Positions 1 to 64,000 of a stretch of DNA of 64,000 bases are shown one piece after another (within the stretch, counting starts at the first letter, position 1; every line of letters begins with the position of its first letter). The position numbers were made by a program, and so were the translations under genes. The notes beneath the pieces were generated by a model. It saw nothing but the letters and a program-made list of their open reading frames with translations. It did not search any database and was not told where the DNA came from. Source of the DNA: a virus. Where the stretch lies: positions 170,736 to 234,735 of the IMG/VR virus record IMGVR_UViG_3300046005_000547. One strand, 5' to 3'.

Positions 1-2
1 CG

Positions 3-1916
3 GCTGGTGTTGTTAGGTTTAAAATTTATCTTGGTAGTACGCGAATAATTGGCGCATCGCAAGCTAATGCAGGTGTACCGAACCTTGCTATCGCACGTCA
101 TATCAATGGACAGTCGCAGAATTTGTGGTTGAACGGTGTAAAAGATACCTCAGGTGGTGCATTTACAGGCAATAGTGTTGGTTTTGGGTATTACGGATTT
201 AATCATAGTAGCGGTACAGGCGCGTCTATTCTTAACGCTGTTTGGAATCGCGCATTAACTGATACTGAAATCAAATCGTTATCTGAAAATCCTTGGCAAA
301 TTTTCGTGCCTGAACGTCGTATTGTTGCGTTTGATGCGGCTGTTGTTAGTGGGGTGATTGATTTACCTATTTTTGGTGTAGAAATAGATTCTAATGTTGA
401 ATCCCCAATTATTTCAACATTAGAATCCCCAATTAATTCTGTATTGAGCGTATGTTCTGCAGAAAATGTAATACATTCATCTTTTAATGATTTATCCAAT
501 ACTCAATCGATTTCATTTATTGGTATTCCAAATGTAATTGGTTCATTTAATTTATCTTCGATTGGTTTGACCGGTGGTGTAGGGAATGTATCTGTTTCCG
601 TAAATGAATCGTCTTCGATAGAATTATCAGGGATCTCATCAGGATTCGGAGATGGATTCGTTACAAAATTGATAAATGTGTCGTTGAATGGATTATCTTC
701 TAATGTTGGAATTGGTGATATTTTTAAAAATGTACAGAAATCTATCACCAATATACAATCTAATGGATTATTAAATTCATTTAATGTATTAAATGATGGT
801 TTCGTAATAGGTTCATCAGCGAATGTATATATTGGATTAACATCAAGTCTAATAAATAAACAAATTTCTGATGTAAATTCTATTTCTGATGTAAATGATT
901 TGTTGAATACAAGAAGTAATTTATTGAATGGGATATCGTTAAATTCGAGTTCTGGAACCATGAGTAACGGATCGCTGAAAATTATTCAATCTTTATATTC
1001 AAACGTTTCATTAGGTAATATCGCAAACGATACAAATAAAATTATTGTTGGTAATAATTCAACACACAACGTTGGAATTTTACAAATTTTAGCAGCCAAT
1101 GATATATCTTCAACAATTTCCTCTGTAATGGGATTATTGAATTTAGGATTATTGCCGTCATCTAGTTCTTCTGTTGTATCATTGACAAATAATGCATCTA
1201 TTTTAAATTTTGGAATTATTAATAAATCTATATCAAGAAACGTATTATCAAATAATGTAAATGTTTATTCTGGTAATCTAGATAAATCGTTTAACAAAAT
1301 TGTTAATGGAATTTTGATTAGTTCTAATGTAAATGGATTATCTTCTAAATTCGAAAAACAAATTATACAAAACGTATCTTCTGTTTTAATCAATGGATTA
1401 AATGTTTCTTCAAATTTTGATATATCTTCGAATTTGATTACAAATAATCTATCATTTTTAGGTAAGAATGTAACTAAAATTATTCAACAAAATTCTATAA
1501 ACGGATATGTTAATACGATGTATCCAGAATTGTTGGGATATTTTCAAGAATTAGTTGGTATATCCTCATCATTATATCAAGGAAATTTCAATAAAAATAC
1601 CTCAAAAATGATTGATTCAATTTCTGGGTATTCTGAATTAGGGTTTATTGATGTGAATCTATTGTTTGGTTTGACGTCAGACAATATAAATGTATCGTTG
1701 AATGATTTAGATGATTTGTTTCGAGATAATGTTTTGTTACCAATTCTATTGAATTCTGAAATAGATGGAATGTATACGTCTAAACAATTTTTGAAAATCT
1801 TGGCAACCGTCATTTATTTCAATTCCATAAAAGATAGTAAATTGAATTTCAACACAATAACAGATATTAATAGATTAAATTTTAATACCATAATAGACAA
1901 AAAGGGGAAATTTTAA
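3..1916 (+). CDS. Tail fibre/lectin-like virion protein, 5' truncated
   Basis: The frame is open to the left window edge, so the start is missing; a TTG at 123 is only an internal codon. The first ~100 residues resemble the C-terminal part of a concanavalin A/LamG-like fold common in phage tail proteins: a NLWLNGV strand, then a VWNRALTDTEIKSL helix and NPWQIF. The following ~500 residues are very rich in Ser, Asn, Ile, Gly and Val, with recurrent short blocks like ISSNVNGLSS and GLLNLGLL, suggesting a long repetitive beta-structured shaft. The stop overlaps the next start (TAATG), so the two are co-expressed. The tail role is inferred from the lectin-like part and neighbour; adsorption specificity cannot be told. 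Confidence 0.65.
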   Translation, partial: AGVVRFKIYLGSTRIIGASQANAGVPNLAIARHINGQSQNLWLNGVKDTSGGAFTGNSVGFGYYGFNHSSGTGASILNAVWNRALTDTEIKSLSENPWQIFVPERRIVAFDAAVVSGVIDLPIFGVEIDSNVESPIISTLESPINSVLSVCSAENVIHSSFNDLSNTQSISFIGIPNVIGSFNLSSIGLTGGVGNVSVSVNESSSIELSGISSGFGDGFVTKLINVSLNGLSSNVGIGDIFKNVQKSITNIQSNGLLNSFNVLNDGFVIGSSANVYIGLTSSLINKQISDVNSISDVNDLLNTRSNLLNGISLNSSSGTMSNGSLKIIQSLYSNVSLGNIANDTNKIIVGNNSTHNVGILQILAANDISSTISSVMGLLNLGLLPSSSSSVVSLTNNASILNFGIINKSISRNVLSNNVNVYSGNLDKSFNKIVNGILISSNVNGLSSKFEKQIIQNVSSVLINGLNVSSNFDISSNLITNNLSFLGKNVTKIIQQNSINGYVNTMYPELLGYFQELVGISSSLYQGNFNKNTSKMIDSISGYSELGFIDVNLLFGLTSDNINVSLNDLDDLFRDNVLLPILLNSEIDGMYTSKQFLKILATVIYFNSIKDSKLNFNTITDINRLNFNTIIDKKGKF

Positions 1917-2224
1917 TGGCAAACTTTGTCGAAGGAGATACAGAATCCGCGTTACGCGTCACTTGTATGGACAATAATAATTCTTCCATAATAAACCTTA
2001 ATGGAACTTCTGTTAAGATACGTTGGAAGAATAAATCGAATGTTATTAAATTGAAAGAAATGACGATAATTGATGCACCTAAGGGTGTCGTTCAATATCA
2101 ATTTGATGTTGGTGAATTAGAACCACCAGAAATGTATTTTGATATTATAATAACAAATCTTTCTTCTGGAAGAACCGTCACATGCGAAAATGTAGTGAAG
2201 ATTATTGTAAGACATCATATTTGA
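1916..2224 (+). CDS. BppU-like baseplate/Ig-like protein
   Basis: 102 residues, start overlapping the upstream stop (TAATG) with AAGGGG eight bases upstream. The pattern GDT..LRVTC.D, then INLNGTSVKIRWK, then a VQYQFDVGELEPPEMYFDIII strand series is typical of the N-terminal domain of phage BppU-type baseplate upper proteins, a small beta-sandwich. It probably attaches or accompanies the long upstream tail protein. The family call rests on pattern resemblance, not on a search. Confidence 0.55.
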   Translation: MANFVEGDTESALRVTCMDNNNSSIINLNGTSVKIRWKNKSNVIKLKEMTIIDAPKGVVQYQFDVGELEPPEMYFDIIITNLSSGRTVTCENVVKIIVRHHI

Positions 2225-2231
2225 ATCCAAT

Positions 2232-2274
2232 AAAGAATCCCGTAAGACTAATCATCTTATGGGATTCTTTATTT
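2232..2274. terminator. Bidirectional terminator between convergent genes
   Basis: A hairpin pairs AAAGAATCCC (2232-2241) with GGGATTCTTT (2261-2270), with A-rich and T-rich flanks, so it can stop transcription from both the + tail operon and the - HNH operon. Confidence 0.8.
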
Positions 2275-2730
2275 CAAACTTTTCAACAATTTTGGATATT
2301 CAACATTCCAATTGTTTAAGAAAACATGTTGAGCTTGTTTTAATGTAATCTTACCAGAACATAACAATTTATGTACAGCATGTTCGATTACATCTTTTTG
2401 TTTGGCATTATCTAATGATTCGGGCCATAAATTATGTGGATCTGTTGGATGACCGGAAACGCTTAACGGAATCCTATGGTCTTCTTGATAATGTTTAGGA
2501 TTTGTATCTGAATATCCATACTCATGAATCTGTTGGATTTTCAATTTATTGGTATAATTTGATGATGGTCTAATCTTAGTGGTAAATCCTGGAACACAAA
2601 CTGTCTGATTCAAATTTTCCTGCGATACGTTTGTATTTAACGATCCTGGAGTTAATTCTCTGTTTGGTTCAACAGTATCCGCTGATACATTAGTTGTAAT
2701 TAAAAGGAATAACATAAACAGTAATTTCAT
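2269..2730 (-). CDS. Exported HNH endonuclease-like protein
   Basis: 153 residues with an apparent signal peptide (residues 1-18: Lys, a hydrophobic stretch LLFMLFLLIT, then a VSADT cleavage-like site). The mature part carries the small HNH signature EDHRIPLSVSG followed by HNLWPES, and later KD..E...H..LCSG...L..AQ..F..NW, the layout of secreted or periplasmic HNH nucleases. Two Cys could form a disulfide. The start overlaps the stop of the upstream GIY-YIG-like gene (ATGA type). Role inferred: cleavage of host or competitor DNA in the envelope, or a virion-associated nuclease. Confidence 0.6.
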   Translation of the reverse strand: MKLLFMLFLLITTNVSADTVEPNRELTPGSLNTNVSQENLNQTVCVPGFTTKIRPSSNYTNKLKIQQIHEYGYSDTNPKHYQEDHRIPLSVSGHPTDPHNLWPESLDNAKQKDVIEHAVHKLLCSGKITLKQAQHVFLNNWNVEYPKLLKSLK

Positions 2731-3146
2731 AATTTCACGTGTAATTGATGGACTCTACATTGTATCTGGCGATTCAAGTATTCATCAGATTCCAACACTC
2801 TACGATCCATTTGTTCCCTTGCTTCCAAATAAGACATAGTCCCTAGATTACCACATAAATGTAATATCTCTCTGATGTAATTATCTTCACCTAATTGTTC
2901 TATTTCCAATTTCAAATCATCAGAACTTGAAAAGTAAGTCTTCCAATCAGATTCAGATTTCTTCTTCACTCGTTTCTTCTTTTTGGTTCCATTTTTCAAT
3001 GTAACAGTTTTCATTGAAGAAGTGAATGAATAGAATTGTTTCTTACCAACGTATTTTCTGTTGTTAGATTTATTTGTGATAAGATATACAAATCCTATTT
3101 TACCTTCTGGTATATCTGTTAATTCGATTCCTTGATACAACCACAT
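2727..3146 (-). CDS. GIY-YIG/Seg-like endonuclease
   Basis: 139 residues. The N-terminus has GFVYLITNKSNNRKYVGKKQ, the GIY-x-YIG-like core (VYLI... KYVGKK), followed by a lysine-rich insert (TKKKKRVKKKSESDWKTYFSSS) seen in phage free-standing GIY-YIG proteins. E108 in LEAREQ is a candidate catalytic glutamate. Likely a selfish endonuclease or a domesticated relative; it is short, so a separate DNA-binding domain may be missing. It overlaps the downstream HNH gene by four bases. Confidence 0.6.
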   Translation of the reverse strand: MWLYQGIELTDIPEGKIGFVYLITNKSNNRKYVGKKQFYSFTSSMKTVTLKNGTKKKKRVKKKSESDWKTYFSSSDDLKLEIEQLGEDNYIREILHLCGNLGTMSYLEAREQMDRRVLESDEYLNRQIQCRVHQLHVKL

Positions 3147-3199
3147 ATTTGATTCTCCATAGTATGATATTATTACATATGAAGAATTTAATGATGGGT

Positions 3200-3862
3200 T
3201 TATTTGTGTGCAATTAAAACAAATCTTCTACCTTTACTGTTTGGTAACCAAATCTTATCGTCAGCCAAATTCTTTGTATCATAATTGATTACTTTACCAG
3301 AATCATCCTTTATGAAATCATGTTCTATTGTATCATAAACAAATACATTTAATGAAGGAACTATTGATAACTTCTTCCATAATCTTTTACCGCCTTCATA
3401 TTGAACGTTATCGGAAACAATAACGTATCCATCATCCATCAATGCTTGGTATATAGAAGAAGCTAATCCAAGTCCTTCTAAGTTGGGAACTGTTGCTACA
3501 ATTGATATTTGTAATTGTTTCTTATGTTCCAATTCCGCTGGTAAATTATCAATCAAAGGGTGTTTAAAATGAACTAGACACGCAACATAATATATTTTAG
3601 CTCCGTCTTCTTGCCGTATAGTTGGTATATAAACGCCAGCCATCCCTTTTGTTTTTGTCAATAAAATTGTATAATCACCAATAACACTCGAATTTTTTAC
3701 AGTTTTAATCAAATCAAATCTTCTTTGAACTGTTTCATCTGTTATATATCTACCAGCATCACCTTCGGCCGATATTGTAATCCAAGCAGACTGGTCTTTC
3801 GTTTCTGGTCTATGTTCAGGCATTTCTAATATCATCTTTCTAATTTCTGCAAATGTTTTCAT
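3200..3862 (-). CDS. Acetyltransferase-like head-internal protein with CTS-like N-terminus
   Basis: 220 residues, start supported by AAGGGG ten bases upstream. The N-terminus MKTFAEIRKMILEMPE resembles the T4 capsid-targeting sequence MKTYQEFIAE, with ILE as a prohead-protease-like (I/L)xE site. The C-terminal half (about 100-190) looks like a GNAT fold: QISIVATVPNLEGLGLASSI (V-loop-like) followed by DGYVIVSDN.QYEGGKRLWKKL, as in acetyltransferases encoded near phage head genes. Two paralogues lie at 18634-19224 and 42203-42808. I infer packaging in the capsid and injection with DNA; the acetylation substrate is unknown. Confidence 0.55.
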   Translation of the reverse strand: MKTFAEIRKMILEMPEHRPETKDQSAWITISAEGDAGRYITDETVQRRFDLIKTVKNSSVIGDYTILLTKTKGMAGVYIPTIRQEDGAKIYYVACLVHFKHPLIDNLPAELEHKKQLQISIVATVPNLEGLGLASSIYQALMDDGYVIVSDNVQYEGGKRLWKKLSIVPSLNVFVYDTIEHDFIKDDSGKVINYDTKNLADDKIWLPNSKGRRFVLIAHK

Positions 3863-3881
3863 GTTATATTTCCCCTTTAAA

Positions 3882-3905
3882 TTTTATTATAGATTTATTT
3901 AATCC
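3882..3905 (-). promoter_or_regulatory. Possible promoter of the CTS acetyltransferase-like gene
   Basis: On the - strand a TATAAT hexamer (near 3885-3890) lies upstream of the 3862 start, with a CTTTTTGGA stretch one spacer upstream in the tail of the terminator. It resembles the phage promoter set (CTTTCGA or CTTTGGA, then TATAAT). Confidence 0.35.
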
Positions 3906-3945
3906 AAAAAGAAACCCGTTAGAGCATTCAATCTCTAACGGGTTT
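3905..3945 (-). terminator. Rho-independent terminator
   Basis: A perfect 13-bp stem (AAACCCGTTAGAG / CTCTAACGGGTTT) with a T-rich tail on the - strand, just downstream of the zinc-ribbon gene and the nrd operon. Confidence 0.85.
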
Positions 3946-3956
3946 GGTATCACAAT

Positions 3957-4109
3957 CTATTCTTCATCTTCTTCAATATCATCCAATAACGGCGTTCCGC
4001 AAATTGGACAACTTCTAATGTCATTTTCCGAAAAATCCTTTGATTTAATTGTAATAGATCCTTGCGCATCACAATGGTCGCAAGCGAAGTTCTTTTTTAC
4101 TGATGCCAT
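3957..4109 (-). CDS. Small zinc-ribbon protein
   Basis: 50 residues, start preceded by AAAGGAATTAAA. It has two CxxC knuckles, CDHC at 10-13 and CPIC at 34-37, and an acidic C-terminus (DDIEEDEE). It sits between the nrd operon and a terminator. Zinc ribbons of this size often bind nucleic acid or a polymerase; function unknown. Confidence 0.7.
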   Translation of the reverse strand: MASVKKNFACDHCDAQGSITIKSKDFSENDIRSCPICGTPLLDDIEEDEE

Positions 4110-4139
4110 TTTAATTCCTTTTAATGTGTTATTGTATAT

Positions 4140-4262
4140 TCATTTAATTGTATTTAATATGAAATTATTCATGTCATTAGATAATTCTTCTATCTTTTTG
4201 AATAATAAATTTTTATTTTTAATTTCAAAATCCCAGATTACCAATACATTATAACCAGACAT
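4140..4262 (-). CDS. Short ORF after nrdB, possible nuclease remnant
   Basis: 40 residues, starting inside the last codons of nrdB (GGGGTG before ATG). The stretch GYNVLVIWDFEIKN resembles the last conserved strand of Vsr/DUF723-like phage homing nucleases (GY.V..IWE.D). No upstream catalytic part exists, so this may be the tail left by an endonuclease once inserted next to nrdB. It could also be a chance ORF. Confidence 0.4.
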   Translation of the reverse strand: MSGYNVLVIWDFEIKNKNLLFKKIEELSNDMNNFILNTIK

Positions 4263-5217
4263 CACCCCAAGAACCAGTTAATGCACCTTTTGAATAATCC
4301 GTAATTGTAGTTTCAAAGAAATTTCCATGAATTGGCGCATTAATCATTTCGTCAATCCAATTCAATGGGTTTTTCTTAATTTTATAAATTCCTTTCAATC
4401 CCATGGAAATCAATCTTCTATCGCAAAGGTATCTAATGTATTGTTTAATATCACCTGCGGATAAATTTTCCATGTCACCCATACTGAACGACAAATCAAT
4501 GAATTTGTCTTCTAGTTCAACCATTTTTTCTGCGATAGAATATAATTCGGATTTTAATTTATCGTTCCAGATATGTCTATTTTCTTCGATATGAGTTCTA
4601 AACAGTTTAATCATACCTTCGCAATGCATTGATTCATCAACTAAACTCCAAGAAACTAATTGACCCATACCTTTCAATTTACCATGTCTAGGAAAATTTA
4701 ATAACATAGCAAATGATGAGAATAATTGTAATCCTTCTGTGAATGCGCTGAATACTGCAATTTGCTGAGCAATAGTGGTGTTATCCATATGAGTGAATCT
4801 ATCAACATAATCATGTTTTTCTTTCATCTCAGAATATTCATTAAATTCGTTGTATATTCTTTCTGGCATCCCAAGAGTTTCAATTAAATGCGAATATGCA
4901 GCAATATGAATTGATTCTCTTGCAGCAAATCCTAATAACATCATTCTTATTTCTGGTTGAGGGAATGTTGGTAAATAATTTTTAACATATCCTCCAGCAA
5001 CATCGATATCACCTTGAGTGAAGAATCTAAACAAATTTGTTAAAAAATGTTTGCTGGATTCATCTAATTTCGACCAATCTTTAATATCGTCTTGCATAGA
5101 CACTTCAGTGAACATCCAATGACTTTGTTCATGAGTCAACCAATAATCATACGCCCATCCATATCTATGCGGTTTGTAATATGGTCTTTCGTCAGTTAAT
5201 TTTAAATTTTTACTCAT
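4249..5217 (-). CDS. nrdB: Ribonucleotide reductase class Ia beta subunit
   Basis: 322 residues from ATG 5217, chosen because AAGGGT precedes it; the frame runs further upstream into nrdA. It holds the diiron/tyrosyl-radical protein hallmarks: E.SHWMFTEVSMQDD, FF.QGDIDVAGGY, ARESIHIAAYSHL (E/H ligands) and SLVDESMHCEGM. The C-terminus ...SWGDVWL is hydrophobic, as needed for docking into NrdA. It supplies the radical for NDP reduction to dNDP in the cytoplasm. It directly follows nrdA, the stop of nrdA (5225) lying 8 bases upstream, so both are co-transcribed. Confidence 0.95.
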   Translation of the reverse strand: MSKNLKLTDERPYYKPHRYGWAYDYWLTHEQSHWMFTEVSMQDDIKDWSKLDESSKHFLTNLFRFFTQGDIDVAGGYVKNYLPTFPQPEIRMMLLGFAARESIHIAAYSHLIETLGMPERIYNEFNEYSEMKEKHDYVDRFTHMDNTTIAQQIAVFSAFTEGLQLFSSFAMLLNFPRHGKLKGMGQLVSWSLVDESMHCEGMIKLFRTHIEENRHIWNDKLKSELYSIAEKMVELEDKFIDLSFSMGDMENLSAGDIKQYIRYLCDRRLISMGLKGIYKIKKNPLNWIDEMINAPIHGNFFETTITDYSKGALTGSWGDVWL

Positions 5218-5224
5218 TTTATAG

Positions 5225-7021
5225 TTACCCTTCACAAGCCAAACAAGAATTTCCCTCGGCAACAGACATCATATTCATTTCTTCAATAATATGTCGTTGA
5301 ATTTGTTGTGACACTTTATCAGCCTTTCCGACTTTATTAGATCTCAAATAATACAAACTTTTTAATCCGCGTTTCCACGCACTAAAATGGACGGCATGTA
5401 AGTATTTTATATGTGCATCTGGTCTGAAAAATACATTTATAGATTGTCCTTGGTCAATAATAGCTGCTCTATCCGCAGCTAAATCGATAATCCATCTTTG
5501 GTCAATCTCCATAGACGTTTTAAACACATCCTTTTCATCTTGAGATAAAATATCTAAATGTTGAACAGATCCTTCATTTGCAATAACGCTTTTCCAAATA
5601 TCGTCTAATTTTGATTCTGTTAATGATTTATTAGATAATAATTTTTCTAATTGTTTGTTTTTGTAAATTGAAAATCCTGAAAGTGTATCTTGTCTATATG
5701 CATTTGCTCTAAATGGTTCAACACTTGGTGATGTATTTCCGACCAAAATAGACGTAGATGCATTAGGTGCGATTGCCTGCATATGAGCAAATCTTTTACC
5801 ATAACCAATTCCATCTGGACATTCCCCTCGTTCTAATGCCAATTCAGAATTACACTTATCTAAATGAACTTTGATACTTTTAAAGATACGCAAATTTGTA
5901 CTTTTTGCTAATGCGCATTCGAATGGTATATTTTTTTGTTGAAAATAATCGTGTAATCCTAATACACCTATACCAATAGAACGTTCATTCTTTGCGGATT
6001 CAACTGCTCTACGTAATTCTGGCGGAGCATTTTCGATAAAATGGGTTAAAACATTATCCAACATTTCGGCAACATCTCTATGAAATTGATAATCATCTTT
6101 CCATTCATCATAATAATTTAAGTTTAATGACGATAAACAACAAACCGCAGTTCTATCTTCAGAAGTTGCGAGTTCTACCTCTACGCAGAGATTCGAGCCA
6201 TTGATTTTTAAGCCTTTTTTTCTTTGAAATTCTGGTAATGCTCTATTTGCCGTATCAATAAAATGCAAATATGGTTCACCGCGTTGAACTCTAGTTTCAA
6301 TCAATAATTGCCAAACTTCTTTTGCCGAAACAGTTTGTGTTATTTCTTTGGTTGCTGGATCTATTAAATTCCAAGAATCGTCAAAATCTGGTTCAATCAT
6401 ACATTTTTCAATGATTTGCATAAAATCATCTGTTATATTTACACCATGATTCAAATTTGGACATCGGATATTTGGATCTCCAGTCGCCTTTCTCATTTCA
6501 ATAAATGGTATAATTTCAGGATGAGAAATATCCAAGAATGCCGCGTAACTACCTCTTCGAGTAGAACCTTGTTTATACGCTAAAGAAGACGCATCATATG
6601 TTTTTAAATGCGGGATGATTCCAGTTGATTTATCGCCAGCAGAACGAATATCCATATGGATACCAACACCCCCACCTAACATGGATAATGTATTGACTTC
6701 AGATAATGTATCAATAAGGCCCTTTGATGTATCTGGTAAGTAAGACAAAAAACAAGAAATTGGTAATCCTTTTTTATTTCTACCGAATGATAAAATCGGA
6801 GTCGAATAACTCAACCAATGCTTAGATGCATAATCATATAATCTTTGTGAATGTTCTTTATTAGTACCAAACGCATTAGAAACATATGCATATCTTTGCT
6901 GAGGTGATGATTCATCAGACATCATGTACGATTCCTTAAATCGTTTATGTCCTAATTCATCTATCAAATTGTCTCGCGAATAATCAACATTTATTCCTAA
7001 ATACAATTCCGTTATACTCAT
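5225..7021 (-). CDS. nrdA: Ribonucleotide reductase class Ia alpha subunit
   Basis: 598 residues with AAGGAAATTAT before ATG. The ten-stranded barrel signatures are present: PISCFLSYLPD (redox Cys), SMLGGGVGIHMDIR, YKQGSTRRGSYAAFLD, NGSNLCVEVELAT (thiyl-radical NLC motif), AVCCLSSLNL (second redox Cys), PNASTSILVGNTSPSVEP and a C-terminal CLACEG tail for thioredoxin/glutaredoxin reduction. It is shorter than bacterial NrdA (~760) because an N-terminal ATP cone is absent, so dATP inhibition is probably lost, as in other phage enzymes. It forms the active complex with NrdB and feeds DNA replication. Confidence 0.95.
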   Translation of the reverse strand: MSITELYLGINVDYSRDNLIDELGHKRFKESYMMSDESSPQQRYAYVSNAFGTNKEHSQRLYDYASKHWLSYSTPILSFGRNKKGLPISCFLSYLPDTSKGLIDTLSEVNTLSMLGGGVGIHMDIRSAGDKSTGIIPHLKTYDASSLAYKQGSTRRGSYAAFLDISHPEIIPFIEMRKATGDPNIRCPNLNHGVNITDDFMQIIEKCMIEPDFDDSWNLIDPATKEITQTVSAKEVWQLLIETRVQRGEPYLHFIDTANRALPEFQRKKGLKINGSNLCVEVELATSEDRTAVCCLSSLNLNYYDEWKDDYQFHRDVAEMLDNVLTHFIENAPPELRRAVESAKNERSIGIGVLGLHDYFQQKNIPFECALAKSTNLRIFKSIKVHLDKCNSELALERGECPDGIGYGKRFAHMQAIAPNASTSILVGNTSPSVEPFRANAYRQDTLSGFSIYKNKQLEKLLSNKSLTESKLDDIWKSVIANEGSVQHLDILSQDEKDVFKTSMEIDQRWIIDLAADRAAIIDQGQSINVFFRPDAHIKYLHAVHFSAWKRGLKSLYYLRSNKVGKADKVSQQIQRHIIEEMNMMSVAEGNSCLACEG

Positions 7022-7030
7022 ATAATTTCC

Positions 7031-7240
7031 TTATGGTTTTTCTTTCAAGATAAAAACACCATCTGCCGCGCAGGTCATATATTCATTCATGATATAATCT
7101 TCACAATTGAATACAGTTGCCAAAGATGGAACAATTTTACATATTTCTTGAAATGATGGTTTATGATTGAATTCTGTAATGATTTCAGTTTTAAAATCAT
7201 TACCAGATTCGTTATAGATTTTATGTAATTGATACGTCAT
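7031..7240 (-). CDS. Small unknown protein between thyX and nrdA
   Basis: 69 residues, mixed alpha/beta, no motif that I recognise. It sits tightly inside the nucleotide-metabolism operon (9 bases from nrdA on one side, 8 from thyX on the other), so a role tied to dNTP supply is possible but unproven. Confidence 0.55.
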   Translation of the reverse strand: MTYQLHKIYNESGNDFKTEIITEFNHKPSFQEICKIVPSLATVFNCEDYIMNEYMTCAADGVFILKEKP

Positions 7241-7248
7241 GATATAAT

Positions 7249-7830
7249 TTAGTTGAAAAGATTTGGAGCAACTTCTGTCATTTGACGTTCAATTTCCTGC
7301 GCAACTAATCTGATTTCATATTGAGCTTCTTTTGTGTTGCGCAATTTAATGAAATCCAACCATGCTTGGAAATTACCAACAACATTTAATGAGGTCGGCG
7401 AGAAATTCGGAAGCACCATTCTAGCGTCTTCTTTCTTTGCACCTAATGATAATAATTTATCATATTGTTCATAAGAATGTTCTAATGATTCTTTTAATAC
7501 AATAGATGCTTCTTCAGATGTTTCAAAAAATGGCGGAACTTCTAATTCCAAGAGTTCGGATACATCTGATTTGGTGTAACGTTGACTCTTTTGAAGGAAG
7601 TCAAGATGTTTGGAACGAACCATTTGATGAGAACAGACTCTTGAGATGTCAGAGATTCTGAAGACAGCATGAGCAAAACGTAATACCGCAAGATGACCTT
7701 TTGATGAACAATGTTTGGCACGTTTTACATTTTTATCAGGATCTGATATATCGGCACCATAACATTCTCCTGCTACAATACCTAAGAATTCTTCTGCGTT
7801 TGGTGTAACAAATAACAATTCAACTTTCAT
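7249..7830 (-). CDS. thyX: Flavin-dependent thymidylate synthase
   Basis: 193 residues. Signatures in order: FRISDISRVCSHQMVRSKHLDFLQKSQRY at 57-85 (split: the Q-x-V-R-x-K core and S-x-R-Y), then AR.VLPNFSPTSLNVVGNFQAWLDFIKLR (substrate binding). The ThyX RHRx7S motif appears as RSKx7S (R72 to S82), with His replaced by Ser and Arg by Lys. It makes dTMP from dUMP using FAD, NADPH and methylene-THF. Together with nrdAB it forms a dNTP operon; if thymine is hypermodified in this phage, dTMP supply is relevant. Confidence 0.88.
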   Translation of the reverse strand: MKVELLFVTPNAEEFLGIVAGECYGADISDPDKNVKRAKHCSSKGHLAVLRFAHAVFRISDISRVCSHQMVRSKHLDFLQKSQRYTKSDVSELLELEVPPFFETSEEASIVLKESLEHSYEQYDKLLSLGAKKEDARMVLPNFSPTSLNVVGNFQAWLDFIKLRNTKEAQYEIRLVAQEIERQMTEVAPNLFN

Positions 7831-7837
7831 ATTTCCC

Positions 7838-8389
7838 TTATTTTATTTCTTTAATTTTAGTCTTCTCTACGAATCCATAAAATTGTAAATCGATTAGTTT
7901 ATCAGTTTCTTTACCAGTACAAATACATTCACCATTCATAAAACAAACTTTTTTGTTTTTAATGGATTCATTATATTTCGCTTGGAATAAGAATTTCATT
8001 GGTATGTATATCGTTCCTCTTTTGGAATTATACGGATATTTCAATACATAATTTTTCAACCATTCAGACCACCATGGTATTTTAATTTCATATAATGTTT
8101 CAATACCTTGTTTGATGTATTTACCAGTACATTCAAATTCACCATTAAGATGTTGATGGTATCCCCCTGTTATACTTACTCGAGTTCCAATTCTACAATC
8201 CATTGTTTTATTATATTTGATTGGAATTAATTCATTATTCCATACAAATCGTTTTTCATAATCAATTTGATATTTTCTGAAAAATAGAAATTTTGATATG
8301 AATTTATTTGTTTTCTCCGTTTGTACCACTATATTCCTGAACGGATCCGTTTTGAATAGGTAATTCATTTTGAACCTTATTTGTATCAA
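7838..8389 (-). CDS. Unknown protein, start uncertain
   Basis: Up to 183 residues. The full frame overlaps the neighbouring 8304-8495 gene by ~85 bases; a GGAG at about 8315-8318 suggests a later start, but no ATG follows it closely (the next in-frame ATG opens MDCRIGTRV at residue 63). The middle and C-terminal parts repeat a beta pattern, RIGTRVSITGGY and LNGEFECTGKY versus GECICTGKE, suggesting a small duplicated beta-barrel (KOW/SH3-like). Function unknown. Confidence 0.5.
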   Translation of the reverse strand: MIQIRFKMNYLFKTDPFRNIVVQTEKTNKFISKFLFFRKYQIDYEKRFVWNNELIPIKYNKTMDCRIGTRVSITGGYHQHLNGEFECTGKYIKQGIETLYEIKIPWWSEWLKNYVLKYPYNSKRGTIYIPMKFLFQAKYNESIKNKKVCFMNGECICTGKETDKLIDLQFYGFVEKTKIKEIK

Positions 8390-8495
8390 TTAAAGCGTTG
8401 ATGATGTGTAATTCATTTTCATCATATTTCAATTTCATTAGATCTTTCAATTCTTTATCAACATCAAATTTACAAGGTTTATCTTCTTTCAACAT
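8304..8495 (-). CDS. Small acidic unknown protein
   Basis: 63 residues, ATG preceded by GGAGG and overlapping the end of the primase gene by seven bases. Largely helical and charged (KELKDLMKLKYDENELHI). Position suggests translational coupling to primase; no known domain. Confidence 0.55.
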   Translation of the reverse strand: MLKEDKPCKFDVDKELKDLMKLKYDENELHIINALIDTNKVQNELPIQNGSVQEYSGTNGENK

Positions 8496-9502
8496 TTCCT
8501 CCAAGTGATATATTTCATGAGAGCGGATGCTCCGACGAATGTATTATTATCTATAATACTTTTTGCGTCTATACCATTCAAATACATATCATTGATGTCT
8601 TTTTGTTTTATCTTGGAATCCCAAATACAAACCGAATATCCAAATTTGATACTGTTTTCGAGTAATCTCATTATTTCAATTGCTCTGGGTTCATTATCAT
8701 AAACCAAGACAACATTGTCTTTATGTTCCTTAATGAACACATTACTGTTAAATGACGAACCAGAAACAGCTATACAATTATCTATAAACAATGAATCAAT
8801 TGGACCTTCAACAACGTATATCTTCTTAGAAGTATCAATTCTTTCTAAACCATATACAGGATAATCCGTATCCATCAATTTGATATTAGAATATCTCATG
8901 AAGTTGTTATCAATTGCTCTACCCGTTAATTGGAATATATATCCTTCTGGATTGAAATATGGAATAACAATTCTAGGTGAATCAATTACAGAATCAAACT
9001 TTTCTGGGATGATCGAATTGATTAACTTTTTGTATTCTGTTGTATAATACAATAGTTTCCATTTATCCTCTGGTATATTTCTTCTTGAGAGAAATTCAAT
9101 TGCTTCTTTAGATTCAGATGCTGGAATCAATTGAGATAGAATTTTGTTATTGTAAATTGATGATTCAGAAAATGATGGTTTTGAATCAGGAAGTTCAATT
9201 GTTTTGTTTGCTCTATGTTTATTGATTCCTTGTTTGTATCGTTCGACAACATAATCTGAATATAACAAAGAATTGACTTCTTTTAGGAATGTACCAAACG
9301 ATACAGAATACTGGCAATTGAAACATCTATAGAACATATCATTTTTAACGGTATAGATGAATCCTCTGGCTTTTCTGGTATTCTTTTTTGAATCCCCACA
9401 AATTGGACAACTCATCTTCCATGTTTCTTCATTTATCTTTCTGAAGTTGCGCATGGAAGATGAGAACAAATGGATGTATTTCTTATCGATGTATAATGAC
9501 AT
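8489..9502 (-). CDS. DNA primase, T4 gp61-like
   Basis: 337 residues. An N-terminal zinc finger uses CPIC (32-35) and CFNC (60-63). A TOPRIM-like core follows: KKIYVVEGPIDSLFIDN with the conserved Glu, VSGSSFN, and VVLVYDNEPRA with the metal-binding Asp. This is the layout of T4 gp61-type primases, which make short RNA primers on the lagging strand with the DnaB-like helicase. The matching helicase is at 34400-35800 in this window. The two genes are far apart, as is common in T4-like genomes. Confidence 0.88.
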   Translation of the reverse strand: MSLYIDKKYIHLFSSSMRNFRKINEETWKMSCPICGDSKKNTRKARGFIYTVKNDMFYRCFNCQYSVSFGTFLKEVNSLLYSDYVVERYKQGINKHRANKTIELPDSKPSFSESSIYNNKILSQLIPASESKEAIEFLSRRNIPEDKWKLLYYTTEYKKLINSIIPEKFDSVIDSPRIVIPYFNPEGYIFQLTGRAIDNNFMRYSNIKLMDTDYPVYGLERIDTSKKIYVVEGPIDSLFIDNCIAVSGSSFNSNVFIKEHKDNVVLVYDNEPRAIEIMRLLENSIKFGYSVCIWDSKIKQKDINDMYLNGIDAKSIIDNNTFVGASALMKYITWRKC

Positions 9503-9505
9503 ACT

Positions 9506-9676
9506 TTACCATTTCTTTTGATTCTTGTTGTTATATTGTTTAGGAGGATGCGTCTGTTTTCCTGTCTTTGGAATTTCAATGTATCGTACATTAGCATCCA
9601 CTCCATTACATGTTAATATAAACATTTCATCTTTTTGGATACCACCTAACATAATTCCTTCCAATTCATTTATCAT
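9506..9676 (-). CDS. Small basic protein upstream of primase
   Basis: 56 residues (starting MINELEGIM, ending NNKNQKKW), start overlapping the upstream small membrane ORF stop (TTATGATAA). Proline/lysine-rich basic tail, possibly nucleic-acid binding; otherwise unknown. Confidence 0.55.
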   Translation of the reverse strand: MINELEGIMLGGIQKDEMFILTCNGVDANVRYIEIPKTGKQTHPPKQYNNKNQKKW

Positions 9677-9828
9677 AATAATTTCATTCCAATTAAACCA
9701 CTATACATAATCAAACAAATTCCAATGTAAAACAATTTGAACACTTCATGTAGTTTTAATCTACCAGAAAATAACATATCCATACAAAAATAAACCCCGA
9801 TTAGATTTAATAAAATCAATAAATTCAT
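9673..9828 (-). CDS. Small membrane protein
   Basis: 51 residues with two hydrophobic segments (LLILLNLIGVYF and FYIGICLIMYSGLIG) split by a charged turn, predicting a two-pass inner-membrane microprotein. Start overlaps the upstream stop (ATGA). Confidence 0.55.
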   Translation of the reverse strand: MNLLILLNLIGVYFCMDMLFSGRLKLHEVFKLFYIGICLIMYSGLIGMKLL

Positions 9829-10154
9829 AATTCACCTTTAATGTAAGAAATGATTGAATCGAACGGTATATCTTCAACAGAATTGTATCTTGTATATCCA
9901 ATATCGTTATATTCAATCCATATTAAAATGTCATCATTATTAACATTTATTTCAATGTAACAAGTCTCAGATTCATTATCCAATTCTATCTTAACTGATT
10001 TAAAATCTTCGGAAATATCCACGGTTTTGATATTCTGTTTTATATCATCTAATTCATATAGAATCCTTTTTGAATTAGAAATTATAACAAATGATGGATT
10101 ATCCAATGAATCTAAATTATCTATTTCCTCTAAAAAAGAATCAATGTGAGACAT
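9825..10154 (-). CDS. Acidic protein of unknown function
   Basis: 109 residues, rich in Asp, Glu and Ile, predicted alternating helix and strand (SETCYIEINVNNDDILIWIEYN). Overlaps the upstream gene by one base. No motif recognised. Confidence 0.6.
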   Translation of the reverse strand: MSHIDSFLEEIDNLDSLDNPSFVIISNSKRILYELDDIKQNIKTVDISEDFKSVKIELDNESETCYIEINVNNDDILIWIEYNDIGYTRYNSVEDIPFDSIISYIKGEL

Positions 10155-10372
10155 TATTCTAATCCATCAGAATTCAAATTGTAAATTTGGTCAATAAACA
10201 TTTGGAAATTCGATTCATTTAATTCATTACTTCTAATGCCTTTATAATAAACAGAAGATCCTTTTGAATGTAGAACCTCAATTTTGTTTTCATGAACGTC
10301 GAAATATGTAACATTGTCTACAATCAAAACTCGAACTACATTGTTGTTAAATTCAATCTTAATGGCTCTCAT
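10154..10372 (-). CDS. Small unknown protein, first gene of operon
   Basis: 72 residues, beta-rich (IKIEFNNNVVRVLIVDN, KIEVLHSKGSSVYYKG). First gene after the 10.4 kb promoter, with AGGAGAAAAT before ATG. Function unknown. Confidence 0.6.
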   Translation of the reverse strand: MRAIKIEFNNNVVRVLIVDNVTYFDVHENKIEVLHSKGSSVYYKGIRSNELNESNFQMFIDQIYNLNSDGLE

Positions 10373-10396
10373 ATTTTCTCCTAGTTGAAAAACTAT

Positions 10397-10425
10397 ATTA
10401 TAATCTATTATATCAGAAACGAAAG
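10397..10425 (-). promoter_or_regulatory. Phage promoter (CTTTCGT-N16-TATAAT)
   Basis: On the - strand the -35-like box CTTTCGT (10419-10425) and TATAAT (10397-10402) are separated by 16 bases, 25 bases before the first operon gene. Fits the window-wide consensus. Confidence 0.7.
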
Positions 10426-10434
10426 AATAAAGAT

Positions 10435-10537
10435 ATAATACATCTTATTTGTTGAATACACAACGAAAACAATACATCCTGTATGATATATTGTTCTAAT
10501 CATTAACATTGTTTAAACGACAAATAAGATGTATTAT
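10435..10537. repeat. Perfect 18-bp inverted repeat, 67-base spacer
   Basis: ATAATACATCTTATTTGT at 10435-10452 is exactly mirrored by ACAAATAAGATGTATTAT at 10520-10537. The spacer contains ACATCCTGTA, shared with the R2 repeats elsewhere. It lies between a promoter and an upstream terminator, so it is intergenic DNA with conserved structure rather than gene. Confidence 0.75.
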
Positions 10538-10547
10538 AACTGATATT

Positions 10548-10584
10548 TTATCCAAAAGAAATCCCATCATTTTATTGATGGGAT
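10548..10584 (-). terminator. Rho-independent terminator
   Basis: A stem AATCCCATCA / TGATGGGATT with a TTTCTTTT tail on the - strand directly after the coiled-coil gene at 10589. Confidence 0.8.
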
Positions 10585-10588
10585 TATC

Positions 10589-11035
10589 TTAAGGTTTTGA
10601 CGCAAATACATTAAAATGTTCAATATAATAACCGATTGCGCCAGCTATACCAACAATAAACCATTTCCATTGTTCAATCTTAGAAATACGTTCTTCTAAT
10701 TCTTCAATTTTATCTACAGTGTCTTCCAATTTATCTTTGTGAGCTTCAGCAAATTTTGAACCAAATTCAGCAACGCTTTTATTGATTTGTTTATCAGATT
10801 CATCCACTTTAGAAGATACGGCTTTAACATCTTGAACTAGAGATTTATGTTGTTCTTCAAATTTAATAATTTTTTCTTCATGTACAGCAACCATTTTATT
10901 CATGGTGATTGTATTTTCAGCAACCTTTTCAACAACTTTTTCTAATCTGTCGATTGTTCTTTGTTGGGATGCCAATTCAATATCGGCGACGTGGTCGGAT
11001 GCTCTTCTTTTAACAATCTGCTCTTCCATATGCAT
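10589..11035 (-). CDS. Coiled-coil protein with C-terminal membrane anchor
   Basis: 148 residues. Residues ~20-120 are heptad-rich charged helix (RTIDRLEKVVEKVAENT, DKIEELEERISKIEQ), followed by a single hydrophobic segment WFIVGIAGAIGYYI and a short tail. This architecture is seen in phage proteins placed near structural genes, and in some holin/spanin-like or tail-associated proteins. Which one cannot be decided here. Confidence 0.6.
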   Translation of the reverse strand: MHMEEQIVKRRASDHVADIELASQQRTIDRLEKVVEKVAENTITMNKMVAVHEEKIIKFEEQHKSLVQDVKAVSSKVDESDKQINKSVAEFGSKFAEAHKDKLEDTVDKIEELEERISKIEQWKWFIVGIAGAIGYYIEHFNVFASKP

Positions 11036-11420
11036 TTTCCGTTAAAGTTAAAAAATCAATCACTTGAATTTCTTCTTGTAATCGTTTATTTGATGAGACA
11101 ATATCTAAAAATTGTTCAGAAATTATATTCTCATCCATGTTGTTCTTGTATGATTCTTTGATTAAGAACATAGCAGCAGCTAAATTTTTAATTCTAGTGT
11201 CACCTCCAGGCAACATATTCATCATACGTTTTAAATTAAAAACTAATCTTTTTAGATAATTGACTGAATCTTTCTCTTCAGATGTTTTTAATGTATTGTA
11301 TTTTTTCAACACTTTACCATTCTCATCAATGATGCCTAATTTAAAAGCATCAGTTTGATTAAATGGTGTGGTCAATAATGACAATATACGTAAAGCAATA
11401 AGATTATCGATAATTTTCAT
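11010..11420 (-). CDS. Conserved T4-like phage protein of unknown function
   Basis: 136 residues, mostly helical. The block DAFKLGIIDENGKVLKK followed by RLVFNLKRMMNMLPGGDTRIKNLAAAMFLIKE is a pattern I associate with a conserved protein near neck/assembly genes of T4-like and cyanobacterial myophages. It overlaps the coiled-coil gene by 26 bases and the upstream gene by one base. Function not established. Confidence 0.6.
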   Translation of the reverse strand: MKIIDNLIALRILSLLTTPFNQTDAFKLGIIDENGKVLKKYNTLKTSEEKDSVNYLKRLVFNLKRMMNMLPGGDTRIKNLAAAMFLIKESYKNNMDENIISEQFLDIVSSNKRLQEEIQVIDFLTLTENAYGRADC

Positions 11421-11761
11421 TACATTCCTCTTAACATGTTAAATGTTTTTTCATCATATTCCATTCCTTCATCTATATCATAATTAAGAAACATTACAAC
11501 AGAAGCAATTACACCCCAATGTTTCTTATCTATTTTATTGTAGAGGAATTCTGTTGTATTAACACCAAAAACATTATATAGAATTATGATATGATTGACT
11601 ATCAATTTAATACAAGATTCTTCATTGTTTGTATATCTGACAAGCAATTTCCTCAATAAATTAAATCTTGCATAATCATATTTGAATTCAAAGATATTAT
11701 TACATTGAAGATTATTATAAGAATTTTTTGCTTTATCGAAGAAATCATTGTCGTCATTCAT
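11420..11761 (-). CDS. Conserved helical phage protein
   Basis: 113 residues, all-helical (FEFKYDYARFNLLRKLLVRY, NHIIILYNVFGVNTTEFLYNKI). The pair with the downstream 136-aa gene recurs in T4-like phages near virion genes, which is the only hint at function. Confidence 0.55.
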   Translation of the reverse strand: MNDDNDFFDKAKNSYNNLQCNNIFEFKYDYARFNLLRKLLVRYTNNEESCIKLIVNHIIILYNVFGVNTTEFLYNKIDKKHWGVIASVVMFLNYDIDEGMEYDEKTFNMLRGM

Positions 11762-11763
11762 TT

Positions 11764-12633
11764 TTACACCACAGTCAACGTTGCAGCTGTTGTTAATTTA
11801 GGTGTAGCATTTGTTGCCGTCACATTACACGTATACTTTTTACCATTCAAACCAGTTGTATTTGAAATGGTCAATGTCGCGGTCGTTGTGCCGGTATAAA
11901 CACCCACGTTTGTTAAATCAACGCCATCGACTTTCCATTGGTAACTTAATGTACCACCACCAGCCGAAATTGTAGCAGTCGTCGCAAATGTTGTTCCAGC
12001 AGGAGCAGTAATTGTTCTATTTGTTGGAGCAGACGCTGAAATTACAAATGGATCTTTCATTCGCAATTCGCCAAATTTAGTAGTCACAGTATCAGCATTA
12101 GCTGCAGTTACAATACAACGATATTTCTTACCAATCAAACCAGTCGTAGAAGAAATAGATAACGTATTTGTCGTCGCTCCTAAATAAACACCAGTATTGG
12201 ATACGTTGGCGAATGTTTTATTCGAAGCAGAAACTTGCCATTGGTAACTTAATGCACCACCACCAACCGAAATAGTCGCTGTTGTTGAAACGGTTGCTGC
12301 AGTTCCTTCGAAGATTACACTTGATGCTGGATCTGTAGCTGAAATTACATAAGTTTGAGTCGCAGTTAAATTGGCATCCACTGCTCTGGTGACACCAATT
12401 GAATATCCAGAATTCGATGCTGGATTTAACAATTCAGCTTTATGTCGAGTTGTTCCAGCGGAATCTTTATACGTAAAGTATTTCCAATATCCTGAACATG
12501 TAATCCCTTTCAATTTAGTGTCTGGATCGTCAGCTTCCGCTTGAGATACAAAAATTACATTTCTTCTATCATCTTCCGATAGAAATGACGGTAAATTGGT
12601 TTCCGTATCTGTTCCAAATTTCCATGTACCCAT
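11764..12633 (-). CDS. Virion decoration protein with tandem Ig-like domains
   Basis: 289 residues. After ~90 N-terminal residues come two related beta-sandwich repeats: ATVSTTATISVGGGALSYQWQV...TLSISSTTGLIGKKYRCIV (about 110-190, split here) and ATTATISAGGGTLSYQW...TLTISNTTGLNGKKYTCNV (about 210-285). These are the V-set/I-set-like Ig repeats common on phage capsids and tails, where they bind surface sugars. Start preceded by AAGGAAC; a T4-type late promoter (TATAAATA) lies 39 bases upstream. Confidence 0.75.
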   Translation of the reverse strand: MGTWKFGTDTETNLPSFLSEDDRRNVIFVSQAEADDPDTKLKGITCSGYWKYFTYKDSAGTTRHKAELLNPASNSGYSIGVTRAVDANLTATQTYVISATDPASSVIFEGTAATVSTTATISVGGGALSYQWQVSASNKTFANVSNTGVYLGATTNTLSISSTTGLIGKKYRCIVTAANADTVTTKFGELRMKDPFVISASAPTNRTITAPAGTTFATTATISAGGGTLSYQWKVDGVDLTNVGVYTGTTTATLTISNTTGLNGKKYTCNVTATNATPKLTTAATLTVV

Positions 12634-12671
12634 TTTGTTTGTTCCTTATAAAAATAATAGTGGTATGGAAT

Positions 12672-12679
12672 TATTTATA
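12672..12679 (-). promoter_or_regulatory. T4-type late promoter motif TATAAATA
   Basis: An exact TATAAATA on the - strand 39 bases upstream of the Ig-like virion gene. T4 late promoters consist of just this octamer, read by gp55 with the sliding clamp. Fits a late structural gene. Confidence 0.5.
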
Positions 12680-12688
12680 TGGATGTAT

Positions 12689-13621
12689 CTAACGATGCGC
12701 AGATAATCTCGCAGATTCAATTTTCTTGATTTTTGGTAACAATTTATTTGCCAATTTTGTGATAGTTGCTCGTTTCTTCTGAACCATCTTTTCCAATCTT
12801 TCTTTTTCAGGAATCGATAATGTATTCAGAGGTTTCTTAGCCATTTTTGTTTTAAACGCAATAATGGCAGCATGTCTTGCTCTGGAAGCAATTTTAGCTG
12901 GAGATGATTTTGTATGTAATGCCAATTTCATTTTAGCGGTTCGTTTCGATTGAGATTGATGAAATTTAACAGCCATTTTCAATCGAGCCATTCTACTTAA
13001 CATTTCATCAAGACGTTCCACAGATTCATTAGTTGGTACATAAGGATCTACAATACCTGGATGAATATACCCCATATGATTATCTTCATCATCAACAATA
13101 TGTAATTCATCGTCGTCATATACATCCATACCAATTAAATCTTCTAAATCTCCGATACTGTCGTAAATATCATCAACAACATCATCGTTAATTCCAATTA
13201 AATTCCCGAAAATATCTTCTGTTGTTGTATCGTCTTCTAAATCATATTCTAATTCTTCAACTTTACCGTCATTGTCGATATCTCCATCAATCTTACCATC
13301 TTTATTCTTATCTTGTAAATGATCTGGAATATCATCATCATTGAAATCTGTATAAGATTTTCTTGGTACATTATATAATGAATCCATTGTACCACTAGAT
13401 GTGGCTTCATTTACTCGTTTTCTTAATTCTTTGAATGTTTGCATTGGTTTAACCGATTCTGATACTGTTGAAATAATGACATTCGATGCCGTCTTTTTAA
13501 GAGCATCGGGGATTGTCTTGTCGTCTTTTAATCTTACCATCATTTTCTTCTTAAAATCTTTATCTTTTGGATTTAAGTCAAATGTATCGGCAAGCATCTG
13601 TAATAATTGTTCGTCTTTCAT
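12689..13621 (-). CDS. Prohead core-like protein with internal CTS and EF-hand-like acidic region
   Basis: 310 residues. Residues 60-76 (MQTFKELRKRVNEATSS) match the CTS-like peptide, here internal, with VNE followed by Ala as a prohead-protease-type site. Residues ~90-115 carry Ca-binding-like repeats (DFNDDDIPDHLQDKNKDG, DGDIDNDGKVEE). The C-terminal ~100 residues are very basic and helical (KMAVKFHQSQSKRTAKMKLAL, RARHAAIIAFKTKM), ending KRATITKLANKLLPKIKKIE, a pattern found in phage core or DNA-binding head proteins. The acidic middle and basic end suggest a processed scaffold or DNA-associated internal protein. Inference only. Confidence 0.55.
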   Translation of the reverse strand: MKDEQLLQMLADTFDLNPKDKDFKKKMMVRLKDDKTIPDALKKTASNVIISTVSESVKPMQTFKELRKRVNEATSSGTMDSLYNVPRKSYTDFNDDDIPDHLQDKNKDGKIDGDIDNDGKVEELEYDLEDDTTTEDIFGNLIGINDDVVDDIYDSIGDLEDLIGMDVYDDDELHIVDDEDNHMGYIHPGIVDPYVPTNESVERLDEMLSRMARLKMAVKFHQSQSKRTAKMKLALHTKSSPAKIASRARHAAIIAFKTKMAKKPLNTLSIPEKERLEKMVQKKRATITKLANKLLPKIKKIESARLSAHR

Positions 13622-13645
13622 GAGATTCCTCTATTCAATATGTTA

Positions 13646-14191
13646 TTATTTATGTATTAAACATTCCCATATTTCAAGAGCTTCCCTATAATGACATTCA
13701 TGGGGTAACATTTTATAGAAAGAATTGTAATCATTATTTTCAACATATTCTCTCATTTTAGAACTGGAATAGGATGACGGTCCAATACCAAATCTTTCAC
13801 CTCTTGATACAATTTCAACAGATTTGAATTCAAAATAATCTCTTGTATTTAAAAACAAATCGAATCGAGTTTTATATTCATCAAATCTATCTTCACCGCA
13901 TACCACTATTACTTTTTCATATTGATTTTGATGTGCGTAATGTAATAGATTGATTGGTTGTTTTACTTTTTTATCATAATCAATCTTAACAAGTCCGTCT
14001 GTCCATTTGTTCATCAACAACGATTTAATCTCATATGGTAAAGGATTTTTGTTATTGTCTTCTGTGTGAGATAAGAACATAGCAGAATCAGCATTGTATT
14101 TCTTAGCCAACTCCTTGATTTTAGAAATCAATAAGAAATGTCCTTTATGTGGTGGATTGCATCTGGCAAATGAACAGACTAATGTTTTCAT
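13646..14191 (-). CDS. NMNAT/cytidylyltransferase-like nucleotidyltransferase
   Basis: 181 residues of the HIGH-type nucleotidyltransferase fold. FARCNPPHKGHFLLI (8-22) is the (T/H)xGH nucleotide-binding loop, VVCGEDRFDEYK the central strand, and SSYSSSKMREYV the C-terminal (I)SSxxxR-like motif. This family includes nicotinamide-nucleotide adenylyltransferase (NadM/NadR-like) and phosphopantetheine or CTP transferases; phage members are often annotated NMNAT-like. Its neighbours are a ligase-like and a polymerase-beta-type nucleotidyltransferase gene. An NAD role would fit the PARP-like and sirtuin genes but is not shown. Confidence 0.7.
   Translation of the reverse strand: MKTLVCSFARCNPPHKGHFLLISKIKELAKKYNADSAMFLSHTEDNNKNPLPYEIKSLLMNKWTDGLVKIDYDKKVKQPINLLHYAHQNQYEKVIVVCGEDRFDEYKTRFDLFLNTRDYFEFKSVEIVSRGERFGIGPSSYSSSKMREYVENNDYNSFYKMLPHECHYREALEIWECLIHK
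13647..13654 (-). promoter_or_regulatory. Possible late promoter (CATAAATA)
   Basis: One-mismatch version of TATAAATA on the - strand, 26 bases before the core-like protein gene, inside the 3' end of the upstream gene. Confidence 0.3.
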
Positions 14192-15039
14192 TGTTTCATC
14201 AACTCCTTAAATTCTAATGTTGTAACTTTATACCATGTATCGTTAATCTTAAACATAATACCTTCAAACATTTCTCCCATTAAATTGGTTCCGACAACCT
14301 GAGATAAAATATATTCAGAAAACAAATCTTTACGTTCTTGTAATACATGTTTGATTGATTCTTTTTGAACCTTATCTATTTTCTTTCTTGATGTTAAAAT
14401 TTGTTCAACATTTGGTATGTCCAATACTTTGAACACCCATTCTAATTCTTTCAGAATATTGACATTTTTGAATGAGATGAACGGATTAATGAATTTGTAA
14501 TTATTATTTGATTCCATTAACAAACCATCAATTATTTGTTTTGATTCAGGATGTTCTTCATTATACACTGAATCTAAGACAGTGTGTGGGAATAATGTAG
14601 CAACTTGCCCCAATAATGGACAAGGATATGCGATATGTACAAATTTGATTGTATTCATTCGCATTGGAGTCAATCCATTTTTGTACATTAGAACTTCCAT
14701 ACAAACTTCTGTATCACAAGGAATACACAAAAATCCATTCAAATATGAATCAGCCAAATCTCTATACATTTCTGCTCGTTTGATTTGTAAAGGATCTGTA
14801 ATTCCTTTCAATTCGATATAATCAATGAATTCTTGACCTCTGTAAATTTCACCAGAATTGCTTGTTTTAACATAAAGTTTTCCTGATAATTCTTTACCAA
14901 TTCTGAATCCAAATCCATCAATTTTTAACATGACTGGAATATCAGAAAGGATGTCCCCTTTTTGTTTAATTGTTTTTAACATATTGATGAATTCAATATC
15001 TTTCATCTTATGTACATGTTGAACAGATTTTCTAGTCAT
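14188..15039 (-). CDS. ATP-dependent RNA/DNA ligase-like protein
   Basis: 283 residues. A KxDG-type motif is present (MLKIDGFGFRIG, about 41-52; K43 would be the adenylated lysine). It is followed by KLYVKTSNSGEIY (motif Ia-like), EVCMEVLMYKNG (motif III-like), and near the end MFEGIMFKINDTWYKVTTLEF (split: EGIMFK motif IV, YKV motif V). This is the nucleotidyltransferase fold of ATP-dependent nucleic-acid ligases. It overlaps the 15032 nucleotidyltransferase by eight bases, and the NMNAT-like gene by four, forming a repair-like trio. RNA versus DNA substrate cannot be decided. Confidence 0.6.
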   Translation of the reverse strand: MTRKSVQHVHKMKDIEFINMLKTIKQKGDILSDIPVMLKIDGFGFRIGKELSGKLYVKTSNSGEIYRGQEFIDYIELKGITDPLQIKRAEMYRDLADSYLNGFLCIPCDTEVCMEVLMYKNGLTPMRMNTIKFVHIAYPCPLLGQVATLFPHTVLDSVYNEEHPESKQIIDGLLMESNNNYKFINPFISFKNVNILKELEWVFKVLDIPNVEQILTSRKKIDKVQKESIKHVLQERKDLFSEYILSQVVGTNLMGEMFEGIMFKINDTWYKVTTLEFKELMKQ

Positions 15040-16096
15040 TGTTTAATCCTCTTGAATAATAATCAGATATTATCTTACTATAATTTACATCTAAATCAAT
15101 ATCTAATTTTTCGCATATAAACATCAATCCTGTAACTTTTTCATCATAATCTTTAACAGGATTATCTCTTACAATCATCTGAGAGTTGACACTAAACATC
15201 CTACCAACATAATCATCTACAATCGATTTAATATGTTCTGGTAGGAATCGTTGAATCAATCTAATACATCCATTGAATGATTTTATTTCATTCTTATACA
15301 TCAATGATTTTACTCCAAACAATATCTCAAGGATACTATCCAAATCTGTATGGAATATCGATTCATCAGATGTCAGTTCATTAAATACAGGAATTCCATT
15401 ATCAAACAATTCAGTTGGTATGTATCGCCAACGTAATCCTCGTTGAACAGAAAATGCTAATTGACTTTTTTCAACAATTTTTGGTTTCTTTGTTTTTCCT
15501 GTTAACAATACAATTCGTTCTTTTGTCCTTGAAGCGGCAATAGATTGTAACATGTATTTGTGATGGAATCCTTTAATGTCTTGAATTATATCATCCCATG
15601 AACTAGAATGTGAAAATTTACTCCATTCAGTGGGTTCTCCGTTTTCAAATTCAACCAGTTCAAAATCAATCTGAATGTTGAGATTAAATTGATTGAAATG
15701 CCATAATGTGATGTATTGACCAGCAGATGTCTTATATCCAATTAGTTTCCATTTTTCAAAATCAACATATCCAGTCAGACTATCAAGCATTCTTCTGATT
15801 GAATCTTTCGTGTTAATATCAACCATCAAATCAATATCACCAACTGTATCCTTTTTCAATACAAATTGATATGTTGGTATATCATCTACGTTGAATAGAT
15901 GATATGATGAACCAGAAAGGAATTGTTTGGAATTGAATAATGAATCATTCCAAATTTGTCGTTTATTGAACGTATTATGTAATTGATTCAATGTTGATAA
16001 CAATTCATCAACTTCTTGGACTAGGGTATCTCTGTCAACATGTAATAAATCAATCCTGTCTGCTTTGATACCATCAATTATAACATTTCCACCCAT
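15032..16096 (-). CDS. Polymerase-beta-type nucleotidyltransferase
   Basis: 354 residues. SGSSYHLF (about 68-75) followed by KKDTVGDIDLMVDIN gives the G-S...D-x-D signature of the pol-beta superfamily, and IQIDFELVEFENG supplies the third acidic residue. The rest is helical and may hold the nucleic-acid-binding part. It is translationally coupled to the ligase-like gene. Candidate roles: tRNA or RNA end repair, or DNA-modification chemistry. Confidence 0.6.
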   Translation of the reverse strand: MGGNVIIDGIKADRIDLLHVDRDTLVQEVDELLSTLNQLHNTFNKRQIWNDSLFNSKQFLSGSSYHLFNVDDIPTYQFVLKKDTVGDIDLMVDINTKDSIRRMLDSLTGYVDFEKWKLIGYKTSAGQYITLWHFNQFNLNIQIDFELVEFENGEPTEWSKFSHSSSWDDIIQDIKGFHHKYMLQSIAASRTKERIVLLTGKTKKPKIVEKSQLAFSVQRGLRWRYIPTELFDNGIPVFNELTSDESIFHTDLDSILEILFGVKSLMYKNEIKSFNGCIRLIQRFLPEHIKSIVDDYVGRMFSVNSQMIVRDNPVKDYDEKVTGLMFICEKLDIDLDVNYSKIISDYYSRGLNND

Positions 16097-16296
16097 TAGA
16101 TTTTACCTTTACGTTCTTCAAATGCATATGACTGTATTTTATCCACTAAATCTGGTCTACGTTTTTTATAGAATACATCGGTACAACGTTCATCAATCGC
16201 AGAGTAAATTTGTTTTATCACATTAAAAGGATCTTCTCCTTTACGGATATGATTTTTTAATATGATGTTCAATAACCATTTTTCTAATCTATTCAT
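16096..16296 (-). CDS. Small basic helical protein
   Basis: 66 residues, helical and basic (LNIILKNHIRKGEDPFNVIKQ). Overlaps the nucleotidyltransferase gene by one base. Function unknown. Confidence 0.55.
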   Translation of the reverse strand: MNRLEKWLLNIILKNHIRKGEDPFNVIKQIYSAIDERCTDVFYKKRRPDLVDKIQSYAFEERKGKI

Positions 16297-16516
16297 TTTT
16301 AAATACCTGATGGAAGAAACGTTCGTCGGATAATTTGAAACCTAATTCAACGCAATTCAAATATACATCTATATCAGAATCAATGATATTGTCATTGGTG
16401 TTGACATATTTCATGATTGATTTATACACTGATGTTGAACTTCTGCTACCAGAATAAAATCCAGTTAACATCTGTTTGAATTGCTTGGAGTTGATATATT
16501 CAGAAATTGATAACAT
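16289..16516 (-). CDS. Small protein with weak CTS-like N-terminus
   Basis: 75 residues from ATG 16516, chosen because AAAGGAAC precedes it. The start MLSISEYINSKQF resembles the phage's MLSFKEYNELLEA-type peptides, but with Ile for Phe and without an (I/L)xE site. The body is helical and otherwise unknown. Overlaps the next gene by eight bases. Confidence 0.5.
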   Translation of the reverse strand: MLSISEYINSKQFKQMLTGFYSGSRSSTSVYKSIMKYVNTNDNIIDSDIDVYLNCVELGFKLSDERFFHQVFKNE

Positions 16517-16526
16517 TTGAGTTCCT

Positions 16527-16952
16527 TTAAGATTCATGACGTAAAGAGTTTTTCTTTACTTTACCAGTTGATGTTAATGAGACATTCCATAAAATACCAG
16601 TATCAGAATTGATATGGAACCAGACATATTTCTGAGTTTGGTCAACAATTTTGATTTCATCTGATTCCAGTAAATCCGCTTCTTTTTTGATTTGTGTTGT
16701 TAAATCAGAAACGGTATTTTCTACATATAAAATTTTAATCAAAGCTGTTTGGATGTGATTGTCATCAAGGTATTCATAAAACGTATCAGACAATGTATAA
16801 TTTTCTAATTTATTGATGTGATGGAAGATTCTCCATGCTTGTTGGACTCTTGATTGGTCAGAAACCAAAGACAATGGTAATTTGAACTCTGAGATACCAT
16901 GCATTTCAATAGCAGTTTTCAACATTGTTTGATGTTCAGATGTCATTTTCAT
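16527..16952 (-). CDS. Unknown protein, first gene of operon
   Basis: 141 residues. The C-terminal half is beta-rich (KYVWFHINSDTGILWNVSLTSTGKV), the N-terminal half helical. It lies just downstream of a strong phage promoter, with GGAGGAATTAAAAATGAAA at the start (an in-frame ATG three codons in is possible). No family recognised. Confidence 0.6.
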   Translation of the reverse strand: MKMTSEHQTMLKTAIEMHGISEFKLPLSLVSDQSRVQQAWRIFHHINKLENYTLSDTFYEYLDDNHIQTALIKILYVENTVSDLTTQIKKEADLLESDEIKIVDQTQKYVWFHINSDTGILWNVSLTSTGKVKKNSLRHES

Positions 16953-16987
16953 TTTTAATTCCTCCGATATAATTCAACATGAAATCT

Positions 16988-17016
16988 ATTATAATGTTTT
17001 TTAGATTCATCGAAAG
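16988..17016 (-). promoter_or_regulatory. Phage promoter (CTTTCGA-N16-TATAAT)
   Basis: CTTTCGA at 17010-17016 and TATAAT at 16988-16993 on the - strand, exact 16-base spacer, just downstream of a terminator. Drives the 16952-to-10589 gene run. Confidence 0.8.
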
Positions 17017-17029
17017 ACTTTTCTTTATC

Positions 17030-17068
17030 TAAAAAGAAACCCGATAGAGATTTTCGCTCTATCGGGTT
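17030..17068 (-). terminator. Rho-independent terminator
   Basis: Stem AAACCCGATAGAG / CTCTATCGGGTTT with CTTTTT tail on the - strand, after the 17074 gene. Confidence 0.85.
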
Positions 17069-17073
17069 TGGTG

Positions 17074-18540
17074 TCATGAAATTTTGTAGAACACAGAACT
17101 AAAATGATTTTGTTTCTTAGAGGATAAACATAACATCTTTAATGTTTCTCTCATGTTAGTTTGTTCTAAACAATATAAGAAATGTAATAACACAAGACAT
17201 CTTTTAATTGTATATTGATTATCAGGTTCTTCAGTTTCCAACGTTTGAATGTCAATGAATACAAATTTATCGTTCTTTACATAATCAACAAATCCTGAAT
17301 ACTTTGAATCAATCGAATCCAATGTTTTCAATACATTAGATTCAGGAACTAATTGATAATCAACGTAATCCTTGAATTCAGGAATAATGAAATCAGTCAA
17401 TTTGTTAATCAATGCCTTAGAACTGCTACCGTCCCAATTAGATTTGTTGAAATCGGCAGAACCTTGACAATATACATTCAGGTCGTTACTCTTACCTCTT
17501 GGTGCCAATCTGAACATGTATTCGTAATCTTTACCAAATTCTTCCATGATACAATACATATTGATGTAAGATAACATATCATTGAATTTGAAAATCTTTA
17601 ATGGTCTATCATACCATAAATTATCAACATAATTGTAATCAACTTCGACTTTCTCTACCTTAGCAAATTCATTCAATGTTGATTCAGAAACTAATCCTGT
17701 TGTTGGAGCAATGACTTTCTTCAGGGAGAAACCAATCAATTGTCTTGTGTCAAACAGATGTTTAATGGTATCATTCAGGTCATATACATCTGCTCGTCCT
17801 GTTTCAATTCTGTATAGAACTTCCGAGAGGGTATCAATGACATTTTGTTTATGATGTTTGTTGATTGCCCATACATCAGATGGATTCCAATTATCTTTCG
17901 AGTCTGGTAGATATTTGGATTGAGTCATTGTAGTCAGAATTGGTAATTTATTCTTATCGGAATCTCTATAGAATTCATAAGAATGAATATCAATCACTCT
18001 ACTGACAGCATTATATGTTTCTTTGAATGATAAGAACCATGTGTCGTCAAATTCAAACCCGATTGTCTTATTGATTTGAGATTTGGTAGGATATTCAGGA
18101 AATGAGTTTAAAATGTAAGTGATAGCTTCTTCATGTTGATATGAACTTGGTCTATTATTTACAGTTTCATTACCATCTTCATCAACCACTCTTTTGAATC
18201 CACCTCCAGATTTATAGAATGTAAATGATACTCCACCGGTATGGAATTTAATGGCATTCTTGTCTTCTGAGATATGTTCAATACCAATATGCGAGATAGC
18301 ATCATACATTCGTTTGATGGATTGAAAATCATCTACAATGGAGAAATGGATGTTGTTTGTGATTTTATTATCGATTATCTTTAGATGCAATTTAGATGCA
18401 TAAGGTTGTAATGCATTCAACAATGTATTTATATGAGAATTGTTTTGAAATTGTTGACGTATTACTTCGAACGCAGATTTACCTAATCTATAATGGGTTG
18501 CTTCCTGTATTGTGTTGTTATACTGTTTAAAAGATAGCAT
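17074..18540 (-). CDS. Putative head-internal protein with CTS-like N-terminus
   Basis: 488 residues, start with AAGGAATATAA. The N-terminus MLSFKQYNNTIQEATHYR has the CTS-like form and an IQE-Ala cleavage-like site at residues 11-14. The body has WNPSDVWAINKHHKQN and RQLIGFSLKKV, a W.P.D.W ... LIG.SLKK pattern I have seen in large uncharacterised phage virion proteins. No enzyme motif is evident. It stands alone between two terminators, consistent with separately timed expression. Packaging and injection are inferred from the N-terminus. Confidence 0.5.
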   Translation of the reverse strand: MLSFKQYNNTIQEATHYRLGKSAFEVIRQQFQNNSHINTLLNALQPYASKLHLKIIDNKITNNIHFSIVDDFQSIKRMYDAISHIGIEHISEDKNAIKFHTGGVSFTFYKSGGGFKRVVDEDGNETVNNRPSSYQHEEAITYILNSFPEYPTKSQINKTIGFEFDDTWFLSFKETYNAVSRVIDIHSYEFYRDSDKNKLPILTTMTQSKYLPDSKDNWNPSDVWAINKHHKQNVIDTLSEVLYRIETGRADVYDLNDTIKHLFDTRQLIGFSLKKVIAPTTGLVSESTLNEFAKVEKVEVDYNYVDNLWYDRPLKIFKFNDMLSYINMYCIMEEFGKDYEYMFRLAPRGKSNDLNVYCQGSADFNKSNWDGSSSKALINKLTDFIIPEFKDYVDYQLVPESNVLKTLDSIDSKYSGFVDYVKNDKFVFIDIQTLETEEPDNQYTIKRCLVLLHFLYCLEQTNMRETLKMLCLSSKKQNHFSSVFYKIS

Positions 18541-18594
18541 TTATATTCCTTGGAAAAACAATATCATTGATAAAGATTTCCTATTTGGTTAAAT

Positions 18595-18630
18595 TGAAAA
18601 AGCGAAAAACCTCGTCAGGAATTTCGCTTT
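18595..18630 (-). terminator. Rho-independent terminator
   Basis: Stem AAAGCGAAA / TTTCGCTTT with a TTTTT tail on the - strand, after the 18634 gene. Confidence 0.8.
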
Positions 18631-18633
18631 GTA

Positions 18634-19224
18634 TTACATTGTAATTTGTTTATTCCTTAAAATCAATCTGATATGAGATAAGTCTTTATCATAAGACCAT
18701 ACTCGAGTATCGAATTCCCAATCGTTAGACCCATGATATAATGTAACATCAGTTTCAACGATTTTGTTTTCTTTCAAATCGATAATGTCGACGCAAACAT
18801 CTTCCATTCTGGATAATTTAGTCCATAATTTTCTGGCACCAAAGAATTGTTCCTCGTCGCCTAAGATAATCATATCATTATTCTTAACAAAATGTGTATA
18901 CATTCCAGCAGCGATTCTAGTACCTTGACATTTCGTAACAACCCTTACTCCGTCGACATTATATACGTTGTTGTAATGTAAAATCGAACCTCTGTAATCT
19001 AATTCAATTATACCATACGTTCTAAATTCAGTAATTTGTCTTCTTGTACAAAATTTACCAAGACGATACATTATGTTAGATTTTGATTCTAACTTACGAA
19101 TTTCATATTTCCATCCCTGTACATTTATTTCTTCAGGAATAGGATATTTGTCCTCTATAATTTGAAGAGAAACATTTTGAAAATCAATATCATCAATCCA
19201 GTCACCAACTCTAGCAATCGACAT
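18634..19224 (-). CDS. Acetyltransferase-like protein, paralogue without CTS
   Basis: 196 residues from ATG 19224 (AAGGTTGG upstream). The segment GTRIAAGMYTHFVKNNDMII, then GDEEQFFGARKLWTKLSR, matches the other two GNAT-like proteins of this window (3200 and 42203) in the pattern (A)..Y/F......D..Q...G.(K/R).LW.KL. It lacks the CTS-like N-terminus, so it may act from expression in the infected cell. Substrate unknown. Confidence 0.5.
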   Translation of the reverse strand: MSIARVGDWIDDIDFQNVSLQIIEDKYPIPEEINVQGWKYEIRKLESKSNIMYRLGKFCTRRQITEFRTYGIIELDYRGSILHYNNVYNVDGVRVVTKCQGTRIAAGMYTHFVKNNDMIILGDEEQFFGARKLWTKLSRMEDVCVDIIDLKENKIVETDVTLYHGSNDWEFDTRVWSYDKDLSHIRLILRNKQITM

Positions 19225-19236
19225 TTCCAACCTTAT

Positions 19237-19395
19237 TTAATTGTTTCTAAGAACTCCGAAAATAATGAATTCATATTTGGTGATAATTTCCTCATTTGAT
19301 AAATCAATGTTTGATTCAATTTCTTCCTGTAAAATATTGAACAATCCAAGTAGGATAGAAATTTGAGGATTGTTAAAAATAGTTGGATTTAACAT
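19237..19395 (-). CDS. Small helical protein
   Basis: 52 residues (MLNPTIFNNPQ... IIFGVLRNN) with hydrophobic and acidic helices. It fills the gap between the kinase and acetyltransferase-like genes, with the start just after the kinase stop. Function unknown. Confidence 0.5.
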   Translation of the reverse strand: MLNPTIFNNPQISILLGLFNILQEEIESNIDLSNEEIITKYEFIIFGVLRNN

Positions 19396-19396
19396 A

Positions 19397-19942
19397 TTAT
19401 TTTTCCGAAAGAATTGAATTGATAAAATCTAAGATTTTAGATTGTTCTTCTTTTGTCTCATTTTTGAATTCTGTGATATATTCAGCTAATGAAAAATTGT
19501 TTTGGATATTTGAGATTTTCGTTTCTCTACCGTTCAAGAATTGGTCAGATTGATTAGATCCTCTATCCGCATATCGTTGTTTCAACAAATCTTGTTTACA
19601 TTTTAAGACAACGATATGAAATTCAATATCAGGTTGTTCTGACATCAATTCATATAGATTCATATTTGTTAATCTATCACCTTCCATCAAAATGTTTGAT
19701 TCTGTGACCTTGAACCATTTAACAAATTCTGGTTGAACAGCCAGACTCAACTTATCTGTTCCAGGAAACGTCTCACCTTCATCATATTTCCCTAAGATAT
19801 ACAAATCTAAATCTTTAGAGTATTCAGAATCCACTAATTTGGCAGGTTGTGTTCTTTCCCAAGTGGACGATTTCATGAATTCTCTGAACAGAGTAGATTT
19901 ACCAGTTCCTGGAACCCCACATACAGCAATAACTTTTCTCAT
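19397..19942 (-). CDS. P-loop nucleotide/nucleoside kinase
   Basis: 181 residues from ATG 19942, sharing one base with the upstream stop. Walker A is GVPGTGKSTLF (about 8-18). A LID-like region LLKQRYADRGSNQS (about 125-138) follows a hydrophobic strand ending in FHIVVLKC. This is the layout of deoxynucleotide kinases and of phage 5-hydroxymethyl-pyrimidine kinases. Coupling to the 19942-20859 gene, which looks like a base-hypermodification protein, favours a role in modifying DNA bases or precursors. T4-like dNMP kinase is the alternative. Confidence 0.65.
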   Translation of the reverse strand: MRKVIAVCGVPGTGKSTLFREFMKSSTWERTQPAKLVDSEYSKDLDLYILGKYDEGETFPGTDKLSLAVQPEFVKWFKVTESNILMEGDRLTNMNLYELMSEQPDIEFHIVVLKCKQDLLKQRYADRGSNQSDQFLNGRETKISNIQNNFSLAEYITEFKNETKEEQSKILDFINSILSEK

Positions 19943-20859
19943 TATATTTTCTCGCAATCTAATTCTGTTATATTCATGTCAATCAATTTTAATCTATTAC
20001 TCAATAGATTATCAACTGAACCTTTCAATTTCTCTGCTATCAGAGAATCATTATTATACTCTAATGCAGCTCTTAATTTAAGAACTTTATCACCTTTGTT
20101 TAATGTCCCTTTAAATGTCTTCCTATAATCGCAAAAGAATGTCTCAATTTCAGTGACGCCAATACATCTATTTGGATTATGAGGACATTTATATTCTTTG
20201 AAGAATTCCAATTCCGATAAGAACAATTCATCTAACAGAGGATCTTGTCTAATCTGTTCCGATGAACGTTTGGAGATAGACGATCCTGTTCTAACCAATT
20301 CAAATCCCGATAATGAACCCTTTGGTATAGTCTTCTTGAAATCATCCGACCAGACTGGTTTGTAATTCATGTCAAATATAGATTCAACCATATCAGCAAC
20401 TTTGAACGCAAAGTATTCACCAAACGTAGGAATCATCTTAGCGGATTCAAGTGATGTCTTCCAATCAACAGTATGTTCTAATACATTATCAATCCATTGT
20501 TCAGGAGTTTTAATCCTCATTTTATCTATCTGAGTGTTATAACTTCTTGATTTAACATTTGTTTCTCTTGAAGCTACATCAATTCTGTCTTTACCAACTT
20601 TTGCTTCCTTGAACAACATTCTCACATAATCATAGTATTCATCGTCTGGTATAGAACATAATTTAATGGAATGTTTTAAATCATATACCATTAGATTAGA
20701 GAAGATTAACCGTTTCTTCTCAGTGTCCGATAATTCAGAATTTCTAATCATTGTATAGATGGGATCCACTTCACCCAGAGCAATATGTTGAAATGAAAAC
20801 TTCCTGAATTCATCTAATAATATATAGACATCATCAAATAGATTATTCATTGGATTCAC
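19942..20859 (-). CDS. Putative thymine hypermodification helical protein (aGPT-PPlase2-like)
   Basis: 305 residues, mainly helical. [51 protein letters not shown] and [17 protein letters not shown] follow the order I associate with the alpha-glutamyl/putrescinyl-thymine pyrophosphorylase clade 2 proteins. Those are DNA-glycosylase-like helical proteins found in phages with hypermodified thymine. The adjacent P-loop kinase and the two TET/JBP enzymes in this window fit. Sequence similarity was judged by eye, so the assignment is tentative; a profile search would settle it. Confidence 0.45.
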
Positions 20860-21304
20860 TAATCATCTGGTAATATCCTTTATTTGCCAGAGAATCCGCC
20901 TTCTCGTTTCCTGGATGACCAACATGTCCTTTAATCCATACAAATTCAATATCATGTAAATTCATTGCTTCATCTAATCTCCTCCATAGATCCTCATTTT
21001 TAACGGGTTGTTTAGAAGCAGTCTTCCAACCATTTTGTTTCCAACCTTTCATCCAAGATGATGCTCCATCTAATACATATTTAGAATCACAACATAATTT
21101 AACGGGACATGGTCGTTTTAACAATTCTAACGCATTGATAACAGCCATTAATTCCATTCTGTTATTGGTTGTATTACGTTCTCCACCACAGATTTCCTTC
21201 TCAACACCCTTGAATGAAAGGATAGCTCCCCATCCACCATTTGAATTATCTTTACCGTTGGATTTACAAGCTCCATCCGCATAGATTATCACTTGTTCAG
21301 TCAT
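20843..21304 (-). CDS. rnhA: Ribonuclease HI
   Basis: 153 residues from ATG 21304. The four acidic residues of RNase HI are visible: [12 protein letters not shown] (Asp), NNRMELMAV (Glu), [11 protein letters not shown] (Asp) and [15 protein letters not shown] (catalytic His region and Asp). It degrades RNA in RNA-DNA hybrids, removing primers or R-loops during phage replication. Full length for the family. It overlaps the 20859 start by 17 bases. Confidence 0.95.
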
Positions 21305-21506
21305 AATTATCACTTAATGTATATAATTCAGAAATTGTATTCGATTCATGATTCCATAGTTCTGTTCTAATGATTTCATGAATGGAAATAGGTTCAACAT
21401 TTTCATCAGAATGAATCATCCAATCAGCATCGTTGATTGCGTCAATAATGTTCTCGTGAAATGATGATTCAATTTTACTACCAGTTGCATATTGTAATTC
21501 AAACAT
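21297..21506 (-). CDS. Small acidic unknown protein
   Basis: 69 residues, acidic, probably helical ([15 protein letters not shown]). Overlaps the rnhA start region by eight bases. No motif. Confidence 0.55.
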
Positions 21507-21512
21507 ATTTTG

Positions 21513-22022
21513 TTATAATCCTAATTGGTCTAATCTTTCTCTGACAAAATGAACCGATACCCAAAAGTAATCGGCAAGATCTGTCGCAGAATATCCTTCT
21601 ATAATTTTATTTTTAACTTCATCTTCCGGCATCAAAAAATGATACGCAAATTCATCTGCTTCATTTAATTCGTCGAAGATGTATTTTTGATACGATCCAT
21701 ATTCAATTTCAGGAACATCCGTATGAATTAGATATTCACCAATACATCTGGCAACTAATTCCCGTAAGATAAGGATCGATTTGGCGTAATCATTTACAAT
21801 GAAAATTGGGTTTGAATTTGGACCAATTGAAACCAACGTCTGTAATTCATACCCAAATTCTCCATTATGAAAACATTGTAGATTACCAATTTTATTGGCA
21901 ATTTTGATTACATCAACTGGAAACAGATGTTTTGTATTCAATTCAATACGTTTTATATCAGCATATTCAGCTAATGCTGGATTCAATTCTTTAATTGTAT
22001 TATGCCCTCTAGGTGATTTCAT
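21513..22022 (-). CDS. ImmA/IrrE-like protein lacking the HExxH motif
   Basis: 169 residues from ATG 22022 (GGGATTATAAT upstream). The C-terminal half, DELNEADEFAYHFLMPEDEV then ATDLADYFWVSVHFVRERL, closely follows ImmA/IrrE metallopeptidases. At the place of the HExxH helix, however, the sequence is LVARCIGEYLIH, with both histidine ligands gone. So it is probably a catalytically dead relative, perhaps a binding decoy or regulator of repressor-cleaving ImmA systems. The family call is fairly strong, the function open. Confidence 0.6.
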   Translation of the reverse strand: MKSPRGHNTIKELNPALAEYADIKRIELNTKHLFPVDVIKIANKIGNLQCFHNGEFGYELQTLVSIGPNSNPIFIVNDYAKSILILRELVARCIGEYLIHTDVPEIEYGSYQKYIFDELNEADEFAYHFLMPEDEVKNKIIEGYSATDLADYFWVSVHFVRERLDQLGL

Positions 22023-22023
22023 A

Positions 22024-22500
22024 TTATAATCCCATTGATTTAGCTGTTGACACAAATTTCATTAGATTACCAAATGATTCTTTACAGAATTCTTGAAATT
22101 TCATTCTCGTTTCTGGTTTGATTTTATTTGAACGTAATGCTCTGATAGCAACACCGGCGGATCTAGTGTCAACTCGTCTTGATGTCCCGTCTTTGAAGAA
22201 CACTTTATGATTTTTATTGGTACAATTTCTTAATTGAGAGATGATGTTATCGAATACAAGTTCATTACCACAAATCATTTCAACTTCTTCGTCTACGTTT
22301 TTTGTTACAGGAGGAACTTTATAATAATCTTTGGCAATTTTATTTTCACTCATCCATGTTTTAACGGATGCTGGAATTTCAGATAACCCCAATAGAGAAG
22401 ATACATGTTCAAAAACTTCTTCATGTAATCCATGGTCAAATTTAGAATCAGATTTGTAGTAAAATGTAGTGACGATTGATAAGAATGTATTTTTGTCCAT
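22024..22500 (-). CDS. Paralogue family F1 (FxDGTS) member
   Basis: 158 residues. The motif VFFKDGTSRRVDTRSAGVAI followed by KIKPETRMKFQEFCKESFGNLM is shared with the genes at 24985-25485 and 26667-27335, as is the N-terminal layout (…W...N....Y..P.....V). The three form an in-window paralogue family of unknown function. Stop and next ATG are nearly fused. Confidence 0.6.
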   Translation of the reverse strand: MDKNTFLSIVTTFYYKSDSKFDHGLHEEVFEHVSSLLGLSEIPASVKTWMSENKIAKDYYKVPPVTKNVDEEVEMICGNELVFDNIISQLRNCTNKNHKVFFKDGTSRRVDTRSAGVAIRALRSNKIKPETRMKFQEFCKESFGNLMKFVSTAKSMGL

Positions 22501-22509
22501 GGTAATCTC

Positions 22510-22800
22510 CTAAATTGTAAAAGTAAGTTCTAAATCAGATGAAATTGAATCGGATACAATAATGTCTTTGTATTCATGTAATCTATTTTGTATATGAATC
22601 AAAAATTGTAATACAACTTTGTTATCATATATTGATAGATATCCTTGTTTTATCGAAAACACTTCGTATTTGCCAATTTTGTTTGTATTAACCAAATATG
22701 AGATTGATACCAATACGTCATCTTGTATTTGGAATAATAAATCTCTAATTCCAGATGAGTGTTCAACATTAGTGATTAATTTGGCAACGTTCTTTGTCAT
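22510..22800 (-). CDS. Small beta-rich unknown protein
   Basis: 96 residues, amphipathic strands (DVLVSISYLVNTNKIGKYEVF, split), ending SSDLELTFTI, a tail like the upstream protein's DSDLELQGEYD. The two overlap by 32 bases and may share a fold. Function unknown. Confidence 0.55.
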   Translation of the reverse strand: MTKNVAKLITNVEHSSGIRDLLFQIQDDVLVSISYLVNTNKIGKYEVFSIKQGYLSIYDNKVVLQFLIHIQNRLHEYKDIIVSDSISSDLELTFTI

Positions 22801-23128
22801 TGTTTTCCTCCAAGTTAAATTGTATCAATACATCATATTCGCCTTGTAATTCCAAATCAGAATCTAAGTTTAATGATATTTTATATCGTCCAAAGTTTTT
22901 CATTAGATGTTTGATGAATGAAAAGATTATCATATTATGTTTGTAATCTAAAATCAAATCTTTTCTGGATGCTTTATAATTATGGATGAATCCAGTTACA
23001 CCATCAATGGTCATTTCTAATTGTAATTCATCAGAACCGTTCTCATCCCAAAAATCAAAAAGAATGTTTCTATGTTCTTCATTGAACCCAGATTCATAAT
23101 TGAAATTAATACCAGAAAAATTACTCAT
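22769..23128 (-). CDS. Beta-rich unknown protein
   Basis: 119 residues, alternating strands (ELQLEMTIDGVTGFIHNYK, YKISLNLDSDLELQGEYDV). Part of a run of four coupled small genes. No family recognised. Confidence 0.55.
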   Translation of the reverse strand: MSNFSGINFNYESGFNEEHRNILFDFWDENGSDELQLEMTIDGVTGFIHNYKASRKDLILDYKHNMIIFSFIKHLMKNFGRYKISLNLDSDLELQGEYDVLIQFNLEENNDKERCQINH

Positions 23129-23357
23129 GTATCATTCCTCGTTTTTTAGCTATCTCCGTCGCTTTGTCGATTGCATGTTCAAAATCATTTGTTGCGTATA
23201 ACATTTCACTAAGCGATGGTGAAGATACATCTTGTATACCAATTTTATACTTAGAATAAATTGTTTTCAAAATGACAACCTTAATACCATTCTTTACATC
23301 AGATTCATATTTCTCTGAGAATCTATTTGTAATTGGTTCAATCTTATGTAATTTCAT
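23121..23357 (-). CDS. Small basic unknown protein, first gene of operon
   Basis: 78 residues, first gene after the 23.4 kb promoter, with AGGAGGAATTATG. Contains GIKVVILKTIYSKYKIGIQD and DKATEIAKKRGM. No known domain. Confidence 0.6.
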   Translation of the reverse strand: MKLHKIEPITNRFSEKYESDVKNGIKVVILKTIYSKYKIGIQDVSSPSLSEMLYATNDFEHAIDKATEIAKKRGMIHE

Positions 23358-23382
23358 AATTCCTCCTATTAAAGTAAGTTCT

Positions 23383-23410
23383 ATTATACTACTTTAAACG
23401 ATCTTCGAAA
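23383..23410 (-). promoter_or_regulatory. Phage promoter (TTTCGA-N16-TATAAT)
   Basis: TTTCGA at 23405-23410 and TATAAT at 23383-23388 on the - strand with a 16-base spacer, in the divergent region between the leftward operon and the rightward metacaspase. Confidence 0.75.
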
Positions 23411-23446
23411 CTTTAAATAATAACATATTAAATAAGGAGAGAAACA

Positions 23447-24172
23447 ATGAAAGCATTATCTATTGGTATCAACAAATACAACGTAGCACCTCTGAGAGGT
23501 TGTATAACAGATTCTAATGATTTAACAACAGAATTGATTGAAAGGGGATTTGATGTATCGAGGTTGTTAGACGAACAAGCAACCAAATCAAACATTATTG
23601 AAAAGATGCATCAATTATTGTCTGAATCCAAAACAAAATTCATTTTACATTATTCTGGACACGGTTCACAGATCCCATGTTCAAATGGTTCGGAAGAAGA
23701 TGGATTGACTGAAATCCTATGTCCATTCGATTTAATCAATTCAGACGGTTCATGGACATCCAATTATATCACAGATGATGAAATACAACAATTGTTCTCA
23801 GAGTTTCCTGATATTCATATAGAAGTTATTCTTGATTGTTGCCATTCAGGAACCGCAACTAGAGATATTAAACCAACATCCATTACTCCTAGATTCATAC
23901 AATCTCCTGTTATAAATTCATCTAAGAATATTCCATTCGGAGTATCTAATGATAATGTAATCTGTTGGAGCGGATGCACCGATAATCAGACGGCAGCTGA
24001 CTCGTTCATCGACGGGAAATACAGGGGAGCATTTACCACAGCATTTTTGACTGCTTCTGGTAACAGAGAAATAATGTTTAAGAATATTACGGATTACATG
24101 ATTAAGAATGGATATGAACAACGACCAGTCTTAACTTGTACAGATAAACAAAGGACAGAATCAATGTTCTAA
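23447..24172 (+). CDS. Metacaspase/caspase-like cysteine protease
   Basis: 241 residues, start with AAGGAGAGAAACA. It carries the p20 core of clan CD: ALSIGINKY at the N-terminus, LHYSGHGSQ with catalytic His72, the acidic specificity segment SEEDGLTEILCPFD, and VILDCCHSGT with catalytic Cys132. A p10-like part follows (FGVSNDNVICWSGCTDNQTAAD, split; GAFTTAFL). Complete for a single-domain orthocaspase. It is the only rightward gene in a long leftward region and has its own terminator, suggesting independent acquisition and control. Metacaspases cleave after Arg/Lys, caspases after Asp; which applies is not clear. Possible roles: disabling host defence or regulating lysis. Confidence 0.88.
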   Translation: MKALSIGINKYNVAPLRGCITDSNDLTTELIERGFDVSRLLDEQATKSNIIEKMHQLLSESKTKFILHYSGHGSQIPCSNGSEEDGLTEILCPFDLINSDGSWTSNYITDDEIQQLFSEFPDIHIEVILDCCHSGTATRDIKPTSITPRFIQSPVINSSKNIPFGVSNDNVICWSGCTDNQTAADSFIDGKYRGAFTTAFLTASGNREIMFKNITDYMIKNGYEQRPVLTCTDKQRTESMF

Positions 24173-24174
24173 AG

Positions 24175-24212
24175 AAATGGGATAGAATGTAAAGTTCTAT
24201 CCCATTTTTATT
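24175..24212. terminator. Terminator after the metacaspase gene
   Basis: Stem AAATGGGATAGAA / TTCTATCCCATTT followed by TTTATT on +; A-rich flank also makes it usable on the - strand. Confidence 0.8.
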
Positions 24213-24309
24213 AATGAATCATTGCTATCGAGCCGATTATGTAAATCAATATAGATGTTACAACCCAGCAAGATACAAACAATACTCCATTTATAATTCT
24301 CTTAATCAT
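24211..24309 (-). CDS. Single-pass membrane microprotein
   Basis: 32 residues: KR at the start then VLFVSCWVVTSILIYIIG, a clear transmembrane helix. Start overlaps the upstream nucleotidyltransferase stop (ATGA-like). Function unknown. Confidence 0.5.
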   Translation of the reverse strand: MIKRIINGVLFVSCWVVTSILIYIIGSIAMIH

Positions 24310-24988
24310 ATTTGAATTCCTTTATATTATTTGCGTTCATCAACAATTCTTCTATTTCATGTATGTCTGGAAACTTATTGTCTACATTCAGAATAGGATA
24401 CATCGTCAATTCATTATTTTCATACATTGAATTACATTTAGTTCTTAATTGGAGTTCCTTACTTTGTAATTCATCTTTACTCAATTTCTGATAACGTCCA
24501 ATATCATTTAATTCTGGTAATCTACCCTCCAATAGACATTCAGCAACGTAAAGACATCTTGAAATATGAAATGATTTTCGATTCTTTTTATCTTTACTTG
24601 TATTCAATAATTTCAAATCAAATTTAGCTCTACCGACGAATCCTTTTATAATTTTGTACGTTCTACATGTTAATAATTTATCCGAATTCGTTATGTCTGT
24701 GAATAACACCAATTCAGCAAAAATGTTAGATTCACCAGATAATAAATTTTTGTAAAACGTAGATTCAGTTGTCAACATCCATTGAGTGTTATTTTCGATG
24801 TCATCAAATTGAAAACAATGGATGTTTGGATAAATTCTATCTGAATTGAAAATATCGTCGAGTATTAAAACAATATCCTTGTCCGATTGTTCTGTATTGG
24901 TTTTATGTAAATGGGATCCAAACGTATATCTAGAAATTGTATATTGTTTCAATATATCAAATTGTTCTTTTGTAATTTTTATGTTCAT
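24302..24988 (-). CDS. Nucleotidyltransferase-like protein
   Basis: 228 residues. SRYTFGSHLHKTNTEQSDKDIVLI (about 19-42, split GSHLHKT / SDKDI) is the G-S-x-x-x-G/K-T...S-D-x-D signature of phage/bacterial pol-beta-type nucleotidyltransferases (the 'predicted nucleotidyltransferase' group). The remainder is helical. Third such gene in the window (with 15032 and 50965). Target unknown. Confidence 0.55.
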   Translation of the reverse strand: MNIKITKEQFDILKQYTISRYTFGSHLHKTNTEQSDKDIVLILDDIFNSDRIYPNIHCFQFDDIENNTQWMLTTESTFYKNLLSGESNIFAELVLFTDITNSDKLLTCRTYKIIKGFVGRAKFDLKLLNTSKDKKNRKSFHISRCLYVAECLLEGRLPELNDIGRYQKLSKDELQSKELQLRTKCNSMYENNELTMYPILNVDNKFPDIHEIEELLMNANNIKEFKYD

Positions 24989-25485
24989 TTTTCTCCTTTC
25001 ATCATTTCTCTGTTTAATTCAACCACTTTCAATAGATTGTTATAATTTTCGGAGACGTAATTCTGTAATTCAAACCTATTTTCTGGTTTGATGTATTCAT
25101 CCGTTAAGATTGAATATAATTCTTTTAATGTACGTTTGTCGATCTTCTTGGAGGTTCCATCTGTAAATTTGATTTCATTATTATATCGAATTGCTTTATT
25201 ACATTGGATGATAATAGGTTCTAATGGTTTTGGTTGTTTCTTCAGATTAAGGTATTGTTGAACAAAAATATCAACATCTTCTTCGATCTTGGGGATTTCA
25301 TAGAATCCTTTTGAACGAGTATTTTCTTTCATCCATTGTTTGATTCCTTTGGGTGATGGGATGTTAAGATATTCATTTGTTTCTTGGAAGAAATACTCTG
25401 GGATACCGCCTGAATTCTGCGTATCTGATAAGAAGTAAATTGATGAGATTAGAGATAGGTATTGATTAAGTGATAATTCTTTCAT
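24985..25485 (-). CDS. Paralogue family F1 (FxDGTS) member
   Basis: 166 residues. Shares IKFTDGTSKKIDKRTLKELY and YIKPENRFELQNYVSENYNNLL with 22024-22500 and 26667-27335. Expressed from a promoter at 25.5 kb and probably also from upstream repeat promoter A, whose transcript has no terminator before this gene. Confidence 0.6.
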   Translation of the reverse strand: MKELSLNQYLSLISSIYFLSDTQNSGGIPEYFFQETNEYLNIPSPKGIKQWMKENTRSKGFYEIPKIEEDVDIFVQQYLNLKKQPKPLEPIIIQCNKAIRYNNEIKFTDGTSKKIDKRTLKELYSILTDEYIKPENRFELQNYVSENYNNLLKVVELNREMMKGEK

Positions 25486-25506
25486 TATTGTATTTGTTTA
25501 ATTGTT

Positions 25507-25533
25507 AGTATAATGTATTAGATATAATCGAAA
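25507..25533 (-). promoter_or_regulatory. Phage promoter (TTTCGA-N15-TATACT)
   Basis: TTTCGA at 25528-25533 and TATACT at 25507-25512 on the - strand, 15-base spacer, 22 bases before the family F1 gene. Confidence 0.6.
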
Positions 25534-25615
25534 AAGAGTCTTGAAGTAATATAGAAAATAATAAAAGAATATTAAAATGAAACAATAGAACTAACTCAAA
25601 CCGTCGACATAGTCT

Positions 25616-25645
25616 AGTATACTGGGTTTTTATCGATTTCGAAAG
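25616..25645 (-). promoter_or_regulatory. Repeat-array promoter A
   Basis: CTTTCGA (25639-25645), 17-base spacer, TATACT (25616-25621), then the invariant AGACTATGTCGACG downstream. The predicted transcript is a ~120-base leader into the 24985-25485 gene. Confidence 0.65.
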
Positions 25646-25744
25646 GAGTAATTAGACGTTGATTATTACACATTCGATAACCTTGGTCTCTTTCGATACG
25701 TGATTATAATTGTTTCGATGTTAATGTTTAATTTAACAGTCTAT

Positions 25745-25838
25745 ATTGTTGTTTTAAGATGTATTAAATGTATCCTGTAGAGTTGATTGACATAATAAGG
25801 AAAGATTCCATTAGAGCGGATTATTGGACAAATAATGG
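25745..25838. repeat. R2 structured repeat, copy 1
   Basis: Shares TTGTTGTTTTAAGATG, TATCCTGTAGAGTTGATTGACA and TTATTGGACAAATAATGG with seven other copies. Lies between terminator B and promoter A. Confidence 0.7.
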
Positions 25839-25883
25839 ATGTTAATGATTCAACATAGAATTGATATATTGTAAATTTCAAAC

Positions 25884-26058
25884 AATAAAAATCCCGACAG
25901 AATTGTTCATTCTTATCGGGATCTGAGACTCAGAGATTTTATGTTGAATTATTGTATAGAATATATTCGATAAAGACATTAATATACTCTATAAAGAATC
26001 TAATAGTAATATAAAAGAATATAGAAAAACAATAGATACACTAACTGAAACGTCGACA
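25884..26058 (-). ncRNA. Putative short RNA B of the repeat array
   Basis: A predicted - strand transcript of about 175 bases, starting a few bases after TATACT at 26065-26070 (CTTTCGA at 26088-26094, 17-base spacer) and ending at a terminator (ATCCCGA / TCGGGAT, then TTTTTATT). It contains no convincing ORF. Its 5' end (ACTATGTCGACG) and the motifs CTTTATAGA and TTCAACATAAAATCTC recur in units D and E. RNA boundaries are inferred from motifs only. Confidence 0.5.
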
Positions 26059-26064
26059 TAGTCT

Positions 26065-26094
26065 AGTATACTGTATTTTTTATCATTTCGAAAG
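26065..26094 (-). promoter_or_regulatory. Repeat-array promoter B
   Basis: CTTTCGA (26088-26094), N17, TATACT (26065-26070), followed by AGACTATGTCGACG. Same layout as copies A, C, D and F. Confidence 0.65.
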
Positions 26095-26182
26095 GAGTAA
26101 TTAGACTCTGTAATAATCATATTTATTCGATATCCAGTCAATCTTAAGACGTATTCGATGTTCCTTTCGATACATGATATAA

Positions 26183-26488
26183 TCAGTTTCGATGAATAAC
26201 TTCGATAGATTCAATCTTAACATTATTTGATTTACGTCTATCCAACATATATTCATTGACATTTAATCTAACGAAATTCTCCGATCCTGATACAATCTTA
26301 AATTTACAGATAATATCATATCGACCATCAACCAAGTTTGAATTGTTAAAATTACCGTCAGTTACTCGTTTTAATATGAAGTCAATGTTTGGACTGAACC
26401 ATTTGAATCTCTTGGTAAAATCCAATCTATCTTTTGAATTTTCATATTCCTTCAAACACATCGCTCTGTACATTATCATATCCATCAT
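26183..26488 (-). CDS. Unknown small protein between repeats
   Basis: 101 residues, beta-rich C-terminal half (RYDIICKFKIVSGSENFVRL). Flanked by an R2 repeat upstream and the array promoter B downstream. Start uncertain among several clustered ATGs (MMDMIMYRAM). No known family. Confidence 0.5.
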   Translation of the reverse strand: MMDMIMYRAMCLKEYENSKDRLDFTKRFKWFSPNIDFILKRVTDGNFNNSNLVDGRYDIICKFKIVSGSENFVRLNVNEYMLDRRKSNNVKIESIEVIHRN

Positions 26489-26497
26489 TTAATCCAT

Positions 26498-26586
26498 CTT
26501 ATTTGTCGTTTAAACAACGTTTCCATTATATCCTGTAGAGTTGATTGACAATATCAATAATCGTCAACTATGGACAAATAATGTCC
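26498..26586. repeat. R2 structured repeat, copy 2 (divergent right half)
   Basis: Contains TTATTTGTCGTTTAAAC, TATCCTGTAGAGTTGATTGACA and GGACAAATAATG. Its left end (CATCTTATTTGTCG) also matches the 10.4 kb inverted repeat, linking the two families. Confidence 0.65.
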
Positions 26587-26619
26587 ATAATACAATAGGA
26601 ATAATAAACCTTTACGCAT

Positions 26620-26655
26620 AAAAAAATCCTAATCAACTTTTCAGCCGATTAGGAT
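26620..26655 (-). terminator. Rho-independent terminator
   Basis: Stem ATCCTAATC / GATTAGGAT with a TTTTTT tail on the - strand, immediately after the 26667 gene. Confidence 0.8.
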
Positions 26656-26666
26656 CGTATTAACAA

Positions 26667-27335
26667 TTATTTGTTTTGTTCAATAAGTTCCAACAAATTA
26701 TTGTAAGATTGACCACTATATGTTTGGAATGTCAATCTATGTTCAGTTTTGTAATCTTCAGAAGTCAATAAATCAACACCAGCTTGAGCAATTTCTCTTG
26801 GAACAATCAATGATTCGCCATTTTCAAACACGGTTTTAATAGTTGATTCCGAATCAATAGATTTATACAACTGGATTAAAATGTTTGAGAATTTTTGTTC
26901 TTCTTCGTCTTCCTCAACAATTTCGGTATCAATGATTTCTTCTTCAATATCGTCATCACCTTCTCTGTTGGTTTCATCAACCAAATCTTTCAAAATTTGA
27001 ATACCTTTTTGAAATTGAACTTGTTTAACATCAACAGTTTTTACGTCAGTTGGTTTTTTAACGGTGGTTCTTAATCTAGAACCATTAATAATGTCAGTCA
27101 AATCAACAACGATTTCAGGCAATTTGTACATTCCAACATCAGCACGATTATCTTTGAACCATTGATTTGCGCATTTAGGTGGTGAAGTTCTCCCCAACAA
27201 ATAGTTTGTTTCAAGAACCATTGGTTTAGTGATGAAAGGAACTTCTTTAGTTGAATTGTCCCAAACATAACGCAAGATTGAAGTGTATAATTCAACTGTG
27301 TTTCTTCTTTCAGTTTTGTTTTCAACGTTTGACAT
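26667..27335 (-). CDS. Paralogue family F1 member with acidic insert
   Basis: 222 residues. Keeps the family end (VFENGESLIVPREIAQAGVDL, split; YKTEHRLTFQTYSGQSYNNLLELI) and the W.KDNRADVGMYKLPEI segment matching the other members, but has an added acidic stretch (DDIEEEIIDTEIVEEDEEE). Its 5' leader is a near copy of the one at 55.4 kb. Function unknown; a highly expressed early protein is plausible from the strong promoter. Confidence 0.6.
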   Translation of the reverse strand: MSNVENKTERRNTVELYTSILRYVWDNSTKEVPFITKPMVLETNYLLGRTSPPKCANQWFKDNRADVGMYKLPEIVVDLTDIINGSRLRTTVKKPTDVKTVDVKQVQFQKGIQILKDLVDETNREGDDDIEEEIIDTEIVEEDEEEQKFSNILIQLYKSIDSESTIKTVFENGESLIVPREIAQAGVDLLTSEDYKTEHRLTFQTYSGQSYNNLLELIEQNK

Positions 27336-27345
27336 GATAATCCGC

Positions 27346-27396
27346 CTTATAATATAGTTTGTTTAAAGTTCATTGGATTCTTCCAACTTGAACTCT
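27346..27396 (-). repeat. Duplicated 5' leader, copy 1
   Basis: The stretch AAAGTTCATTGGATTCTTCC followed by AACTTGAACTCTATTATA (as read on +) is nearly identical to 55430-55468, so two unrelated genes share leader and promoter sequence. Confidence 0.75.
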
Positions 27397-27425
27397 ATTA
27401 TAGTGGTTATCTTAATCATCGAAAG
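27397..27425 (-). promoter_or_regulatory. Phage promoter (CTTTCGA-N16-TATAAT)
   Basis: CTTTCGA at 27419-27425, TATAAT at 27397-27402 on the - strand, 16-base spacer. Confidence 0.8.
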
Positions 27426-27431
27426 AGATTT

Positions 27432-28637
27432 CTATAACTCGTACAAAGAAATATTTTTATCTTCGTTACCCGTAAATTTTAACATATTTCTAGGATTATA
27501 TTTTGTTTCGAATTCTATTCTTTCTTTTTCGTCAAACCATTCATTATAATGGGAAACGCACAATTTTCCTCCAATTGATTTTTCTAAATTAAACCCCATT
27601 ATTTCTCTGGAGTTTGGTTCGTCTTTGTAATAAGTGTGGGTGTCAAAATTCAATCCTTTATCATATAATGCACTAGAATATTCTTTTTTTGTTTTTGCGA
27701 ATTCTTTCGCAAATTTACCTTTCGTATTCATAGCGATTACGAAAGGTTTAAAATTTATTTCACCTTCCCAAGAATAATATAATTTATCGTATAATTCTGC
27801 GATTTTATTGGTATTTACGTACAATTGGTAGAATAAAGGATTATGTTTTATCGTTTTTCTTAATTGACATAAACAAGTTTCTAAATTATAAATATCGATA
27901 TGGATTATAGAATTATCGTTACAATAATGATATATTTCTTTAACCTTTTCTTCGAAAAATAATAATCTATTTATGTCCGTATTTTTTGTTTTTTTAATTA
28001 TTTGCCATTCTTCTTTATTTAAAACCCAACAAAGAGCATTCCATTGCGACCAACTATTTTGGTTTTCCAACTGTAATTCCGGTATATCTATATCATAATC
28101 GAAAAACTCATACATCATTTGTTTCGTTAACCAAACCCCCATTCTACCGTATCCATGTAAACTTTGTAATTCTTCGGTTAAATTATTGAAATTAGTTATA
28201 GGATTTCCAGTTTTGGTTAATTTTTCAAAATGTTCGATTATGTCAATGTTTTCGTATCGTTCTTTTAAATCTTTAAATAATCCGACAAAATTCCTATAAC
28301 ATTTCAAAGTATCAGTCGCGTAGAAACATCTTTTCGAATTATTTTCAACGAATTCGTTTATTTCTTCTACAGAAGTTTCTAAAAAATTAGGAAACTTCTG
28401 TAGAATTATCATTGGCCAATGACTCCGATAAGATTGACCAAAAATTAAGCAATAAAAAAGTTTTTGTTTATCTGTTAAATTCATTTCGGAAGCGATAACT
28501 TTACCATGGTGCCAATGATCTATATCTCCTTCTAACATTAAAACGTTTGTATACCTTCTAAACAATTCCATTCTATTTTCAGGTAATCTCCAATCTTTAT
28601 AATTCGATTCTTCTAATTCATAATCAAATAAACTCAT
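27432..28637 (-). CDS. Putative DNA-thymine hypermodification protein (aGPT-PPlase3-like)
   Basis: 401 residues, helical. The order of conserved pieces, R.ELFRRYTNVLMLEGDIDHW, then LTDKQKLFYCLIFGQSYRSHW and ILQKFPNFLE, followed by KRCFYATDTLKCYRN and LHGYGRMGVWLTKQMMYEFF, fits the clade 3 alpha-glutamyl/putrescinyl-thymine pyrophosphorylase-like proteins of hypermodifying phages (glycosylase-like helical fold). It is directly upstream in position of two TET/JBP dioxygenases. The assignment is from remembered patterns; HMM search against that family is the test. Confidence 0.45.
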   Translation of the reverse strand: MSLFDYELEESNYKDWRLPENRMELFRRYTNVLMLEGDIDHWHHGKVIASEMNLTDKQKLFYCLIFGQSYRSHWPMIILQKFPNFLETSVEEINEFVENNSKRCFYATDTLKCYRNFVGLFKDLKERYENIDIIEHFEKLTKTGNPITNFNNLTEELQSLHGYGRMGVWLTKQMMYEFFDYDIDIPELQLENQNSWSQWNALCWVLNKEEWQIIKKTKNTDINRLLFFEEKVKEIYHYCNDNSIIHIDIYNLETCLCQLRKTIKHNPLFYQLYVNTNKIAELYDKLYYSWEGEINFKPFVIAMNTKGKFAKEFAKTKKEYSSALYDKGLNFDTHTYYKDEPNSREIMGFNLEKSIGGKLCVSHYNEWFDEKERIEFETKYNPRNMLKFTGNEDKNISLYEL

Positions 28638-28725
28638 TATTTTTTTCCTTTATCTTATTTGGTTTAATCTTCATTTAGAAATCTATTTAATAATATATTT
28701 GCGTTCGCTGTTATATCTCCAGTAA

Positions 28726-28764
28726 AACGAAAAATGGAGAAACCCGTTAAGGTCTCTCCAATCT
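28726..28764 (-). terminator. Rho-independent terminator
   Basis: Stem TGGAGAGACC / GGTTTCTCCA with a TTTTT tail on the - strand after the first TET/JBP gene. Confidence 0.75.
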
Positions 28765-28767
28765 TAT

Positions 28768-30138
28768 TTAAAAGAATTCATCCAATGATGTAGATTCAAA
28801 TTCATCTTTAAGGTCTTGATGATATTCATCAATCCATTGTTGCCCTTTCTCATGTTCTAATAAGAAATCGTACCATTCTTTCGATGTCCACATTTTTTGG
28901 AAAACGCCGTTCCAAAGTGGGCGCCATAATGGATGCGTCTCATCTTTACGTCTGGTGTCAACAAACAAACGTCTATAATCTTCATATTCCTTTGAACCCA
29001 GACCCAACATGTCTTCTCTGAAATAAGCAATAACAGAAATACGTTCACCACCTTCTTCGGTTTGAATGAATTCAGTGTTTCCATGTAAAATTTCATGATT
29101 ATTGATTAAACATAAATCTCTTGGTCTAATGTTAACTGCAATTCTATATGCAGGAAACACTAGATAACAACCTTCATAATTCTCATTTTTAGATAACACC
29201 AATAGATTTGAGAACCCTGATGTCAAATCACCGGCATCAAAATGATAATGCGTACGAAACGATTTATTTACAGTCACTGTTGTAAATACGGTTTCGGGAA
29301 TCAAAAATGCTGGATCCATTTTGTCGGCAGCTGCTCTCTGGTTACCCCATCTCCAAGGTAATAATTCCTTGAATCCTCCATTCAAACGTTTGAAAAATGG
29401 AAATGATAATTTGAATTTATCAAAATGATGGTCGGTGTATCCGGTTGCTCTACCATAAGGGATTCGTGGGTATCTTGAATACCATCCAGCAATACCAGAA
29501 TATGCTGGAGCAGCATAAACTGTATTAGACACCCAATTTTTCATTACAAATAATGCTCGTTCTTTGGCATCTTCTTGGTCCATGGATTCTAATTCTGAAA
29601 CCAATTCATCAAATTTAAAATTGTCTGGAGTTTTATTAGTCAACCATACAGAAGTTCTTAAACCGTTGTTAGATGAATTATCTTGTTGTTTGAGTTGTTC
29701 TAATGGATCCGAACCGTCTAATGTACTTGTTCTATCAATAAAGTATTCTAAAATATCATGTTGACGTTTAGTGAATCGTTCGCGTCGTTCATTATCTGTT
29801 ATTTCTTCTAACATACCAGCAGCAAGTCCGCGATTGTTAGATAATACAGCAGCATCTCTTAATCCGCCGTACGCTCCATCGTGTTCTTCAATAGTGAAAA
29901 ATCCTTTACGATATTTAAATGCGATACGCCGTTCATCAGAACCTTTATCGCATGAATTACATTCAGATACACAAGTTGCTTTGGTTGATAAATCGCATAA
30001 TGGTTCCATGTATACATCAACGTCTTCGTCGATATCTCCCCCAGGTCCAATTAAAATATCATAATGAGATCTATCTGCACCATGACCCAATAGGTGGTCT
30101 ACGTTATGTTTTTCTTTTGCTACAATAATTCTTGCCAT
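28768..30138 (-). CDS. TET/JBP-like 2-oxoglutarate/Fe(II) dioxygenase, copy 1
   Basis: 456 residues. A conserved N-terminal region has CDLSTKATCVSECNSCDKG, RIAFKYRKGFFT and LRDAAVLSNNRGLAAG. The double-stranded beta-helix core shows iron ligands H299-F-D301 (in HYHFDAGDL) and distal H352 (in EILHGN), with R366 for 2-oxoglutarate (GERISVIAYF). In phages this family oxidises the 5-methyl group of thymine (or 5-methylcytosine), giving 5-hydroxymethyluracil as the entry point of hypermodification. Paralogue at 32634-33995. Substrate not proven. Confidence 0.8.
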   Translation of the reverse strand: MARIIVAKEKHNVDHLLGHGADRSHYDILIGPGGDIDEDVDVYMEPLCDLSTKATCVSECNSCDKGSDERRIAFKYRKGFFTIEEHDGAYGGLRDAAVLSNNRGLAAGMLEEITDNERRERFTKRQHDILEYFIDRTSTLDGSDPLEQLKQQDNSSNNGLRTSVWLTNKTPDNFKFDELVSELESMDQEDAKERALFVMKNWVSNTVYAAPAYSGIAGWYSRYPRIPYGRATGYTDHHFDKFKLSFPFFKRLNGGFKELLPWRWGNQRAAADKMDPAFLIPETVFTTVTVNKSFRTHYHFDAGDLTSGFSNLLVLSKNENYEGCYLVFPAYRIAVNIRPRDLCLINNHEILHGNTEFIQTEEGGERISVIAYFREDMLGLGSKEYEDYRRLFVDTRRKDETHPLWRPLWNGVFQKMWTSKEWYDFLLEHEKGQQWIDEYHQDLKDEFESTSLDEFF

Positions 30139-30164
30139 ATGTTTGCCCTTTTGTTTAAAATTAC

Positions 30165-30194
30165 ATTATACTCTATAATGTTTAAAATAGAAAT
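30165..30194 (-). promoter_or_regulatory. Possible promoter for the first TET/JBP gene
   Basis: TATAAT at 30165-30170 and ATTTCTA at 30188-30194 on the - strand, 17-base spacer; weak -35 box. Confidence 0.4.
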
Positions 30195-30228
30195 CTTCTT
30201 AATACATTACATATAATACACAAATCTA

Positions 30229-30263
30229 ATGGAGTTCAGAATAATATCTGAACTCCATGTTTA
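30229..30263 (-). terminator. Hairpin after the 30319 gene
   Basis: A stem ATGGAGTTCAGAT / ATCTGAACTCCAT; the following T-run is weak, so termination strength is uncertain. Confidence 0.55.
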
Positions 30264-30318
30264 TCACCAACTAATTGTCCATGTATAATTTACAGTGGAA
30301 TGTCATTTTCGATATTCA

Positions 30319-31047
30319 TTATTGTTTCCGTTTAATCAAAGTTTGTTTCCAATCAATTTCACCAGACTGGATAGCGTCATACAATTTATCGTCTAAAGAT
30401 ATTGATTCGTATGAATTATCATTGATACCTTCACCCCACATTTCTGTTTCATCTCTGTCTTCCATAATAGGTTTAAATCTGTAGAACATTCCCTCTGGTA
30501 TTAAATTGATACCAACCAAATCAATAGAAAAATACTGCATATCTTCGGAACAATTCTTATTCCATACGTTACCAGTAATGAAATCATTGTATGTGATGAC
30601 ATCTTTATTTACATTAGTTCTGAAAATAATAGTTGAATAATTATATAATTCGTTCCCAATATCAAAGAATGTTTTAATATACTCGTATTGACCGTTTCTA
30701 CCATTATCCCAATATCTTTCTTTGCGCGTTGGTGCCGTTTCAAATTCAAACAATTCGCCGTCTTCATCCATGGCAGCACAAACTGCCCAATCGTTTTTGA
30801 ATTCATAATTTAACAATCCAGGATAAATTGGTTTATCGATTGTTCCGTTGTAATGATTTACAAAATCTCTAATATCAGTATCAGAATATCCATTATCATT
30901 CAAACAATTATGAATTTCTTCAAATAATTCAATACGTTCTAATTCTTCTTTAATCAAATTTACAGGAACATTAACTTGTTGATTGGTTGATGTATCTTTC
31001 ATGTTTAAAATGTAATCCGATTGTTTGGTTGTGTTAATAATAATCAT
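30319..31047 (-). CDS. Unknown protein in the hypermodification block
   Basis: 242 residues with AGGAGAACCAA before ATG. Acidic, mixed alpha/beta, with DWAVCAAMDEDGELFEFE and GYSDTDIRDFVNHY; no motif I recognise. Lies between the two TET/JBP genes, so a link to base modification is only positional. Confidence 0.6.
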   Translation of the reverse strand: MIIINTTKQSDYILNMKDTSTNQQVNVPVNLIKEELERIELFEEIHNCLNDNGYSDTDIRDFVNHYNGTIDKPIYPGLLNYEFKNDWAVCAAMDEDGELFEFETAPTRKERYWDNGRNGQYEYIKTFFDIGNELYNYSTIIFRTNVNKDVITYNDFITGNVWNKNCSEDMQYFSIDLVGINLIPEGMFYRFKPIMEDRDETEMWGEGINDNSYESISLDDKLYDAIQSGEIDWKQTLIKRKQ

Positions 31048-31059
31048 TTGGTTCTCCTG

Positions 31060-31596
31060 TTATTTTGTTGGGTCTAAATTCATTGATGCTTTACTTCTTT
31101 TGATGGCTTGTTCTCTGGTTGGATACGCTAATCCATTTTCAATATAAAACAATGATGAATGTTCATACTTCAACGTCGTATAAAAATTAGGATTCATGTT
31201 TGCTATATAGAAAATAGACCCTTCTCTAAATCCATCTCTTTGACCGTCTTCAACAAACCAACCATTTACGTTTATTTTTGGTAATTCTTTAATTCTTCTG
31301 TATTTTACTGTTCCTGATCGATGGTCATGAAAATCGGGGTGTTCTGTACAATTAACGTATCCAAATTGTGTTAATTTTTGCCATTTTTCATATGGTGTTG
31401 AATTATGTTTCCAATCTTCTGAATATGCATCAATCATAATGTTAATATCTCTACAATCGGAGAATTCCGTTACAATACAATTATCTCGATACATTCTATT
31501 ACATTTCCCGCATTTAAATTCATTTTGGTATCTAGAATCAACGCCCTTTTTAGATATAATACCATAACAATCTTCACAATGTAATTCATCTTGCAT
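31060..31596 (-). CDS. Zinc-knuckle protein with phage-specific C-terminal domain
   Basis: 178 residues. Two CxxC pairs (CEDC at 6-9 and CGKC about 29-32) form a zinc ribbon. The C-terminal part, NVNGWFVEDGQRDGFREGSIFYI then GLAYPTREQAIKRSKASM, matches the domain in 41065-41556 (NGFEVEDG...FYY...AR.RAKSM.G.DP). This GF-VEDG...A-domain is frequent in phage hypothetical proteins. Function unknown. Confidence 0.6.
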   Translation of the reverse strand: MQDELHCEDCYGIISKKGVDSRYQNEFKCGKCNRMYRDNCIVTEFSDCRDINIMIDAYSEDWKHNSTPYEKWQKLTQFGYVNCTEHPDFHDHRSGTVKYRRIKELPKINVNGWFVEDGQRDGFREGSIFYIANMNPNFYTTLKYEHSSLFYIENGLAYPTREQAIKRSKASMNLDPTK

Positions 31597-31626
31597 TTCT
31601 TATACTCTTAAAATTAACATATTTCT

Positions 31627-31655
31627 ATTATACTTTATAAAACGAAATAAGAAAG
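31627..31655 (-). promoter_or_regulatory. Phage promoter (CTTTCTT-N16-TATAAT)
   Basis: CTTTCTT at 31649-31655 and TATAAT at 31627-31632 on the - strand with 16-base spacer. Confidence 0.65.
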
Positions 31656-31659
31656 AATC

Positions 31660-32577
31660 TTATGTAATAAAAGTATGGTTTGTTGATTTAATATGTCTAG
31701 TTACATGGGATAGACTGTTTGTTTTAAATGAACAATCTTTACAATAATGCATTACATCAGGCGTTCTATTTGGATTTCTATCAGGATTTTGTTTACAATT
31801 ATCATTATGATATTTTGTTATAATCGTTTTATTTTCAGATTCAAATCCACAAACATTACAAAAATGTTTCTTTACGTTTCTATCTGGATTCTGTTTACAA
31901 TTATCTCCATGGTATCTAACATAATTACCTTTATTAGAATACACAAATTCTTCAGAACAATGAATACAAACAAATTTCGGTTCAATCGTGTCTAAGAATG
32001 ATTTGGTTTCCAACATTTTCTTGTTCATTCTATCTCGTTCTTCAGATGACATATTAACATGCCATTCTGTAACAAGTTCAGATCTTAAATCTTTTATGTA
32101 ACTTTGACTGATTCTAATTTTCTCACTAATTGCATTTTGTTCTTCTTGCGTTCGTTTGGAAATAGTGTCAGCAATTTGATTCTTAATCCTTAATTTTTCT
32201 TCTTCTGATTTGGATTTTAAATTTTTAGAATGTTCTATATTTTTGAAAATAGACAATTCAGAATATTGTCTACTTGTGATTCCTTTTTGGTATACTCTAC
32301 ACAATTTATGTAAAGTAGGAAACGATTTCTTTAATATCCAATGGGCAACATAATGTTGACGTTTTGTTAAAATTATTCTATTCCAAGGAAATAATGTAAA
32401 ACATTCAAATTCAGGAAACATATCACTACCTCTAGGTAAAATATGATGTTTGTCTGTATGTTTCATCTTAGGGTGATTCTTTCCTTGTAAAGATGTAATA
32501 AATTTTATGTATCTATTCAGATAATGTATATTGTGCGGTTTGGTGTGTAAATGTTCTATAAATGTATTGTTGTTCAT
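31660..32577 (-). CDS. HNH homing endonuclease with three zinc knuckles
   Basis: 305 residues. The HNH core is KHHILPRGSDMF...TLFPWNRIILTKRQHYVAHWILKK (split), the pattern of free-standing phage HNH homing endonucleases. The C-terminus has three Cys/His knuckles: CIHC...HGDNCKQNPDRN, CNVC...HNDNCKQNPDRN and CKDC...H...TNH, presumably DNA binding. It lies between a hypothetical gene and the second TET/JBP gene, so it probably inserted between the duplicated dioxygenase units. The knuckles resemble those of the 44570 endonuclease. Confidence 0.8.
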   Translation of the reverse strand: MNNNTFIEHLHTKPHNIHYLNRYIKFITSLQGKNHPKMKHTDKHHILPRGSDMFPEFECFTLFPWNRIILTKRQHYVAHWILKKSFPTLHKLCRVYQKGITSRQYSELSIFKNIEHSKNLKSKSEEEKLRIKNQIADTISKRTQEEQNAISEKIRISQSYIKDLRSELVTEWHVNMSSEERDRMNKKMLETKSFLDTIEPKFVCIHCSEEFVYSNKGNYVRYHGDNCKQNPDRNVKKHFCNVCGFESENKTIITKYHNDNCKQNPDRNPNRTPDVMHYCKDCSFKTNSLSHVTRHIKSTNHTFIT

Positions 32578-32589
32578 GTTTAGTAATAA

Positions 32590-32625
32590 TTGAAAAATGG
32601 AGATAGAATTGACCTATCTCCATGT
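32590..32625 (-). terminator. Rho-independent terminator
   Basis: Stem ATGGAGATAG / CTATCTCCAT with TTTTT on the - strand, after the second TET/JBP gene. Confidence 0.8.
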
Positions 32626-32633
32626 GTATATTA

Positions 32634-33995
32634 TTATCCCATTAGATCTTCTAATGAAACTGATTCGAATTTGTCTTTTAAATCTTGATGATATTCATCT
32701 AACCATTGTTGTCCTTTATCGTGAATCAATAAGAAATCATACCATTCTTTTGAGTCAAACATATGAGGATAAACCCCATTAAAGAATTCATGCCATTTTG
32801 GATTTGTTTTATCATGTTTAGAATTTTCAACAAATTGTTTTCTATGGTCTTCATATTCTTTAGAACCACATTCTAACAATCCATGTCTAAAATATGAGAT
32901 GACGCTTACTCTATGTGCATCTGGTTCATTTTTGATAATTTTTGTATTACCATGCATGATTTTACTATTATCGACAATTAACAAATCTCCTGGTCTTACA
33001 TTAACAGCAATTCTATATTCAGGGAATACTAGATACCCACCAGAGTAATTATCATTGTTAGATAATACCAACAAATTAGAAATAGCATCCTGTAAATTGG
33101 CTGCATCGAAGTGGCAACCCGTAACCCACGTGTTATTTACAGTTAGAGTGGTGAACACTGTTTCGGGAATCAAAAATGCTGGATCGATTTTATCTGTGGC
33201 ATCTTTTTGTAATTGCCATCTTCTTGGCATTAAATCTCTGAATCCTCGATTTAATGACTGGATAAATGGGTAACATTTTTTAAATTTATCAAAATGATGG
33301 TCTGTATAAGCAGTAGCTCTACCATAAGGTTGACGAGGATATCTACTCCACCACCCACAAACTCCACTCATGGCAGGAACCGCCATTGACGTTCCAGATA
33401 CATGTTTCTTATGGATTCGGATAGCTTCTGCTTGAGCATCTTCTCTACTCATCTTTGATAATGAATCCACCCATGATTCAAAATCAAACATTTCCTCACC
33501 ATACAGAACCCAGACGACACCCTTTGTTACAGTGGTATCATCTTTACGTTTCCGTAATTCAGATAATGTATCGTCATCATATAATGAATCTAACGGATTC
33601 ATGAAGTAATCAAAGATTGAACGTTGGTAATCAGATACATAATTACGTTTGGCATCTTTGTTGTTCGATTTATCGCGTTCTGTATATTTACCAGCAGCAG
33701 TTCCTCTATTGTTTGAAATAGTGGCAGCATCTTTCAATCCTTCTAATGCCATGTCTTGTTCTTCTTTTGTGAAGAAGTTCTTACGAAACTTGAACGCAAC
33801 TCTGAATTCATCAATACCTTTATCGCATGAATGACATTCAGATACACAATCAAGTTTTGTTGATAGGTCACAGACTGGTGGAGTATAAACGTCCGCATCT
33901 GATTCAATTAAAACATCATAAAATGAATCATCAATGAATGTTCCCAGTAAATGTTCACAATCAAGTTTTTCTTTTGCTACAATAATTTGAACCAT
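32634..33995 (-). CDS. TET/JBP-like 2-oxoglutarate/Fe(II) dioxygenase, copy 2
   Basis: 453 residues, paralogous along its length to 28768-30138. It has CDLSTKLDCVSECHSCDKG, LKDAATISNNRGTAAG, the iron motif GCHFDAANL, distal His in KIMHGN and the 2-OG Arg in AHRVSVISYF. All catalytic residues are kept, so both copies look active, perhaps on different substrates or steps (for example two oxidation levels or thymine versus cytosine). Start preceded by AAGAGCAGGATAACAAAT. Confidence 0.8.
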   Translation of the reverse strand: MVQIIVAKEKLDCEHLLGTFIDDSFYDVLIESDADVYTPPVCDLSTKLDCVSECHSCDKGIDEFRVAFKFRKNFFTKEEQDMALEGLKDAATISNNRGTAAGKYTERDKSNNKDAKRNYVSDYQRSIFDYFMNPLDSLYDDDTLSELRKRKDDTTVTKGVVWVLYGEEMFDFESWVDSLSKMSREDAQAEAIRIHKKHVSGTSMAVPAMSGVCGWWSRYPRQPYGRATAYTDHHFDKFKKCYPFIQSLNRGFRDLMPRRWQLQKDATDKIDPAFLIPETVFTTLTVNNTWVTGCHFDAANLQDAISNLLVLSNNDNYSGGYLVFPEYRIAVNVRPGDLLIVDNSKIMHGNTKIIKNEPDAHRVSVISYFRHGLLECGSKEYEDHRKQFVENSKHDKTNPKWHEFFNGVYPHMFDSKEWYDFLLIHDKGQQWLDEYHQDLKDKFESVSLEDLMG

Positions 33996-34022
33996 ATTTG
34001 TTATCCTGCTCTTGGAGTATTG

Positions 34023-34400
34023 TTAAAGAATTTTGAATTTAGACATTTGAATGTTTCTTAGTTGTTGAACATTTTGATTTACAACTACATCAACTGTTGA
34101 ATATCTATCGGAAGTAGAAACTAATTGTTCTGTTTCGGATAATTTAGAATTCATTGAATATAATAATTCAGTTTCTTCATATTTGTTCCAAATCTTGGAT
34201 ACAACATTTTCATTTAATGTTGCTTCAATACAATAACCAGTTACATTACATCTGAATCTTAAATTTGGATCCGTAATAGATTTGTTGAAGTATCCACAAT
34301 TTTTACATTGTTCTTTAATGGATAAATGTTCAACGTATCTCATACAGGTTGGAGCCACTGAATTAGTGGCTGTGATAATTTTATATCTAAATGATTTCAT
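34023..34400 (-). CDS. Small Cys-containing unknown protein
   Basis: 125 residues with a knuckle-like C-K-N-C-G-Y pattern and a later C..TGYC. Overlaps the helicase stop by one base, so it is coupled to helicase translation. Function unknown. Confidence 0.55.
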   Translation of the reverse strand: MKSFRYKIITATNSVAPTCMRYVEHLSIKEQCKNCGYFNKSITDPNLRFRCNVTGYCIEATLNENVVSKIWNKYEETELLYSMNSKLSETEQLVSTSDRYSTVDVVVNQNVQQLRNIQMSKFKIL

Positions 34401-35800
34401 TAGAATACAAAGTCCGATGTTGATACTTGTTTTGTTTTAGTTAAAGATGGCATTGGATTATCCTTAAATGGAGTGTAATCTGTTGAACCCTTGCCAGAGA
34501 TATTTGCTTGAGCAGAATCTTCTAAATCAAACAATCGCATTTTAGAACGGTCAATACCAACAGTGAATCTTCTATGATTATCCAAAGAATTGTAACGATT
34601 CTTCAATTGTTTAATCATTAGTTGTTGCATACCTTCTAGTTCTTCAGTTGAAATGAGACCTAAGAATAAATCACAAGTTGCTGGTAACCCAAACGATTCA
34701 CTGGTATTGGTTAAATCCATATCCGTTGAATTTGCGGCGTCCCTCGTACTCTGAGTAGCTGAGATAATAGGAACTTCATATTCAACAGCCAATCCTCTGA
34801 ATTCCTCGGCAATTGATTTGACATAAGAATATGAATTAACACTGTTACCGAATTTTAATTTCTGAGAAGCGCAGATGTTAAGATAATCGATGATAATCAT
34901 ATCTGGTTTGAAATTCTTTTTTAATTTCAATTCTTCAAGTAACGCTCTGAAATGACCAACATGAGCAGAACTGGTTGGGTATTCTTTAATAATCAATTTA
35001 CCAATAGATTTATCCATTAATCGTTTGATTCTGGTTTCGAACAAGGATTTATCCATTGTTTCTAATTCAGCAATGTTGACATTCAATAGATTAGCGTCGA
35101 TACGTTCGGCAATCTTTTCTTCTGACATCTCAGCTGTAATATACAGGACGTTCTTACCTTGCGCAATAGTTGAAGCAGCAATATGACACATAACAAGAGA
35201 TTTACCAACGCCTGTGGATGCCAATAATACATTTAACGTCTTCTTACTTAGACCACCCTTTGTAATGTTATTCAATAATTCAATATCAAATGGAATCTTA
35301 TCTTCTTTTAGATGATACAAATCAAAACGAGATTCCCAATCATCAATATATGAATGTCCAATATTGGTATCAAACGATACAGCCAATGCGTCCGATAAAA
35401 TGCTTGGTAATGCGTCTTTTGTTACATTCTGAACTTTACCATCAATCACCTTAATAGAATGCATAATGGCATTATATAAAGCTCTGTCTTGACAATACCG
35501 TTCGGTTTCCTGGATTAACCATTCAATGTTGATATTCTTATCAGAATATGAATTGACTAGATTTTCAATATCCTTTAATTCATCTTCCTTAACGTCCGTT
35601 CTGTTAGAGGATTCAATTTGTATAATTTGTTTTGTTGGTAGAGTATTGTATTTGGAAAAATACGTATCTATTTGTTGTAGGATAATCTGTTCAGAACGTT
35701 CTTGGAAATAATCTAATTTTAAAAATGGCAAGACCTTCCGACAATACTCATCTGAATGGATTAAGTTTTCTAGGATTACATTTTCTATTCTATCGCTCAT
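34400..35800 (-). CDS. Replicative DNA helicase, T4 gp41/DnaB-like
   Basis: 466 residues. The RecA-like core has Walker A STGVGKSL (194-201), then ITAEMSEEKIAERI, Walker B MIIIDYLN (301-308), VPIISATQSTRDA (motif with sensor Gln) and the DnaB end RFTVGIDRSKMRLFD. The N-terminal helical domain (1-110) is the oligomerisation part. It unwinds the fork 5'-3' as a hexamer with the gp61-like primase. Confidence 0.9.
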   Translation of the reverse strand: MSDRIENVILENLIHSDEYCRKVLPFLKLDYFQERSEQIILQQIDTYFSKYNTLPTKQIIQIESSNRTDVKEDELKDIENLVNSYSDKNINIEWLIQETERYCQDRALYNAIMHSIKVIDGKVQNVTKDALPSILSDALAVSFDTNIGHSYIDDWESRFDLYHLKEDKIPFDIELLNNITKGGLSKKTLNVLLASTGVGKSLVMCHIAASTIAQGKNVLYITAEMSEEKIAERIDANLLNVNIAELETMDKSLFETRIKRLMDKSIGKLIIKEYPTSSAHVGHFRALLEELKLKKNFKPDMIIIDYLNICASQKLKFGNSVNSYSYVKSIAEEFRGLAVEYEVPIISATQSTRDAANSTDMDLTNTSESFGLPATCDLFLGLISTEELEGMQQLMIKQLKNRYNSLDNHRRFTVGIDRSKMRLFDLEDSAQANISGKGSTDYTPFKDNPMPSLTKTKQVSTSDFVF

Positions 35801-35801
35801 C

Positions 35802-36065
35802 TTACTCCTTTGTTAACACTCTTTCTTCCACTTGTTTAATTCCATCTATGATTGACATACATGGTAAATTAAATTTATGTTTCTCGGAGAAATCTATGAT
35901 GGCAAGACTAATCCAACCATCAGGATCCAAACCATATTCAATCCAATATCCGTTTGGTTCTATATAAACAAATATAGTTCTATTGGATACATAACATGTT
36001 TTCACATTATTATATACCCAACGCAAACTATATTCAAAATCTTCCCACTTACTAATTTTAAACAT
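35802..36065 (-). CDS. Small unknown protein downstream of 36058 gene
   Basis: 87 residues, beta-rich (TIFVYIEPNGYWIEYGLDPDG). Coupled to both neighbours; no family seen. Confidence 0.55.
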   Translation of the reverse strand: MFKISKWEDFEYSLRWVYNNVKTCYVSNRTIFVYIEPNGYWIEYGLDPDGWISLAIIDFSEKHKFNLPCMSIIDGIKQVEERVLTKE

Positions 36066-36594
36066 ACAATGCTAGATTATCCAATTTTGGTTTAAATTTC
36101 ATCAATCTAAATGAATACACAAGAATCTTCAACATATTTGAGTAATCTTCTGATTTACCAACAAATTTATGTTCAATATACAATTTGAAATTATCATGAG
36201 GAAAACATTCTACGGTGGCATGTTTAGAATCACCTAATCCAAATAATGAACGTTCACTTGGAAATTTGAATTCAACTATTAATCCGTTTTCCTTTGAATG
36301 TTCTGTTGACATCCACTTGGCGTGAAAATTCATTGACATAAATCCAGTCAAATCTGATATAATTTTACCACTGTTTCGTTGTAAAGATTGTAACAATAAT
36401 TCTTCCAATTCATTTAAAGTGTTCACCAAAATAAATGATGTATCGTCATTGAAATAACATTCAAATCCATTTATATTTCCCTTGACAGTTAATATCTGAA
36501 ATTGATTTTTGAATGTGAATAATTCCCCATCTTGTGAAATATCAAACCATTTTGAGATGTTTGTCTTATCGAAAATTTGAATTGGTAATGACAT
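36058..36594 (-). CDS. Unknown protein
   Basis: 178 residues from ATG 36594 (AGAGGATCTATA upstream). Beta-rich first half, KYIEHKFV-like middle; no motif recognised. One-base overlap with the upstream gene. Confidence 0.55.
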   Translation of the reverse strand: MSLPIQIFDKTNISKWFDISQDGELFTFKNQFQILTVKGNINGFECYFNDDTSFILVNTLNELEELLLQSLQRNSGKIISDLTGFMSMNFHAKWMSTEHSKENGLIVEFKFPSERSLFGLGDSKHATVECFPHDNFKLYIEHKFVGKSEDYSNMLKILVYSFRLMKFKPKLDNLALYV

Positions 36595-37016
36595 TATAGA
36601 TCCTCTTGTGATAAATTGTTCCATTCTATGATGGTTTCGTTAAGTTTTTCTCTGATGTCCAATAATCTATCAACACCAACTTCAATTCCTGAGAATTCTT
36701 TACAAAAATCAATAAATCCTTCTTTTACATCAACTTTTTCATAAGAAGCAATTCCATTGAAATAGACAGTTGAATCGTTGTTGAAACCAATTGAAATTCC
36801 ATCAACATAAAGTTTAATCATACCAGATGGAGTGACATGGATCCAAGGATTTCCTTTGTAAGAAAGGGTTCTACCAACATTCATTGAATAAGACATAATG
36901 AAGTTTGAGACTTTGATTGAATTGTATCCCCCGAAGAAGAACTTTTTGAGAATTCCTTTACGGAACATTGAAGTTTCTGAAACGATTAAAGATTGAATTT
37001 CAGTATTGTTTGACAT
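36594..37016 (-). CDS. Unknown protein, first gene after promoter
   Basis: 140 residues. IKLYVDGISIGFNNDSTVYF suggests beta structure, followed by a helical end. Starts the operon that leads into helicase, with GAGGATCTACAA before ATG. Confidence 0.6.
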   Translation of the reverse strand: MSNNTEIQSLIVSETSMFRKGILKKFFFGGYNSIKVSNFIMSYSMNVGRTLSYKGNPWIHVTPSGMIKLYVDGISIGFNNDSTVYFNGIASYEKVDVKEGFIDFCKEFSGIEVGVDRLLDIREKLNETIIEWNNLSQEDL

Positions 37017-37056
37017 TTGTAGATCCTCAAGTAAAGTATAAAAGTAATTACGTTCT

Positions 37057-37085
37057 ATTATACTTTACATTTAGAGATTCGAAAG
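37057..37085 (-). promoter_or_regulatory. Phage promoter (CTTTCGA-N16-TATAAT)
   Basis: CTTTCGA at 37079-37085 and TATAAT at 37057-37062 on the - strand, 16-base spacer; upstream of the 37016-to-34023 run. Confidence 0.8.
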
Positions 37086-37096
37086 AACTTTTTAGA

Positions 37097-37381
37097 TTAT
37101 TCTAAAATAGCTAACACATCATCTTCTCGGAGAATCAATAATGTTTCCCCATCAATCTTTGCTTCGATTCCAGCATTTCTACCAAATAACACTTTATCAT
37201 CAATGGAAATCGACATTGGTCTTAATGAACCATTTTCCAATGATTTACCAGAACCAACTGAAACAACAATCCCTTGACAAGGTTTCTCTGTTCCTGCGGT
37301 AGTTAAGATAAGACCACCAGCAGATGTCGTTTCTGCTTCAGTTCGTTTTACAACAATTTTATCATACAATGGTTTAATCAT
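37097..37381 (-). CDS. GroES-like co-chaperonin (gp31 analogue)
   Basis: 94 residues with the complete GroES fold: PLYDKIVVKRTEAE, the mobile loop TTSAGGLILTTAG (contacts GroEL), GIVVSVGSGKSLENG, DKVLFGRNAGIEAKIDG and LILREDDVLAIL. Unlike T4 gp31 it is close to bacterial GroES in length and sequence. It probably caps the host GroEL to fold the major capsid protein. Confidence 0.92.
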   Translation of the reverse strand: MIKPLYDKIVVKRTEAETTSAGGLILTTAGTEKPCQGIVVSVGSGKSLENGSLRPMSISIDDKVLFGRNAGIEAKIDGETLLILREDDVLAILE

Positions 37382-37390
37382 TTTAATTCC

Positions 37391-38083
37391 TTATTTGGTT
37401 ACAACAGCGAAGGTGTTTTCTGACACTTGATAGTTTGAAATGAATTTCAATTTTAATTGTTTTTCAACAAATGTTTGTAATGTATAATTTTCTGGATATG
37501 GAAACTTCTTACGTAAAAGGCCGTTACCGCTTACGATTCCAATGTCACCAAATTCCTTTGAAATTGTATAGATTTTATGATATGATGGTGTCATAAAATC
37601 TACAATATCATCAACTGTATTACATTCTTGTTGCATTGATAAATCATGTTCATCTTTGATTGAATGATTTGTGACAAAATACATTGAATTTGTATTTTCA
37701 TTTACTCTAACATGACCAACAAGTTTCCCGTCTTTCCATAATTCAATGTATGTATCTAAAATTACATCATCAAATTGTCGTTTAATTTCTGTATTAAATT
37801 TAATGGCGAAATTCTTTTGGAAATTAGAGTTTGCATAAACATCCAATAATAATTGATTCTTATCAACAGTCTTCTTTAAATTAGAATGAGTTGCCAACAT
37901 TGTAATGAATTCAGGAATATCGTCTTTATCCACAATAATTGTATCCGAATCGTCTAATCCAAAGATTTTGACTGTTCCATCATTTTCGTAACTATCTGTT
38001 ACATAATAAACGTTTTCATTGGAACATTCTTGTTTTAATGACGTAGATATATACCCGTCTTCTTTTTCTTGTTCAATATACAT
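37391..38083 (-). CDS. Unknown protein
   Basis: 230 residues from ATG 38083 (AAGGAAAATAAA upstream). Acidic N-terminus (EQEKEDGYISTSLKQEC), then mixed beta (YIELWKDGKLVGHVRVNENT). No family recognised; co-transcribed with groES. Confidence 0.55.
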   Translation of the reverse strand: MYIEQEKEDGYISTSLKQECSNENVYYVTDSYENDGTVKIFGLDDSDTIIVDKDDIPEFITMLATHSNLKKTVDKNQLLLDVYANSNFQKNFAIKFNTEIKRQFDDVILDTYIELWKDGKLVGHVRVNENTNSMYFVTNHSIKDEHDLSMQQECNTVDDIVDFMTPSYHKIYTISKEFGDIGIVSGNGLLRKKFPYPENYTLQTFVEKQLKLKFISNYQVSENTFAVVTK

Positions 38084-38187
38084 TTTATTTTCCTTCAATA
38101 GTGATTATGTTAAAATTTCTACATCTAAATGTTGATTCGGATAACCAACAAATACATTATAATTGATTATCCGTTAAAAGTAAAATC

Positions 38188-38589
38188 TTATCTATCGTTA
38201 TTTAAAATCGAATCATTACAATTCCCTTTAATTGAACCATTCACTGTTGAACATTTACCACCAATAGAACCTCCGACTTTAACGTTTCCATTGGTCGTTT
38301 TTACGTTACCAGCGACATTCTTTTCAATCTTAACGGATCCATTCGTGGTTTCGACTTCACCAACATCTCCAGTAACAAATACGTTTTCGCATACGTCTAC
38401 TTGTAATGATTCGATATTACCATTAATTGTGATGTTAATTGTTTTCTCATCATCAGAATTCACCAATTTGTCATTAACATACACTTTATTGTTTACAACT
38501 CGAACGTTTCTACCACCAGCATATTGTTTATCGTTTACAATAATACTACCAGCAACGTTATCTGTATCTTTTGAATTCCAAAATGCCAT
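38188..38589 (-). CDS. Beta-solenoid-like protein
   Basis: 133 residues from ATG 38589 (GGAGAAATAAA upstream). The C-terminal half has short repeats: NGNIESLQVDVCENVFVTGD, GEVETTNGSVKIEKNV, GNVKTTNGNVKVGGSI, GKCSTVNGSIKGNC. This is the ladder of DUF2807/putative-adhesin-like beta-solenoids. Its start nearly touches the sirtuin stop. Function unknown. Confidence 0.65.
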   Translation of the reverse strand: MAFWNSKDTDNVAGSIIVNDKQYAGGRNVRVVNNKVYVNDKLVNSDDEKTINITINGNIESLQVDVCENVFVTGDVGEVETTNGSVKIEKNVAGNVKTTNGNVKVGGSIGGKCSTVNGSIKGNCNDSILNNDR

Positions 38590-38590
38590 T

Positions 38591-39280
38591 TTATTTCTCC
38601 ATCTTCTTGAAAATGGTATCACAAATCTTAGGAACTTGTTCTCCTGCCTTACCTTCAAAGAATTCAAATTCAGCCCACATTGTTGATGGTTTAACTAAAT
38701 CCACCAATAAAATTTTACAGTCTGAACCGACGGCATCCAATAATGACGCAGCAGGATAAACTGATAACGACGTTCCAACCACAACCATGTAATCATAATG
38801 TTCTTCTTTAATCATTGCATATGCAGTTTCAAACATCGGAACATCTTCATAGAAGAATACAATATGTGGTCTTAATTGATTACCTTGTTCAGATAATGTT
38901 CCCACAAACATATCATCAGTCCAATCATATGTAAATCCTGTTACGGTATCTCTTGCTTTAAGTAATTCGCCATGTAGATGGATAACTTTGCTGGAACCTG
39001 CTCGTTCATGTAAATTATCAACATTGGTTGTGATGACTGTTACATCATGATATTGTTCCAATTCCTTGATAGCAATATGTGCTGCATTAGGTTCAACAGT
39101 CTGAACTTCTTTGCGTCTCATGTTATAAAATTCATGAACCAATTCAGGAGTTTCGGCTAATGCCTTTGGTGTACAAACATCTTCAATGTTGTAGTTGTTC
39201 CATAATCCATCTGAATTTCTAAATGTACTCAGACCAGATTCAGCTGATATACCAGCACCCGTTAAAAATAATATCTTCAT
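38591..39280 (-). CDS. Sirtuin (Sir2 family, class III type) NAD-dependent deacylase
   Basis: 229 residues. NAD-binding motifs GAGISAESGLSTFR (8-21), TTNVDN (84-89), catalytic HLHGEL (His103), LRPHIVFFYE and VVVGTSLSVYPAASL are all present. FYNMRR carries the Y52-x-x-R55 pair typical of class III enzymes (CobB, SIRT5) that remove succinyl or malonyl groups. The four zinc-binding Cys expected between HGEL and LRPHIV are missing. It may reverse host lysine acylation, act with the ADP-ribosyltransferase in NAD chemistry, or counter NAD-based immunity; none is shown. Confidence 0.9.
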   Translation of the reverse strand: MKILFLTGAGISAESGLSTFRNSDGLWNNYNIEDVCTPKALAETPELVHEFYNMRRKEVQTVEPNAAHIAIKELEQYHDVTVITTNVDNLHERAGSSKVIHLHGELLKARDTVTGFTYDWTDDMFVGTLSEQGNQLRPHIVFFYEDVPMFETAYAMIKEEHYDYMVVVGTSLSVYPAASLLDAVGSDCKILLVDLVKPSTMWAEFEFFEGKAGEQVPKICDTIFKKMEK

Positions 39281-39591
39281 AATAATTTCTCAATAAATTT
39301 ACCAAAAATGAATCCTTGATAGAAAGGATGAACTTCATTATAATGAATCTTATTTGTCCCACCCCATTCATCAAAGAATTCAACATATGGTATTTTTCCT
39401 TGTAAAATAGTGACTCTACAAGTTTTCCAACCACCAAAACAATACTCAATATCATAAATCCCATCTTGAATATCTTTCAACAAAATACCATCATTAAGTT
39501 CATCATATGTAATGTTTGGTAAATCATATGTGTCTTCTAATTGGGTTATCTGACGATACGATAATTGATTTTCATTATCTGATTTTAACAT
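39277..39591 (-). CDS. Unknown protein
   Basis: 104 residues with GAGGATTGAAAA before ATG. Contains GIYDIEYCFGGWKTCRVTILQG, a small beta-sheet pattern; overlaps the sirtuin start by four bases. No family recognised. Confidence 0.55.
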   Translation of the reverse strand: MLKSDNENQLSYRQITQLEDTYDLPNITYDELNDGILLKDIQDGIYDIEYCFGGWKTCRVTILQGKIPYVEFFDEWGGTNKIHYNEVHPFYQGFIFGKFIEKLL

Positions 39592-39597
39592 TTTTCA

Positions 39598-39634
39598 ATC
39601 CTCTATAAAGCGGAACATCCATTATAGATGTTCC
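39598..39634 (-). terminator. Hairpin terminator
   Basis: Stem GGAACATC / GATGTTCC with moderate T content after it, downstream of the 39642 gene. Confidence 0.6.
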
Positions 39635-39641
39635 GTCCAAA

Positions 39642-39899
39642 TTATTTGTATTGATGTTTTCGTTTAGATTGAGTCTTCCAACATTTATCTGAATGACGAT
39701 GTATATCATCCCATGAACTTGGTAATCTATTTGCTCTATTACGACCAGATACATGTAATCCAGTTTCAATTACATCAGGATCGATAAAACTCATCTTACG
39801 TTCTTGTGTTGTTCTAATGGTTCTGTAACCAACGTGCATAATTTTCTCCAATTGAATAAATTCAGTGGAACCCATTATTTCTGTTATGTAAAATTTCAA
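39642..39899 (-). CDS. Small conserved phage protein
   Basis: Up to 85 residues (TTG start at 39899; an in-frame ATG opening MGSTEFIQ is an alternative). The end SWDDIHRHSDKCWKTQSKRKHQ matches a widespread short phage protein ending in a W..W.K...RKQ-type motif of unknown role. Confidence 0.5.
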   Translation of the reverse strand: MKFYITEIMGSTEFIQLEKIMHVGYRTIRTTQERKMSFIDPDVIETGLHVSGRNRANRLPSSWDDIHRHSDKCWKTQSKRKHQYK

Positions 39900-40061
39900 T
39901 CATTTTTCATCTTCCAGTAATTGTTCTACAACAGATTGTTTCCAACTCTGGTCGCCGACATTAAACAATTTCAATTGGTTGATTAACAATAATGAACCAG
40001 CTAATTGTATCTTCTCAATCGTTTGTTCATCATAAACTTGTGGTTCCGTTAAATCAATCAT
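39900..40061 (-). CDS. Small helical protein
   Basis: 53 residues, MIDLTEPQVYDEQ... VVEQLLEDEK, two predicted helices. Start overlaps the upstream gene's last codons. Resembles small coupled phage ORFs; function unknown. Confidence 0.5.
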   Translation of the reverse strand: MIDLTEPQVYDEQTIEKIQLAGSLLLINQLKLFNVGDQSWKQSVVEQLLEDEK

Positions 40062-40632
40062 ATATTGTTCCTTTCAAATTATCGATAAACTGTTCATGTA
40101 ATGCTTCTAATGTATACACAAAATTGTGTTCTGTACCAATATGATTTAATGTAATACAATCATACAATGTTCCTTGGAAATCCATCTTCTGAACAGAAAC
40201 TTTCTTATACTCAATTCCAGTTTCTTTATGTGTATAATAATTAGCCAATTCCAATGGTCGTTTATATCTACATAAAACCACATCGCCAAGAGATTCACCT
40301 GTAGGTGATCTAGTTTGACCTTTCAATACATAAGACGCAACACCTTTATGCATAACAGTCCAATCTGGTTCCAACAATTTGAATACATTGATTTCCTGAG
40401 ATTCAATAAAACCTCTAATCAATTTTTCATAATCAAACACTTTATCTGTTGAACATATTTTTGCCAACTCTTTAATTTGACCATCAATTAATCCAACAGC
40501 TTGTTTTTTAACTAATGGTTTCTTATCATCAAACCATACATTAAGATAATTCTTGTAATCATTTGTACTATACAAATCTCGTTTATGTCTAACCAAGAAT
40601 TCCGATAAATCATCAATAAATTGTGGTTCCAT
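40054..40632 (-). CDS. Unknown protein, first gene after promoter
   Basis: 192 residues from ATG 40632 (GGAGATGAAA upstream). Helical N-terminus (FIDDLSEFLVRHKRD), then beta. No motif recognised. Confidence 0.55.
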   Translation of the reverse strand: MEPQFIDDLSEFLVRHKRDLYSTNDYKNYLNVWFDDKKPLVKKQAVGLIDGQIKELAKICSTDKVFDYEKLIRGFIESQEINVFKLLEPDWTVMHKGVASYVLKGQTRSPTGESLGDVVLCRYKRPLELANYYTHKETGIEYKKVSVQKMDFQGTLYDCITLNHIGTEHNFVYTLEALHEQFIDNLKGTIYD

Positions 40633-40661
40633 TTTCATCTCCTCTCTGTTAATATATTTCT

Positions 40662-40690
40662 ATTATATTCATTTAGTCCAAATAAGAAAG
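40662..40690 (-). promoter_or_regulatory. Phage promoter (CTTTCTT-N16-TATAAT)
   Basis: CTTTCTT at 40684-40690 and TATAAT at 40662-40667 on the - strand with 16-base spacer. Confidence 0.65.
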
Positions 40691-40697
40691 AACTATT

Positions 40698-41072
40698 TTA
40701 ATCGAATTGTTTATATTCAAAATGAAATTTAGTCTGACTTTCGTTCATCAATTTAACAATACGTCTACCATCAGCATGAAATTCATCAGAACAATTCTTA
40801 TGTTCCTCTAAATCCGTATGTCCTTCCCAATACGCATGCCAATAATATAAAGCAATCATCAATCCTTCTGGTACGTATTGTTCAACATCACATTCACTAA
40901 TCATCAATCCTGTTTCATGTTCCCATAACCCACTAGAACAATAATCAGGAAATACATCAATACGTTTCTTATTCATCTTGCCCAATATATCAACCATCTT
41001 GTGATATGATTCCTTCTTGTCTTTCTGTAAATCAACAATCTCGTCTTCGGTCAACATTCTAAATTCAATCAT
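40698..41072 (-). CDS. Unknown protein
   Basis: 124 residues, acidic; ALYYWHAYWEGHTDLEEHKNC is unusually aromatic and His-rich. Overlaps the upstream gene by eight bases. Confidence 0.55.
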   Translation of the reverse strand: MIEFRMLTEDEIVDLQKDKKESYHKMVDILGKMNKKRIDVFPDYCSSGLWEHETGLMISECDVEQYVPEGLMIALYYWHAYWEGHTDLEEHKNCSDEFHADGRRIVKLMNESQTKFHFEYKQFD

Positions 41073-41556
41073 TAGGATCTATCCCCATCATTGATTTAGC
41101 TCGATTTCTAGCGGAATCTCTATCTTTATACACCATACCAGACTTTACCAATGCATTTTGAATTTCTGAATATGTATCGTATCTATTCACAAAATTTGTA
41201 TGATTGATTGAACCAAAATCAGGATAATAAAAGGAATCTCCAGGTTTCAACAATCTATTACCATCTTCTACTTCAAATCCATTGATGGTAATCATCTTCT
41301 TTACTCGTTCTGGTCTTTTTAATATACAAATCGAAGTAGATTTACCATAGGTTGTATCGAATTTCGATTTATGTATCATTCTGAATTCAACAGTCGCACA
41401 ATCATCTGGTTGTTTATCCCAATCAACAAATTGTTCGAAAAACGCATTAGGATTTTCTTTGTGAAACTCATCTATCGCTTCAATCAATTCATCCTTGTAT
41501 TCATTGTCTAACCCAATTGTTTCTAAAATACATTCGGCTAATTTAACATTACTCAT
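41065..41556 (-). CDS. Unknown protein with phage C-terminal domain
   Basis: 163 residues. The C-terminal domain (INGFEVEDGNRLLKPGDSFYY ... DRDSARNRAKSMMGIDPND, split) matches that of 31060-31596, so the two share a module joined to different N-termini. First gene after the 41.6 kb promoter. Confidence 0.6.
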   Translation of the reverse strand: MSNVKLAECILETIGLDNEYKDELIEAIDEFHKENPNAFFEQFVDWDKQPDDCATVEFRMIHKSKFDTTYGKSTSICILKRPERVKKMITINGFEVEDGNRLLKPGDSFYYPDFGSINHTNFVNRYDTYSEIQNALVKSGMVYKDRDSARNRAKSMMGIDPND

Positions 41557-41583
41557 TTTGTTCTCCTTTGTTAAGATGGTTCT

Positions 41584-41612
41584 ATTATACTATACTTTTT
41601 CAATATCCAAAG
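41584..41612 (-). promoter_or_regulatory. Phage promoter (CTTTGGA-N16-TATAAT)
   Basis: CTTTGGA at 41606-41612 and TATAAT at 41584-41589 on the - strand, 16-base spacer. The -35 box overlaps the T-tail of the neighbouring terminator. Confidence 0.7.
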
Positions 41613-41646
41613 AAAAACCTAGCTGATATTTCTACCAACTAGGTTC
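41609..41646 (-). terminator. Terminator T1 (repeated sequence)
   Basis: Stem ACCTAGTTGG..., paired with ...CAGCTAGGT, T-rich tail. Nearly identical copies at 42155-42198 and 42865-42902. Confidence 0.85.
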
Positions 41647-41655
41647 TCTGATTAT

Positions 41656-42138
41656 CTATTCAATCCAAAATGACAATTTCATAATAGAATTAAATCTATA
41701 CATTTTAGAATCTTCAACTTTTATTTTCGCGCCGCAACCAATGTATATTTCATCTCCGTTTATAAATGAATTGTAAATTACATCAACCAAATTGTAATCT
41801 ATTTTCTCTCCATTTTTACAGACATCAAAATATACATTTATATGATTTGAAATTGATTCATTAGAAATCTTATATAAATCCTTACTAGAAAATGTATGAG
41901 GATTTATATACAATAAAAATTCAACAAATTTATTTTTAGAATCAACACAAAATCCAATACATTTAGATTCAATGTTACCATCAACATTTTTAAATTCTAA
42001 TGGTTTCAATTCAGAATCATCCATTTTTACAAACATAGAACGTTCGTCAATTATATAATTTTGATTTTCGATTGTATCCAATAAATTATACAAATTATCG
42101 TTACGTTCTGAATATGATTTTGTATATTTTACCAACAT
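41656..42138 (-). CDS. Unknown protein between repeated terminators
   Basis: 160 residues, beta-rich (IKVEDSKMYRFNSIMKLSFWIE at the end, split). Bounded by near-identical terminators on both sides. No family recognised. Confidence 0.55.
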   Translation of the reverse strand: MLVKYTKSYSERNDNLYNLLDTIENQNYIIDERSMFVKMDDSELKPLEFKNVDGNIESKCIGFCVDSKNKFVEFLLYINPHTFSSKDLYKISNESISNHINVYFDVCKNGEKIDYNLVDVIYNSFINGDEIYIGCGAKIKVEDSKMYRFNSIMKLSFWIE

Positions 42139-42154
42139 CAGAATTCCTATAGTA

Positions 42155-42198
42155 ATTAAAAAAAGAAATCCTAGTTGATATTTCTACCAACTAGGTTC
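42155..42198 (-). terminator. Terminator T2 (repeated sequence)
   Basis: ACCTAGTTGGTAGAAATATC hairpin with TTTCTTTTTTT tail on the - strand, copy of T1. Confidence 0.85.
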
Positions 42199-42202
42199 AA
42201 CA

Positions 42203-42808
42203 TTACAACAATTTATCTGTAATCAACATACGTTTCATCTTATGTCTATCAGTTTTACCCCAAATATCTTTATTTTTCTTTTTGAACATTTCCCATTCGT
42301 GTAAATTATCAATCTTCTCCAATTCTTTGGTTAAAAAATCAAAATAATATACGTTCAATCCTTTATTAAACGCCTTACCGATACAACGTTCCCAAAATCG
42401 TTTACCATCAAATGTTTGAATAGAATCCGTTAAAATTGTATGGTGTCGTTTCAATAAAATTTCAAAAAACATTTTAGCCGCAACACCTTCGATATAATTG
42501 TAAACTGGATTTATCCAAACTCCAGATTGCCAAACGAAATCTCCAAGTTCTATACAACTACCCAATTTATATGTCATATCGTATGTAATCAATTCTTCTT
42601 CAATATCTAATACAAAGAAATTATCTCTCCATTCGTACATATTTGAATTTGCCGATAAATTAAACGCCAATTTCTTTCTTTGTTCTTTATACAATTCCAG
42701 ATAATTTTCTCTATTTTTATCTGCATCTATTAATTCTTCTGGATCCCAACTTTTCATAATCTTTGGCATTTCCATCAACATTTTATTGTATTCTCCAAAT
42801 CTCAACAT
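42203..42808 (-). CDS. Acetyltransferase-like protein with CTS-like N-terminus
   Basis: 201 residues from ATG 42808 (GGGAATGAAG upstream; MKML two codons earlier is possible). MLRFGEYNKMLMEMPK shows the CTS-like pattern with LME as (L/I)xE. The body has VAAKMFFEILLKRHHTILTDS.QTFDGKRFWER, parallel to the GNAT-like proteins at 3200 and 18634. Inferred to be a second injected acetyltransferase-like protein. Expressed from a CTTTGGA-type promoter. Confidence 0.5.
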   Translation of the reverse strand: MLRFGEYNKMLMEMPKIMKSWDPEELIDADKNRENYLELYKEQRKKLAFNLSANSNMYEWRDNFFVLDIEEELITYDMTYKLGSCIELGDFVWQSGVWINPVYNYIEGVAAKMFFEILLKRHHTILTDSIQTFDGKRFWERCIGKAFNKGLNVYYFDFLTKELEKIDNLHEWEMFKKKNKDIWGKTDRHKMKRMLITDKLL

Positions 42809-42838
42809 CTTCATTCCCGATAAATTAAATTTGTATTC

Positions 42839-42868
42839 ATTATAGATTATATCTATTGTTTTCCAAAG
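42839..42868 (-). promoter_or_regulatory. Phage promoter (CTTTGGA-N17-TATAAT)
   Basis: CTTTGGA at 42862-42868 and TATAAT at 42839-42844 on the - strand, 17-base spacer, before the CTS gene at 42808. Confidence 0.65.
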
Positions 42869-42902
42869 AAAAACCTAGCTGATATTTCCACCAACTAGGT
42901 TC
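42865..42902 (-). terminator. Terminator T3 (repeated sequence)
   Basis: Third copy of the ACCTAGTTGG hairpin, following the membrane microprotein gene. Confidence 0.85.
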
Positions 42903-42907
42903 TCTCA

Positions 42908-42979
42908 TCACTTTTTAAACAAATTCAAAATTGTATCTATCATGACGTATCCAATCAATACTAATGACATCCAAATCAT
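42908..42979 (-). CDS. Single-pass membrane microprotein
   Basis: 23 residues, MIWMSLVLIGYVMIDTILNL with a KK end, start overlapping the upstream stop (ATGA). Short but in the expected coupled position. Confidence 0.4.
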   Translation of the reverse strand: MIWMSLVLIGYVMIDTILNLFKK

Positions 42980-43485
42980 ACGTATTCCAATACGTTACAT
43001 TTCAATCCGTTCTCCAATATATCACATAAGATTACCTCGATATATCTCTCAAACTTCTTAACATCAAACACCGAATCAGCTGGTCTGTAATGCACGTTGT
43101 ACTTATAATTGATTACTCTATCATCGTCATCTGAATACACTGGTGGTAACTCGATATCCTCGAATGAGATAATCCATCCAACGTATTCTTCCTTCAATTC
43201 AATCGCTGTAATCTTATCTCCCAAATCGTTAATGTAACTAATTACTTCATATTTGTTTGATTTTAAAGGAATATCCCTAATTACTACAGGCGTTGCTTCC
43301 AACTCCAATACATTATCGTATTGGTCTACAACTTGAATGTCTGTATAACCAATTGATGAGAGATAAGAGATAACTGACTGGTATCTCTGGTCATCGTCAA
43401 TTCCATCCGGCAATTCTCTGATGTTCGATTCTTGGTCTTCGATGATAATTGAATCTTCTAAGTATCTTACTGTAAATTTAATCAT
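42976..43485 (-). CDS. Unknown protein downstream of uvsX
   Basis: 169 residues, acidic, beta-rich. Overlaps the uvsX stop by eight bases; translational coupling suggests a recombination-linked accessory role, which is only inference. Confidence 0.6.
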   Translation of the reverse strand: MIKFTVRYLEDSIIIEDQESNIRELPDGIDDDQRYQSVISYLSSIGYTDIQVVDQYDNVLELEATPVVIRDIPLKSNKYEVISYINDLGDKITAIELKEEYVGWIISFEDIELPPVYSDDDDRVINYKYNVHYRPADSVFDVKKFERYIEVILCDILENGLKCNVLEYV

Positions 43486-44566
43486 CTAAGTCATCCATTT
43501 CCAAGGTATCTAATTCTGCTGTAATATCCGCATCAGTCACTAAATCGCCCGATAATTTGAATTCTTCTTCAATCTTACGTTGGAATATAGGACAATTCAA
43601 TAATGGATCCCAAAATTCAGCAGTATCGGTAGCAGCTCTTCTTAACTTTTGAGGTTCAATTTCACCAGTAGCTAAATCAACTCTTGAGAACCAACCATTA
43701 CTCGGTTTAACAACAGCACCAATATCGATAGCAATATCTAATAAACCAGAGTATTTTTGAATACCACCATCATATTTTACAACAAATGGTAATTTAGATT
43801 TTTCTTTAACATTTCTTGATTTATGAATGTTGATTGTGAATTTCCATCCATCCAATTCACCATCACTAGATTTTTCTTGAGATTTAGTGATAACAAAAAT
43901 TTGATTGGAGGAATACGTCACGGCAGTACCTCCTGGAATTACAACTTTTTGATAGAGCTCGAGTGTAAGATAAACATGGTTGATAAGGAAACATGGTAAA
44001 TTCTTTTTACTTAATTGTATTGTAGCCAATCTCAATAATGACCTTAAACTTTTTGCACGCGTCATATCTACAGTTGATTTTTCATCACTTGTATCATCAA
44101 CTTCTTTTTTTGAACTAATTTGACCAATTGAATCAACCAAAAAGAATACATGGTCACCCCTTTCAATTGAATCTAATTTCTTCATGAAATCGAATTTTAA
44201 TTGTTCAATATGTTCCACTGGAATATGGATTACTCTAGTTGGATCTATTTTAAAACTTTTAATGTAATCAGGAGTGATTCCAAATTCAGTATCATATATA
44301 ATTCCAATGGCGTCATCATATTTGTCCAAATACGCTTTCATACAATATAGAGCCAGAGCCGTCTTAAAAGTTTTGCTATCTCCAGCTGCCGTTGTAATTC
44401 CAGGTGGCACACCACCGTCTAATTTACCATGGAATGCAATATTCAGAATTGGTAAATCTGTCACTGCCAACGGTTTTACTCCAAACATATCAGAATCGGC
44501 TAAAATAGAAGCTCCTGTTGTTGACCCAGTTTTTAACAATTTGTCCAATAATTTATTTTTGCTCAT
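43478..44566 (-). CDS. uvsX: UvsX/RecA-like recombinase
   Basis: 362 residues. Walker A is AGDSKTFKT (61-69, the T4-like variant of GPSKSFKS), followed by GIIYDTEFG, Walker B DHVFFLVDSIGQ, LPCFLINHVY, the L2-like PGGTAVTYSSNQIFVITKS and HKSRNVKEKSKLPFVV. A long acidic tail (ELDTLEMDDLDD) resembles that of UvsX, which binds partners. It drives strand exchange and recombination-dependent replication. A homing endonuclease gene sits directly upstream. Confidence 0.92.
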   Translation of the reverse strand: MSKNKLLDKLLKTGSTTGASILADSDMFGVKPLAVTDLPILNIAFHGKLDGGVPPGITTAAGDSKTFKTALALYCMKAYLDKYDDAIGIIYDTEFGITPDYIKSFKIDPTRVIHIPVEHIEQLKFDFMKKLDSIERGDHVFFLVDSIGQISSKKEVDDTSDEKSTVDMTRAKSLRSLLRLATIQLSKKNLPCFLINHVYLTLELYQKVVIPGGTAVTYSSNQIFVITKSQEKSSDGELDGWKFTINIHKSRNVKEKSKLPFVVKYDGGIQKYSGLLDIAIDIGAVVKPSNGWFSRVDLATGEIEPQKLRRAATDTAEFWDPLLNCPIFQRKIEEEFKLSGDLVTDADITAELDTLEMDDLDD

Positions 44567-44569
44567 GTT

Positions 44570-45958
44570 TTATTCCTTGAATTGTGATGAAGATTTTGAC
44601 TCACAGATCTTCTGTAACTGTTCGAAATCAAAATTATTTTTAAAATCATTCCAACTTTTAGATTCATATGGATTGAAATTATCATTAATAATTTTTTTAA
44701 CTATATTAGCAATTGCATTATCTTCTAACCAGTTGTATGATGGAGATAACAATTCTTTAATTTTTAATGTAGTTTGTTTTTGTGTTGAATTGTATTTGGA
44801 TATTCTATTATACATATCAAAAATTTCATCAGCCTTACTATATGTTAAAATGAAATTTGGTCTTTCTGTTATAGTGGATTGATTTTCCCAAGGTCTCCAT
44901 TTTTCTTTGTTATAATTTGGATGTTGTTTACATTTTTCATTATGGGATTTTGTTATATTACCTTTGGTAGTTTTTGTATGGCAATATATACATTCTATCA
45001 ATTCATTGTGTTTTCTATTCGGATTATTATCGCAAAATAATTCATGAGATAATATCTTCTTAGATGTGTGATCGCAAAATTGACATTTGACTAATGGTTT
45101 GGCATTAAGAGTCTTACTTATCTTAGGTCCTCTAGCCTTTGCTACACCAGGAATTTGAGAAGGATTAGAAACTCCATATTTTATCTGTAATGTTTTATTT
45201 CTAGAAACTGCGATCTTTGCTCCAACACCAGGAATTTGTGATGGAGATGACATTTCCGTTCCATATTTAACTAATAATGCATCCAGAAATCCAATTCTAC
45301 TTTTATCAACGAATTCTTGGATACGCATTACATTATCTACACCATATTTCTTTCTATTACCTTCTAATGCTGCAACTTTACATTTTTCAACAACTTCTGG
45401 TATATGCATAGCGGAAGTGACTCCATGTTTCTCATGATACGCTTCCAATTCTCTTCTGGCTTCTACCATGAATCCTTCACCTTTTGCTAATACGGTGGCA
45501 ACCATATTAGCAGTTCTTCTTACATATATTTCATCCAAAACTTCTTGTGGTGCATTTTTGACCCATAATGGTAAATTACCTTGATTCCCTTCATATCCTA
45601 ATTCAGGAATCAAATTAGCAAAATCTTTATTATTTACAACATCAAACAAATCGCTGTAAAATTTACACATTTCGGCAAATTCTTGTAAATCGTCACTTGA
45701 AAATAAAAGTTTTGTTAAAATTCTAGAAGGATGTTTCTTTAACAACGATTTCCATAATTTACCAGAACCTTTATATTTTACAAATTCTTTAGTTTTTGTT
45801 ATACAAAGATAATTGAATCCTAATTCCCAATGTTGTTTTAACATCAATTTGTATTTCTTTACATCATGTGTCGAATAATCCGTTTGAGGAATTTTATCTT
45901 CCGCGCATAGTTGTTTTGCGATTATTGAATTTTGACGCATTCTTTCCATTAATTCCAT
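44570..45958 (-). CDS. GIY-YIG-like homing endonuclease with NUMOD repeats and zinc knuckles
   Basis: 462 residues. The N-terminus has FNYLCITKTKEFVKYKGSGKLW, a degenerate GIY-YIG-like core, followed by LTKLLFSSDDLQEFAEMC. The middle contains NUMOD-like repeats: KKYGVDNVMRIQEF.DKSR, VKYGTEMSSPSQIPGV, IKYGVSNPSQIPGVAKA. Cys/His knuckles follow (CQFCDHTSKK...HELFCDNNPNRKH; CIYCHTKT...HNEKCKQHPN). It is adjacent to uvsX, a common homing site. The NUMOD and knuckle part should set target specificity. AAAGGACAAACA precedes the ATG. Confidence 0.8.
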   Translation of the reverse strand: MELMERMRQNSIIAKQLCAEDKIPQTDYSTHDVKKYKLMLKQHWELGFNYLCITKTKEFVKYKGSGKLWKSLLKKHPSRILTKLLFSSDDLQEFAEMCKFYSDLFDVVNNKDFANLIPELGYEGNQGNLPLWVKNAPQEVLDEIYVRRTANMVATVLAKGEGFMVEARRELEAYHEKHGVTSAMHIPEVVEKCKVAALEGNRKKYGVDNVMRIQEFVDKSRIGFLDALLVKYGTEMSSPSQIPGVGAKIAVSRNKTLQIKYGVSNPSQIPGVAKARGPKISKTLNAKPLVKCQFCDHTSKKILSHELFCDNNPNRKHNELIECIYCHTKTTKGNITKSHNEKCKQHPNYNKEKWRPWENQSTITERPNFILTYSKADEIFDMYNRISKYNSTQKQTTLKIKELLSPSYNWLEDNAIANIVKKIINDNFNPYESKSWNDFKNNFDFEQLQKICESKSSSQFKE

Positions 45959-46100
45959 TGTTTGTCCTTTCGATTTATTTTATACATTTTGATTGAAAGA
46001 TAGACGTATTTTAACTATCTAGAAAAACATTTACATTCAGTAAATTTATTTCCTTAAATTATTATACTACTAAACTTATCGAAAGGCAAGAGATACCTAG

Positions 46101-46430
46101 ATGCATATAACAAGTAAGCCGATAAACGATTTATATAATCATTATAAGAATTCAGCAGCGTCCCGATCTATCCCATTTACATTAACCAAATTGGATTTCC
46201 ACGAATTGTCCTTTCCATTGACATGCCCTATTTTGGGTATGCCGTTGAGATTTAATACAGGAAGAACGATGTCAGATGATTCTTATTCATTGGACAGGAT
46301 AGATTCAAGTTTGGGATATACAAAGGAGAATTGTATAGTGATATCAAATAGAGCAAATATCTTGAAGAGAGATGCTACATTGGATGAACTTCAGAAATTG
46401 TGTAAATTTTATACAGAGTTGTTGAATTAG
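46101..46430 (+). CDS. HNH endonuclease-like small protein
   Basis: 109 residues, rightward. Pattern CPILGMPLRFNTGRTMSDDSY then SLDRIDSSLGYTKENCIVISNRAN (split), a compact HNH-like nuclease family found in phages (C-P-x-L-G ... S-L-D-R-I-D...G-Y...N..V-S..A-N). Orientation opposite to its neighbours and a convergent overlap with the PRTase gene end suggest a recent, mobile insertion. Confidence 0.7.
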   Translation: MHITSKPINDLYNHYKNSAASRSIPFTLTKLDFHELSFPLTCPILGMPLRFNTGRTMSDDSYSLDRIDSSLGYTKENCIVISNRANILKRDATLDELQKLCKFYTELLN

Positions 46431-47215
46431 GTTTTAAAGATGGTTAATCCAAAGATTGTGGAAGTTGAATCTTCATCGTCTAATATGGATTTTAGGTCAA
46501 CAACATCTTTGATTAAGGAATTCAGGGTGGTACCAGAAGCGATAAGGTCATCTAGGACTAATACAGTGGAGTTCCTTAGTTTGCCAATTTTGGGATCGTC
46601 TTTTAATTTGTAGAAGTTTTGGAGGAATTTGGTGTCGCGTTTATTGAAGTCTTTCATTTGGAAAGAGTCTTTATCATTTGCTCGTTTTAGACCATATTCT
46701 AGCGACCTGATGATGCTGGGAGAAATCTTAGGATGATTTTTGTCTATTTCAATTTTAGAGATTTCATTTTTGACATATAATTTTGGGACAAACGAGATAT
46801 GCGGATTCCTTGATTTCAATTCAACAATTAGGTCATCTAGGATGGAGGATGTTGAATCAGGAGTGATGATTACATCTACCAGCTGATGGTCATTAGATTT
46901 GGTTAAGATTTTGTACGAGATATAGATTGCGGTTCTCCTGATGAAATTTGTATAATCATCAGGAGATAGATTTTGTTGTTTCTTTAATTGTTTGATTACA
47001 GAAGTGACATCCACATATTCATCTTTTGTGGTCTTGTAGATAGAATAAATTGGAACGCCATTTACATTGGAACCTTTTGATACATACGGGTCGAACGATT
47101 TAGTCTTACCAAATTTAGTGGATATGCCTTGTTTGTCGGAGTAGTTGAATTGTAGACCAGAGTCAGTTTGTTTGATTGCTTCTAGCAATTCATTGTATTC
47201 TTTAAAAGATAGCAT
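46427..47215 (-). CDS. Phosphoribosyltransferase-like protein with CTS-like N-terminus
   Basis: 262 residues from ATG 47215 (GGAATGAG upstream). It begins MLSFKEYNELLEAIKQTDSG, the best CTS-like peptide of the set, with LLE-Ala as cleavage site. The PRPP loop is STVLVLDDLIASGTTLNSLI (about 222-241), the type I PRTase signature (DD.IASGTT), as in ComF and purine/pyrimidine PRTases. The preceding part contains VIITPDSTSSILDD. Likely binds PRPP and transfers a base or uses it in an injected enzyme role. It is encoded just after a SLOG-family gene. Confidence 0.65.
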   Translation of the reverse strand: MLSFKEYNELLEAIKQTDSGLQFNYSDKQGISTKFGKTKSFDPYVSKGSNVNGVPIYSIYKTTKDEYVDVTSVIKQLKKQQNLSPDDYTNFIRRTAIYISYKILTKSNDHQLVDVIITPDSTSSILDDLIVELKSRNPHISFVPKLYVKNEISKIEIDKNHPKISPSIIRSLEYGLKRANDKDSFQMKDFNKRDTKFLQNFYKLKDDPKIGKLRNSTVLVLDDLIASGTTLNSLIKDVVDLKSILDDEDSTSTIFGLTIFKT

Positions 47216-47549
47216 TCTCATTCCATATGAATAGTTGTTTGTTTTGTTTTTTAGCATGGTCTATTGAATTCTTTGTACCTTTAGATACGCCGTCCCAGAT
47301 GGCAATGACGCAATCTGAATCATCAATGATTTGTTTATTTCTGACAAATCCAGCACCTCTGCCATATTTCTTCCAATCTGGTTTATAGATTGTGGTGGGA
47401 ATGTTATGTTCATTGGCATATTGTTCTGCCATGGAATCAATACCATTTGCCCCACCAGAAACAATATGAGATATTTCATATTGTTTTAATATATTTACAA
47501 CATATTCATAATCTGTGATGTTTCTTGAACCAACAACTGCGAATTTCAT
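47202..47549 (-). CDS. SLOG/DprA-like (YspA/cpYpsA-type) protein
   Basis: 115 residues with the Rossmann-like SLOG fold: MKFAVVGSRNITDYEYV, HIVSGGANGIDSMAEQYA and GFVRNKQIIDDSDCVIAIWDG with SKGTKNSIDHAKK. SLOG proteins bind nucleotides or NAD-derived ligands and appear in defence and DNA uptake systems. Its gene overlaps the CTS-bearing PRTase gene by 14 bases, so the pair may act on one nucleotide substrate. Confidence 0.8.
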   Translation of the reverse strand: MKFAVVGSRNITDYEYVVNILKQYEISHIVSGGANGIDSMAEQYANEHNIPTTIYKPDWKKYGRGAGFVRNKQIIDDSDCVIAIWDGVSKGTKNSIDHAKKQNKQLFIWNENAIF

Positions 47550-47602
47550 GTCACCTCCAATAAAAATATAATTTTACTCTATTGACTGAATCTTAGAAAG
47601 GA

Positions 47603-47839
47603 TTATCTATCTGTACAACGTTCAAGACAATTCATTTTCATATTGTAACGTCTATCTTTGCATACAGAATATCTAACGGCCCCAAAATGTATTTTGAAAT
47701 ACATGTTAGAGGTTTTCTCTCTGAAAGTATAAAATCTTGAATGGTTGAATTTGGATTCAAATCTATCAAACCATTTATAACGTCTTCTTTTGTTGAGTTG
47801 TTTGTATTTTAATTCCCATAGAATATCAAACGAGTTCAT
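47603..47839 (-). CDS. Small very basic protein
   Basis: 78 residues from ATG 47839, very rich in Arg, Lys, Tyr, Phe (QLNKRRRYKWFDRFESKF). Probably nucleic-acid binding; overlaps the upstream gene by four bases. Confidence 0.55.
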   Translation of the reverse strand: MNSFDILWELKYKQLNKRRRYKWFDRFESKFNHSRFYTFREKTSNMYFKIHFGAVRYSVCKDRRYNMKMNCLERCTDR

Positions 47840-48177
47840 GAGTAATCCATATCCCAAATTTTCAAGACCAACGATTGTACAATTTCTGGATTGTACCTAC
47901 CATTTGTATGTTTCATGAATAACATAGTCAAATCTTTAACAAATGTTGTTCTGTTATTGTAATCTATTGATTCTATGTTTTTATTCAATAATTGGTATAG
48001 TAGTGTTCGGATACGTTGAGTATCATTACCATCTAATCGACGTAGTCCTTTGTCATCAATTATTTGGTCAACAGATTTGTCGGTATTGAATACATCCGAT
48101 AGAATTACTTTGGCAATTTTGAATGTAACGACATCATTTTGTATTGCATCTAGTAAGTCTTTGATTTTAGTTTCCAT
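47836..48177 (-). CDS. GatB/YqeY-like domain protein
   Basis: 113 residues. FKIAKVILSDVFNTDKSVDQIIDDKGL followed by TMLFMKHTNGRYNPEIVQSLVLK (split) parallels the tail domain of GatB and YqeY (…AK.VF......P..IIEEKGL... LVGQVMK.T.GKANP..VN.LL). That domain binds tRNA in the glutamine/asparagine amidotransferase. A free-standing phage copy could bind host tRNA or GatCAB. Judged by eye. Confidence 0.55.
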   Translation of the reverse strand: METKIKDLLDAIQNDVVTFKIAKVILSDVFNTDKSVDQIIDDKGLRRLDGNDTQRIRTLLYQLLNKNIESIDYNNRTTFVKDLTMLFMKHTNGRYNPEIVQSLVLKIWDMDYS

Positions 48178-48352
48178 GCCAAATTACCTGTGCCGTACAT
48201 TTTTGTTGTTTCTTATGTTTATCGAGATACACTGCTGTTCTTACAATTCCAGTATGACCAAATCCATCATCAAATGGTTCTTCAATGTATTCAATTAATT
48301 GACAAGGAGGTTTGGTGTATATAGGATAAAATGGTACAATTTTGTTAGACAT
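48167..48352 (-). CDS. Small unknown protein
   Basis: 61 residues from ATG 48352 (MSNKIVPFYPIYTKPPC); an earlier ATG at 48370 is possible. Overlaps both neighbours. No motif. Confidence 0.5.
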   Translation of the reverse strand: MSNKIVPFYPIYTKPPCQLIEYIEEPFDDGFGHTGIVRTAVYLDKHKKQQKCTAQVIWHGN

Positions 48353-48536
48353 AATATATGATTGTCCCAAATGAATTGAATACCGTTATATTAGAAACAG
48401 TGTATCCTTGAGAACGATAATGATTTCTAATATTAGATACATTTTCTATAATCATTTTGGTATCCGTATTTTCATCAACTGGTATTGATATAGGAAACGT
48501 ATTGGTTCGTTCCTTTAATATGATTTGTATTAACAT
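48345..48536 (-). CDS. Small unknown protein
   Basis: 63 residues from ATG 48536 (MLIQIILKERTN). Beta/alpha/beta pattern, first gene after a terminator; no family recognised. Confidence 0.5.
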   Translation of the reverse strand: MLIQIILKERTNTFPISIPVDENTDTKMIIENVSNIRNHYRSQGYTVSNITVFNSFGTIIYYV

Positions 48537-48547
48537 TTTAAATTCCA

Positions 48548-48583
48548 AAAAGAAACCGATATGCAATTAACATATCGGTTTGA
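48548..48583 (-). terminator. Rho-independent terminator
   Basis: Stem AAACCGATATG / CATATCGGTTT with TTCTTTTT tail on the - strand. Confidence 0.85.
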
Positions 48584-48584
48584 A

Positions 48585-49103
48585 TTATTGATAAAGATTA
48601 TACCATGAGACGAATTGTTCTTTTGAAATCAACCCAAAACTAACTAAATCATATACCGTATCTTCAAAACATCCTCTGAGATTAACATTGAATTCGATTT
48701 GATTGTATTTGTATAGAATGTCGATGTTCTTTGCTTGGAATAAATCAACCAGAGATTCAATTAATTTCAATTCAATATCAGGGTCATGACAATACCCAAA
48801 TACAAATTTACGTTCTTTGTAGAAGAACCATTGGTCATTATGGTCTTGTTTCATTGTTAATTGACATTCGACTTCCATTATATCTTTAACAATATGAATT
48901 TCTGTGTCTTCTTTAATTGTAAATTTCATACCATCAGAAGTGATAACAACGTAATATCTATCATCCAATGTTGCATAGAACCAAAGATAATCCGTCTTCC
49001 ATTCATCTAATCTGAATACATAACCGTCTTGCGGATATAATGTACCTTCATCAGGACATTCTCTGTATAAATCTTTATTTTGCAGTAGTTCGTTTATCTT
49101 CAT
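48585..49103 (-). CDS. Unknown protein
   Basis: 172 residues, acidic, aromatic-rich beta segments (EWKTDYLWFYATLDDRYYVVI). No family recognised. Its start lies inside the end of the small membrane gene 49075-49227. Confidence 0.6.
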   Translation of the reverse strand: MKINELLQNKDLYRECPDEGTLYPQDGYVFRLDEWKTDYLWFYATLDDRYYVVITSDGMKFTIKEDTEIHIVKDIMEVECQLTMKQDHNDQWFFYKERKFVFGYCHDPDIELKLIESLVDLFQAKNIDILYKYNQIEFNVNLRGCFEDTVYDLVSFGLISKEQFVSWYNLYQ

Positions 49104-49227
49104 GTTTTAATTGGTAATTAATAATCAATGATGTTATAATGACAACAATCAACATTAAGAATAACGGTTTATAGATTAAAGAAACAGCCAATAATGTAAC
49201 AATTATCCCAATTAGAAATTTCATCAT
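49075..49227 (-). CDS. Two-pass membrane microprotein
   Basis: 50 residues, KFLIGIIVTLLAVSLIYKP then LFLMLIVVIITSLII, with a basic tail. Overlaps the downstream gene by 29 bases. Typical phage inner-membrane microprotein. Confidence 0.5.
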   Translation of the reverse strand: MMKFLIGIIVTLLAVSLIYKPLFLMLIVVIITSLIINYQLKHEDKRTTAK

Positions 49228-49230
49228 AAT

Positions 49231-49326
49231 TTATTTTTCGTATTTGTATGTTGTAAGATATCCAGCGTAAAATATAACGACTACGTTGAAAATTAAAAAT
49301 GCTATGTTATAGATATAGTCCAACAT
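49231..49326 (-). CDS. Single-pass membrane microprotein
   Basis: 31 residues with YIYNIAFLIFNVVVIFYAGY as membrane span and a charged end (YKYEK). Overlaps the upstream gene. Confidence 0.45.
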   Translation of the reverse strand: MLDYIYNIAFLIFNVVVIFYAGYLTTYKYEK

Positions 49327-49690
49327 TATAGTCTAATCCTAAGTCTTCGATAAATTGAGTGAATGTTTGATTGTTTAAGAAAACTGCTTGGACATGTTTG
49401 TTCTTGCGATTGACTCTGTTGGTATAGAATTTATATTGTTTATTGTTGATGAATTCCAACAATATCACAATAGTGTTTTCGCAACCAGTAGCCATGTAAA
49501 TGTTGATAATCGGAACCTTAGATAAATCAAATGAAAAGTATTGACCACAAGAATCTGATACATCAACTCGTTTTATTTTACAACAAGTTGATTCCCCTTC
49601 ATATGGAACACATTCATTTGTATGTTCATCATTAGAATTCTCGTTACCATTATTTCGATTATCATTTCTTGTTACAATTAAATCTGTCAT
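49307..49690 (-). CDS. Unknown protein with Asn-rich N-terminus
   Basis: 127 residues from ATG 49690 (GGGGAGATAGT upstream). An Asn/Glu-rich start (NDNRNNGNENSNDEHTNEC) leads to a beta-rich domain (NTIVILLEFINNKQYKFYTN). Several Cys; function unknown. Confidence 0.6.
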   Translation of the reverse strand: MTDLIVTRNDNRNNGNENSNDEHTNECVPYEGESTCCKIKRVDVSDSCGQYFSFDLSKVPIINIYMATGCENTIVILLEFINNKQYKFYTNRVNRKNKHVQAVFLNNQTFTQFIEDLGLDYNVGLYL

Positions 49691-49759
49691 ACTATCTCCC
49701 CAAACGGTCAATGAAAACATTTCTCATTGTATGATATTATTTATTAAAATGGATTCGTT

Positions 49760-49891
49760 TTACACCTTGAATTTCTTTTTGTATTCTTCCGTACAATTTC
49801 TGATGAATAATTGTTTGGTCGCTTCATTGAAATTGTCGTATCTTGAACCATATTCATCAATGTACATTTTAATGTATTCATCTAATGTCAT
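49760..49891 (-). CDS. Small acidic/basic helical protein
   Basis: 43 residues, MTLDEYIKMYIDEYGSRYDN ... EEYKKKFKV, with GAGGACAAACT before ATG. Start overlaps the upstream stop (ATGA). Unknown. Confidence 0.5.
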   Translation of the reverse strand: MTLDEYIKMYIDEYGSRYDNFNEATKQLFIRNCTEEYKKKFKV

Positions 49892-50031
49892 AGTTTGTCC
49901 TCATTATACATAACTAGACAAGCGATAACAATCATCAATATTCCAGTTAAAATAAGACCTAATGTTTTAAACAACCAAGAAATCATTCCCAGAAAAATAA
50001 TAAAAAATCCTAATACAATAATCTGTTCCAT
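49888..50031 (-). CDS. Two-pass membrane microprotein
   Basis: 47 residues: IIVLGFFIIFLGMISWLF and LGLILTGILMIVIACLVM. Overlaps the next gene by four bases. Confidence 0.5.
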   Translation of the reverse strand: MEQIIVLGFFIIFLGMISWLFKTLGLILTGILMIVIACLVMYNEDKL

Positions 50032-50032
50032 A

Positions 50033-50542
50033 TTATGATCCAATAATTTTGTTATACTCTACAATCCATTCAACAGGAATTTCTTTACCAGTTTCAATTC
50101 TATTGTTGATTGACTCTTTTAGGATAATCTTGAGAAGACCAATATCTTTTGTATCAGATTTAACACGTTCAATTTCTTCAATTAAATCATATTGATGAGG
50201 TCGTTCTTCTCCTTCCAACCATGAACCATTTTTATTCCAATAATCACCTTGTCCATTTGTAAATCTATCGCCTTGATTATTGGTTCCAATTATTTTCACA
50301 ATTGAATCATTTCTTCTACGATACTTCTTACCAACTTCTAATCTAAGATCCCATTTTACAAAAAAATTTGACGGACATTCAAACGTTTTTTCTAATGCAT
50401 CTTGTATTGTTAAATGCGAACAGATACATCCATCTTTATTGTAAACAGAATATGATACAACACCATTATAATTATTTTGGATGATAGAATATGGCGTTTT
50501 ATAATCGTCATTGCGTTGATGAATCCATCCCATTCTAATCAT
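50033..50542 (-). CDS. Unknown protein with beta-barrel-like middle
   Basis: 169 residues. LRLEVGKKYRRRNDSIVKIIG followed by RFTNGQGDYWNKNGSW resembles a small phage beta domain seen in many hypothetical proteins. Overlaps the upstream gene by eight bases. Function unknown. Confidence 0.55.
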   Translation of the reverse strand: MIRMGWIHQRNDDYKTPYSIIQNNYNGVVSYSVYNKDGCICSHLTIQDALEKTFECPSNFFVKWDLRLEVGKKYRRRNDSIVKIIGTNNQGDRFTNGQGDYWNKNGSWLEGEERPHQYDLIEEIERVKSDTKDIGLLKIILKESINNRIETGKEIPVEWIVEYNKIIGS

Positions 50543-50963
50543 TGTTTAAAACCTCTGTTACATCAGTCATAGTAATTGTTTCTGGGTTATACCAAACTTT
50601 GATTGAATCAACCACTCGATATTTTTCACCATCATTCCATACATCAACAAATTCTTCAATCAATTCTAATATACAATAATCATCAATTTCATTATTCTGA
50701 GACGCAGCATTTTTAATGTATTCTGGTAAAGATTTAAACCAATCAATAACAGATTGTTCGATATCACAAATTTCTCGATTACCAAACGTATTATCGAAAC
50801 TGTTCGATTTGTATCCAGAATTAAACTTTTTGTATATTTCATTCAAGAATAATACTTCCGACCATTCTAATCCAGTGTGAGTTTCTGTTTTGTAATTATC
50901 TCCATCATTTTCCCAAGTGGTAAGTTCAACATAATAACCAGATTCAATAATTTTATCGCTCAT
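50535..50963 (-). CDS. Unknown acidic protein
   Basis: 142 residues, negatively charged, mixed alpha/beta; IELVDVWNDGEKYRVVDSIKVW-like segments. No family recognised. Confidence 0.55.
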   Translation of the reverse strand: MSDKIIESGYYVELTTWENDGDNYKTETHTGLEWSEVLFLNEIYKKFNSGYKSNSFDNTFGNREICDIEQSVIDWFKSLPEYIKNAASQNNEIDDYCILELIEEFVDVWNDGEKYRVVDSIKVWYNPETITMTDVTEVLNND

Positions 50964-50964
50964 A

Positions 50965-51888
50965 TCAATCGTCCTCTTTGAATTTTCTAATAAGATTTAA
51001 TTCTAACGCATTTTTGAATTTAATACAATAGTCTTCATTATAATTTTCTTTAATCAAATCATAATTTCTCCAACACCATTCTCTGAACCAACCAGACGTA
51101 ATACTCGTACAGACTTTAACAAGAGCAATATCAAATGTCTTCTTTGGATCCGTCTTAAATTCATTTGGTATCAACCCGCGTTCCAATGATAATACATAAC
51201 ATTCTTCTAACGCGCAATGTAATCGTTGTTGTTCAGTTAATGTATTCCATTTATCCAATGAACATTTAACTTGTTGACCTTCTTCGATAATCATCTTATA
51301 CGCAGGTTGTTCTCCAATTTTGACCGATTCATGAATGTCATCGTGTTGATAAAAATTGTAAGTTTCATCCTTGAAGAACATATTCTTATCTACATTCAAT
51401 ACCGGATGTTTGTAATTATACGTTTCTTTTTCTCTACGTTCAAAGAATTCCTTGTCTTCAATAACGGCACCAGCAGCTTCCATTAACTTAATGTCATTCA
51501 TTGTCTTATGGAAATGCGGCGAATTCTTGAGGTAACGATGACTCATCTTTAATTCATATAGTAGATCCAAATCTGCGATAGTGTTGATAATAATTTCTCT
51601 ATCCGGTTGGTCGACAATTGTATTTTTGTATCGATTAAGAATCATTTCCGCTGTTGAACCTTGCCAAGCAATTTCAATTTCAACAATTTTATCGTCATAT
51701 TTTACAATTTGTTTCTTACCATTATTGGTGGGGTAACATGCACGAATTGTTTTATGTTGTTTCAACAATCCAATGTATTTACAATAAGTATCCCATTTCA
51801 TAATCTTATCCGAATCTCTTGGTTCTCTACCAATATCAAGATGTTGCGATAAAGCGTAACTTCCTATATGAACTATTTGATGGATCAT
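50965..51888 (-). CDS. MNT-like nucleotidyltransferase-domain protein
   Basis: 307 residues. HIGSYALSQHLDIGREPRDSDKI (about 7-29, split) is the G-S-x-A-L...R-x-x-D-x-D signature of phage MNT-like nucleotidyltransferases. The second half, HPVLNVDKNMFFKD then YQHDDIHESVKIGEQPAY and TSITSGWFREWCWRNYDLI (split), is a recurring phage domain. Third pol-beta-type gene in the window. Target unknown. Confidence 0.55.
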   Translation of the reverse strand: MIHQIVHIGSYALSQHLDIGREPRDSDKIMKWDTYCKYIGLLKQHKTIRACYPTNNGKKQIVKYDDKIVEIEIAWQGSTAEMILNRYKNTIVDQPDREIIINTIADLDLLYELKMSHRYLKNSPHFHKTMNDIKLMEAAGAVIEDKEFFERREKETYNYKHPVLNVDKNMFFKDETYNFYQHDDIHESVKIGEQPAYKMIIEEGQQVKCSLDKWNTLTEQQRLHCALEECYVLSLERGLIPNEFKTDPKKTFDIALVKVCTSITSGWFREWCWRNYDLIKENYNEDYCIKFKNALELNLIRKFKEDD

Positions 51889-51913
51889 AGTGACCTCTAT
51901 GTTATTGTTTTAA

Positions 51914-52168
51914 TTAACAACTTTGCGAGCTTGGATTCCAACCTTGATTGTCAGACGAAATCCAATCGTCATCTGATGCAGCCCAGCTTGGTTTATACCC
52001 AGTGCCATAAAATGTCCCATTCATACCATATTCGAGATCCCAATCAAATTCTAAACCAAATTCATTGGCAATTGCTTCAGCTTTATTGATATTGGTATAA
52101 GCACCATCAAGTAATTCTGCGATCTGTTGGTTTGCTTCTTTGATTTGTTCTTCTGTAAATTTGCTCAT
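51914..52168 (-). CDS. Small acidic phage protein
   Basis: 84 residues, helix then a Gly/Tyr-rich end (EYGMNGTFYGTGYKPSW) ending in SSQSC. Pattern seen in small phage proteins of unknown role. Confidence 0.55.
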   Translation of the reverse strand: MSKFTEEQIKEANQQIAELLDGAYTNINKAEAIANEFGLEFDWDLEYGMNGTFYGTGYKPSWAASDDDWISSDNQGWNPSSQSC

Positions 52169-52169
52169 G

Positions 52170-52376
52170 TTAAATTCCTAATTGAGATTCAATGATTACT
52201 TCTAATTCTGTTCTTGTCATCTTTGTGATTACATAATTTCTATCATGTAACCAATCAGCCAATGTCTTCAGTCTGTTCTTTTCCAATGTTCCTTTGTAGA
52301 ATATAGTTGATGAGATTCCTTGTTCATCAATAAGTTTTGTGGAACCGTAAGATAATTCTAATTTAAATTTTTTCAT
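52170..52376 (-). CDS. Small unknown protein
   Basis: 68 residues, mixed, no motif. One base from the next gene. A further 18-codon ORF may lie at about 52374-52430. Confidence 0.5.
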   Translation of the reverse strand: MKKFKLELSYGSTKLIDEQGISSTIFYKGTLEKNRLKTLADWLHDRNYVITKMTRTELEVIIESQLGI

Positions 52377-52418
52377 TGTACACCAAATACTGTTTGTAAT
52401 CGTTCAACAATTCCAACA

Positions 52419-52616
52419 TCAATAATCATTGCCTGCGCAAATAATACAATCATTATAACCAAAGATTTGATTCCGTATGAGGTAACAATCATCAGATTCC
52501 TTCACTATATCGTCTTTAGATAGACCAGTATGTTTCATCAGATAACTTCTGAATCTAGCGAAGTTATCGCTGAATGGAATTACAGTTCTGTTATCAATTT
52601 TAATGTTCAGTTTCAT
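52419..52616 (-). CDS. Small unknown protein
   Basis: 65 residues, beta start (LNIKIDNRTVIPF) and two C-terminal Cys. Start overlaps the upstream ORF stop. Confidence 0.5.
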   Translation of the reverse strand: MKLNIKIDNRTVIPFSDNFARFRSYLMKHTGLSKDDIVKESDDCYLIRNQIFGYNDCIICAGNDY

Positions 52617-52771
52617 TTGACTTCCTGATACATTATTGTAAATGTTGTAGAATTTAATCCATCATCTAAATGATGAGAGAATCCAATAACTTTGTATCCA
52701 TTTTCAATCATGTATTCCACTTGTCGTTCGCAAATTTCATAACTGGAATACGTTTCGATTTTAATGTTCAT
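52613..52771 (-). CDS. Small unknown protein
   Basis: 52 residues (MNIKIETYSSYEICERQVEY ... TFTIMYQEVK), ATGA overlap with the next gene. A small alpha/beta protein. Confidence 0.5.
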   Translation of the reverse strand: MNIKIETYSSYEICERQVEYMIENGYKVIGFSHHLDDGLNSTTFTIMYQEVK

Positions 52772-52772
52772 A

Positions 52773-52973
52773 TCAATACCATTCTTTATCAAATTGTCTT
52801 AATTCGCCGAATTTACCACCTTCAATTAAATTGATACTTTGATAAAATAACCAAGTTCCACCAAATATCAACACCATTTTAAAGATACAATCTAATAATG
52901 GAAATCCCCCAATATACCCTAAGATGAACGATAATGCCACCAAGATAATCCATCCAACTGTTTTACTTTTCAT
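52773..52973 (-). CDS. Two-pass membrane protein
   Basis: 66 residues: GWIILVALSFILGYIGGFPLL and FKMVLIFGGTWLFY spans, charged tail. Overlaps the upstream gene by 11 bases. Confidence 0.55.
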   Translation of the reverse strand: MKSKTVGWIILVALSFILGYIGGFPLLDCIFKMVLIFGGTWLFYQSINLIEGGKFGELRQFDKEWY

Positions 52974-53181
52974 TTGTTAATATTCCTTTCAATTCCGATA
53001 GATGTTTAACAATTCCATCAATAATTTCATTAATTGATTCCGAATTGTTCGTTAAAATTTCAACATTTTGTTTTGTTCTATCGAAGAATTGGGAATAATA
53101 ACGATTATGGTCTAAAATTCTTCTATCAAATTGTTGAATTTCGCAAATAAGATTTTCAATATCGCGTTGTATATTATTCAT
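52963..53181 (-). CDS. Small helical protein
   Basis: 72 residues, one long charged helix (coiled-coil-like, IQRDIENLICEIQQFDRRIL). Function unknown. Confidence 0.55.
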   Translation of the reverse strand: MNNIQRDIENLICEIQQFDRRILDHNRYYSQFFDRTKQNVEILTNNSESINEIIDGIVKHLSELKGILTNEK

Positions 53182-53620
53182 ATTTGAATTGTCCTGTTCT
53201 CATAAAATGTTCAGTTAATTTTAAAGCTAATTGATGTTCTTTAGAAATCCTTTTAAATGAAGCTAAGATTCTCCAATACGGTCTTGACTTATCTTCGGTC
53301 TCAATCAGATTGATTTTGGCATATTCTGTTAACACGATTTTGTTCTTATCAGCAAATTCCAATATCTGTTCATGAGATGGTTTGAAATGTAATTTCATCA
53401 TTAAATGGGATTCGCTGATAACTACATTTTCATCTTTGATTTGTCTGTCGTCATTTATGTCGTCAATAGCAACTTGAATGTAATCAATACGTCGTTGTAT
53501 ATAGTCATCATCGATTTCTTGAGATTCATCTAACGAATTTTGTAGAATGTATTTGGTTGTACTCAATATACCCATTAACAATTCTTCATTGGTCATCTTA
53601 GTTGATTGTCTGATTGTCAT
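53174..53620 (-). CDS. Unknown protein coupled to the HD hydrolase gene
   Basis: 148 residues from ATG 53620, sharing one base with the HD gene stop (TAATG). Helical, acidic middle; no motif. Coupling suggests common expression. Confidence 0.6.
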   Translation of the reverse strand: MTIRQSTKMTNEELLMGILSTTKYILQNSLDESQEIDDDYIQRRIDYIQVAIDDINDDRQIKDENVVISESHLMMKLHFKPSHEQILEFADKNKIVLTEYAKINLIETEDKSRPYWRILASFKRISKEHQLALKLTEHFMRTGQFKYE

Positions 53621-54117
53621 TAGATACACTCCAGTAAGATATCCAAACAAATAGTTGATTGTGTCTTATTCATATTTCGATTCTGTCTTAGATATTGAAT
53701 AATCTGAATTGTTGATTTCTTATAATTATCAGATGGACAATCCATTACATTCGATAATCTATCAACTAATTTAATGGTAAGTCCGTAAGATGACATCGAA
53801 ACTAATTTCAACATCAGGTAATTAGTCTTACCAATAATTTTAATTTGTTCATCGTCGGAAGTCATCTCATCAACTAGGTTGGCAATCAGATCCCCAAATC
53901 TCGTTCTGATTTCATCGTTAGATACTTCACAGTCTTCTTGTACGTCATGTAATAGACAAACAGAAACCAATGATTCGATGTTCTTAGATGTTTTATATTT
54001 GCGTAACAATTCTGCTACATGAATAGGATGAGTGATATATTCTTTACCAGTCTTTCTTCTGAATTGACCTTGATGTTGTTCTGTGGCAAATTTTAACGCA
54101 TCGTCGATAATGTTCAT
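53620..54117 (-). CDS. HD-domain (p)ppGpp hydrolase-like protein
   Basis: 165 residues. Follows the RelA/SpoT hydrolase/MESH1 order: ALKFATEQHQGQFRRKTGKEYITHP (split; H-Q-G-Q-x-R-K ... YITHP), CLLHDVQEDCEVSNDEI (the HD pair and ED), FGDLIANLVDEMTSD and KLVDRLSNVMDCP (second D-x-x-x-N). Length fits small alarmone hydrolases. It may keep the host stringent response off during infection. Preceded by an R2 repeat rather than a standard promoter. Confidence 0.75.
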   Translation of the reverse strand: MNIIDDALKFATEQHQGQFRRKTGKEYITHPIHVAELLRKYKTSKNIESLVSVCLLHDVQEDCEVSNDEIRTRFGDLIANLVDEMTSDDEQIKIIGKTNYLMLKLVSMSSYGLTIKLVDRLSNVMDCPSDNYKKSTIQIIQYLRQNRNMNKTQSTICLDILLECI

Positions 54118-54123
54118 TTAACA

Positions 54124-54223
54124 CCATTATTTGTTGTTTTAAGATGGATTAGATTTATCATGTAGAGTTGATTGACATATTATGGAAACGTTCCACTAGA
54201 GTGGATTATTGGACAAATAATGG
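54124..54223. repeat. R2 structured repeat, copy 3 (best preserved)
   Basis: Perfect 11-bp end repeats CCATTATTTGT (54124-54134) and ACAAATAATGG (54213-54223) enclose TGTAGAGTTGATTGACA and the hairpin CCACT-AG-AGTGG. Confidence 0.75.
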
Positions 54224-54247
54224 AGGAATTATATGCCAATCAACGAA

Positions 54248-54544
54248 TCATTTTTGTACAAAAACGAATGTACAATTACCAGAATCAATCATACAAGTTT
54301 TTAATTTGTTTTTTAATTCTAATGGTGACATCTGGTCGATGTATTGGAACGTCATTTCAATGTCATGGGTTTGTTCAAGTTTATATTGAGAATGAACTTG
54401 AAATCCACTGATACAACTGACAATCAATAATCCACCAGCAATGTTAATGAACATTTTATCTTTGTCATGTTTTTGTAGATAATACAAACTATAACAAAGG
54501 ATAACGATAATTGCGTAATTTGCTTGTAATAGATACGACCACAT
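54248..54544 (-). CDS. Three-pass membrane protein
   Basis: 98 residues from ATG 54544 (GGTGGATGAA upstream). Spans: LLQANYAIIVILCYSLYYL, MFINIAGGLLIVSCISGF; the rest is soluble. Stop of the upstream gene lies just before. Function unknown. Confidence 0.55.
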   Translation of the reverse strand: MWSYLLQANYAIIVILCYSLYYLQKHDKDKMFINIAGGLLIVSCISGFQVHSQYKLEQTHDIEMTFQYIDQMSPLELKNKLKTCMIDSGNCTFVFVQK

Positions 54545-54545
54545 T

Positions 54546-54734
54546 TCATCCACCTAAGATTAAACTTGATACATAGACTTGTTGTATCTTATTTGTAGAT
54601 AAGAAATGTACAAGTATATTAACGTGATGATTGTTACCCGTCAAGAACGGTTCGGATATGATTTTACATCTGGCTCTTTCTGGGTGAAATGTAGCAAGTT
54701 GTCCCAATAAAGAACTGTTAATTGAAACGTTCAT
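54546..54734 (-). CDS. Small unknown protein
   Basis: 62 residues. SLLGQLATFHPERARCKII is similar to LLGQVATLFPHTVLDS of the ligase-like protein, which may be chance. No function evident. Confidence 0.45.
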   Translation of the reverse strand: MNVSINSSLLGQLATFHPERARCKIISEPFLTGNNHHVNILVHFLSTNKIQQVYVSSLILGG

Positions 54735-55013
54735 TTAATACTCATCCTGATTAGACCAGTATTCATAAGACATTTCCAAAAGGACATCTTCAAGGTTAGA
54801 TAATGTTTCTGGTAAAAATTCATCCCAATGTATATTGGCAACAATTTCTCCATCATTACCATACCAATACATTCTTTCGATAAATTCTCCTGTTATAACA
54901 ACCGTTGTATTAACACCGTTGAACACCACTTCATATTTACCTTCTGGTAAAGGTGGAACATCATTGTCTGAATCATGTCCATTAAAGAACCAGTTATCGT
55001 AATCGCTTGACAT
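54735..55013 (-). CDS. Small acidic unknown protein
   Basis: 92 residues, Asp-rich start (SSDYDNWFFNGHDSDNDVPP), then beta. Adjacent to the next gene without a gap. Confidence 0.55.
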   Translation of the reverse strand: MSSDYDNWFFNGHDSDNDVPPLPEGKYEVVFNGVNTTVVITGEFIERMYWYGNDGEIVANIHWDEFLPETLSNLEDVLLEMSYEYWSNQDEY

Positions 55014-55024
55014 TGTATTATCCT

Positions 55025-55396
55025 CTATTGAAATAAGTTGAAAGAAGTTTCTTTATCAACAAAGACTGAAAGATGTTTAACATTTTCATATAATGCCATC
55101 ATTTCTTCACCCTCCCCTTTGTAATTGCATAATTCACAAATCAATAATTCTGGATTGTATTCAACTCCGAATTCTTCTTTGAAACGGATTGTTGGTTCAA
55201 TGTAACAGAATTTACGTTCATTGTCAGACAAATCGTTCCATTCTTCCATCAACATTTCCATGTATTCAGACGCTTGGTAAGGTTTTGAACGGAACATGTT
55301 TCTGTACATTTTGTTTGCTTGTTCAAATGTTCTTGGATCTTTCAAACCAGCTTCAAGAGCTTCAGCTAATTCAGTTTTGAAATTTGGATTTGACAT
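55025..55396 (-). CDS. Unknown protein under a strong early-type promoter
   Basis: 123 residues from ATG 55396 (AAGGTGG upstream). Helical and acidic; CELCNYKGEGEEMM near the end carries a CxxC pair. Its leader copies the one of the 26667-27335 gene. Likely abundantly expressed; function unknown. Confidence 0.55.
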   Translation of the reverse strand: MSNPNFKTELAEALEAGLKDPRTFEQANKMYRNMFRSKPYQASEYMEMLMEEWNDLSDNERKFCYIEPTIRFKEEFGVEYNPELLICELCNYKGEGEEMMALYENVKHLSVFVDKETSFNLFQ

Positions 55397-55429
55397 AATA
55401 ACCACCTTATATAGAGTTCGTTTAATTTA

Positions 55430-55462
55430 AAAGTTCATTGGATTCTTCCAACTTGAACTCTA
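55430..55462 (-). repeat. Duplicated 5' leader, copy 2
   Basis: Near-identical to 27370-27396. It overlaps the last ~12 codons of the lipase gene, so those codons are part of a shared regulatory block. Confidence 0.7.
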
Positions 55463-56136
55463 TTATAATGATTTTTATTTACATCGAAAGAACTTTCTAA
55501 AGATTTAATATAAAAATTAATGTCGTGTGAATTTTTAATAAATTTACCAGTCAATCTATCTTTGATTATGTCCATTATATTACAGTCTTGAACGATATTC
55601 CCTTTGGAATTTATATACATTAAAATCCCATGATGTCTATAAGGATAAATCGGAGTCATGGGAGCATAATCATACGCAGCAGCAAATCTATAATGTGTTG
55701 ATTTAACGTTATCCACAAATTCTTTATTACCAATTCTAGGGGATCCAAAAGAATATATGACACAATCATCTCTGTCGATTAAATGTGAAAAGATAACTGC
55801 GATTGCACCACCCAATGAATGTCCAGTCAAATATAATTTTTTATTTTTGTCTAATCTATCACCCAATGATTCCAATAACAATTCAGAATATCTCAAGAAT
55901 CCACTTTGAATCCCTTTTTTCAATGTAAATGATATATCAGCAATCCAATCTTCTGGTTCGTCAGTGCCTCTGAATACAATTATTTGTTCAGTTTCTGATT
56001 CCAATAAGAATGCTTGCGCAAAACAATTTGAAAATAATTCAACAGAATACCCTTGTACAGTTATTGAATCGTTGTATGATTGTTTAGATAGATTAGCGAA
56101 GAATAATGCTTCATATAGAATCATAAATCTGTCCAT
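55435..56136 (-). CDS. Class 3 lipase-like alpha/beta hydrolase
   Basis: 233 residues. QIIVFRGTDEPEDWIADISF (oxyanion region), KLYLTGHSLGGAIAVIFSHL with nucleophile Ser107, VIYSFGSPRIGNKEF and a YDYAPMTPIYPYRHHG segment (catalytic Asp near 155, His near 165) follow fungal/bacterial lipase_3 proteins. A hydrophobic N-terminus (MILYEALFFANLS) may target the membrane. It could hydrolyse host lipids, changing the membrane or helping lysis. The C-terminal ~12 residues are translated from promoter sequence, so the tail may be a recent extension. Confidence 0.85.
   Translation of the reverse strand: MDRFMILYEALFFANLSKQSYNDSITVQGYSVELFSNCFAQAFLLESETEQIIVFRGTDEPEDWIADISFTLKKGIQSGFLRYSELLLESLGDRLDKNKKLYLTGHSLGGAIAVIFSHLIDRDDCVIYSFGSPRIGNKEFVDNVKSTHYRFAAAYDYAPMTPIYPYRHHGILMYINSKGNIVQDCNIMDIIKDRLTGKFIKNSHDINFYIKSLESSFDVNKNHYNRVQVGRIQ
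55463..55491 (-). promoter_or_regulatory. Phage promoter (CTTTCGA-N16-TATAAT) inside lipase 3' end
   Basis: CTTTCGA at 55485-55491 and TATAAT at 55463-55468 on the - strand, 16-base spacer, coding for the C-terminal residues of the lipase in the same strand. Confidence 0.8.
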
Positions 56137-56306
56137 TCTCTATCAATAAAATAAGACCAAGCATACAACCAAAGTAAAATATACAATGGAAATGCATATT
56201 TGATGTTGAACCAGTCCAATTTTAAGTGTTCCAAATAAAAGAAAGGAAATACACCACATGTAATTGGACTGAATATAATAATGAGATACCATAAATTCTT
56301 TTTCAT
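56121..56306 (-). CDS. Two-pass membrane protein
   Basis: 61 residues: LWYLIIIFSPITCGVFPFFYL and FPLYILLWLYAWSYFI. Overlaps the lipase start by 16 bases, so coupled to it; could act with the lipase at the membrane. Confidence 0.55.
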   Translation of the reverse strand: MKKNLWYLIIIFSPITCGVFPFFYLEHLKLDWFNIKYAFPLYILLWLYAWSYFIDREWTDL

Positions 56307-56702
56307 TTAATATCTCATGGAGTCATATAATGTATCTGTTGAATCTGAAATTGTATATACGGATCCTTGACCGTCGTATCTTCTGAAGAGCAACCCTCGA
56401 TATTCATAACAATATGACATGAACATAGAATCTTCATCCGTTGATTCTACTCCAAATTCGGCGGCGGTTTCAAATAATGCATTATTAAAGAATCTACATC
56501 TACCATTATTCGATTTGTCGATAATCTTATGTAAAACAATTTTAAAGTCTGCGTCAGATAATCCATTTAGATAAACGCCAAATTGTTCTTCGCGTTCTTC
56601 TTGTCGTCTCAACATTTTAAAATGTTTATCTAAAGATGCTTCTCCTTCAGGAGTGTTCATCCAATCTATCATTGATTGTATTGGGTGTTTATTATTCGAC
56701 AT
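56307..56702 (-). CDS. Unknown helical protein
   Basis: 131 residues; IQSMIDWMNTPEGEASLDKHF at the start, acidic and helical. No family recognised. Confidence 0.55.
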   Translation of the reverse strand: MSNNKHPIQSMIDWMNTPEGEASLDKHFKMLRRQEEREEQFGVYLNGLSDADFKIVLHKIIDKSNNGRCRFFNNALFETAAEFGVESTDEDSMFMSYCYEYRGLLFRRYDGQGSVYTISDSTDTLYDSMRY

Positions 56703-56934
56703 GTAATACTCTCTTCAAAAACGATTCAAGGTGTTCAACCATTTCTTTATGGACATCCATTATGTTATCGATATATTCAGAATTTGTAAATGGTTCTAAT
56801 TTATCGATGTAATGACTGTACATTGAACTTACTAATGCAGAAATCGGTAACACAATTATTGATACCAATGCAATCATTAACGCAACAACTTGAATCGACC
56901 AATATATAAACGTTCTGTATAAGATTTGTCTCAT
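56692..56934 (-). CDS. Single-pass membrane protein
   Basis: 80 residues with a long N-terminal span (FIYWSIQVVALMIALVSIIV) and a helical tail. Overlaps the neighbouring genes by 11 and 4 bases. Confidence 0.55.
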   Translation of the reverse strand: MRQILYRTFIYWSIQVVALMIALVSIIVLPISALVSSMYSHYIDKLEPFTNSEYIDNIMDVHKEMVEHLESFLKRVLHVE

Positions 56935-57218
56935 TTATCCTCCAATTTATGGAAAATTTCAATATCAACTTCTGATTCCCAATCCAAGTATTCTTTTAAC
57001 ACAGATAATCCATTATCGTCGCATAAATCAATTTTGTTGAAACTCCAAGGTCCGTCATGTTCTTTTACATGTTGAATCCTGAACGATCTATAATTTTGTT
57101 TAAAGATAATACAGACATCAGAACGAACCGAGCTTAAAAAGATATTGTAATCTATTGTGTTTATTGAAGAATCCTTTCCTCGAAAATGTAAATACTTTTT
57201 GATTTCTTTCAATAACAT
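56931..57218 (-). CDS. Unknown protein
   Basis: 95 residues from ATG 57218; an in-frame extension upstream would overlap the membrane microprotein 57220-57321 and is unlikely. Beta-rich (SVRSDVCIIFKQNYRSFRIQH). No motif. Confidence 0.5.
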   Translation of the reverse strand: MLLKEIKKYLHFRGKDSSINTIDYNIFLSSVRSDVCIIFKQNYRSFRIQHVKEHDGPWSFNKIDLCDDNGLSVLKEYLDWESEVDIEIFHKLEDK

Positions 57219-57219
57219 A

Positions 57220-57321
57220 TTATTCTCTATATTTGTTTGTGAACAAAGCATCATATAATAATTTTGTATATCCAATAACAGCGATACACCCGACAATCAT
57301 AAACAACGCATTCCAAATCAT
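57220..57321 (-). CDS. Single-pass membrane microprotein
   Basis: 33 residues with WNALFMIVGCIAVIGYTKLLY as membrane helix. Start overlaps the upstream stop (ATGA). Confidence 0.5.
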   Translation of the reverse strand: MIWNALFMIVGCIAVIGYTKLLYDALFTNKYRE

Positions 57322-57596
57322 AACCACTCCTCAATAATGTTTAACAATTCGTCGATAGTCTCAAATTTACCATTATCTACATCGATTATAACATAATCTC
57401 CATCCCCTTTAAGACAACAAATCACTTCGCCTATTTGTTTACCGATATCTACAACCATTTTAATTGTGGTGTCTGTATTAGTTAATTCAAACACTCTACC
57501 AACCGTCGAAGGATAATTTCTAATCAGGAACTTTGTTCTCAATAATTCATTGAATTGGATCTGATTATGTAATGATTCTTTCTTCATGACGATCAC
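57318..57596 (-). CDS. Small unknown protein
   Basis: 92 residues, beta-rich middle (TVGRVFELTNTDTTIKMVVD, split by DIGKQIGEV). Overlaps its neighbours by four bases each. No family recognised. Confidence 0.55.
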   Translation of the reverse strand: MIVMKKESLHNQIQFNELLRTKFLIRNYPSTVGRVFELTNTDTTIKMVVDIGKQIGEVICCLKGDGDYVIIDVDNGKFETIDELLNIIEEWL

Positions 57597-57787
57597 CCTT
57601 CACATTTAACTGAATACCCAAGGATTGAATCTTGGTTCATTTGTTCCAACAATTTGACTTGTTCTTGTTTTCCTCTGATGCATTCAGAACGAGAAGGATA
57701 CCCAATTTTGTATTCATGATTCACCAATTCAGTTTGTCCACCAGTGATTATTGATGCAGAGAGAAAGGAAACGATTAAGATTGACAT
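57593..57787 (-). CDS. Small exported protein
   Basis: 64 residues with a signal-peptide-like start (ILIVSFLSASIITGG) and two Cys in the mature part, suggesting periplasmic location. First gene downstream of the repeat array. Function unknown. Confidence 0.55.
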   Translation of the reverse strand: MSILIVSFLSASIITGGQTELVNHEYKIGYPSRSECIRGKQEQVKLLEQMNQDSILGYSVKCEG

Positions 57788-57843
57788 TGTTATTACCTCA
57801 TAAAATTGTAAATGAAATTCAGGATTAAACCAACTTGAAATCT

Positions 57844-57872
57844 ATTATAATGATTTTAATATACATCGAAAG
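57844..57872 (-). promoter_or_regulatory. Phage promoter (CTTTCGA-N16-TATAAT)
   Basis: CTTTCGA at 57866-57872 and TATAAT at 57844-57849 on the - strand, 16-base spacer; its leader (CCAACTTGAAATCTATTATA as + text) is a looser third copy of the duplicated leader. Confidence 0.8.
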
Positions 57873-57972
57873 GAATTTTCCAGTTGAAATGTATATAAAA
57901 TAAAGTCGAGGAAGACACTAAAAGAAAACCTAAAAACAATAGATACACTAACTCAAACCGTCGACATAGTCT

Positions 57973-58002
57973 AGTATATCCGAGTTTTATCGATTTCGAA
58001 AG
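57973..58002 (-). promoter_or_regulatory. Repeat-array promoter C
   Basis: CTTTCGA (57996-58002), N17, TATACT (57973-57978). Its transcript has no terminator before the 57787 gene, so it acts as a leader promoter. Confidence 0.65.
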
Positions 58003-58114
58003 GAGTATTCTTATCATGTAATAATCATATTCGATGCTTACGGTTATCCTTCGATGTCCTTAATGCTCTTTCGATATGTTGAATTTACAGTTTCGATGTA
58101 ATCATTAAATCCTT

Positions 58115-58213
58115 TCCAATTATTTGTTGTTTAAGATGGATTCATTATATCCTGTAGAGTTGATTGACATTTAACATAAAGATTCCATTAGAGTGGATTA
58201 TTGGACAAACAAT
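58115..58213. repeat. R2 structured repeat, copy 4
   Basis: CCAATTATTTGTTG, ATATCCTGTAGAGTTGATTG and CCATT-AG-AGTGG with TTATTGGACAAA. Between terminator D and promoter C. Confidence 0.7.
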
Positions 58214-58257
58214 AGATACATTAGGGTTGTTTTGGAATGACAATTCTGTATATTGAA

Positions 58258-58457
58258 TCCAATAAAAATCCCAACAGAATGTTTAGTTCATATTGGGATT
58301 CTGGATGACAGAGATTTTATGTTGAATAATTGATATAATAAAGTCTATAAAATGTCTTGTGATGATATAATAAAGTCTATAAAGAGTCTTGAAGTAATAT
58401 AAAAGAATACTAAAACGAGTAAAGAACATTAATAGAACTAACTCAAACCGTCGACAT
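58258..58457 (-). ncRNA. Putative short RNA D
   Basis: About 200 bases on the - strand from promoter D (CTTTCGA 58486-58492, N17, TATACT 58463-58468) to a terminator (AATCCCAA / TTGGGATT, then TTTTTATT). It contains two tandem copies of the TATAATAAAGTCTATAAA motif (as + text) and no ORF. Boundaries inferred. Confidence 0.5.
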
Positions 58458-58462
58458 AGTCT

Positions 58463-58492
58463 AGTATACTGGGTTTTTTATTATTTCGAAAG
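58463..58492 (-). promoter_or_regulatory. Repeat-array promoter D
   Basis: CTTTCGA, 17-base spacer, TATACT, then AGACTATGTCGACG. Confidence 0.65.
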
Positions 58493-58616
58493 GAGTATAA
58501 GACGATGATTATTACACATTCGATACATTATTTCATCTTAAGATTCCGTTTCGATGTTTAATATGTTCTTTCGATATGTTGAATTTACAACTTCGATGTT
58601 CTTGTTTATTATAGAC

Positions 58617-58718
58617 ATCCATATTGTTGTTTTATGATGGATTCAATATATCCTGTAGAGTTGATTGACATATAATGGAAACGATCCATTAGAGCCCATT
58701 AACGAGCAAATAATGGAT
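58617..58718. repeat. R2 structured repeat, copy 5
   Basis: Ends ATCCAT...ATGGAT; carries ATATCCTGTAGAGTTGATTG and the AGCCCATTAACGAGCAAATAA variant also seen in copy 8. Confidence 0.7.
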
Positions 58719-58761
58719 ATATTAAGAATGATTCGGAACAAACATATTGTAAATTTCAAAC

Positions 58762-58934
58762 AATAAAAATCCCACTCAGAATAAATCTGGCGGGATCTGA
58801 ATGACGGAGATTTTATGTTGAATATAGATGATTATATTATGTCGTTGTAGTAATATAATAATGTCTATAAAGAATCTAATAGTAATATAGAAGAACACTT
58901 AATGAAAGTAAAGGCAATAACTGAAACGTCGACA
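58762..58934 (-). ncRNA. Putative short RNA E
   Basis: About 170 bases on the - strand ending at a hairpin ATCCC / GGGAT with TTTTTATT. Its promoter is degenerate: TTTTCGA and TATAGT (58941-58946) are only 11 bases apart, so this unit may be weak or dead. Confidence 0.35.
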
Positions 58935-59082
58935 TAGTCTACTATAATTGAATTTCGTCGAAAAGTCAAGAGAAATCTTTAGCTTGTAATAATCATATTC
59001 GATGCCTTAGATTATCGAACAATACCTTTAATGCTCTTTCGATACATGGTATCTATTGTTTCGATGTTAACATAAAATCCTG

Positions 59083-59184
59083 TCCAGTTATTTGCTGATT
59101 TAAGATGGAGAGATTTTATGACATAGAGTTGATTGACATAATATACAAAGATTCCATTAAGATGGAATATTGGACAAATAATGG
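59083..59184. repeat. R2 structured repeat, copy 6
   Basis: Carries TTTGCTGATTTAAGATGG, CATAGAGTTGATTGACAT and ATTGGACAAATAATGG. Confidence 0.7.
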
Positions 59185-59229
59185 ATGTTATATGATTGGA
59201 TTGAAATCATATTATGTAAATTTTAAACA

Positions 59230-59361
59230 ATAAAAATCCCAACAGAATGATTAGTTCACGTTGGGATGAATTATAAAGTCGATAAAGAATCTTGAAGTAA
59301 TATAGAAAACAATAAAAGAATATAGAAATGTTATTAAAGGTAATAACTGAAACGTCGACAT
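59230..59361 (-). ncRNA. Putative short RNA F
   Basis: About 130 bases on the - strand from promoter F (CTTTCGA 59390-59396, N17, TATAGT 59367-59372) to a terminator with stem ATCCCAA / TTGGGAT and TTTTTATT. Shares the AAAGAATCTTGAAGTAATAT motif (as + text) with units A and D. Confidence 0.5.
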
Positions 59362-59366
59362 AGTCT

Positions 59367-59396
59367 ACTATACCCGAGTTTCTGACATTTCGAAAG
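59367..59396 (-). promoter_or_regulatory. Repeat-array promoter F
   Basis: CTTTCGA, 17-base spacer, TATAGT, then AGACTATGTCGACG on the - strand; divergent from the ADP-ribosyltransferase gene. Confidence 0.6.
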
Positions 59397-59501
59397 GAGT
59401 TTAAGACGTTGATTATATCAAGCTCGACGTTTCGTGTATTCTTAAGACTCTTTCGATACATTGAATTTACATCTTCGATGTTAACATTTAATCCTACATG
59501 G

Positions 59502-59597
59502 AAATTTGCTGATTTAAGGACGATTCATTATATCCTGTAGAGTTTCCTGTCATACATAATAAAAACATGTTAAATTGTATTATTGAACAAACAAATA
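59502..59597. repeat. R2-related repeat, copy 7 (degenerate)
   Basis: Keeps TTTGCTGATTTAAGG and TATCCTGTAGAGTT but loses the GATTGACA box; runs up to the ADP-ribosyltransferase leader, which includes tandem AAAT repeats (59588-59610). Confidence 0.55.
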
Positions 59598-59629
59598 AAT
59601 AAATAAATAAAATAACAAAAGGATAATCC

Positions 59630-62431
59630 ATGAAAACCTTCACTGACATACGCAAACAAATCAACGAGAACAGTCTTTATACTTCTCAACAAGAGAAAGA
59701 CGACTTCCTGAAAGATAAAAAGAAAATTGTAACTGCATTCTTATACTCTTTCATCGGTAATCTATCTCTTTACAATAAAGACTCTGCCAAAGCAAAACAT
59801 TATTTCTTATCGGATAAGAAATTACAGATTGTCAACATCAATGACGATAACAATGATGCGTCTTTAATTCTGAAAATCATGCATGATGAACATGGATTCA
59901 AGAATACAAACACTGCCAATGAGATGACTAAATTATTGGCAAAATTGAAAGTCTCGGATGTATCATCATTCGATGATGCAATTATCAGAGCATGGTTGTC
60001 GGATCTATCTCCTGCGTTCCATTCCGCTATCCCAACGGATTTGAAAAAGACTGTCGATGATTACATGAATAGTGTCACCAGTTTCGATAGATTGAGTTAC
60101 AAATTGTATAAACATAAGACTGCTTATGGTGACGGAGAGTATCTTGATTTGGCAAAGAAAGTTGGTCGAATCGAAAGACATACACATAAACCGAAAGTCG
60201 TAGTGACTCCAACTGCATCTGCCGTTCCACCTACATTAGCAAATCCTCAGATATTTGTTCCTACCGTTAATACATCGACTGCTGTTGTTACAACTCCACC
60301 GGATGTTATAGATGAACCTATTCAAATTGTTGAGAAAGAACCAGAAGTTAAACAATTCAATCAAGAATTGTATGACAAATTTAAAGTTAAAAATTTATTG
60401 AGTGATGATGAATGGGATGAATTGATTGAGGATAAAGAAGTTTTCGTTAAAATAATGATTGAATCTCCGAAACGATTATATACAACCCAATACCATAAAA
60501 TTAGAAAAGTTATGTTCAAAGAATTATCGGAAGAACAACTCATGGAAATGAAGAAAGTCTCCTGGAATTTAGATGTATTTAAATATGATATCAAAGATTC
60601 AATCATGATTCTGAAAGATAGAAATATGGATTTCGTTAAGATTTTTGGACCTTTACGAGTTGCGCAATATATGTGCGACAAAGATATTTCCGCGGGTAAA
60701 GAAATCATTGATTTTTATACTGAACAAAAGATCTTAATTTCAACTGATAATGGTAATCGTATTGTAAAGGATTTTCCAGAAATCTTAGTGGATGCAGTTA
60801 AATTGACAATCAAAGACATGGGAGTCGATTATGGTAGCTCGATGGCTGTTCATTTAAATCAACAACAAATTGATGAAATTTATGATGTTAATGATAGATT
60901 ACTTGTATTACGAAATGTTGTATTGACTGGTAGATTGATAAAGGATCCAGTTGATTTATTGAAGAAATTCAATTACAATGAAGTTTTAATCAAAGCTGGT
61001 TTAGAAAATACAAGTGTGCCTCATTTCACGCCGTATCTAAATTCAATGAATAAATTGTTCATGGAAGATATGGATAAATGGTATCCATGGGAACGAAAAT
61101 ATAGTTACATTAAACAATTATTCACCAAACCAAATGTAATTGATTATTTCAATGATAAATTTAAAAGAGCATTTACGGATGATGGTGTATTTGAATACTT
61201 CGACGACAAAGAACGATTAGATGGTATTTCATCATCATTGTTTGATTTGTTAGTATCCAATTATAAAACCAAACCGGAACTTGTTGATTCTATCTTCAAT
61301 GATTTTGGTGATAAGATTAAAACAAGAGTCAAAAAGAATTTCAACTCGACATTCAGAGTGATGCATGATTTAAAAGATAGCGCATTACCAATCAAAGAAG
61401 AACTAGATGCCAAATCTATTCAAGCTATCTTGGAATTCAATGACATCGACCTTAGTGTAATTTCTGGCACCAAAATGAAATTCTCTAAGAACAAATCGTT
61501 AAGTCAAACAATCAATGATTTTGTTAAAGATGAATCTGTTACCACTATTGAACCATTGAAAATTGTTGATTTGAAAACATCTGATGCAGATAACAAGAAG
61601 TTATCTCAGAAGATTGTTGATGAAACGCATTCTGGTGGTAAACATGGGGACATCTATCCATTAGTCTTACGTCAATTTGAAGTTCATCTACCAGATGATA
61701 AATTCCAAGAGTTCAAAAAATTGATGATTCAGAATAATTCACATAAAGAGATTGTTCCTGCTTTCCATGGCACTGGTTCTATTGCAGCTAATATGATTCT
61801 TAGATATGGATTTAAAGTGTTACCAGAACAAAGTAATTCTGCTATTGGTATACAAGGTAGAATGTTAGGTGATGGTATTTACTTTGGTACCAATATCGAC
61901 AAAGTATTACAATATGTTGGTAATAAAGGAATGACCAGAAGACTTGGTACAACTGGATATGTATTTGAAATGGAGAACGAACTTGGGGTAAAAGGTAATG
62001 ATTACAAAGAAGCTGGGTTGGGTAATGATAAAATTGCTTCGCCAGAATGGGTTGTATTTGATGCCAACAGACAATTAAAAATTATTAAGGCGTATGAAGT
62101 GAAATTGGTAGATAAATCAGAATTAGATAAATCATTAAATGAATCAGTCAAACCAAGAATGATGTCATTCAAAGAATATGTTGATATCAAGAAGAACAAT
62201 TATACATCATACAATTTCTATGACAGAAATGTAATTACGCCTGATGGCAAAGTAATCAAATCGACTGATGTAACAGACACTACATTTAAGAAAGGTATTA
62301 GAGTTGAAATCAGAGGAAGAATTACATCAGTGATTATTCCAACGAAACAATTAGAATTCAATGATGTATTGAGTTGTTATGATTTACAGGATAAACAATT
62401 AGACAAGTATCTTCGTCTATTGAATAAATAA
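59630..62431 (+). CDS. PARP-like ADP-ribosyltransferase with CTS-like N-terminus
   Basis: 933 residues, start with AAAGGATAATCC. It begins MKTFTDIRKQINENSLY, a capsid-targeting-like peptide with INE as cleavage-like site. Residues ~185-240 are a Pro/Thr/Val-rich linker; ~245-640 are helical and unassigned. The catalytic domain spans ~690-820: H713 in AFHGTG, Y751 in GDGIYFGTNIDKVLQY and E806 in SPEWVVFDANRQLKI, i.e. the H-Y-E triad of PARP-type transferases. Residues 845-858 (MSFKEYVDIKKNN) repeat the CTS-like pattern, suggesting fusion of a second head-targeted segment. By analogy with T4 Alt it may enter the host with the DNA and modify host proteins at once; T4 Alt, however, is of the R-S-E type, so this would be convergent. 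Targets unknown. Confidence 0.78.
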   Translation: MKTFTDIRKQINENSLYTSQQEKDDFLKDKKKIVTAFLYSFIGNLSLYNKDSAKAKHYFLSDKKLQIVNINDDNNDASLILKIMHDEHGFKNTNTANEMTKLLAKLKVSDVSSFDDAIIRAWLSDLSPAFHSAIPTDLKKTVDDYMNSVTSFDRLSYKLYKHKTAYGDGEYLDLAKKVGRIERHTHKPKVVVTPTASAVPPTLANPQIFVPTVNTSTAVVTTPPDVIDEPIQIVEKEPEVKQFNQELYDKFKVKNLLSDDEWDELIEDKEVFVKIMIESPKRLYTTQYHKIRKVMFKELSEEQLMEMKKVSWNLDVFKYDIKDSIMILKDRNMDFVKIFGPLRVAQYMCDKDISAGKEIIDFYTEQKILISTDNGNRIVKDFPEILVDAVKLTIKDMGVDYGSSMAVHLNQQQIDEIYDVNDRLLVLRNVVLTGRLIKDPVDLLKKFNYNEVLIKAGLENTSVPHFTPYLNSMNKLFMEDMDKWYPWERKYSYIKQLFTKPNVIDYFNDKFKRAFTDDGVFEYFDDKERLDGISSSLFDLLVSNYKTKPELVDSIFNDFGDKIKTRVKKNFNSTFRVMHDLKDSALPIKEELDAKSIQAILEFNDIDLSVISGTKMKFSKNKSLSQTINDFVKDESVTTIEPLKIVDLKTSDADNKKLSQKIVDETHSGGKHGDIYPLVLRQFEVHLPDDKFQEFKKLMIQNNSHKEIVPAFHGTGSIAANMILRYGFKVLPEQSNSAIGIQGRMLGDGIYFGTNIDKVLQYVGNKGMTRRLGTTGYVFEMENELGVKGNDYKEAGLGNDKIASPEWVVFDANRQLKIIKAYEVKLVDKSELDKSLNESVKPRMMSFKEYVDIKKNNYTSYNFYDRNVITPDGKVIKSTDVTDTTFKKGIRVEIRGRITSVIIPTKQLEFNDVLSCYDLQDKQLDKYLRLLNK

Positions 62432-62436
62432 TGAAA

Positions 62437-62471
62437 GAATCCCAGACATGTTAAAGTGTCTGGGATTTTTA
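62437..62471 (+). terminator. Terminator of the ADP-ribosyltransferase gene
   Basis: Stem AATCCCAGACA / TGTCTGGGATT followed by TTTTT on +. Confidence 0.85.
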
Positions 62472-62573
62472 ATGGAAATTTGTTGTTTTAAGATGGAATA
62501 ATAACATCCTGTAGAGTTTATTGACATATAATGGAAACGAACAACTAGAGTCCATTAACGAACAAATAATGGA
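62471..62573. repeat. R2 structured repeat, copy 8
   Basis: TTTGTTGTTTTAAGATGG, CATCCTGTAGAGTTTATTG, TTGACATATAATGG and TCCATTAACGAACAAATAAT. Lies between the rightward transferase terminator and the leftward terminator at 62.61 kb, so the transferase gene is bracketed by R2 copies 7 and 8. Confidence 0.7.
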
Positions 62574-62611
62574 TGTTTTAATATTGATTTGTGGTCAGAA
62601 TATTGTATCCA

Positions 62612-62645
62612 ATAAAAATCCCAGTCAACTTCGGTCTTCTGGGAT
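62612..62645 (-). terminator. Rho-independent terminator
   Basis: Stem ATCCCAG / CTGGGAT with a TTTTTATT tail on the - strand after the 62653 gene. Confidence 0.8.
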
Positions 62646-62652
62646 AATATAT

Positions 62653-62955
62653 TTAGATAGATGCGATGGAACCTTTGATGATACCAATACCATGTTTTTC
62701 TAAAAATTCGGAAGGTAAATCTTGTACATGGACGATAATACCTTCTTCTCTATGGTTGAATGCACCTTTACCAGAATTTGGACTATCGACAATTTTAGCA
62801 TCAGTGATAAACAATTTAATGTAATCAGTGCCTTTGGCTGACATTTTGATTTTGAAATTTACAGGGCGACCGTCTGCGTCAACGTAAATTTGTTCACCGC
62901 TTGATGATTTAGCTTCTTCCATAACCATCGCTTGGAATTCTTTAAATGTACTCAT
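62653..62955 (-). CDS. Small head-internal-like protein with CTS
   Basis: 100 residues with AAAAGGAACAAAC before ATG. N-terminus MSTFKEFQAMVMEEAKSSSG has the CTS form, with VMEE-Ala as cleavage-like site, close to T4 IP MKTYQEFIAEA. The remaining ~85 residues are a beta-rich basic domain (FKIKMSAKGTDYIKLFITDA). Size and N-terminus match T4 internal proteins, which are injected; e.g. T4 IPI inhibits a restriction enzyme. Target unknown. Confidence 0.6.
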   Translation of the reverse strand: MSTFKEFQAMVMEEAKSSSGEQIYVDADGRPVNFKIKMSAKGTDYIKLFITDAKIVDSPNSGKGAFNHREEGIIVHVQDLPSEFLEKHGIGIIKGSIASI

Positions 62956-62986
62956 GTTTGTTCCTTTTAATTTTAAATTAGAATCA

Positions 62987-63015
62987 ATTATAATGATTTC
63001 GCATTATATCGAAAG
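62987..63015 (-). promoter_or_regulatory. Phage promoter (CTTTCGA-N16-TATAAT)
   Basis: CTTTCGA at 63009-63015 and TATAAT at 62987-62992 on the - strand, 16-base spacer, before the small CTS protein. Confidence 0.8.
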
Positions 63016-63028
63016 ACTTTAATTATAT

Positions 63029-63223
63029 TTAGTCTTTCCAATCAATCCTTAGATTGTTCTTTGTAAAGAACTTCACAACGGATGAACTAATTACATTTCT
63101 GAAACATTGATGTAATTTAAAATTAGGTATCTTAACGCCGATATTACGAGTTATCCATTCAGATACATCTTTCTCAACGTAATTAATCAATTCTCTAATC
63201 TCATGGTCTTTTAAACCATTCAT
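63029..63223 (-). CDS. Small helical protein
   Basis: 64 residues, helical with basic and acidic faces (DHEIRELINYVEKDVSEW). Overlaps the 2H phosphodiesterase stop by four bases. Function unknown. Confidence 0.55.
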   Translation of the reverse strand: MNGLKDHEIRELINYVEKDVSEWITRNIGVKIPNFKLHQCFRNVISSSVVKFFTKNNLRIDWKD

Positions 63224-63690
63224 GATTCTTTAATCGGTTCAATACTGAATGAATCGAATGTCAATTTATTTCCTTGTAATTGTTTAGTTAATTCTTCGAT
63301 CTTCTGAATATCTTCATCACTTGGTTTATACTTAATCGATAAATGTGGGATGTATTCAGGATAAGAATGTTTGTATCCTAGATTACTCAATACATTATGT
63401 TGAGCAATCAAATCAGGAGATTCTAATGTCAATGTAACGGCACCCCATGTAGAACCTTTCTCACCAAGTAATTTACATCCAGCGATAATACCAACAAATT
63501 TATCATGTAATGATTCAACTTTGTATGCGGGATTAGATACATCATACATTAATGTTACATGTAAATCCTCGATGATGTCTTCAATTCCATTATCATTGAA
63601 GAAACCTCTGATACGTTTGGAATCCTCTTCCGATAATTTAACAGATACGTATCCACCATTATATTGTTTCCATTGTTCAAATGTTAACAT
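63220..63690 (-). CDS. 2H phosphodiesterase, Acb1-like candidate
   Basis: 156 residues with AAAAGGAAAATAA before ATG. Two HxT/S motifs are present: LHVTLMYD (His44) and PHLSIKYK (His about 137), the hallmark of 2H phosphoesterases. The intervening text (STWGAVTLTLESPDLIAQHNVL... YPEYIPHLSI) resembles the T4 57B/Acb1 group, whose members degrade the cyclic nucleotides of CBASS defence; size fits (T4 Acb1 ~150 aa). The N-terminus MLTFEQWKQYNGG is weakly CTS-like but has no (I/L)xE. Other 2H functions (RNA 2',3'-cyclic phosphodiesterase) are possible. Confidence 0.65.
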   Translation of the reverse strand: MLTFEQWKQYNGGYVSVKLSEEDSKRIRGFFNDNGIEDIIEDLHVTLMYDVSNPAYKVESLHDKFVGIIAGCKLLGEKGSTWGAVTLTLESPDLIAQHNVLSNLGYKHSYPEYIPHLSIKYKPSDEDIQKIEELTKQLQGNKLTFDSFSIEPIKES

Positions 63691-64000
63691 TTATTTTCCT
63701 TTTAAAATGTATGAATTATTGACCAAATAAAAATTTACAAATCCTTTACTCGTTTTTTCATCAACGAATGTGAACCCCAATGAAGAATCTCTTGAAATCT
63801 TTTTAGATAATACTCTATACATAGAAACTCTGTTTGATTCTGATGTATCTGCACTAAATTGTAATTCAACAATTTCATTATGTGAATGGAAATCCTTTAT
63901 ATTAGATAATACAGTTGAAAATTTTAATGTTGCATTTCCTTTATTAGATTCATCTTGTAGATAATTATCAGAACCTTTAATTTTGAAATCAACTTCATAA
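63691..64000 (-). CDS. Unknown protein, truncated at right edge
   Basis: 103 codons of the C-terminal end are visible (reading YEVDFKIKGSDNYLQDE ... GFVNFYLVNNSYILKGK) with stop at 63691-63693, directly before the 2H gene start. The N-terminus lies outside the window. Beta-rich, no motif; the ending is basic. Missed by simple start-to-stop calling because the start is absent. Confidence 0.6.
   Translation of the reverse strand, partial: YEVDFKIKGSDNYLQDESNKGNATLKFSTVLSNIKDFHSHNEIVELQFSADTSESNRVSMYRVLSKKISRDSSLGFTFVDEKTSKGFVNFYLVNNSYILKGK

Follow-up and report, generated by a model that had tools for sequence, protein, structure and literature searches.

The window analysed here (the whole stretch of 64 kb, positions 170736-234735, which forms the end of a 234,735-bp virus record) encodes a series of proteins that carry a common short peptide, hereafter the tag, mostly at the N-terminus. 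Genes are named by their lowest coordinate, and an arrow marks a predicted cut. The features are as follows:

3200-3862, minus strand: tagged protein of 220 aa, predicted capsid-targeting sequence (CTS) MKTFAEIRKMILE↓M at 3824-3862
3896-3901, minus strand: TAAATA late-promoter-like element, 39 nt upstream of 3200
12689-13621, minus strand: 310-aa protein with an internal putative CTS between two predicted cleavage sites, TVSE↓SVKP-MQTFKELRKRVNE↓A
13406-13444, minus strand: the internal putative CTS MQTFKELRKRVNE of 12689
17074-18540, minus strand: tagged protein of 488 aa (phrog_1462), putative CTS MLSFKQYNNTIQE↓A at 18502-18540
42203-42814, minus strand: tagged protein, relative of 3200, putative CTS MLRFGEYNKMLME↓M at 42770-42808
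46427-47257, minus strand: tagged, tentatively PRTase-like protein, putative CTS MLSFKEYNELLE↓A at 47180-47215
59596-59609, plus strand: repeated TAAATA late-promoter-like element upstream of 59630
59630-62431, plus strand: PARP-type ADP-ribosyltransferase of 933 aa, tagged N-terminally (MKTFTDIRKQINE↓NSLY) and C-terminally (SLNE↓SVKPRMMSFKEYV)
59630-59668, plus strand: N-terminal putative CTS MKTFTDIRKQINE of 59630
62135-62143, plus strand: predicted C-terminal cleavage site LNE↓S of 59630
62159-62182, plus strand: C-terminal putative CTS copy MMSFKEYV of 59630
62653-62955, minus strand: 100-aa protein, putative CTS MSTFKEFQAMVME↓E at 62917-62955
63220-63690, minus strand: Acb1 homolog with half a tag (MLTFEQWKQ, 63664-63690) and no LxE

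The tags that a previous sequence-only reading had listed (N-terminal in 3200, 17074, 42203, 46427, 59630 and 62653, internal in 12689) are all present, while the second copy in 59630 (62159) and the internal and C-terminal tags as a group had been overlooked; the weak copy that it placed in 63220 is genuine in its first half and lacks the LxE. Among the window tags are the forms MKTFAEIRKMILEM and MSTFKEFQAMVMEEA. In 42203 and 46427 the longest ORF begins 2 and 14 codons ahead of the motif methionine, respectively, so that the true starts are probably at 42808 and 47215.

Distribution of the tag and the phage that carries it

Every listed tag has F at residue 4 and F, Y, I, L or W at residue 7, and 11 of the 13 N-terminal ones continue with I/L/V-x-E at residues 10-13 (strictly I or L in six, V in five); 63220 and 153753 are tagged and have no cleavage site. 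The forms with V at P3 (VME, VSE, VNE) fall outside the L/I-x-E rule reported for T4. Used as a DNA pattern on the whole record (235 kb), the motif of residues 1-7 gave 15 matches and the reversed control pattern none. Protein-by-protein examination of ~110 kb yielded 15 motif methionines against 0.37 expected from composition, and 12 at or near ORF starts (including 59105, which is probably spurious) against 0.085 expected. Since [ILVMF]xE at residues 8-14 formed no part of the search pattern, it offers an independent check, and it was found in 10 of 14 tag hits versus 25 of 182 other N-termini (p=6e-6). Beyond the window, tagged ORFs were located (in record coordinates) at 60990, 65248, 72144, 122156, 136900 and 153753, together with a C-terminal copy in 142786; a motif match at 40036 was discarded as a short nonsense ORF.

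A related, slightly wider pattern recovered IPI, IPII and IPIII from T4, plus the uncharacterised 61.1 (MKTFKEFIKE), and the related pattern showed no excess over its reversed control in T7, Staphylococcus phage K, phiKZ, phage G and SPO1. In cyanophages and in further T4-like contigs the excess was smaller, with the classic T4 spacing (MKSFLQYITE, MKTFKQYIGE, MKSFKQFLEE). The occurrence of the tag is real, not a product of chance, and reaches past the window; the whole-genome scan, which the sequence-only reading had suggested as a check, and the comparison with other phages both speak for it.

By its head genes the virus is a T4-like phage. It encodes a gp21-type prohead protease (S77; PF03420, E=5.5e-34), which had been predicted to lie outside the window, a gp23 major capsid protein (PF07068, E=5e-142) whose nearest named counterparts are those of cyanophages (~61% identity), and a gp22-like scaffold gene between the two. 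The N-terminal region of the major capsid protein bears KFLQE↓AAP, and the protease begins with MKLITE, like T4 Alt (MELITE).

The TAAATA element precedes 9 of 15 tagged genes versus 12 of 152 others (p=4e-6), mostly 26-41 nt upstream, and a similar one lies upstream of the gp22-like gene. Among genes with an upstream gap (neighbouring ORFs of >=75 aa considered) it was found for 6 of 9 tagged genes versus 8 of 61 (p=0.0014); an initial gap-controlled test, in which small spurious ORFs passed as neighbours, had given no significant difference (p=0.12), and several tagged genes have no such element. The enrichment is compatible with late expression, and is not proof of it.

Proteins behind the tag

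All-against-all comparison found one clear relationship (3200 with 42203) and one weak match (59630 with 65248, E=8e-4), so that the tagged bodies are mostly unrelated to each other, as had been proposed. The accompanying proposal that they are enzymes fared unevenly: the PARP-type transferase is solid by motif, an acetyltransferase is firmly assigned only in 60990, which lies beyond the window and has a GNAT match over the cut-off, and the PRTase is weak.

The PARP-type assignment of 59630 comes from PF00644 (E=4.1e-5; 23.6 bits, under the curated cut-off of 26.7) and from H-Y-E residues conserved in seven homologs; a search by sequence found no solved structural relative. For 46427, a match to PF00156 (E=1.9e-4, under the cut-off) and a PRPP-loop-like VLVLDDLIASGTT (DDLIASGTT) hint at a PRTase-like protein. 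3200 matches phrog_7522/3307; neither it nor 42203 matched Pfam, and the two are possibly GNAT-like; a GNAT identity of 3200 was not accepted from structure, the model being of low confidence (pLDDT 56) and its top fold matches (acetyltransferases, E>=0.07) not significant. By its sequence, 63220 is a homolog of Acb1, the anti-CBASS nuclease (T4 57B; PMC9117128) of the 2H phosphoesterase type, being well over the PF23474 cut-off (57.6 bits vs 27) and having both H-x-(T/S) motifs (LHVTLMY and PHLSIKY). It differs from Acb1 in an N-terminal extension (~8 aa relative to GAP32 Acb1) that resembles the first half of the tag, and this half (TFEQW/TFEEW) is kept, with no cut site, in two relatives.

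As for the others, 153753 shows faint ParB-like similarity, 62653 matched no family in Pfam or PHROGs, 17074 had no homologs in named phages, and among viral contigs 46427 and 3200 had no homologs other than near-identical relatives. An Ntn-hydrolase identity of 142786 was dismissed, for its motif (Cys2, KDRDR) is suggestive but no library supports it.

Probable capsid targeting and its alternatives

The internal proteins IPI, IPII and IPIII of T4 carry a capsid-targeting sequence (Mullaney and Black 1996, as described in PMC9026906; also PMC12373910) in which residues 4 and 7 govern targeting, residues 8 and 10 processing, and the cut follows (L/I)xE (PMC9026906). The parallel to T4 internal head proteins, drawn in the sequence-only reading, agrees with these determinants in residues 4 and 7 and in the hydrophobic-x-E. 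Moreover, the signal of residues 1-7 is the same (MKTYQEF/MKTFKEF in T4), one leader stands before mostly unrelated bodies, and gp21-type protease and T4-type head genes accompany it. Unlike in T4, at least a dozen proteins are tagged per genome, the bodies are enzyme-like rather than small restriction inhibitors, and internal and C-terminal copies are additionally present. The cut site, usually at 11/13 in this phage, lies three residues further in than in IPII and IPIII (11-13 vs 8-10), a displacement not foreign to the class, because the first ITE of T4 IPI is at 17-19. Packaging signals at the N-termini of injected head proteins are likewise found in P1 DarB (PMC9024508) and, as long propeptides, in SPN3US/phiKZ (PMC5694885), but differ from this tag in sequence and length.

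We reason that the tag is very probably a T4-type capsid-targeting sequence, by which proteins would enter the prohead, be cut by the gp21-like protease and have their bodies injected with the DNA. Late in infection, the tagged protein would be drawn into the prohead core, where the aromatic residues 4 and 7 may bind (as suggested by T4 IPIII mutants), and the protease would cut after the (I/L/V)xE visible near residue 10-13. The freed body would then remain in the head, travel with the DNA and may act on host defences or physiology, Acb1 and the ADP-ribosyltransferase being the best-named candidates. Since T4 IPs are known anti-restriction factors (PMC12373910), counter-defence is a likely theme. 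The tag behaves as a module set in front of cargo of very different kinds (ADP-ribosyltransferase, GNAT, PRTase-like, ParB-like and small unknowns): 62653 and 72144 agree in 40 of 42 nucleotides of the tag, with similar DNA around the ribosome site, and have nothing downstream in common. In the P1-like SJ46, for which no S77 protease was found, the homolog of 3200 begins without a tag. Packaging and injection are an inference, but a well supported one.

The same packing signal might instead mark mainly prohead-core or assembly parts, consumed or structural rather than injected, given that gp22, gp67 and gp68 of T4 are processed by the same protease (PMC9026906); 12689 (acidic middle, basic C-terminal region, several LxE sites) has the features of a core or DNA-binding protein, and very small tagged proteins occur (72144, 47 aa). 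We regard this as unlikely, for several bodies resemble enzymes for host or nucleotide substrates (PARP-type ADP-ribosyltransferase, GNAT, PRTase-like), and the tagged repertoire differs between the relatives G000 and G011, unlike core genes.

Less probable still, to the point of being hard to maintain, is that the N-termini resemble each other only because expression cassettes, ribosome site and start region together, were duplicated, and that the peptide serves no purpose in the protein. The attraction of this view lies in the DNA, the start region being near-identical in 62653, 72144 and G011_12298 (with a GGAAACAAAC-like ribosome-site region). Internal and C-terminal copies, however, are distant from any start, LxE is enriched downstream of the tag, the motif is functional in T4 IPs (PMC9026906), and the key residues are retained while codons and neighbours vary. 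The comparison with G011 (48-85% identity in the bodies) illustrates the last point, as the tag drifts, yet F4, a bulky residue 7 and hydrophobic-x-E persist in most. Its ortholog of 17074 is 85% identical in the body and matches only 8 of 14 tag residues, retaining F4, Y7 and (I/L)xE; the ortholog of 42203 has the tag MSSFSEYVEVLNE↓M, and the internal arrangement of 12689 is conserved (TVSE↓SVTP-MQTFKEFRKRVDE↓A).

Chance, by way of the short hydrophobic/acidic N-termini frequent in an AT-rich genome (a few single matches in wider searches are clearly spurious ORFs), is refuted for the whole set by the counts and control phages given above, and may still account for an individual case like 59105 or 63220.

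Tags at internal and C-terminal positions

Three tags lie away from the N-terminus, each with a hydrophobic-x-E 2-5 residues ahead: TVSE↓SVKP-MQTFKEL...VNE↓A within 12689, SLNE↓SVKPR-MMSFKEYV at the end of 59630 and RLTE↓NI-MMSFKDY at the end of 142786. Because its own LxE precedes it, such a tag would be cut off as a C-terminal propeptide.

The LxE and tag-like tail of 59630 recurs both in close relatives and in more remote homologs from Aeromonas, Stenotrophomonas, Xanthomonas and Pseudomonas phages, in the forms SMNE↓SKTMKFSEMLTE↓A (PX29), TLEE↓SKTMKFGEMLTE↓A (Aeh1), KLNE↓AVGSSFEDYMME↓K (X1), GINE↓STSIVGIKHFTNFINE↓A (pf16) and TLSE↓SFEEHLME↓A (Moby). Their N-terminal site is preserved as well (INE↓NSLY, LTE↓NTLY, LAE↓NTLY, LLE↓NSLY and LQE↓NSFY, including 59630 itself), and an S77 protease was present in 4/4 of the homolog-carrying phages examined (PX29, pf16, X1 and Moby).

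The two predicted cuts of 59630, INE↓N in its N-terminal and LNE↓S in its C-terminal part, recall T4 Alt. This ADP-ribosyltransferase is packed into the virion and injected, and it is trimmed at ITE-6 and LTE-619; the role of its C-terminal propeptide has been left open in the literature (PMC5694885). The similarity is one of working and not of membership, as Alt matches PF03496 (4e-38), whereas 59630 matches PF00644 only (H-Y-E) and not PF03496. At the C-terminal site, Alt has ELTE↓SV and 59630 SLNE↓SV, and FxxF/Y follows in both tails. In 13 aligned Alt homologs the propeptide starts behind a conserved LxE and contains an invariant FxxFV (VDFASFV, VSFDSFV, MGFSNFV). More distant ones have a fuller FxxF(I/L)...E (ECD7 SFSSFISE↓A, KPN6 KFKGFLNE, L220 GFNQFLVE, L214 SFSSFIGQLNE↓A), and that of Konradin has no FxxF but keeps VINE↓A. 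A shuffling test of FxxF in Alt tails treats homologs as independent and is descriptive only; the argument is drawn from conservation among homologs.

On balance, we favour the reading that a capsid-targeting sequence need not be an N-terminal leader and may also sit inside a protein or at its C-terminus, as a propeptide removed behind LxE. On this reading, T4 Alt would carry such a signal in its C-terminal propeptide (LTE↓S ahead of FxxF(I/L/V), behind which several homologs have (I/L)xE). With the signal at the C-terminus of both unrelated catalytic families, the two kinds of ADP-ribosyltransferase would have the same delivery tail in common. We found no paper stating that the Alt propeptide is a capsid-targeting sequence, in a literature search that largely excluded subscription papers.

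The mechanism as such is known; what is new is its breadth, the enzyme-like cargo and the use of the tag at both ends. A delivery tag readable in the sequence would allow the injected arsenal of a phage to be listed from its genome, and here this arsenal would go beyond restriction inhibitors to an ADP-ribosyltransferase, an acetyltransferase, a PRTase-like protein and possibly Acb1. If true, the C-terminal form would bring within reach of genome scans those proteins that tolerate no addition at the N-terminus, and it makes the reason for the C-terminal trimming of Alt directly testable in T4.

Tagged genes elsewhere in the record

The genes that carry the capsid-targeting-like tag outside the window include the following (numbering of the 234,735-bp record):

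122156: tagged ORF that ends after 19 aa
153753: tagged protein of 108 aa with a ParB-like IDGWHR motif
141862-142827: C-terminally tagged protein of 321 aa (MCVIACKY...KDRDRN)

Past the short ORF at 122156, a body similar to the intact counterpart in the relative G011 runs on in a different frame, and we therefore regard the locus as either a frameshifted gene or an assembly error. Since the GmrSD enzymes, which are targets of the T4 internal head proteins, possess a ParB-like domain, a decoy role for the 153753 protein is conceivable.

By motif only, the 141862-142827 product resembles an Ntn-hydrolase, and it carries its tag C-terminally. In Chryseobacterium phage MA9V-2 the homologous protein starts with MTSADNNAFINE, followed by CVIAAKK...KNRDR, where cleavage behind INE would uncover the Cys; the C-terminal placement in our phage would leave a putative catalytic N-terminal Cys free.

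Other genes

In the P1-like Salmonella phage SJ46, the homolog of the tagged 220-aa protein at window 3200..3862 (-) lies between bplB and repL and adjoins tail genes. Two long paralogs within the window (28768-30138 and 32634-33995) look, judged by their motifs (HxD ... RPGDL ... HGN), like 2OG-Fe(II) oxygenases. Homing-endonuclease-like ORFs (record positions 53408 and 54687) stand immediately downstream of the major capsid gene.

T4 Alt and gene 61.1

In T4 alt and its homologs, an FxxF(I/L/V) motif is conserved in the C-terminal propeptide of this packaged ADP-ribosyltransferase, positioned behind the LTE/LQE/LDE cleavage site. The 54-aa product of T4 61.1 (NC_000866, 18966-19130) bears the CTS-like leader MKTFKEFIKE at its N-terminus, and may thus be an overlooked packaged protein.

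Follow-up and report, generated by a model that had tools for sequence, protein, structure and literature searches.

Predicted post-replicative DNA hypermodification genes with a duplicated TET/JBP dioxygenase in a T4-like phage

The phage genome analyzed here carries genes for what is probably a post-replicative DNA hypermodification pathway, one that would oxidize, phosphorylate and aminoacylate a base already in the phage DNA and that includes a specialized second dioxygenase. The window, a stretch of 64,000 nucleotides (G000:C1:170736-234735), lies within a virus record of 234,735 bp (234.7 kb). The major capsid protein of this record shares 61% identity with its Synechococcus phage S-WAM1 counterpart, indicating that the phage is a T4-like myovirus. 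Every open reading frame of the gene block singled out in an earlier note on this DNA is open and has the coordinates given below, and a short patch of a TET gene was the only match of the block to phage genomes at the DNA level. The features of the window that matter for the argument, all on the minus strand, are:

7249-7830 (-): ThyX-type thymidylate synthase with an altered RHR motif (PF02511, 144 bits)
19397-19957 (-): P-loop kinase of a TET/ADDT-associated family, a predicted hydroxymethyl-pyrimidine DNA kinase (PF18751, 29.8 bits)
19942-20859 (-): ADDT-B, second amino acid:DNA transferase (ADDT) homolog, of the PhiW-14 gp109/PaMx11 type (PDB 8z2m, E 1.4e-5; PF18724, 24.2 bits, sub-cut-off)
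27432-28637 (-): ADDT-A, amino acid:DNA transferase homolog, 401 aa (PF18724, 37.1 bits; predicted model compared with 8z2m)
28768-30138 (-): TETa, TET/JBP dioxygenase, 456 aa, with the family-typical Asp304 (PF12851, 73.4 bits)
30319-31047 (-): uncharacterized protein between the TET genes (no family in Pfam or PHROGs; G002 counterpart 37% over 94 aa)
31060-31596 (-): uncharacterized protein between the TET genes (phrog_18768 only)
31660-32577 (-): probable homing endonuclease, inserted between both TET genes (phrog_655, E 1.4e-16)
32634-33995 (-): TETb, TET/JBP dioxygenase, 453 aa, in the slot adjoining the DnaB-type helicase gene (PF12851, 57.8 bits)
34400-35800 (-): DnaB-type replicative helicase, the conserved upstream neighbor of the TET slot (read from sequence)

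We infer the reactions, target bases, amino acid attachment and protection from nucleases as follows. A TET/JBP dioxygenase would hydroxylate the 5-methyl group of a pyrimidine already present in phage DNA, TETa most likely converting thymine to 5-hydroxymethyluracil; the P-loop kinase would phosphorylate the new hydroxymethyl group; and an ADDT would put an amino acid in place of the phosphate, leaving a bulky base unreadable to host nucleases. The dioxygenase gene would have been duplicated in place, TETa retaining the ancestral residues and the ADDT neighbor. TETb would have retained the catalytic iron site, altered the residues around it and then come under strong purifying selection. It most likely would act on a different substrate, the best candidate being 5-methylcytosine (5mC) produced by the C5-methylase that the phage itself encodes.

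Both dioxygenases exceeded the PF12851 (Tet_JBP) cut-off of 34.9 bits, TETa with 73.4 and TETb with 57.8 bits. The iron ligands HxD...H and the 2OG-binding arginine (H299, D301, H352 and R366 in TETa) are invariant in 114 of 114 sequences, both window TETs included. The earlier note had described two complete TET/JBP-like enzymes, and by these measures both are. An AlphaFold model of TETb (mean pLDDT 88) found its best solved match by fold comparison in human TET2-DNA (Z 19.6), spanning the whole catalytic region, followed by NgTET1 (Z 18.4), CMD1 and CcTet; members of the AlkB group scored Z 13.8 and below. The predicted fold of TETb is nearest to TET2 and NgTET1 among the 2OG oxygenases. Full-length TET relatives with 44-45% identity are encoded by Caulobacter phage Cr30 and Stenotrophomonas phage DLP_6, where they carry the annotation 'SNF2 DNA repair protein', and IMG/VR holds at least 575 relatives. 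Queries made from two-sequence alignments picked N-terminal patterns and retrieved few relatives; wider alignments performed better.

Phylogenetic analysis placed TETa and TETb as sisters (support 96/89), adjoining the single-TET group of contigs L018, L158 and L159, and a wider tree gave the same pair. Separate acquisition of two unrelated TETs is ruled out by this pairing. Two TETs were found in this genome (G000), its near-identical fragment G001 and a related 249 kb record (G002) only, among 33 TET records counted with the profile. The earlier description of the combination as known in principle, with two dioxygenases as its unusual element, agrees with this result: the two are paralogs, and double-TET genomes were seen only in this lineage. 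TETb occupies the slot beside the DnaB-type helicase, and the same junction with a TET is present in L018, L158, L159, L160 and G002. The TETb branch has a stem of 0.54 and tips of ~0.10, and the TETa branch a stem of 0.26 and tips of ~0.35. Between the G000 and G002 orthologs, dN/dS was 0.12 for TETb and 0.22 for TETa, indicating purifying selection on both.

TETb has altered 10 of the 102 positions that are at least 98% conserved in the rest of the family. Seven of these 10 adjoin catalytic motifs (Fisher 0.002, with positions taken as independent and motif flanks standing in for the pocket). Of 114 sequences, 111 have D at the Asp304 position; the exceptions are the two TETb sequences, which alone have N, and C48C1, which has S. 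When aligned with TET2, this position falls in HRDLHN, three residues after the iron-binding Asp, on what we take to be Asn1387, a residue that contacts 5mC and whose NgTET1 counterpart is presumably Asp234. The TETb-specific substitutions are fixed in both lineages (G000 and G002), and TETb has its iron ligands and Arg366 intact and retains the Cys-rich N-terminal region as well as most conserved positions. Judged from the sequences, this pattern looks like a changed substrate or sequence context rather than decay. Outside this lineage, the TET2-N1387 position is N in Zemanar, Tonitrus and S-CBWM1, which lack a C5-methylase, and D in Melnitz, which has one. Since the residue shows no correspondence with the presence of a methylase in other phages, we rejected the idea that this position alone discriminates thymine from cytosine. 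To our knowledge, the basis on which TET/JBP enzymes choose between thymine and 5mC is not settled; a natural TETa/TETb pair with about 10 near-invariant differences, mostly beside catalytic motifs, would make this choice directly testable.

The genes for the subsequent steps are also recognizable. ADDT-A scored 37.1 bits against the PF18724 (ADDT) cut-off of 26.2, and ADDT-B, at 24.2 bits, fell just under it. Comparison of the ADDT-A sequence and profile with solved structures gave no credible relative, and fold comparison alone found one: the AlphaFold model (pLDDT 86) best matched PaMx11 gp46/PUGT (8z2m; Z 15.5, 249 residues, 13% identity), the next matches being 8-oxoguanine DNA glycosylases (Z 9.3). 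By its title, 8z2m is a 5-phosphomethyl-dU glycinyltransferase from Pseudomonas phage PaMx11, and the match favors a transferase over a 'pyrophosphorylase'. The protein at 27432 had been likened to aGPT-PPlase3. It does belong with the family matched by its profile; the label finds no counterpart, the protein being ADDT only in Pfam and phrog_3271 in PHROGs, with nothing in NCBIfam and no separate 'aGPT-PPlase3' listed. ADDT-B is related to 8z2m by sequence (E 1.4e-5), matches phrog_6364 (E 4e-22), is 22% identical to PhiW-14 gp109, and shows 61% over 70 aa with the ADDT that directly follows TET-ADDT in L158. ADDT-B and the P-loop kinase form a pair 7 kb further along from ADDT-A on the minus strand. 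The kinase, likewise claimed earlier, scored 29.8 bits against the PF18751 (Ploopntkinase3) cut-off of 27.

This gene set is conserved beyond the present lineage. ADDT and kinase both lie downstream on the same strand in 37 of 46 distinct TET loci, counting those with at least 6 kb downstream. Among 22 IMG/VR TET records, 13 contain both kinase and ADDT and 9 contain neither (Fisher 2e-6). The TET-ADDT-kinase trio also occurs in Mycobacterium phage Zemanar and Rhodococcus phage Tonitrus, and in the latter it has been described as a thymidine hypermodification system (PMC11955845). The core pathway is a known and common kind among phages. The biochemistry of the 5hmU DNA kinase is established (PMC6449724, PMC7653180) and, together with the title of 8z2m, suggests that the most likely order is oxidation, phosphorylation and then exchange of the phosphate for an amino acid. 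The PF18751 kinase family is defined mainly by association. Since Melnitz-3 has a C5-methylase, a TET and such a kinase in one gene run, the presence of the kinase does not prove that uracil is the target. Taken together, profiles, folds and conserved gene order back the earlier proposal that oxidation is followed by further base decoration in the phage DNA.

The decorating genes appear to be exchanged. The TETs of L018/L160, L159 and L158 are 88-100% identical and share the helicase junction, and the ADDTs that accompany them are of three types, mutually just 21-24% identical. The L159 ADDT is 40% identical to ADDT-A of the window, and the L158 ADDT 66% identical to that of G002. Between G000 and G002, ADDT-A is only 20% identical, against 64% for TETa. 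Accessory genes vary as well, with a glutamine amidotransferase in L158 and (by sequence) G002, and a glycosyltransferase and an inositol-1-phosphate synthase in L018. These comparisons suggest that the oxidation step is kept while the final decoration is swapped between phages, a pattern to be expected if hosts respond to particular adducts by evolving nucleases against them; such cassettes would be a source of new DNA-decorating enzymes. In L158, ADDT-A and ADDT-B types are adjacent on a contig with a single visible TET, and an exclusive tie of ADDT-B to TETb and the methylase was rejected for this reason.

The C5-cytosine methylase gene (G000:C1:144956-146011; PF00145, 154 bits), with intact catalytic motifs, is found beyond the window, at a distance of 25 kb. 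It is separated from the TETs by ~53 kb in G000 and by 85 kb in G002, and its product is 87% identical between the two genomes. Among 37 records of this TET clade, it occurs only in the two double-TET genomes. None was found in single-TET relatives, including the complete or long records of Cr30, DLP_6 and C48C1 and several 90-200 kb contigs; IMG/VR records may be fragments, and gene absence is weak evidence in the short ones. Because the double-TET state rests on one lineage, the link to the methylase may go back to one event and carries no statistical weight. A family-wide link between this methylase and TET was rejected, as 28 of the 29 phage records with the methylase family lack a TET and only 1 has one. 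The methylase is not clustered with TET and glycosyltransferase genes, and a scan of genes in the window cassette revealed no glycosyltransferase.

Other genome contents bear on the target base. A PF00303 synthase/hydroxymethylase is absent from 9 of 10 TET records tested, the exception being Cr30, whose protein is a true ThyA by score. PhiW-14 shows the converse arrangement, a PF00303 synthase and an ADDT with no TET. ThyX is encoded in 10 of 16 TET records tested; its presence in this phage had been claimed earlier, and the gene lies at 7249-7830. The lack of C5-methylase in single-TET relatives, the rarity of PF00303, the presence of ThyX and the arrangement in PhiW-14 favor thymine as the ancestral TET substrate. 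On this sequence evidence, thymine is the likely substrate of TETa and no more than a candidate for TETb. The thymine target proposed earlier is supported indirectly, by genome context, for the ancestral-type TET and weakened for this phage, which encodes a C5-methylase and has a TETb changed around the active site. By analogy with Melnitz-3, which combines C5-methylase, TET and kinase, a cytosine route is possible in principle.

The pathway that we propose can be extended to two bases: an ancestral thymine TET would have been duplicated, one copy would have been re-tuned to 5mC with a TET2-like Asn where the base is contacted, a C5-methylase would have been acquired to supply its substrate, and the kinase and ADDTs would decorate both modified pyrimidines. 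If TETb does use 5mC, this phage would exemplify hypermodification of both pyrimidines. We put this extension forward tentatively and consider it somewhat doubtful, because the methylase family is widespread without TET and the combination is confined to one lineage. An account that keeps to thymine has a fair claim to attention, while falling short of probable. In that account, both TETs act on thymine, or one of them performs a second oxidation or works in a different sequence context; the C5-methylase gene would serve anti-restriction and be unrelated to the pathway. It draws support from the 28 of 29 phage records in which this methylase family stands without a TET, from the adjacency of ADDT-B and ADDT-A in L158 with its single visible TET, and from the single-TET relatives, which appear to be of the thymine type by genome context. 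However, it sits poorly with the clustering of the TETb substitutions beside catalytic motifs and their fixation in both lineages, and with the restriction of the methylase, within this TET clade, to double-TET genomes.

It is unlikely that the system is dedicated to cytosine, a reading in which both TETs would oxidize 5mC produced by the C5-methylase, as in the published phage TETs, and 5hmC would then be decorated by the kinase and the ADDTs. Over 30 records in this TET clade show no C5-methylase, many of them with the same ADDT-kinase cassette, and the solved ADDT relative acts on 5-phosphomethyl-dU, although a C5-methylase is present in the genome, Melnitz has C5-methylase, TET and kinase together, and phage systems of C5-methylase, TET and glycosyltransferase are known (Burke et al. 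2021, as cited in PMC12730594). We consider it quite improbable that TETb no longer modifies DNA bases and acts instead on RNA, protein or an amino-acid adduct. In favor of this reading, several otherwise invariant residues beside the catalytic motifs of TETb have changed; against it, the match to TET2-DNA by fold extends over the entire catalytic region, and TETb retains most conserved positions together with its Cys-rich N-terminal region.

Compared with known systems, the new elements here are the TET paralog pair, the C5-methylase alongside a double TET, and near-identical TETs with unrelated downstream ADDTs. The actinophage cassettes (Zemanar gp2-gp4; Tonitrus gp3, gp6 and gp7) likewise encode a TET/JBP enzyme, an ADDT and a kinase of the same family in order, the Tonitrus ADDT going by the name aGPT-PPlase2 (PMC11955845). 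They have a single TET and a single ADDT, are preceded by a ParB-like gene and lack a C5-methylase, whereas the phage studied here has two TETs, two ADDT types at two places and a C5-methylase. PaMx11 gp46/PUGT and Delftia phage PhiW-14 gp109 resemble ADDT-A in fold and ADDT-B in sequence, as detailed above. In PhiW-14, however, a phage synthase supplies the hydroxymethyl group ahead of replication, and there is no TET; here a TET would make it in the DNA. Phage TET cytosine hypermodification, as outlined in PMC12730594 with reference to Burke et al. 2021, consists of a C5-methylase, a TET and glycosyltransferases. It shares with our phage the presence of a C5-methylase and a TET in one genome, and differs in that here ADDTs would decorate, the methylase does not adjoin the TETs, and the scanned cassette genes include no glycosyltransferase. 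Cr30 and DLP_6 have full-length TET relatives, and Cr30 also an ADDT and the kinase; unlike our phage, each has a single TET and no C5-methylase, and Cr30 adds an inositol-1-phosphate synthase.

Two of the comparison genomes contain further genes worth recording. In Cr30 (L001), the gene at 16238-17164, directly after the ADDT, gave a weak, sub-cut-off match to TAGT (TET-associated glycosyltransferase; 19.7 bits). In Methylophilales phage Melnitz-3 (L152), positions 1451-5531 hold consecutive genes for a C5-methylase, a TET, an unknown 427-aa protein and an ADDT-associated kinase; the 427-aa protein has no Pfam match and stands in place of an ADDT.

The ThyX at 7249-7830 is 95% identical in G002 (dN/dS 0.05) and has the motif RSK, compared with the canonical RHR in five TET-phage relatives; it may supply dTMP, or may have been repurposed or use another substrate. 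On the opposite strand, 23447-24172 (+) encodes a caspase-family peptidase (Peptidase_C14, 94 bits; 60% identical in G002), which is unusual in a phage. Reading by eye identified NMN-adenylyltransferase-like (13646-14191), sirtuin-like (38591-39280) and PARP-like (59630-62431) genes and, outside the window, nicotinamide phosphoribosyltransferase-like (G000:C1:3178-4656) and ADP-ribosylglycohydrolase-like (121362-122159) genes, possibly an NAD+ salvage or ADP-ribosylation set. Also by eye, the gene at 55435-56136 (-) was read as encoding a protein that resembles class-3 lipases and contains a GHSLGG motif; its G002 counterpart is 72% identical. Outside the window, a short N6/N4 DNA methylase of 194 aa (PF01555) is encoded at G000:C1:25029-25613 (-).

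Follow-up and report, generated by a model that had tools for sequence, protein, structure and literature searches.

What could be the use of a run of near-identical predicted promoters, most of which lead into a terminator and not into a gene? This question is raised by two loci in the window, a stretch of 64,000 nucleotides corresponding to positions 170736-234735 of a virus record of 234,735 bases (G000; IMGVR_UViG_3300046005_000547). The sequence AGACTATGTCGACG occurs exactly at 6 sites of the window, all on the - strand (25602, 26051, 57959, 58449, 58927, and 59353), and with up to 3 mismatches 10 matches are found against 2.5 expected, a number reached in 0 of 100 shuffles. An earlier note on this DNA had described six units here, sharing CTTTCGA-N17-TATA(C/G)T and an invariant core. 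The core, the -10, and the -35 are found at all six, the exception being the unit at 58927, which has TTGACT-N17-TATAGT and reveals that there are two -35 classes. Also, the near-identity of the promoters, the hairpin and T-run after four of the units (26051, 58449, 58927, and 59353, with none after 25602 and 57959), and the gene into which the gene-proximal unit of an array leads were all read correctly. The six units are real; they are, nonetheless, only part of a larger family, since a search of the whole record locates 24 units in seven arrays (Table 1).

According to its proteins, G000 belongs to the T4 superfamily. The nearest relative of its UvsX-like recombinase is that of Sinorhizobium phiM12 (52%), and its helicase is nearest to those of cyanophages (about 60%). 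A megablast search with 14 kb against 50,697 phage records gave no match, which indicates that this collection holds no close sequenced isolate of the lineage. The record was compared with a relative of 249 kb (G002; IMGVR_UViG_3300046008_000242), with which it shares 257 reciprocal best hits, the median protein identity being about 69% over all best hits. Three further records (G001, G003, and G004) represent strains almost identical to G000, and a third relative was sought through the DnaB-like helicase, for which G002 gave 82% and the next best sequence, at about 60%, was too distant. The independent genomes compared are thus G000 and G002, two in number. The relative likewise contains 24 units in seven arrays, diverged in sequence from those of G000. 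In both genomes, the arrays hold two to five units arranged head-to-tail and cover 5.2% (G000) and 5.1% (G002) of the DNA. A self-comparison of G000 returns 18.0 kb of dispersed repeats, with arrays of up to 2.2 kb, whereas the same procedure applied to Aeh1 returns 4.0 kb, spread over 31 short regions of at most 318 bp, and no arrays.

Table 1. Arrays of G000 and features of the units in the window (positions are those of the window unless G000 is indicated)
Feature	Position	Strand	Details
Array 1	G000 41.7-43.5 kb	-	5 units
Array 2	G000 72.8-73.9 kb	+	2 units
Array 3	G000 104.1-106.0 kb	+	5 units
Array 4	G000 140.2-141.6 kb	-	4 units
Array 5	G000 162.4-163.0 kb	-	2 units
Array 6	G000 196.3-196.8 kb; window units 25.6-26.1 kb, extent 25417..26386	-	2 units; junction of blocks F and G
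Array 7	G000 228.7-230.1 kb; window units 58.0-59.4 kb, extent 57774..59688	-	4 units; G|A junction
Unit A promoter	25616..25645	-	-35 CTTTCGA 25639-25645; -10 TATACT 25616-25621; core AGACTATGTCGACG 25602-25615
Unit A		-	without terminator; leads into gene 24985-25485
Gene led by unit A	24985..25485	-	166 aa, function unassigned, no PHROG match
Unit B promoter	26065..26094	-	core 26051-26064
Unit B terminator	25891..25922	-	hairpin, then T-run
Unit C promoter	57973..58002	-	core 57959-57972; without terminator; leads into gene 57593-57787
Single middle-type promoter (predicted) in unit C leader	57842..57872	-	CTTTCGATG box and TATAAT; about 85 nt before gene 57593-57787
Gene led by unit C	57593..57787	-	64 aa, function unassigned
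Unit D promoter	58463..58492	-	core 58449-58462
Unit D terminator	58263..58305	-	hairpin and T-run
Unit E promoter	58941..58970	-	TTGACT-N17-TATAGT class; core 58927-58940
Unit E terminator	58763..58796	-	hairpin and T-run
Unit F promoter	59367..59396	-	core 59353-59366
Unit F terminator	59231..59267	-	hairpin and T-run
Phased ATCGAA-type boxes upstream of unit F promoter	59404..59492	-	same layout upstream of every unit
Divergent gene at far side of array 7	59630..62431	+	933 aa, weak PARP-like catalytic domain

The anatomy of the unit was obtained from an alignment of all 48 units of the two genomes. In the direction of transcription, the order of the elements is CATCCATTATTTG..TAATCCA..TAATGGAA, the box CAATCAACTCTA, about three ATCGAA boxes, the promoter, the core, the body, and the terminator. 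Because about 250 bp upstream of the promoter are also conserved, the repeat unit amounts to about 470 bp. The boxes lie at about -42, -62, -83, -103, and -124 from the end of the -10, in steps of 20-22 bp or 39-40 bp, which places them on one face of the helix. The predicted promoters, of the sigma70 type, are located in gaps between genes, their -35 being CTTTCG in 35 of the 48 units and CTTGAC or CTTGCC in 13, with a spacing of 17 bp to the -10. Behind the -10 stands the core, TAGACTATG in the array units; the 12 bases downstream of the -10 are invariant, and TAT..TAGACTATGTCGA is identical in 48/48 units, so that the promoter core, whose loss from close relatives the earlier note had named as a refutation of its reading, is kept throughout G000 and G002. 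This layout suggests a regulatory cassette in which phased binding boxes would precede a putatively strong promoter of the host-sigma70 type and a short leader with a terminator.

The upstream half of the unit (CCATTATTTG...CAATCAACTCTACAGGATA...CCATCTTAAAACAACAAAT) is also found standing alone, at 54101-54235 and 62468-62631 of the window and at 143107-143219 and 161878-162100 of G000. These solitary halves lie between genes or between two terminators, in part have CCATTATTTGT/ACAAATAATGG inverted repeats at their flanks, and may represent an independent element.

The unit bodies are AT-rich and ORF-free stretches of 130-195 nt, with a GC content of 22% against 29% in other intergenic DNA. 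A protein-coding role was ruled out, since a ribosome-binding site with a start is found only at real genes, as the earlier note had also held; moreover, in many units the frame that starts at ATGTCGAC has only four codons before a stop. A hairpin followed by a T-run closes 32 of the 48 units, at 128-192 nt from the start of the core in 30 of them and at about 290 nt in two that have an intervening small gene. At the paired positions of these 32 terminators, alternative pair types are observed (CG/TA/AT, GC/AT), which points to selection on the hairpin. The units that adjoin a gene mostly have no terminator, and 15 units of G000 consist of a terminated, gene-less body, from which we infer that RNAs of about 130-195 nt would be made.

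If so, the short RNAs themselves could be the product, with a function in trans, regulating or sponging up an RNA or a protein of the host or the phage. The 15 gene-less units, the selected terminators, the invariant 12 bases after the -10, and a U-rich, G-poor body (45% U, 7.5% G) are all compatible with this possibility. However, the bodies are no more structured than their shuffles (z between -0.6 and +0.3), with nothing stable beyond the terminator, and an Rfam search of the window from 57500 to 60000 gave no match at E up to 1. The bodies also vary in length and module order, only short modules being common to G000 and G002, and the units that lead into genes have the same 5' part, which would fit a leader as well as a regulator. 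An action in trans thus appears unlikely. For the same reasons, namely unstructured bodies, absence of an Rfam family, and shuffled short modules, the roles that the earlier note had put forward for these RNAs (regulator, decoy for the host polymerase, replication primer) find no support.

The promoter of the units belongs to a wider set. Outside the arrays, CTTTCGA-N15..18-TATAAT, with some -10 variants allowed, is found at about 20-25 sites per genome (25 in G000 and 24 in G002), against 0.6 in a first-order Markov shuffle of 80 kb and about 2 expected by chance. Most of these single sites are located 60-95 nt before a gene and are followed by AGATTTCAAGTTGG or a variant. They look like a class of middle promoters with a phage-specific box in place of the -35. 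In T4, middle promoters have a MotA box in place of the -35 together with a sigma70 -10 (PMC2988021), and in both cases some 12-14 bp would separate the box from a TATAAT-like -10 downstream; the boxes themselves differ, being TCTTTCGATG here and (a/t)(a/t)(a/t)TGCTTtA in T4. Pfam searches for MotA and AsiA gave no match in G000 and were equally silent in the control genomes, so absence is not implied. T4 early promoters, on the other hand, are strong and sigma70-type with extra conserved bases (PMC2988021), and the 13 units with CTTGAC or CTTGCC resemble them, with the difference that here 12 bases after the -10 are invariant and the promoters stand in arrays with a terminator after each. We infer that an activator, of phage or host origin, probably binds the CTTTCGA -35 and the upstream ATCGAA boxes, and that it would serve as well some 20 single promoters of the middle type.

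Promoters of the form TTGAC-N17-TATAATAGACTATGTCGA are present in many viral contigs from a few otherwise unrelated lineages, many of them apparently reading antisense into a gene. These contigs were rejected as relatives of the arrays, since they hold single copies and no array. A host or cell origin of the core was also considered, and a scan of genome contigs returned no more than three, all from Clostridium; the two that were inspected proved to be tRNA promoters and gave no pointer to a host.

A promoter of the middle type followed by an AT-rich stretch is also the arrangement of oriF and oriG of T4, and the arrays could accordingly be replication origins at which an easily unwound stretch would give rise to an RNA primer. 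The low GC content of the bodies and the middle-like promoters are in line with such a function, as is the spacing of the seven arrays, which is more even than that of random points (CV 0.21, p 0.0004 in G000; CV 0.24, p 0.0008 in G002), this test having been made after the positions were seen and the two values not being independent because the genomes share blocks. Nonetheless, the arrays occupy seven places and the predicted RNA is G-poor, and G-poor RNA disfavours stable R-loops. Origins of this kind are therefore, in our judgment, improbable.

A comparison of the units with one another shows that they evolve in concert within each genome. In a tree of the 48 units, those of G000 fall on one side and those of G002 on the other (100/98), despite the arrays being at corresponding places, and units that group together there are often members of different arrays. 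Of the 21 array pairs in G000, 19 share exact matches of 40-95 bp, as do 26 of the 28 pairs in G002, and it is because of these many shared stretches that exchange among arrays by homologous recombination is proposed. Also, between G000 and its strain G001, array 7 is identical but for one base, with an abrupt change at its upstream edge, and the PARP-like gene beyond it (59630-62431 of the window) is a different, diverged allele in G001. Regarding the agent, the Pfam families of tyrosine and serine recombinases (PF00589 and PF00239) were silent in G000 with positive controls, which makes ordinary homologous recombination the likelier one.

The arrays are also the places of the large rearrangements between the two genomes. 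Both consist of the same seven blocks, roughly 20-48 kb each between arrays, in the order A B C D E F G in G000 and A -B C -E -F -D G in G002. The only junction kept is G|A, where an array is present in both genomes, and the large breakpoints fall within arrays in 6 of 6 cases, in G000 as well as in G002. If breakpoints are restricted to G000 gaps of at least 300 bp (n=28, 10 of them in arrays), the chance of this result is C(10,6)/C(28,6), about 0.0006. Displacements outside arrays concern a few single genes. Moreover, inverting B, inverting D-E-F, and then exchanging E and F converts G000 into the exact block order and array orientations of G002 (-,+,+,+,+,-,-), the two inversions taking place between oppositely oriented arrays and the exchange between like-oriented ones. 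The agreement of the predicted array orientations with G002 was not built into the analysis. Crossovers between arrays, amounting to one inversion and one inversion plus transposition, would explain the orientation of every block and array.

Part of these junctions can be checked against other sequences. In G002, the genes for the gp18 tail sheath (37534-39747, -) and the gp17 terminase (40690-42315, -) are neighbours with an array between them, and they are also neighbours in phiM12 and Aeh1, which suggests that the order of G002 is the old one there and that G000 carries the derived inversion of B. Contigs that were assembled separately show the G000 order again at arrays 1, 2, 6, and 7, the junctions around B being repeated in G001, G003, and G004. 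Together, the gene order and the repeated junctions give good support to at least the inversion of B as something other than an assembly artefact. Arrays 3, 4, and 5 of G000 and most of the junctions of G002 come from one assembly each; assemblers fail at shared repeats, and the longest exact repeats here, 95 bp, are shorter than usual reads.

At the terminase gene, a terminator-less unit is located about 70 bp from the 3' end and antisense to the gene in both G000 (73918) and G002 (40622), with the same orientation despite the inversion of the adjoining block. The array beside this gene points at its 3' end in both genomes, and no obvious gene is driven. The large subunit itself (G000 74002-75981) has 659 aa with an intein-like insertion of about 120 aa, and the G002 protein has 541 aa without it.

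The presence of the invariant core at all six breakpoints could be taken to mean that it is the site of a site-specific recombinase that flips genome blocks, its promoter activity being secondary. Against this, Pfam detects neither integrase nor resolvase in G000, the exact tracts shared between arrays lie at many positions of the unit and not at the core alone, and the same core sequence, as TAGACTATGTCGA, follows the -10 of single-copy promoters in a few unrelated virus lineages. Such a site is very improbable.

Some cassettes carry cargo in both genomes, for example a small gene that has a terminator of its own (units at G000 162972 and G002 137196). An HNH endonuclease gene is found within array 2 (G000 72942-73583), with a counterpart in an array of G002 (10810-11481), and its cuts could drive exchange between arrays. 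This cargo raises the question of whether the gene-less units are debris, left by the loss of operons or cargo between cassettes or by duplication of units and having no role of their own. The conservation of the boxes, the core, and the terminator in nearly every copy, between genomes about 31% apart in protein sequence, and the equal number of units in G000 and G002 argue otherwise, and we regard such an origin as hardly credible.

The arrays resemble a system known from T4-type phages. Composites of an early promoter and a stem-loop (PeSLs) are said to mediate gene shuffling in these phages (PMC4503421). As far as that account describes them, they share with the units an intergenic early-type (sigma70) promoter, predicted here for all 48 units, a stem-loop terminator, present here in 32 of 48 with compensatory changes, dispersal in similar copies, 24 in each of the two genomes here, and a tie to modular gene shuffling, represented here by the six large breakpoints at arrays and the cargo genes between units. 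By the same account, the differences are that the present units measure about 470 bp, form tandem arrays of two to five with phased upstream boxes, and are mostly gene-less, and that they are located where blocks of about 20-48 kb are inverted or transposed between the genomes, the two systems having been compared by description. A literature search for phage arrays of this kind and size, whose scope lay outside the original descriptions of PeSLs, found none. These descriptions are reportedly those of Arbiol et al. in 2010 and Comeau et al. in 2014, in Genome Biol Evol. Neither the spread of the arrays over the genome, nor their coincidence with all large breakpoints, nor the precedent of promoter and stem-loop cassettes in T4-type phages had been noticed in the earlier note.

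Based on the anatomy of the units and the comparison of the two genomes, the arrays are thus probably PeSL-like promoter-terminator cassettes that have been expanded in tandem and that would both drive the neighbouring operons and act as recombination junctions. Cassettes would have multiplied into the seven arrays, in which the gene-proximal one would drive the early or middle operon next to it, or else a small gene carried as cargo, and the gene-less ones would make terminated RNAs. Homologous recombination among arrays would exchange sequence and produce concerted evolution and mosaic units, and an occasional crossover between arrays would invert or transpose a block of roughly 20-48 kb. 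Points that count against this reading are that several block junctions come from a single assembly, that the array beside the terminase gene has no obvious gene to drive, that single genes are displaced outside arrays as well, and that arrays also mark the heads of operons, where breakpoints would be tolerated anyway.

That the genome is modular and keeps its evenly spaced arrays as junctions is a more tentative proposal. Possibly, they serve as hubs of homology for inverting and permuting blocks of about 20-48 kb, each of which would keep a complete promoter array at its edge; if this were true, a rearrangement would never cut an operon off from its control region.

Finally, the analysis brings to light a putative middle-type promoter box (TCTTTCGATG). 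In T4-type phages, promoter-stem-loop cassettes are known as places where small genes are swapped, and here such cassettes would have grown into arrays. Their position at the whole-genome breakpoints of two relatives links the control of transcription to genome architecture, and provides a testable account of how a large phage may reorder its genome without breaking its operons.
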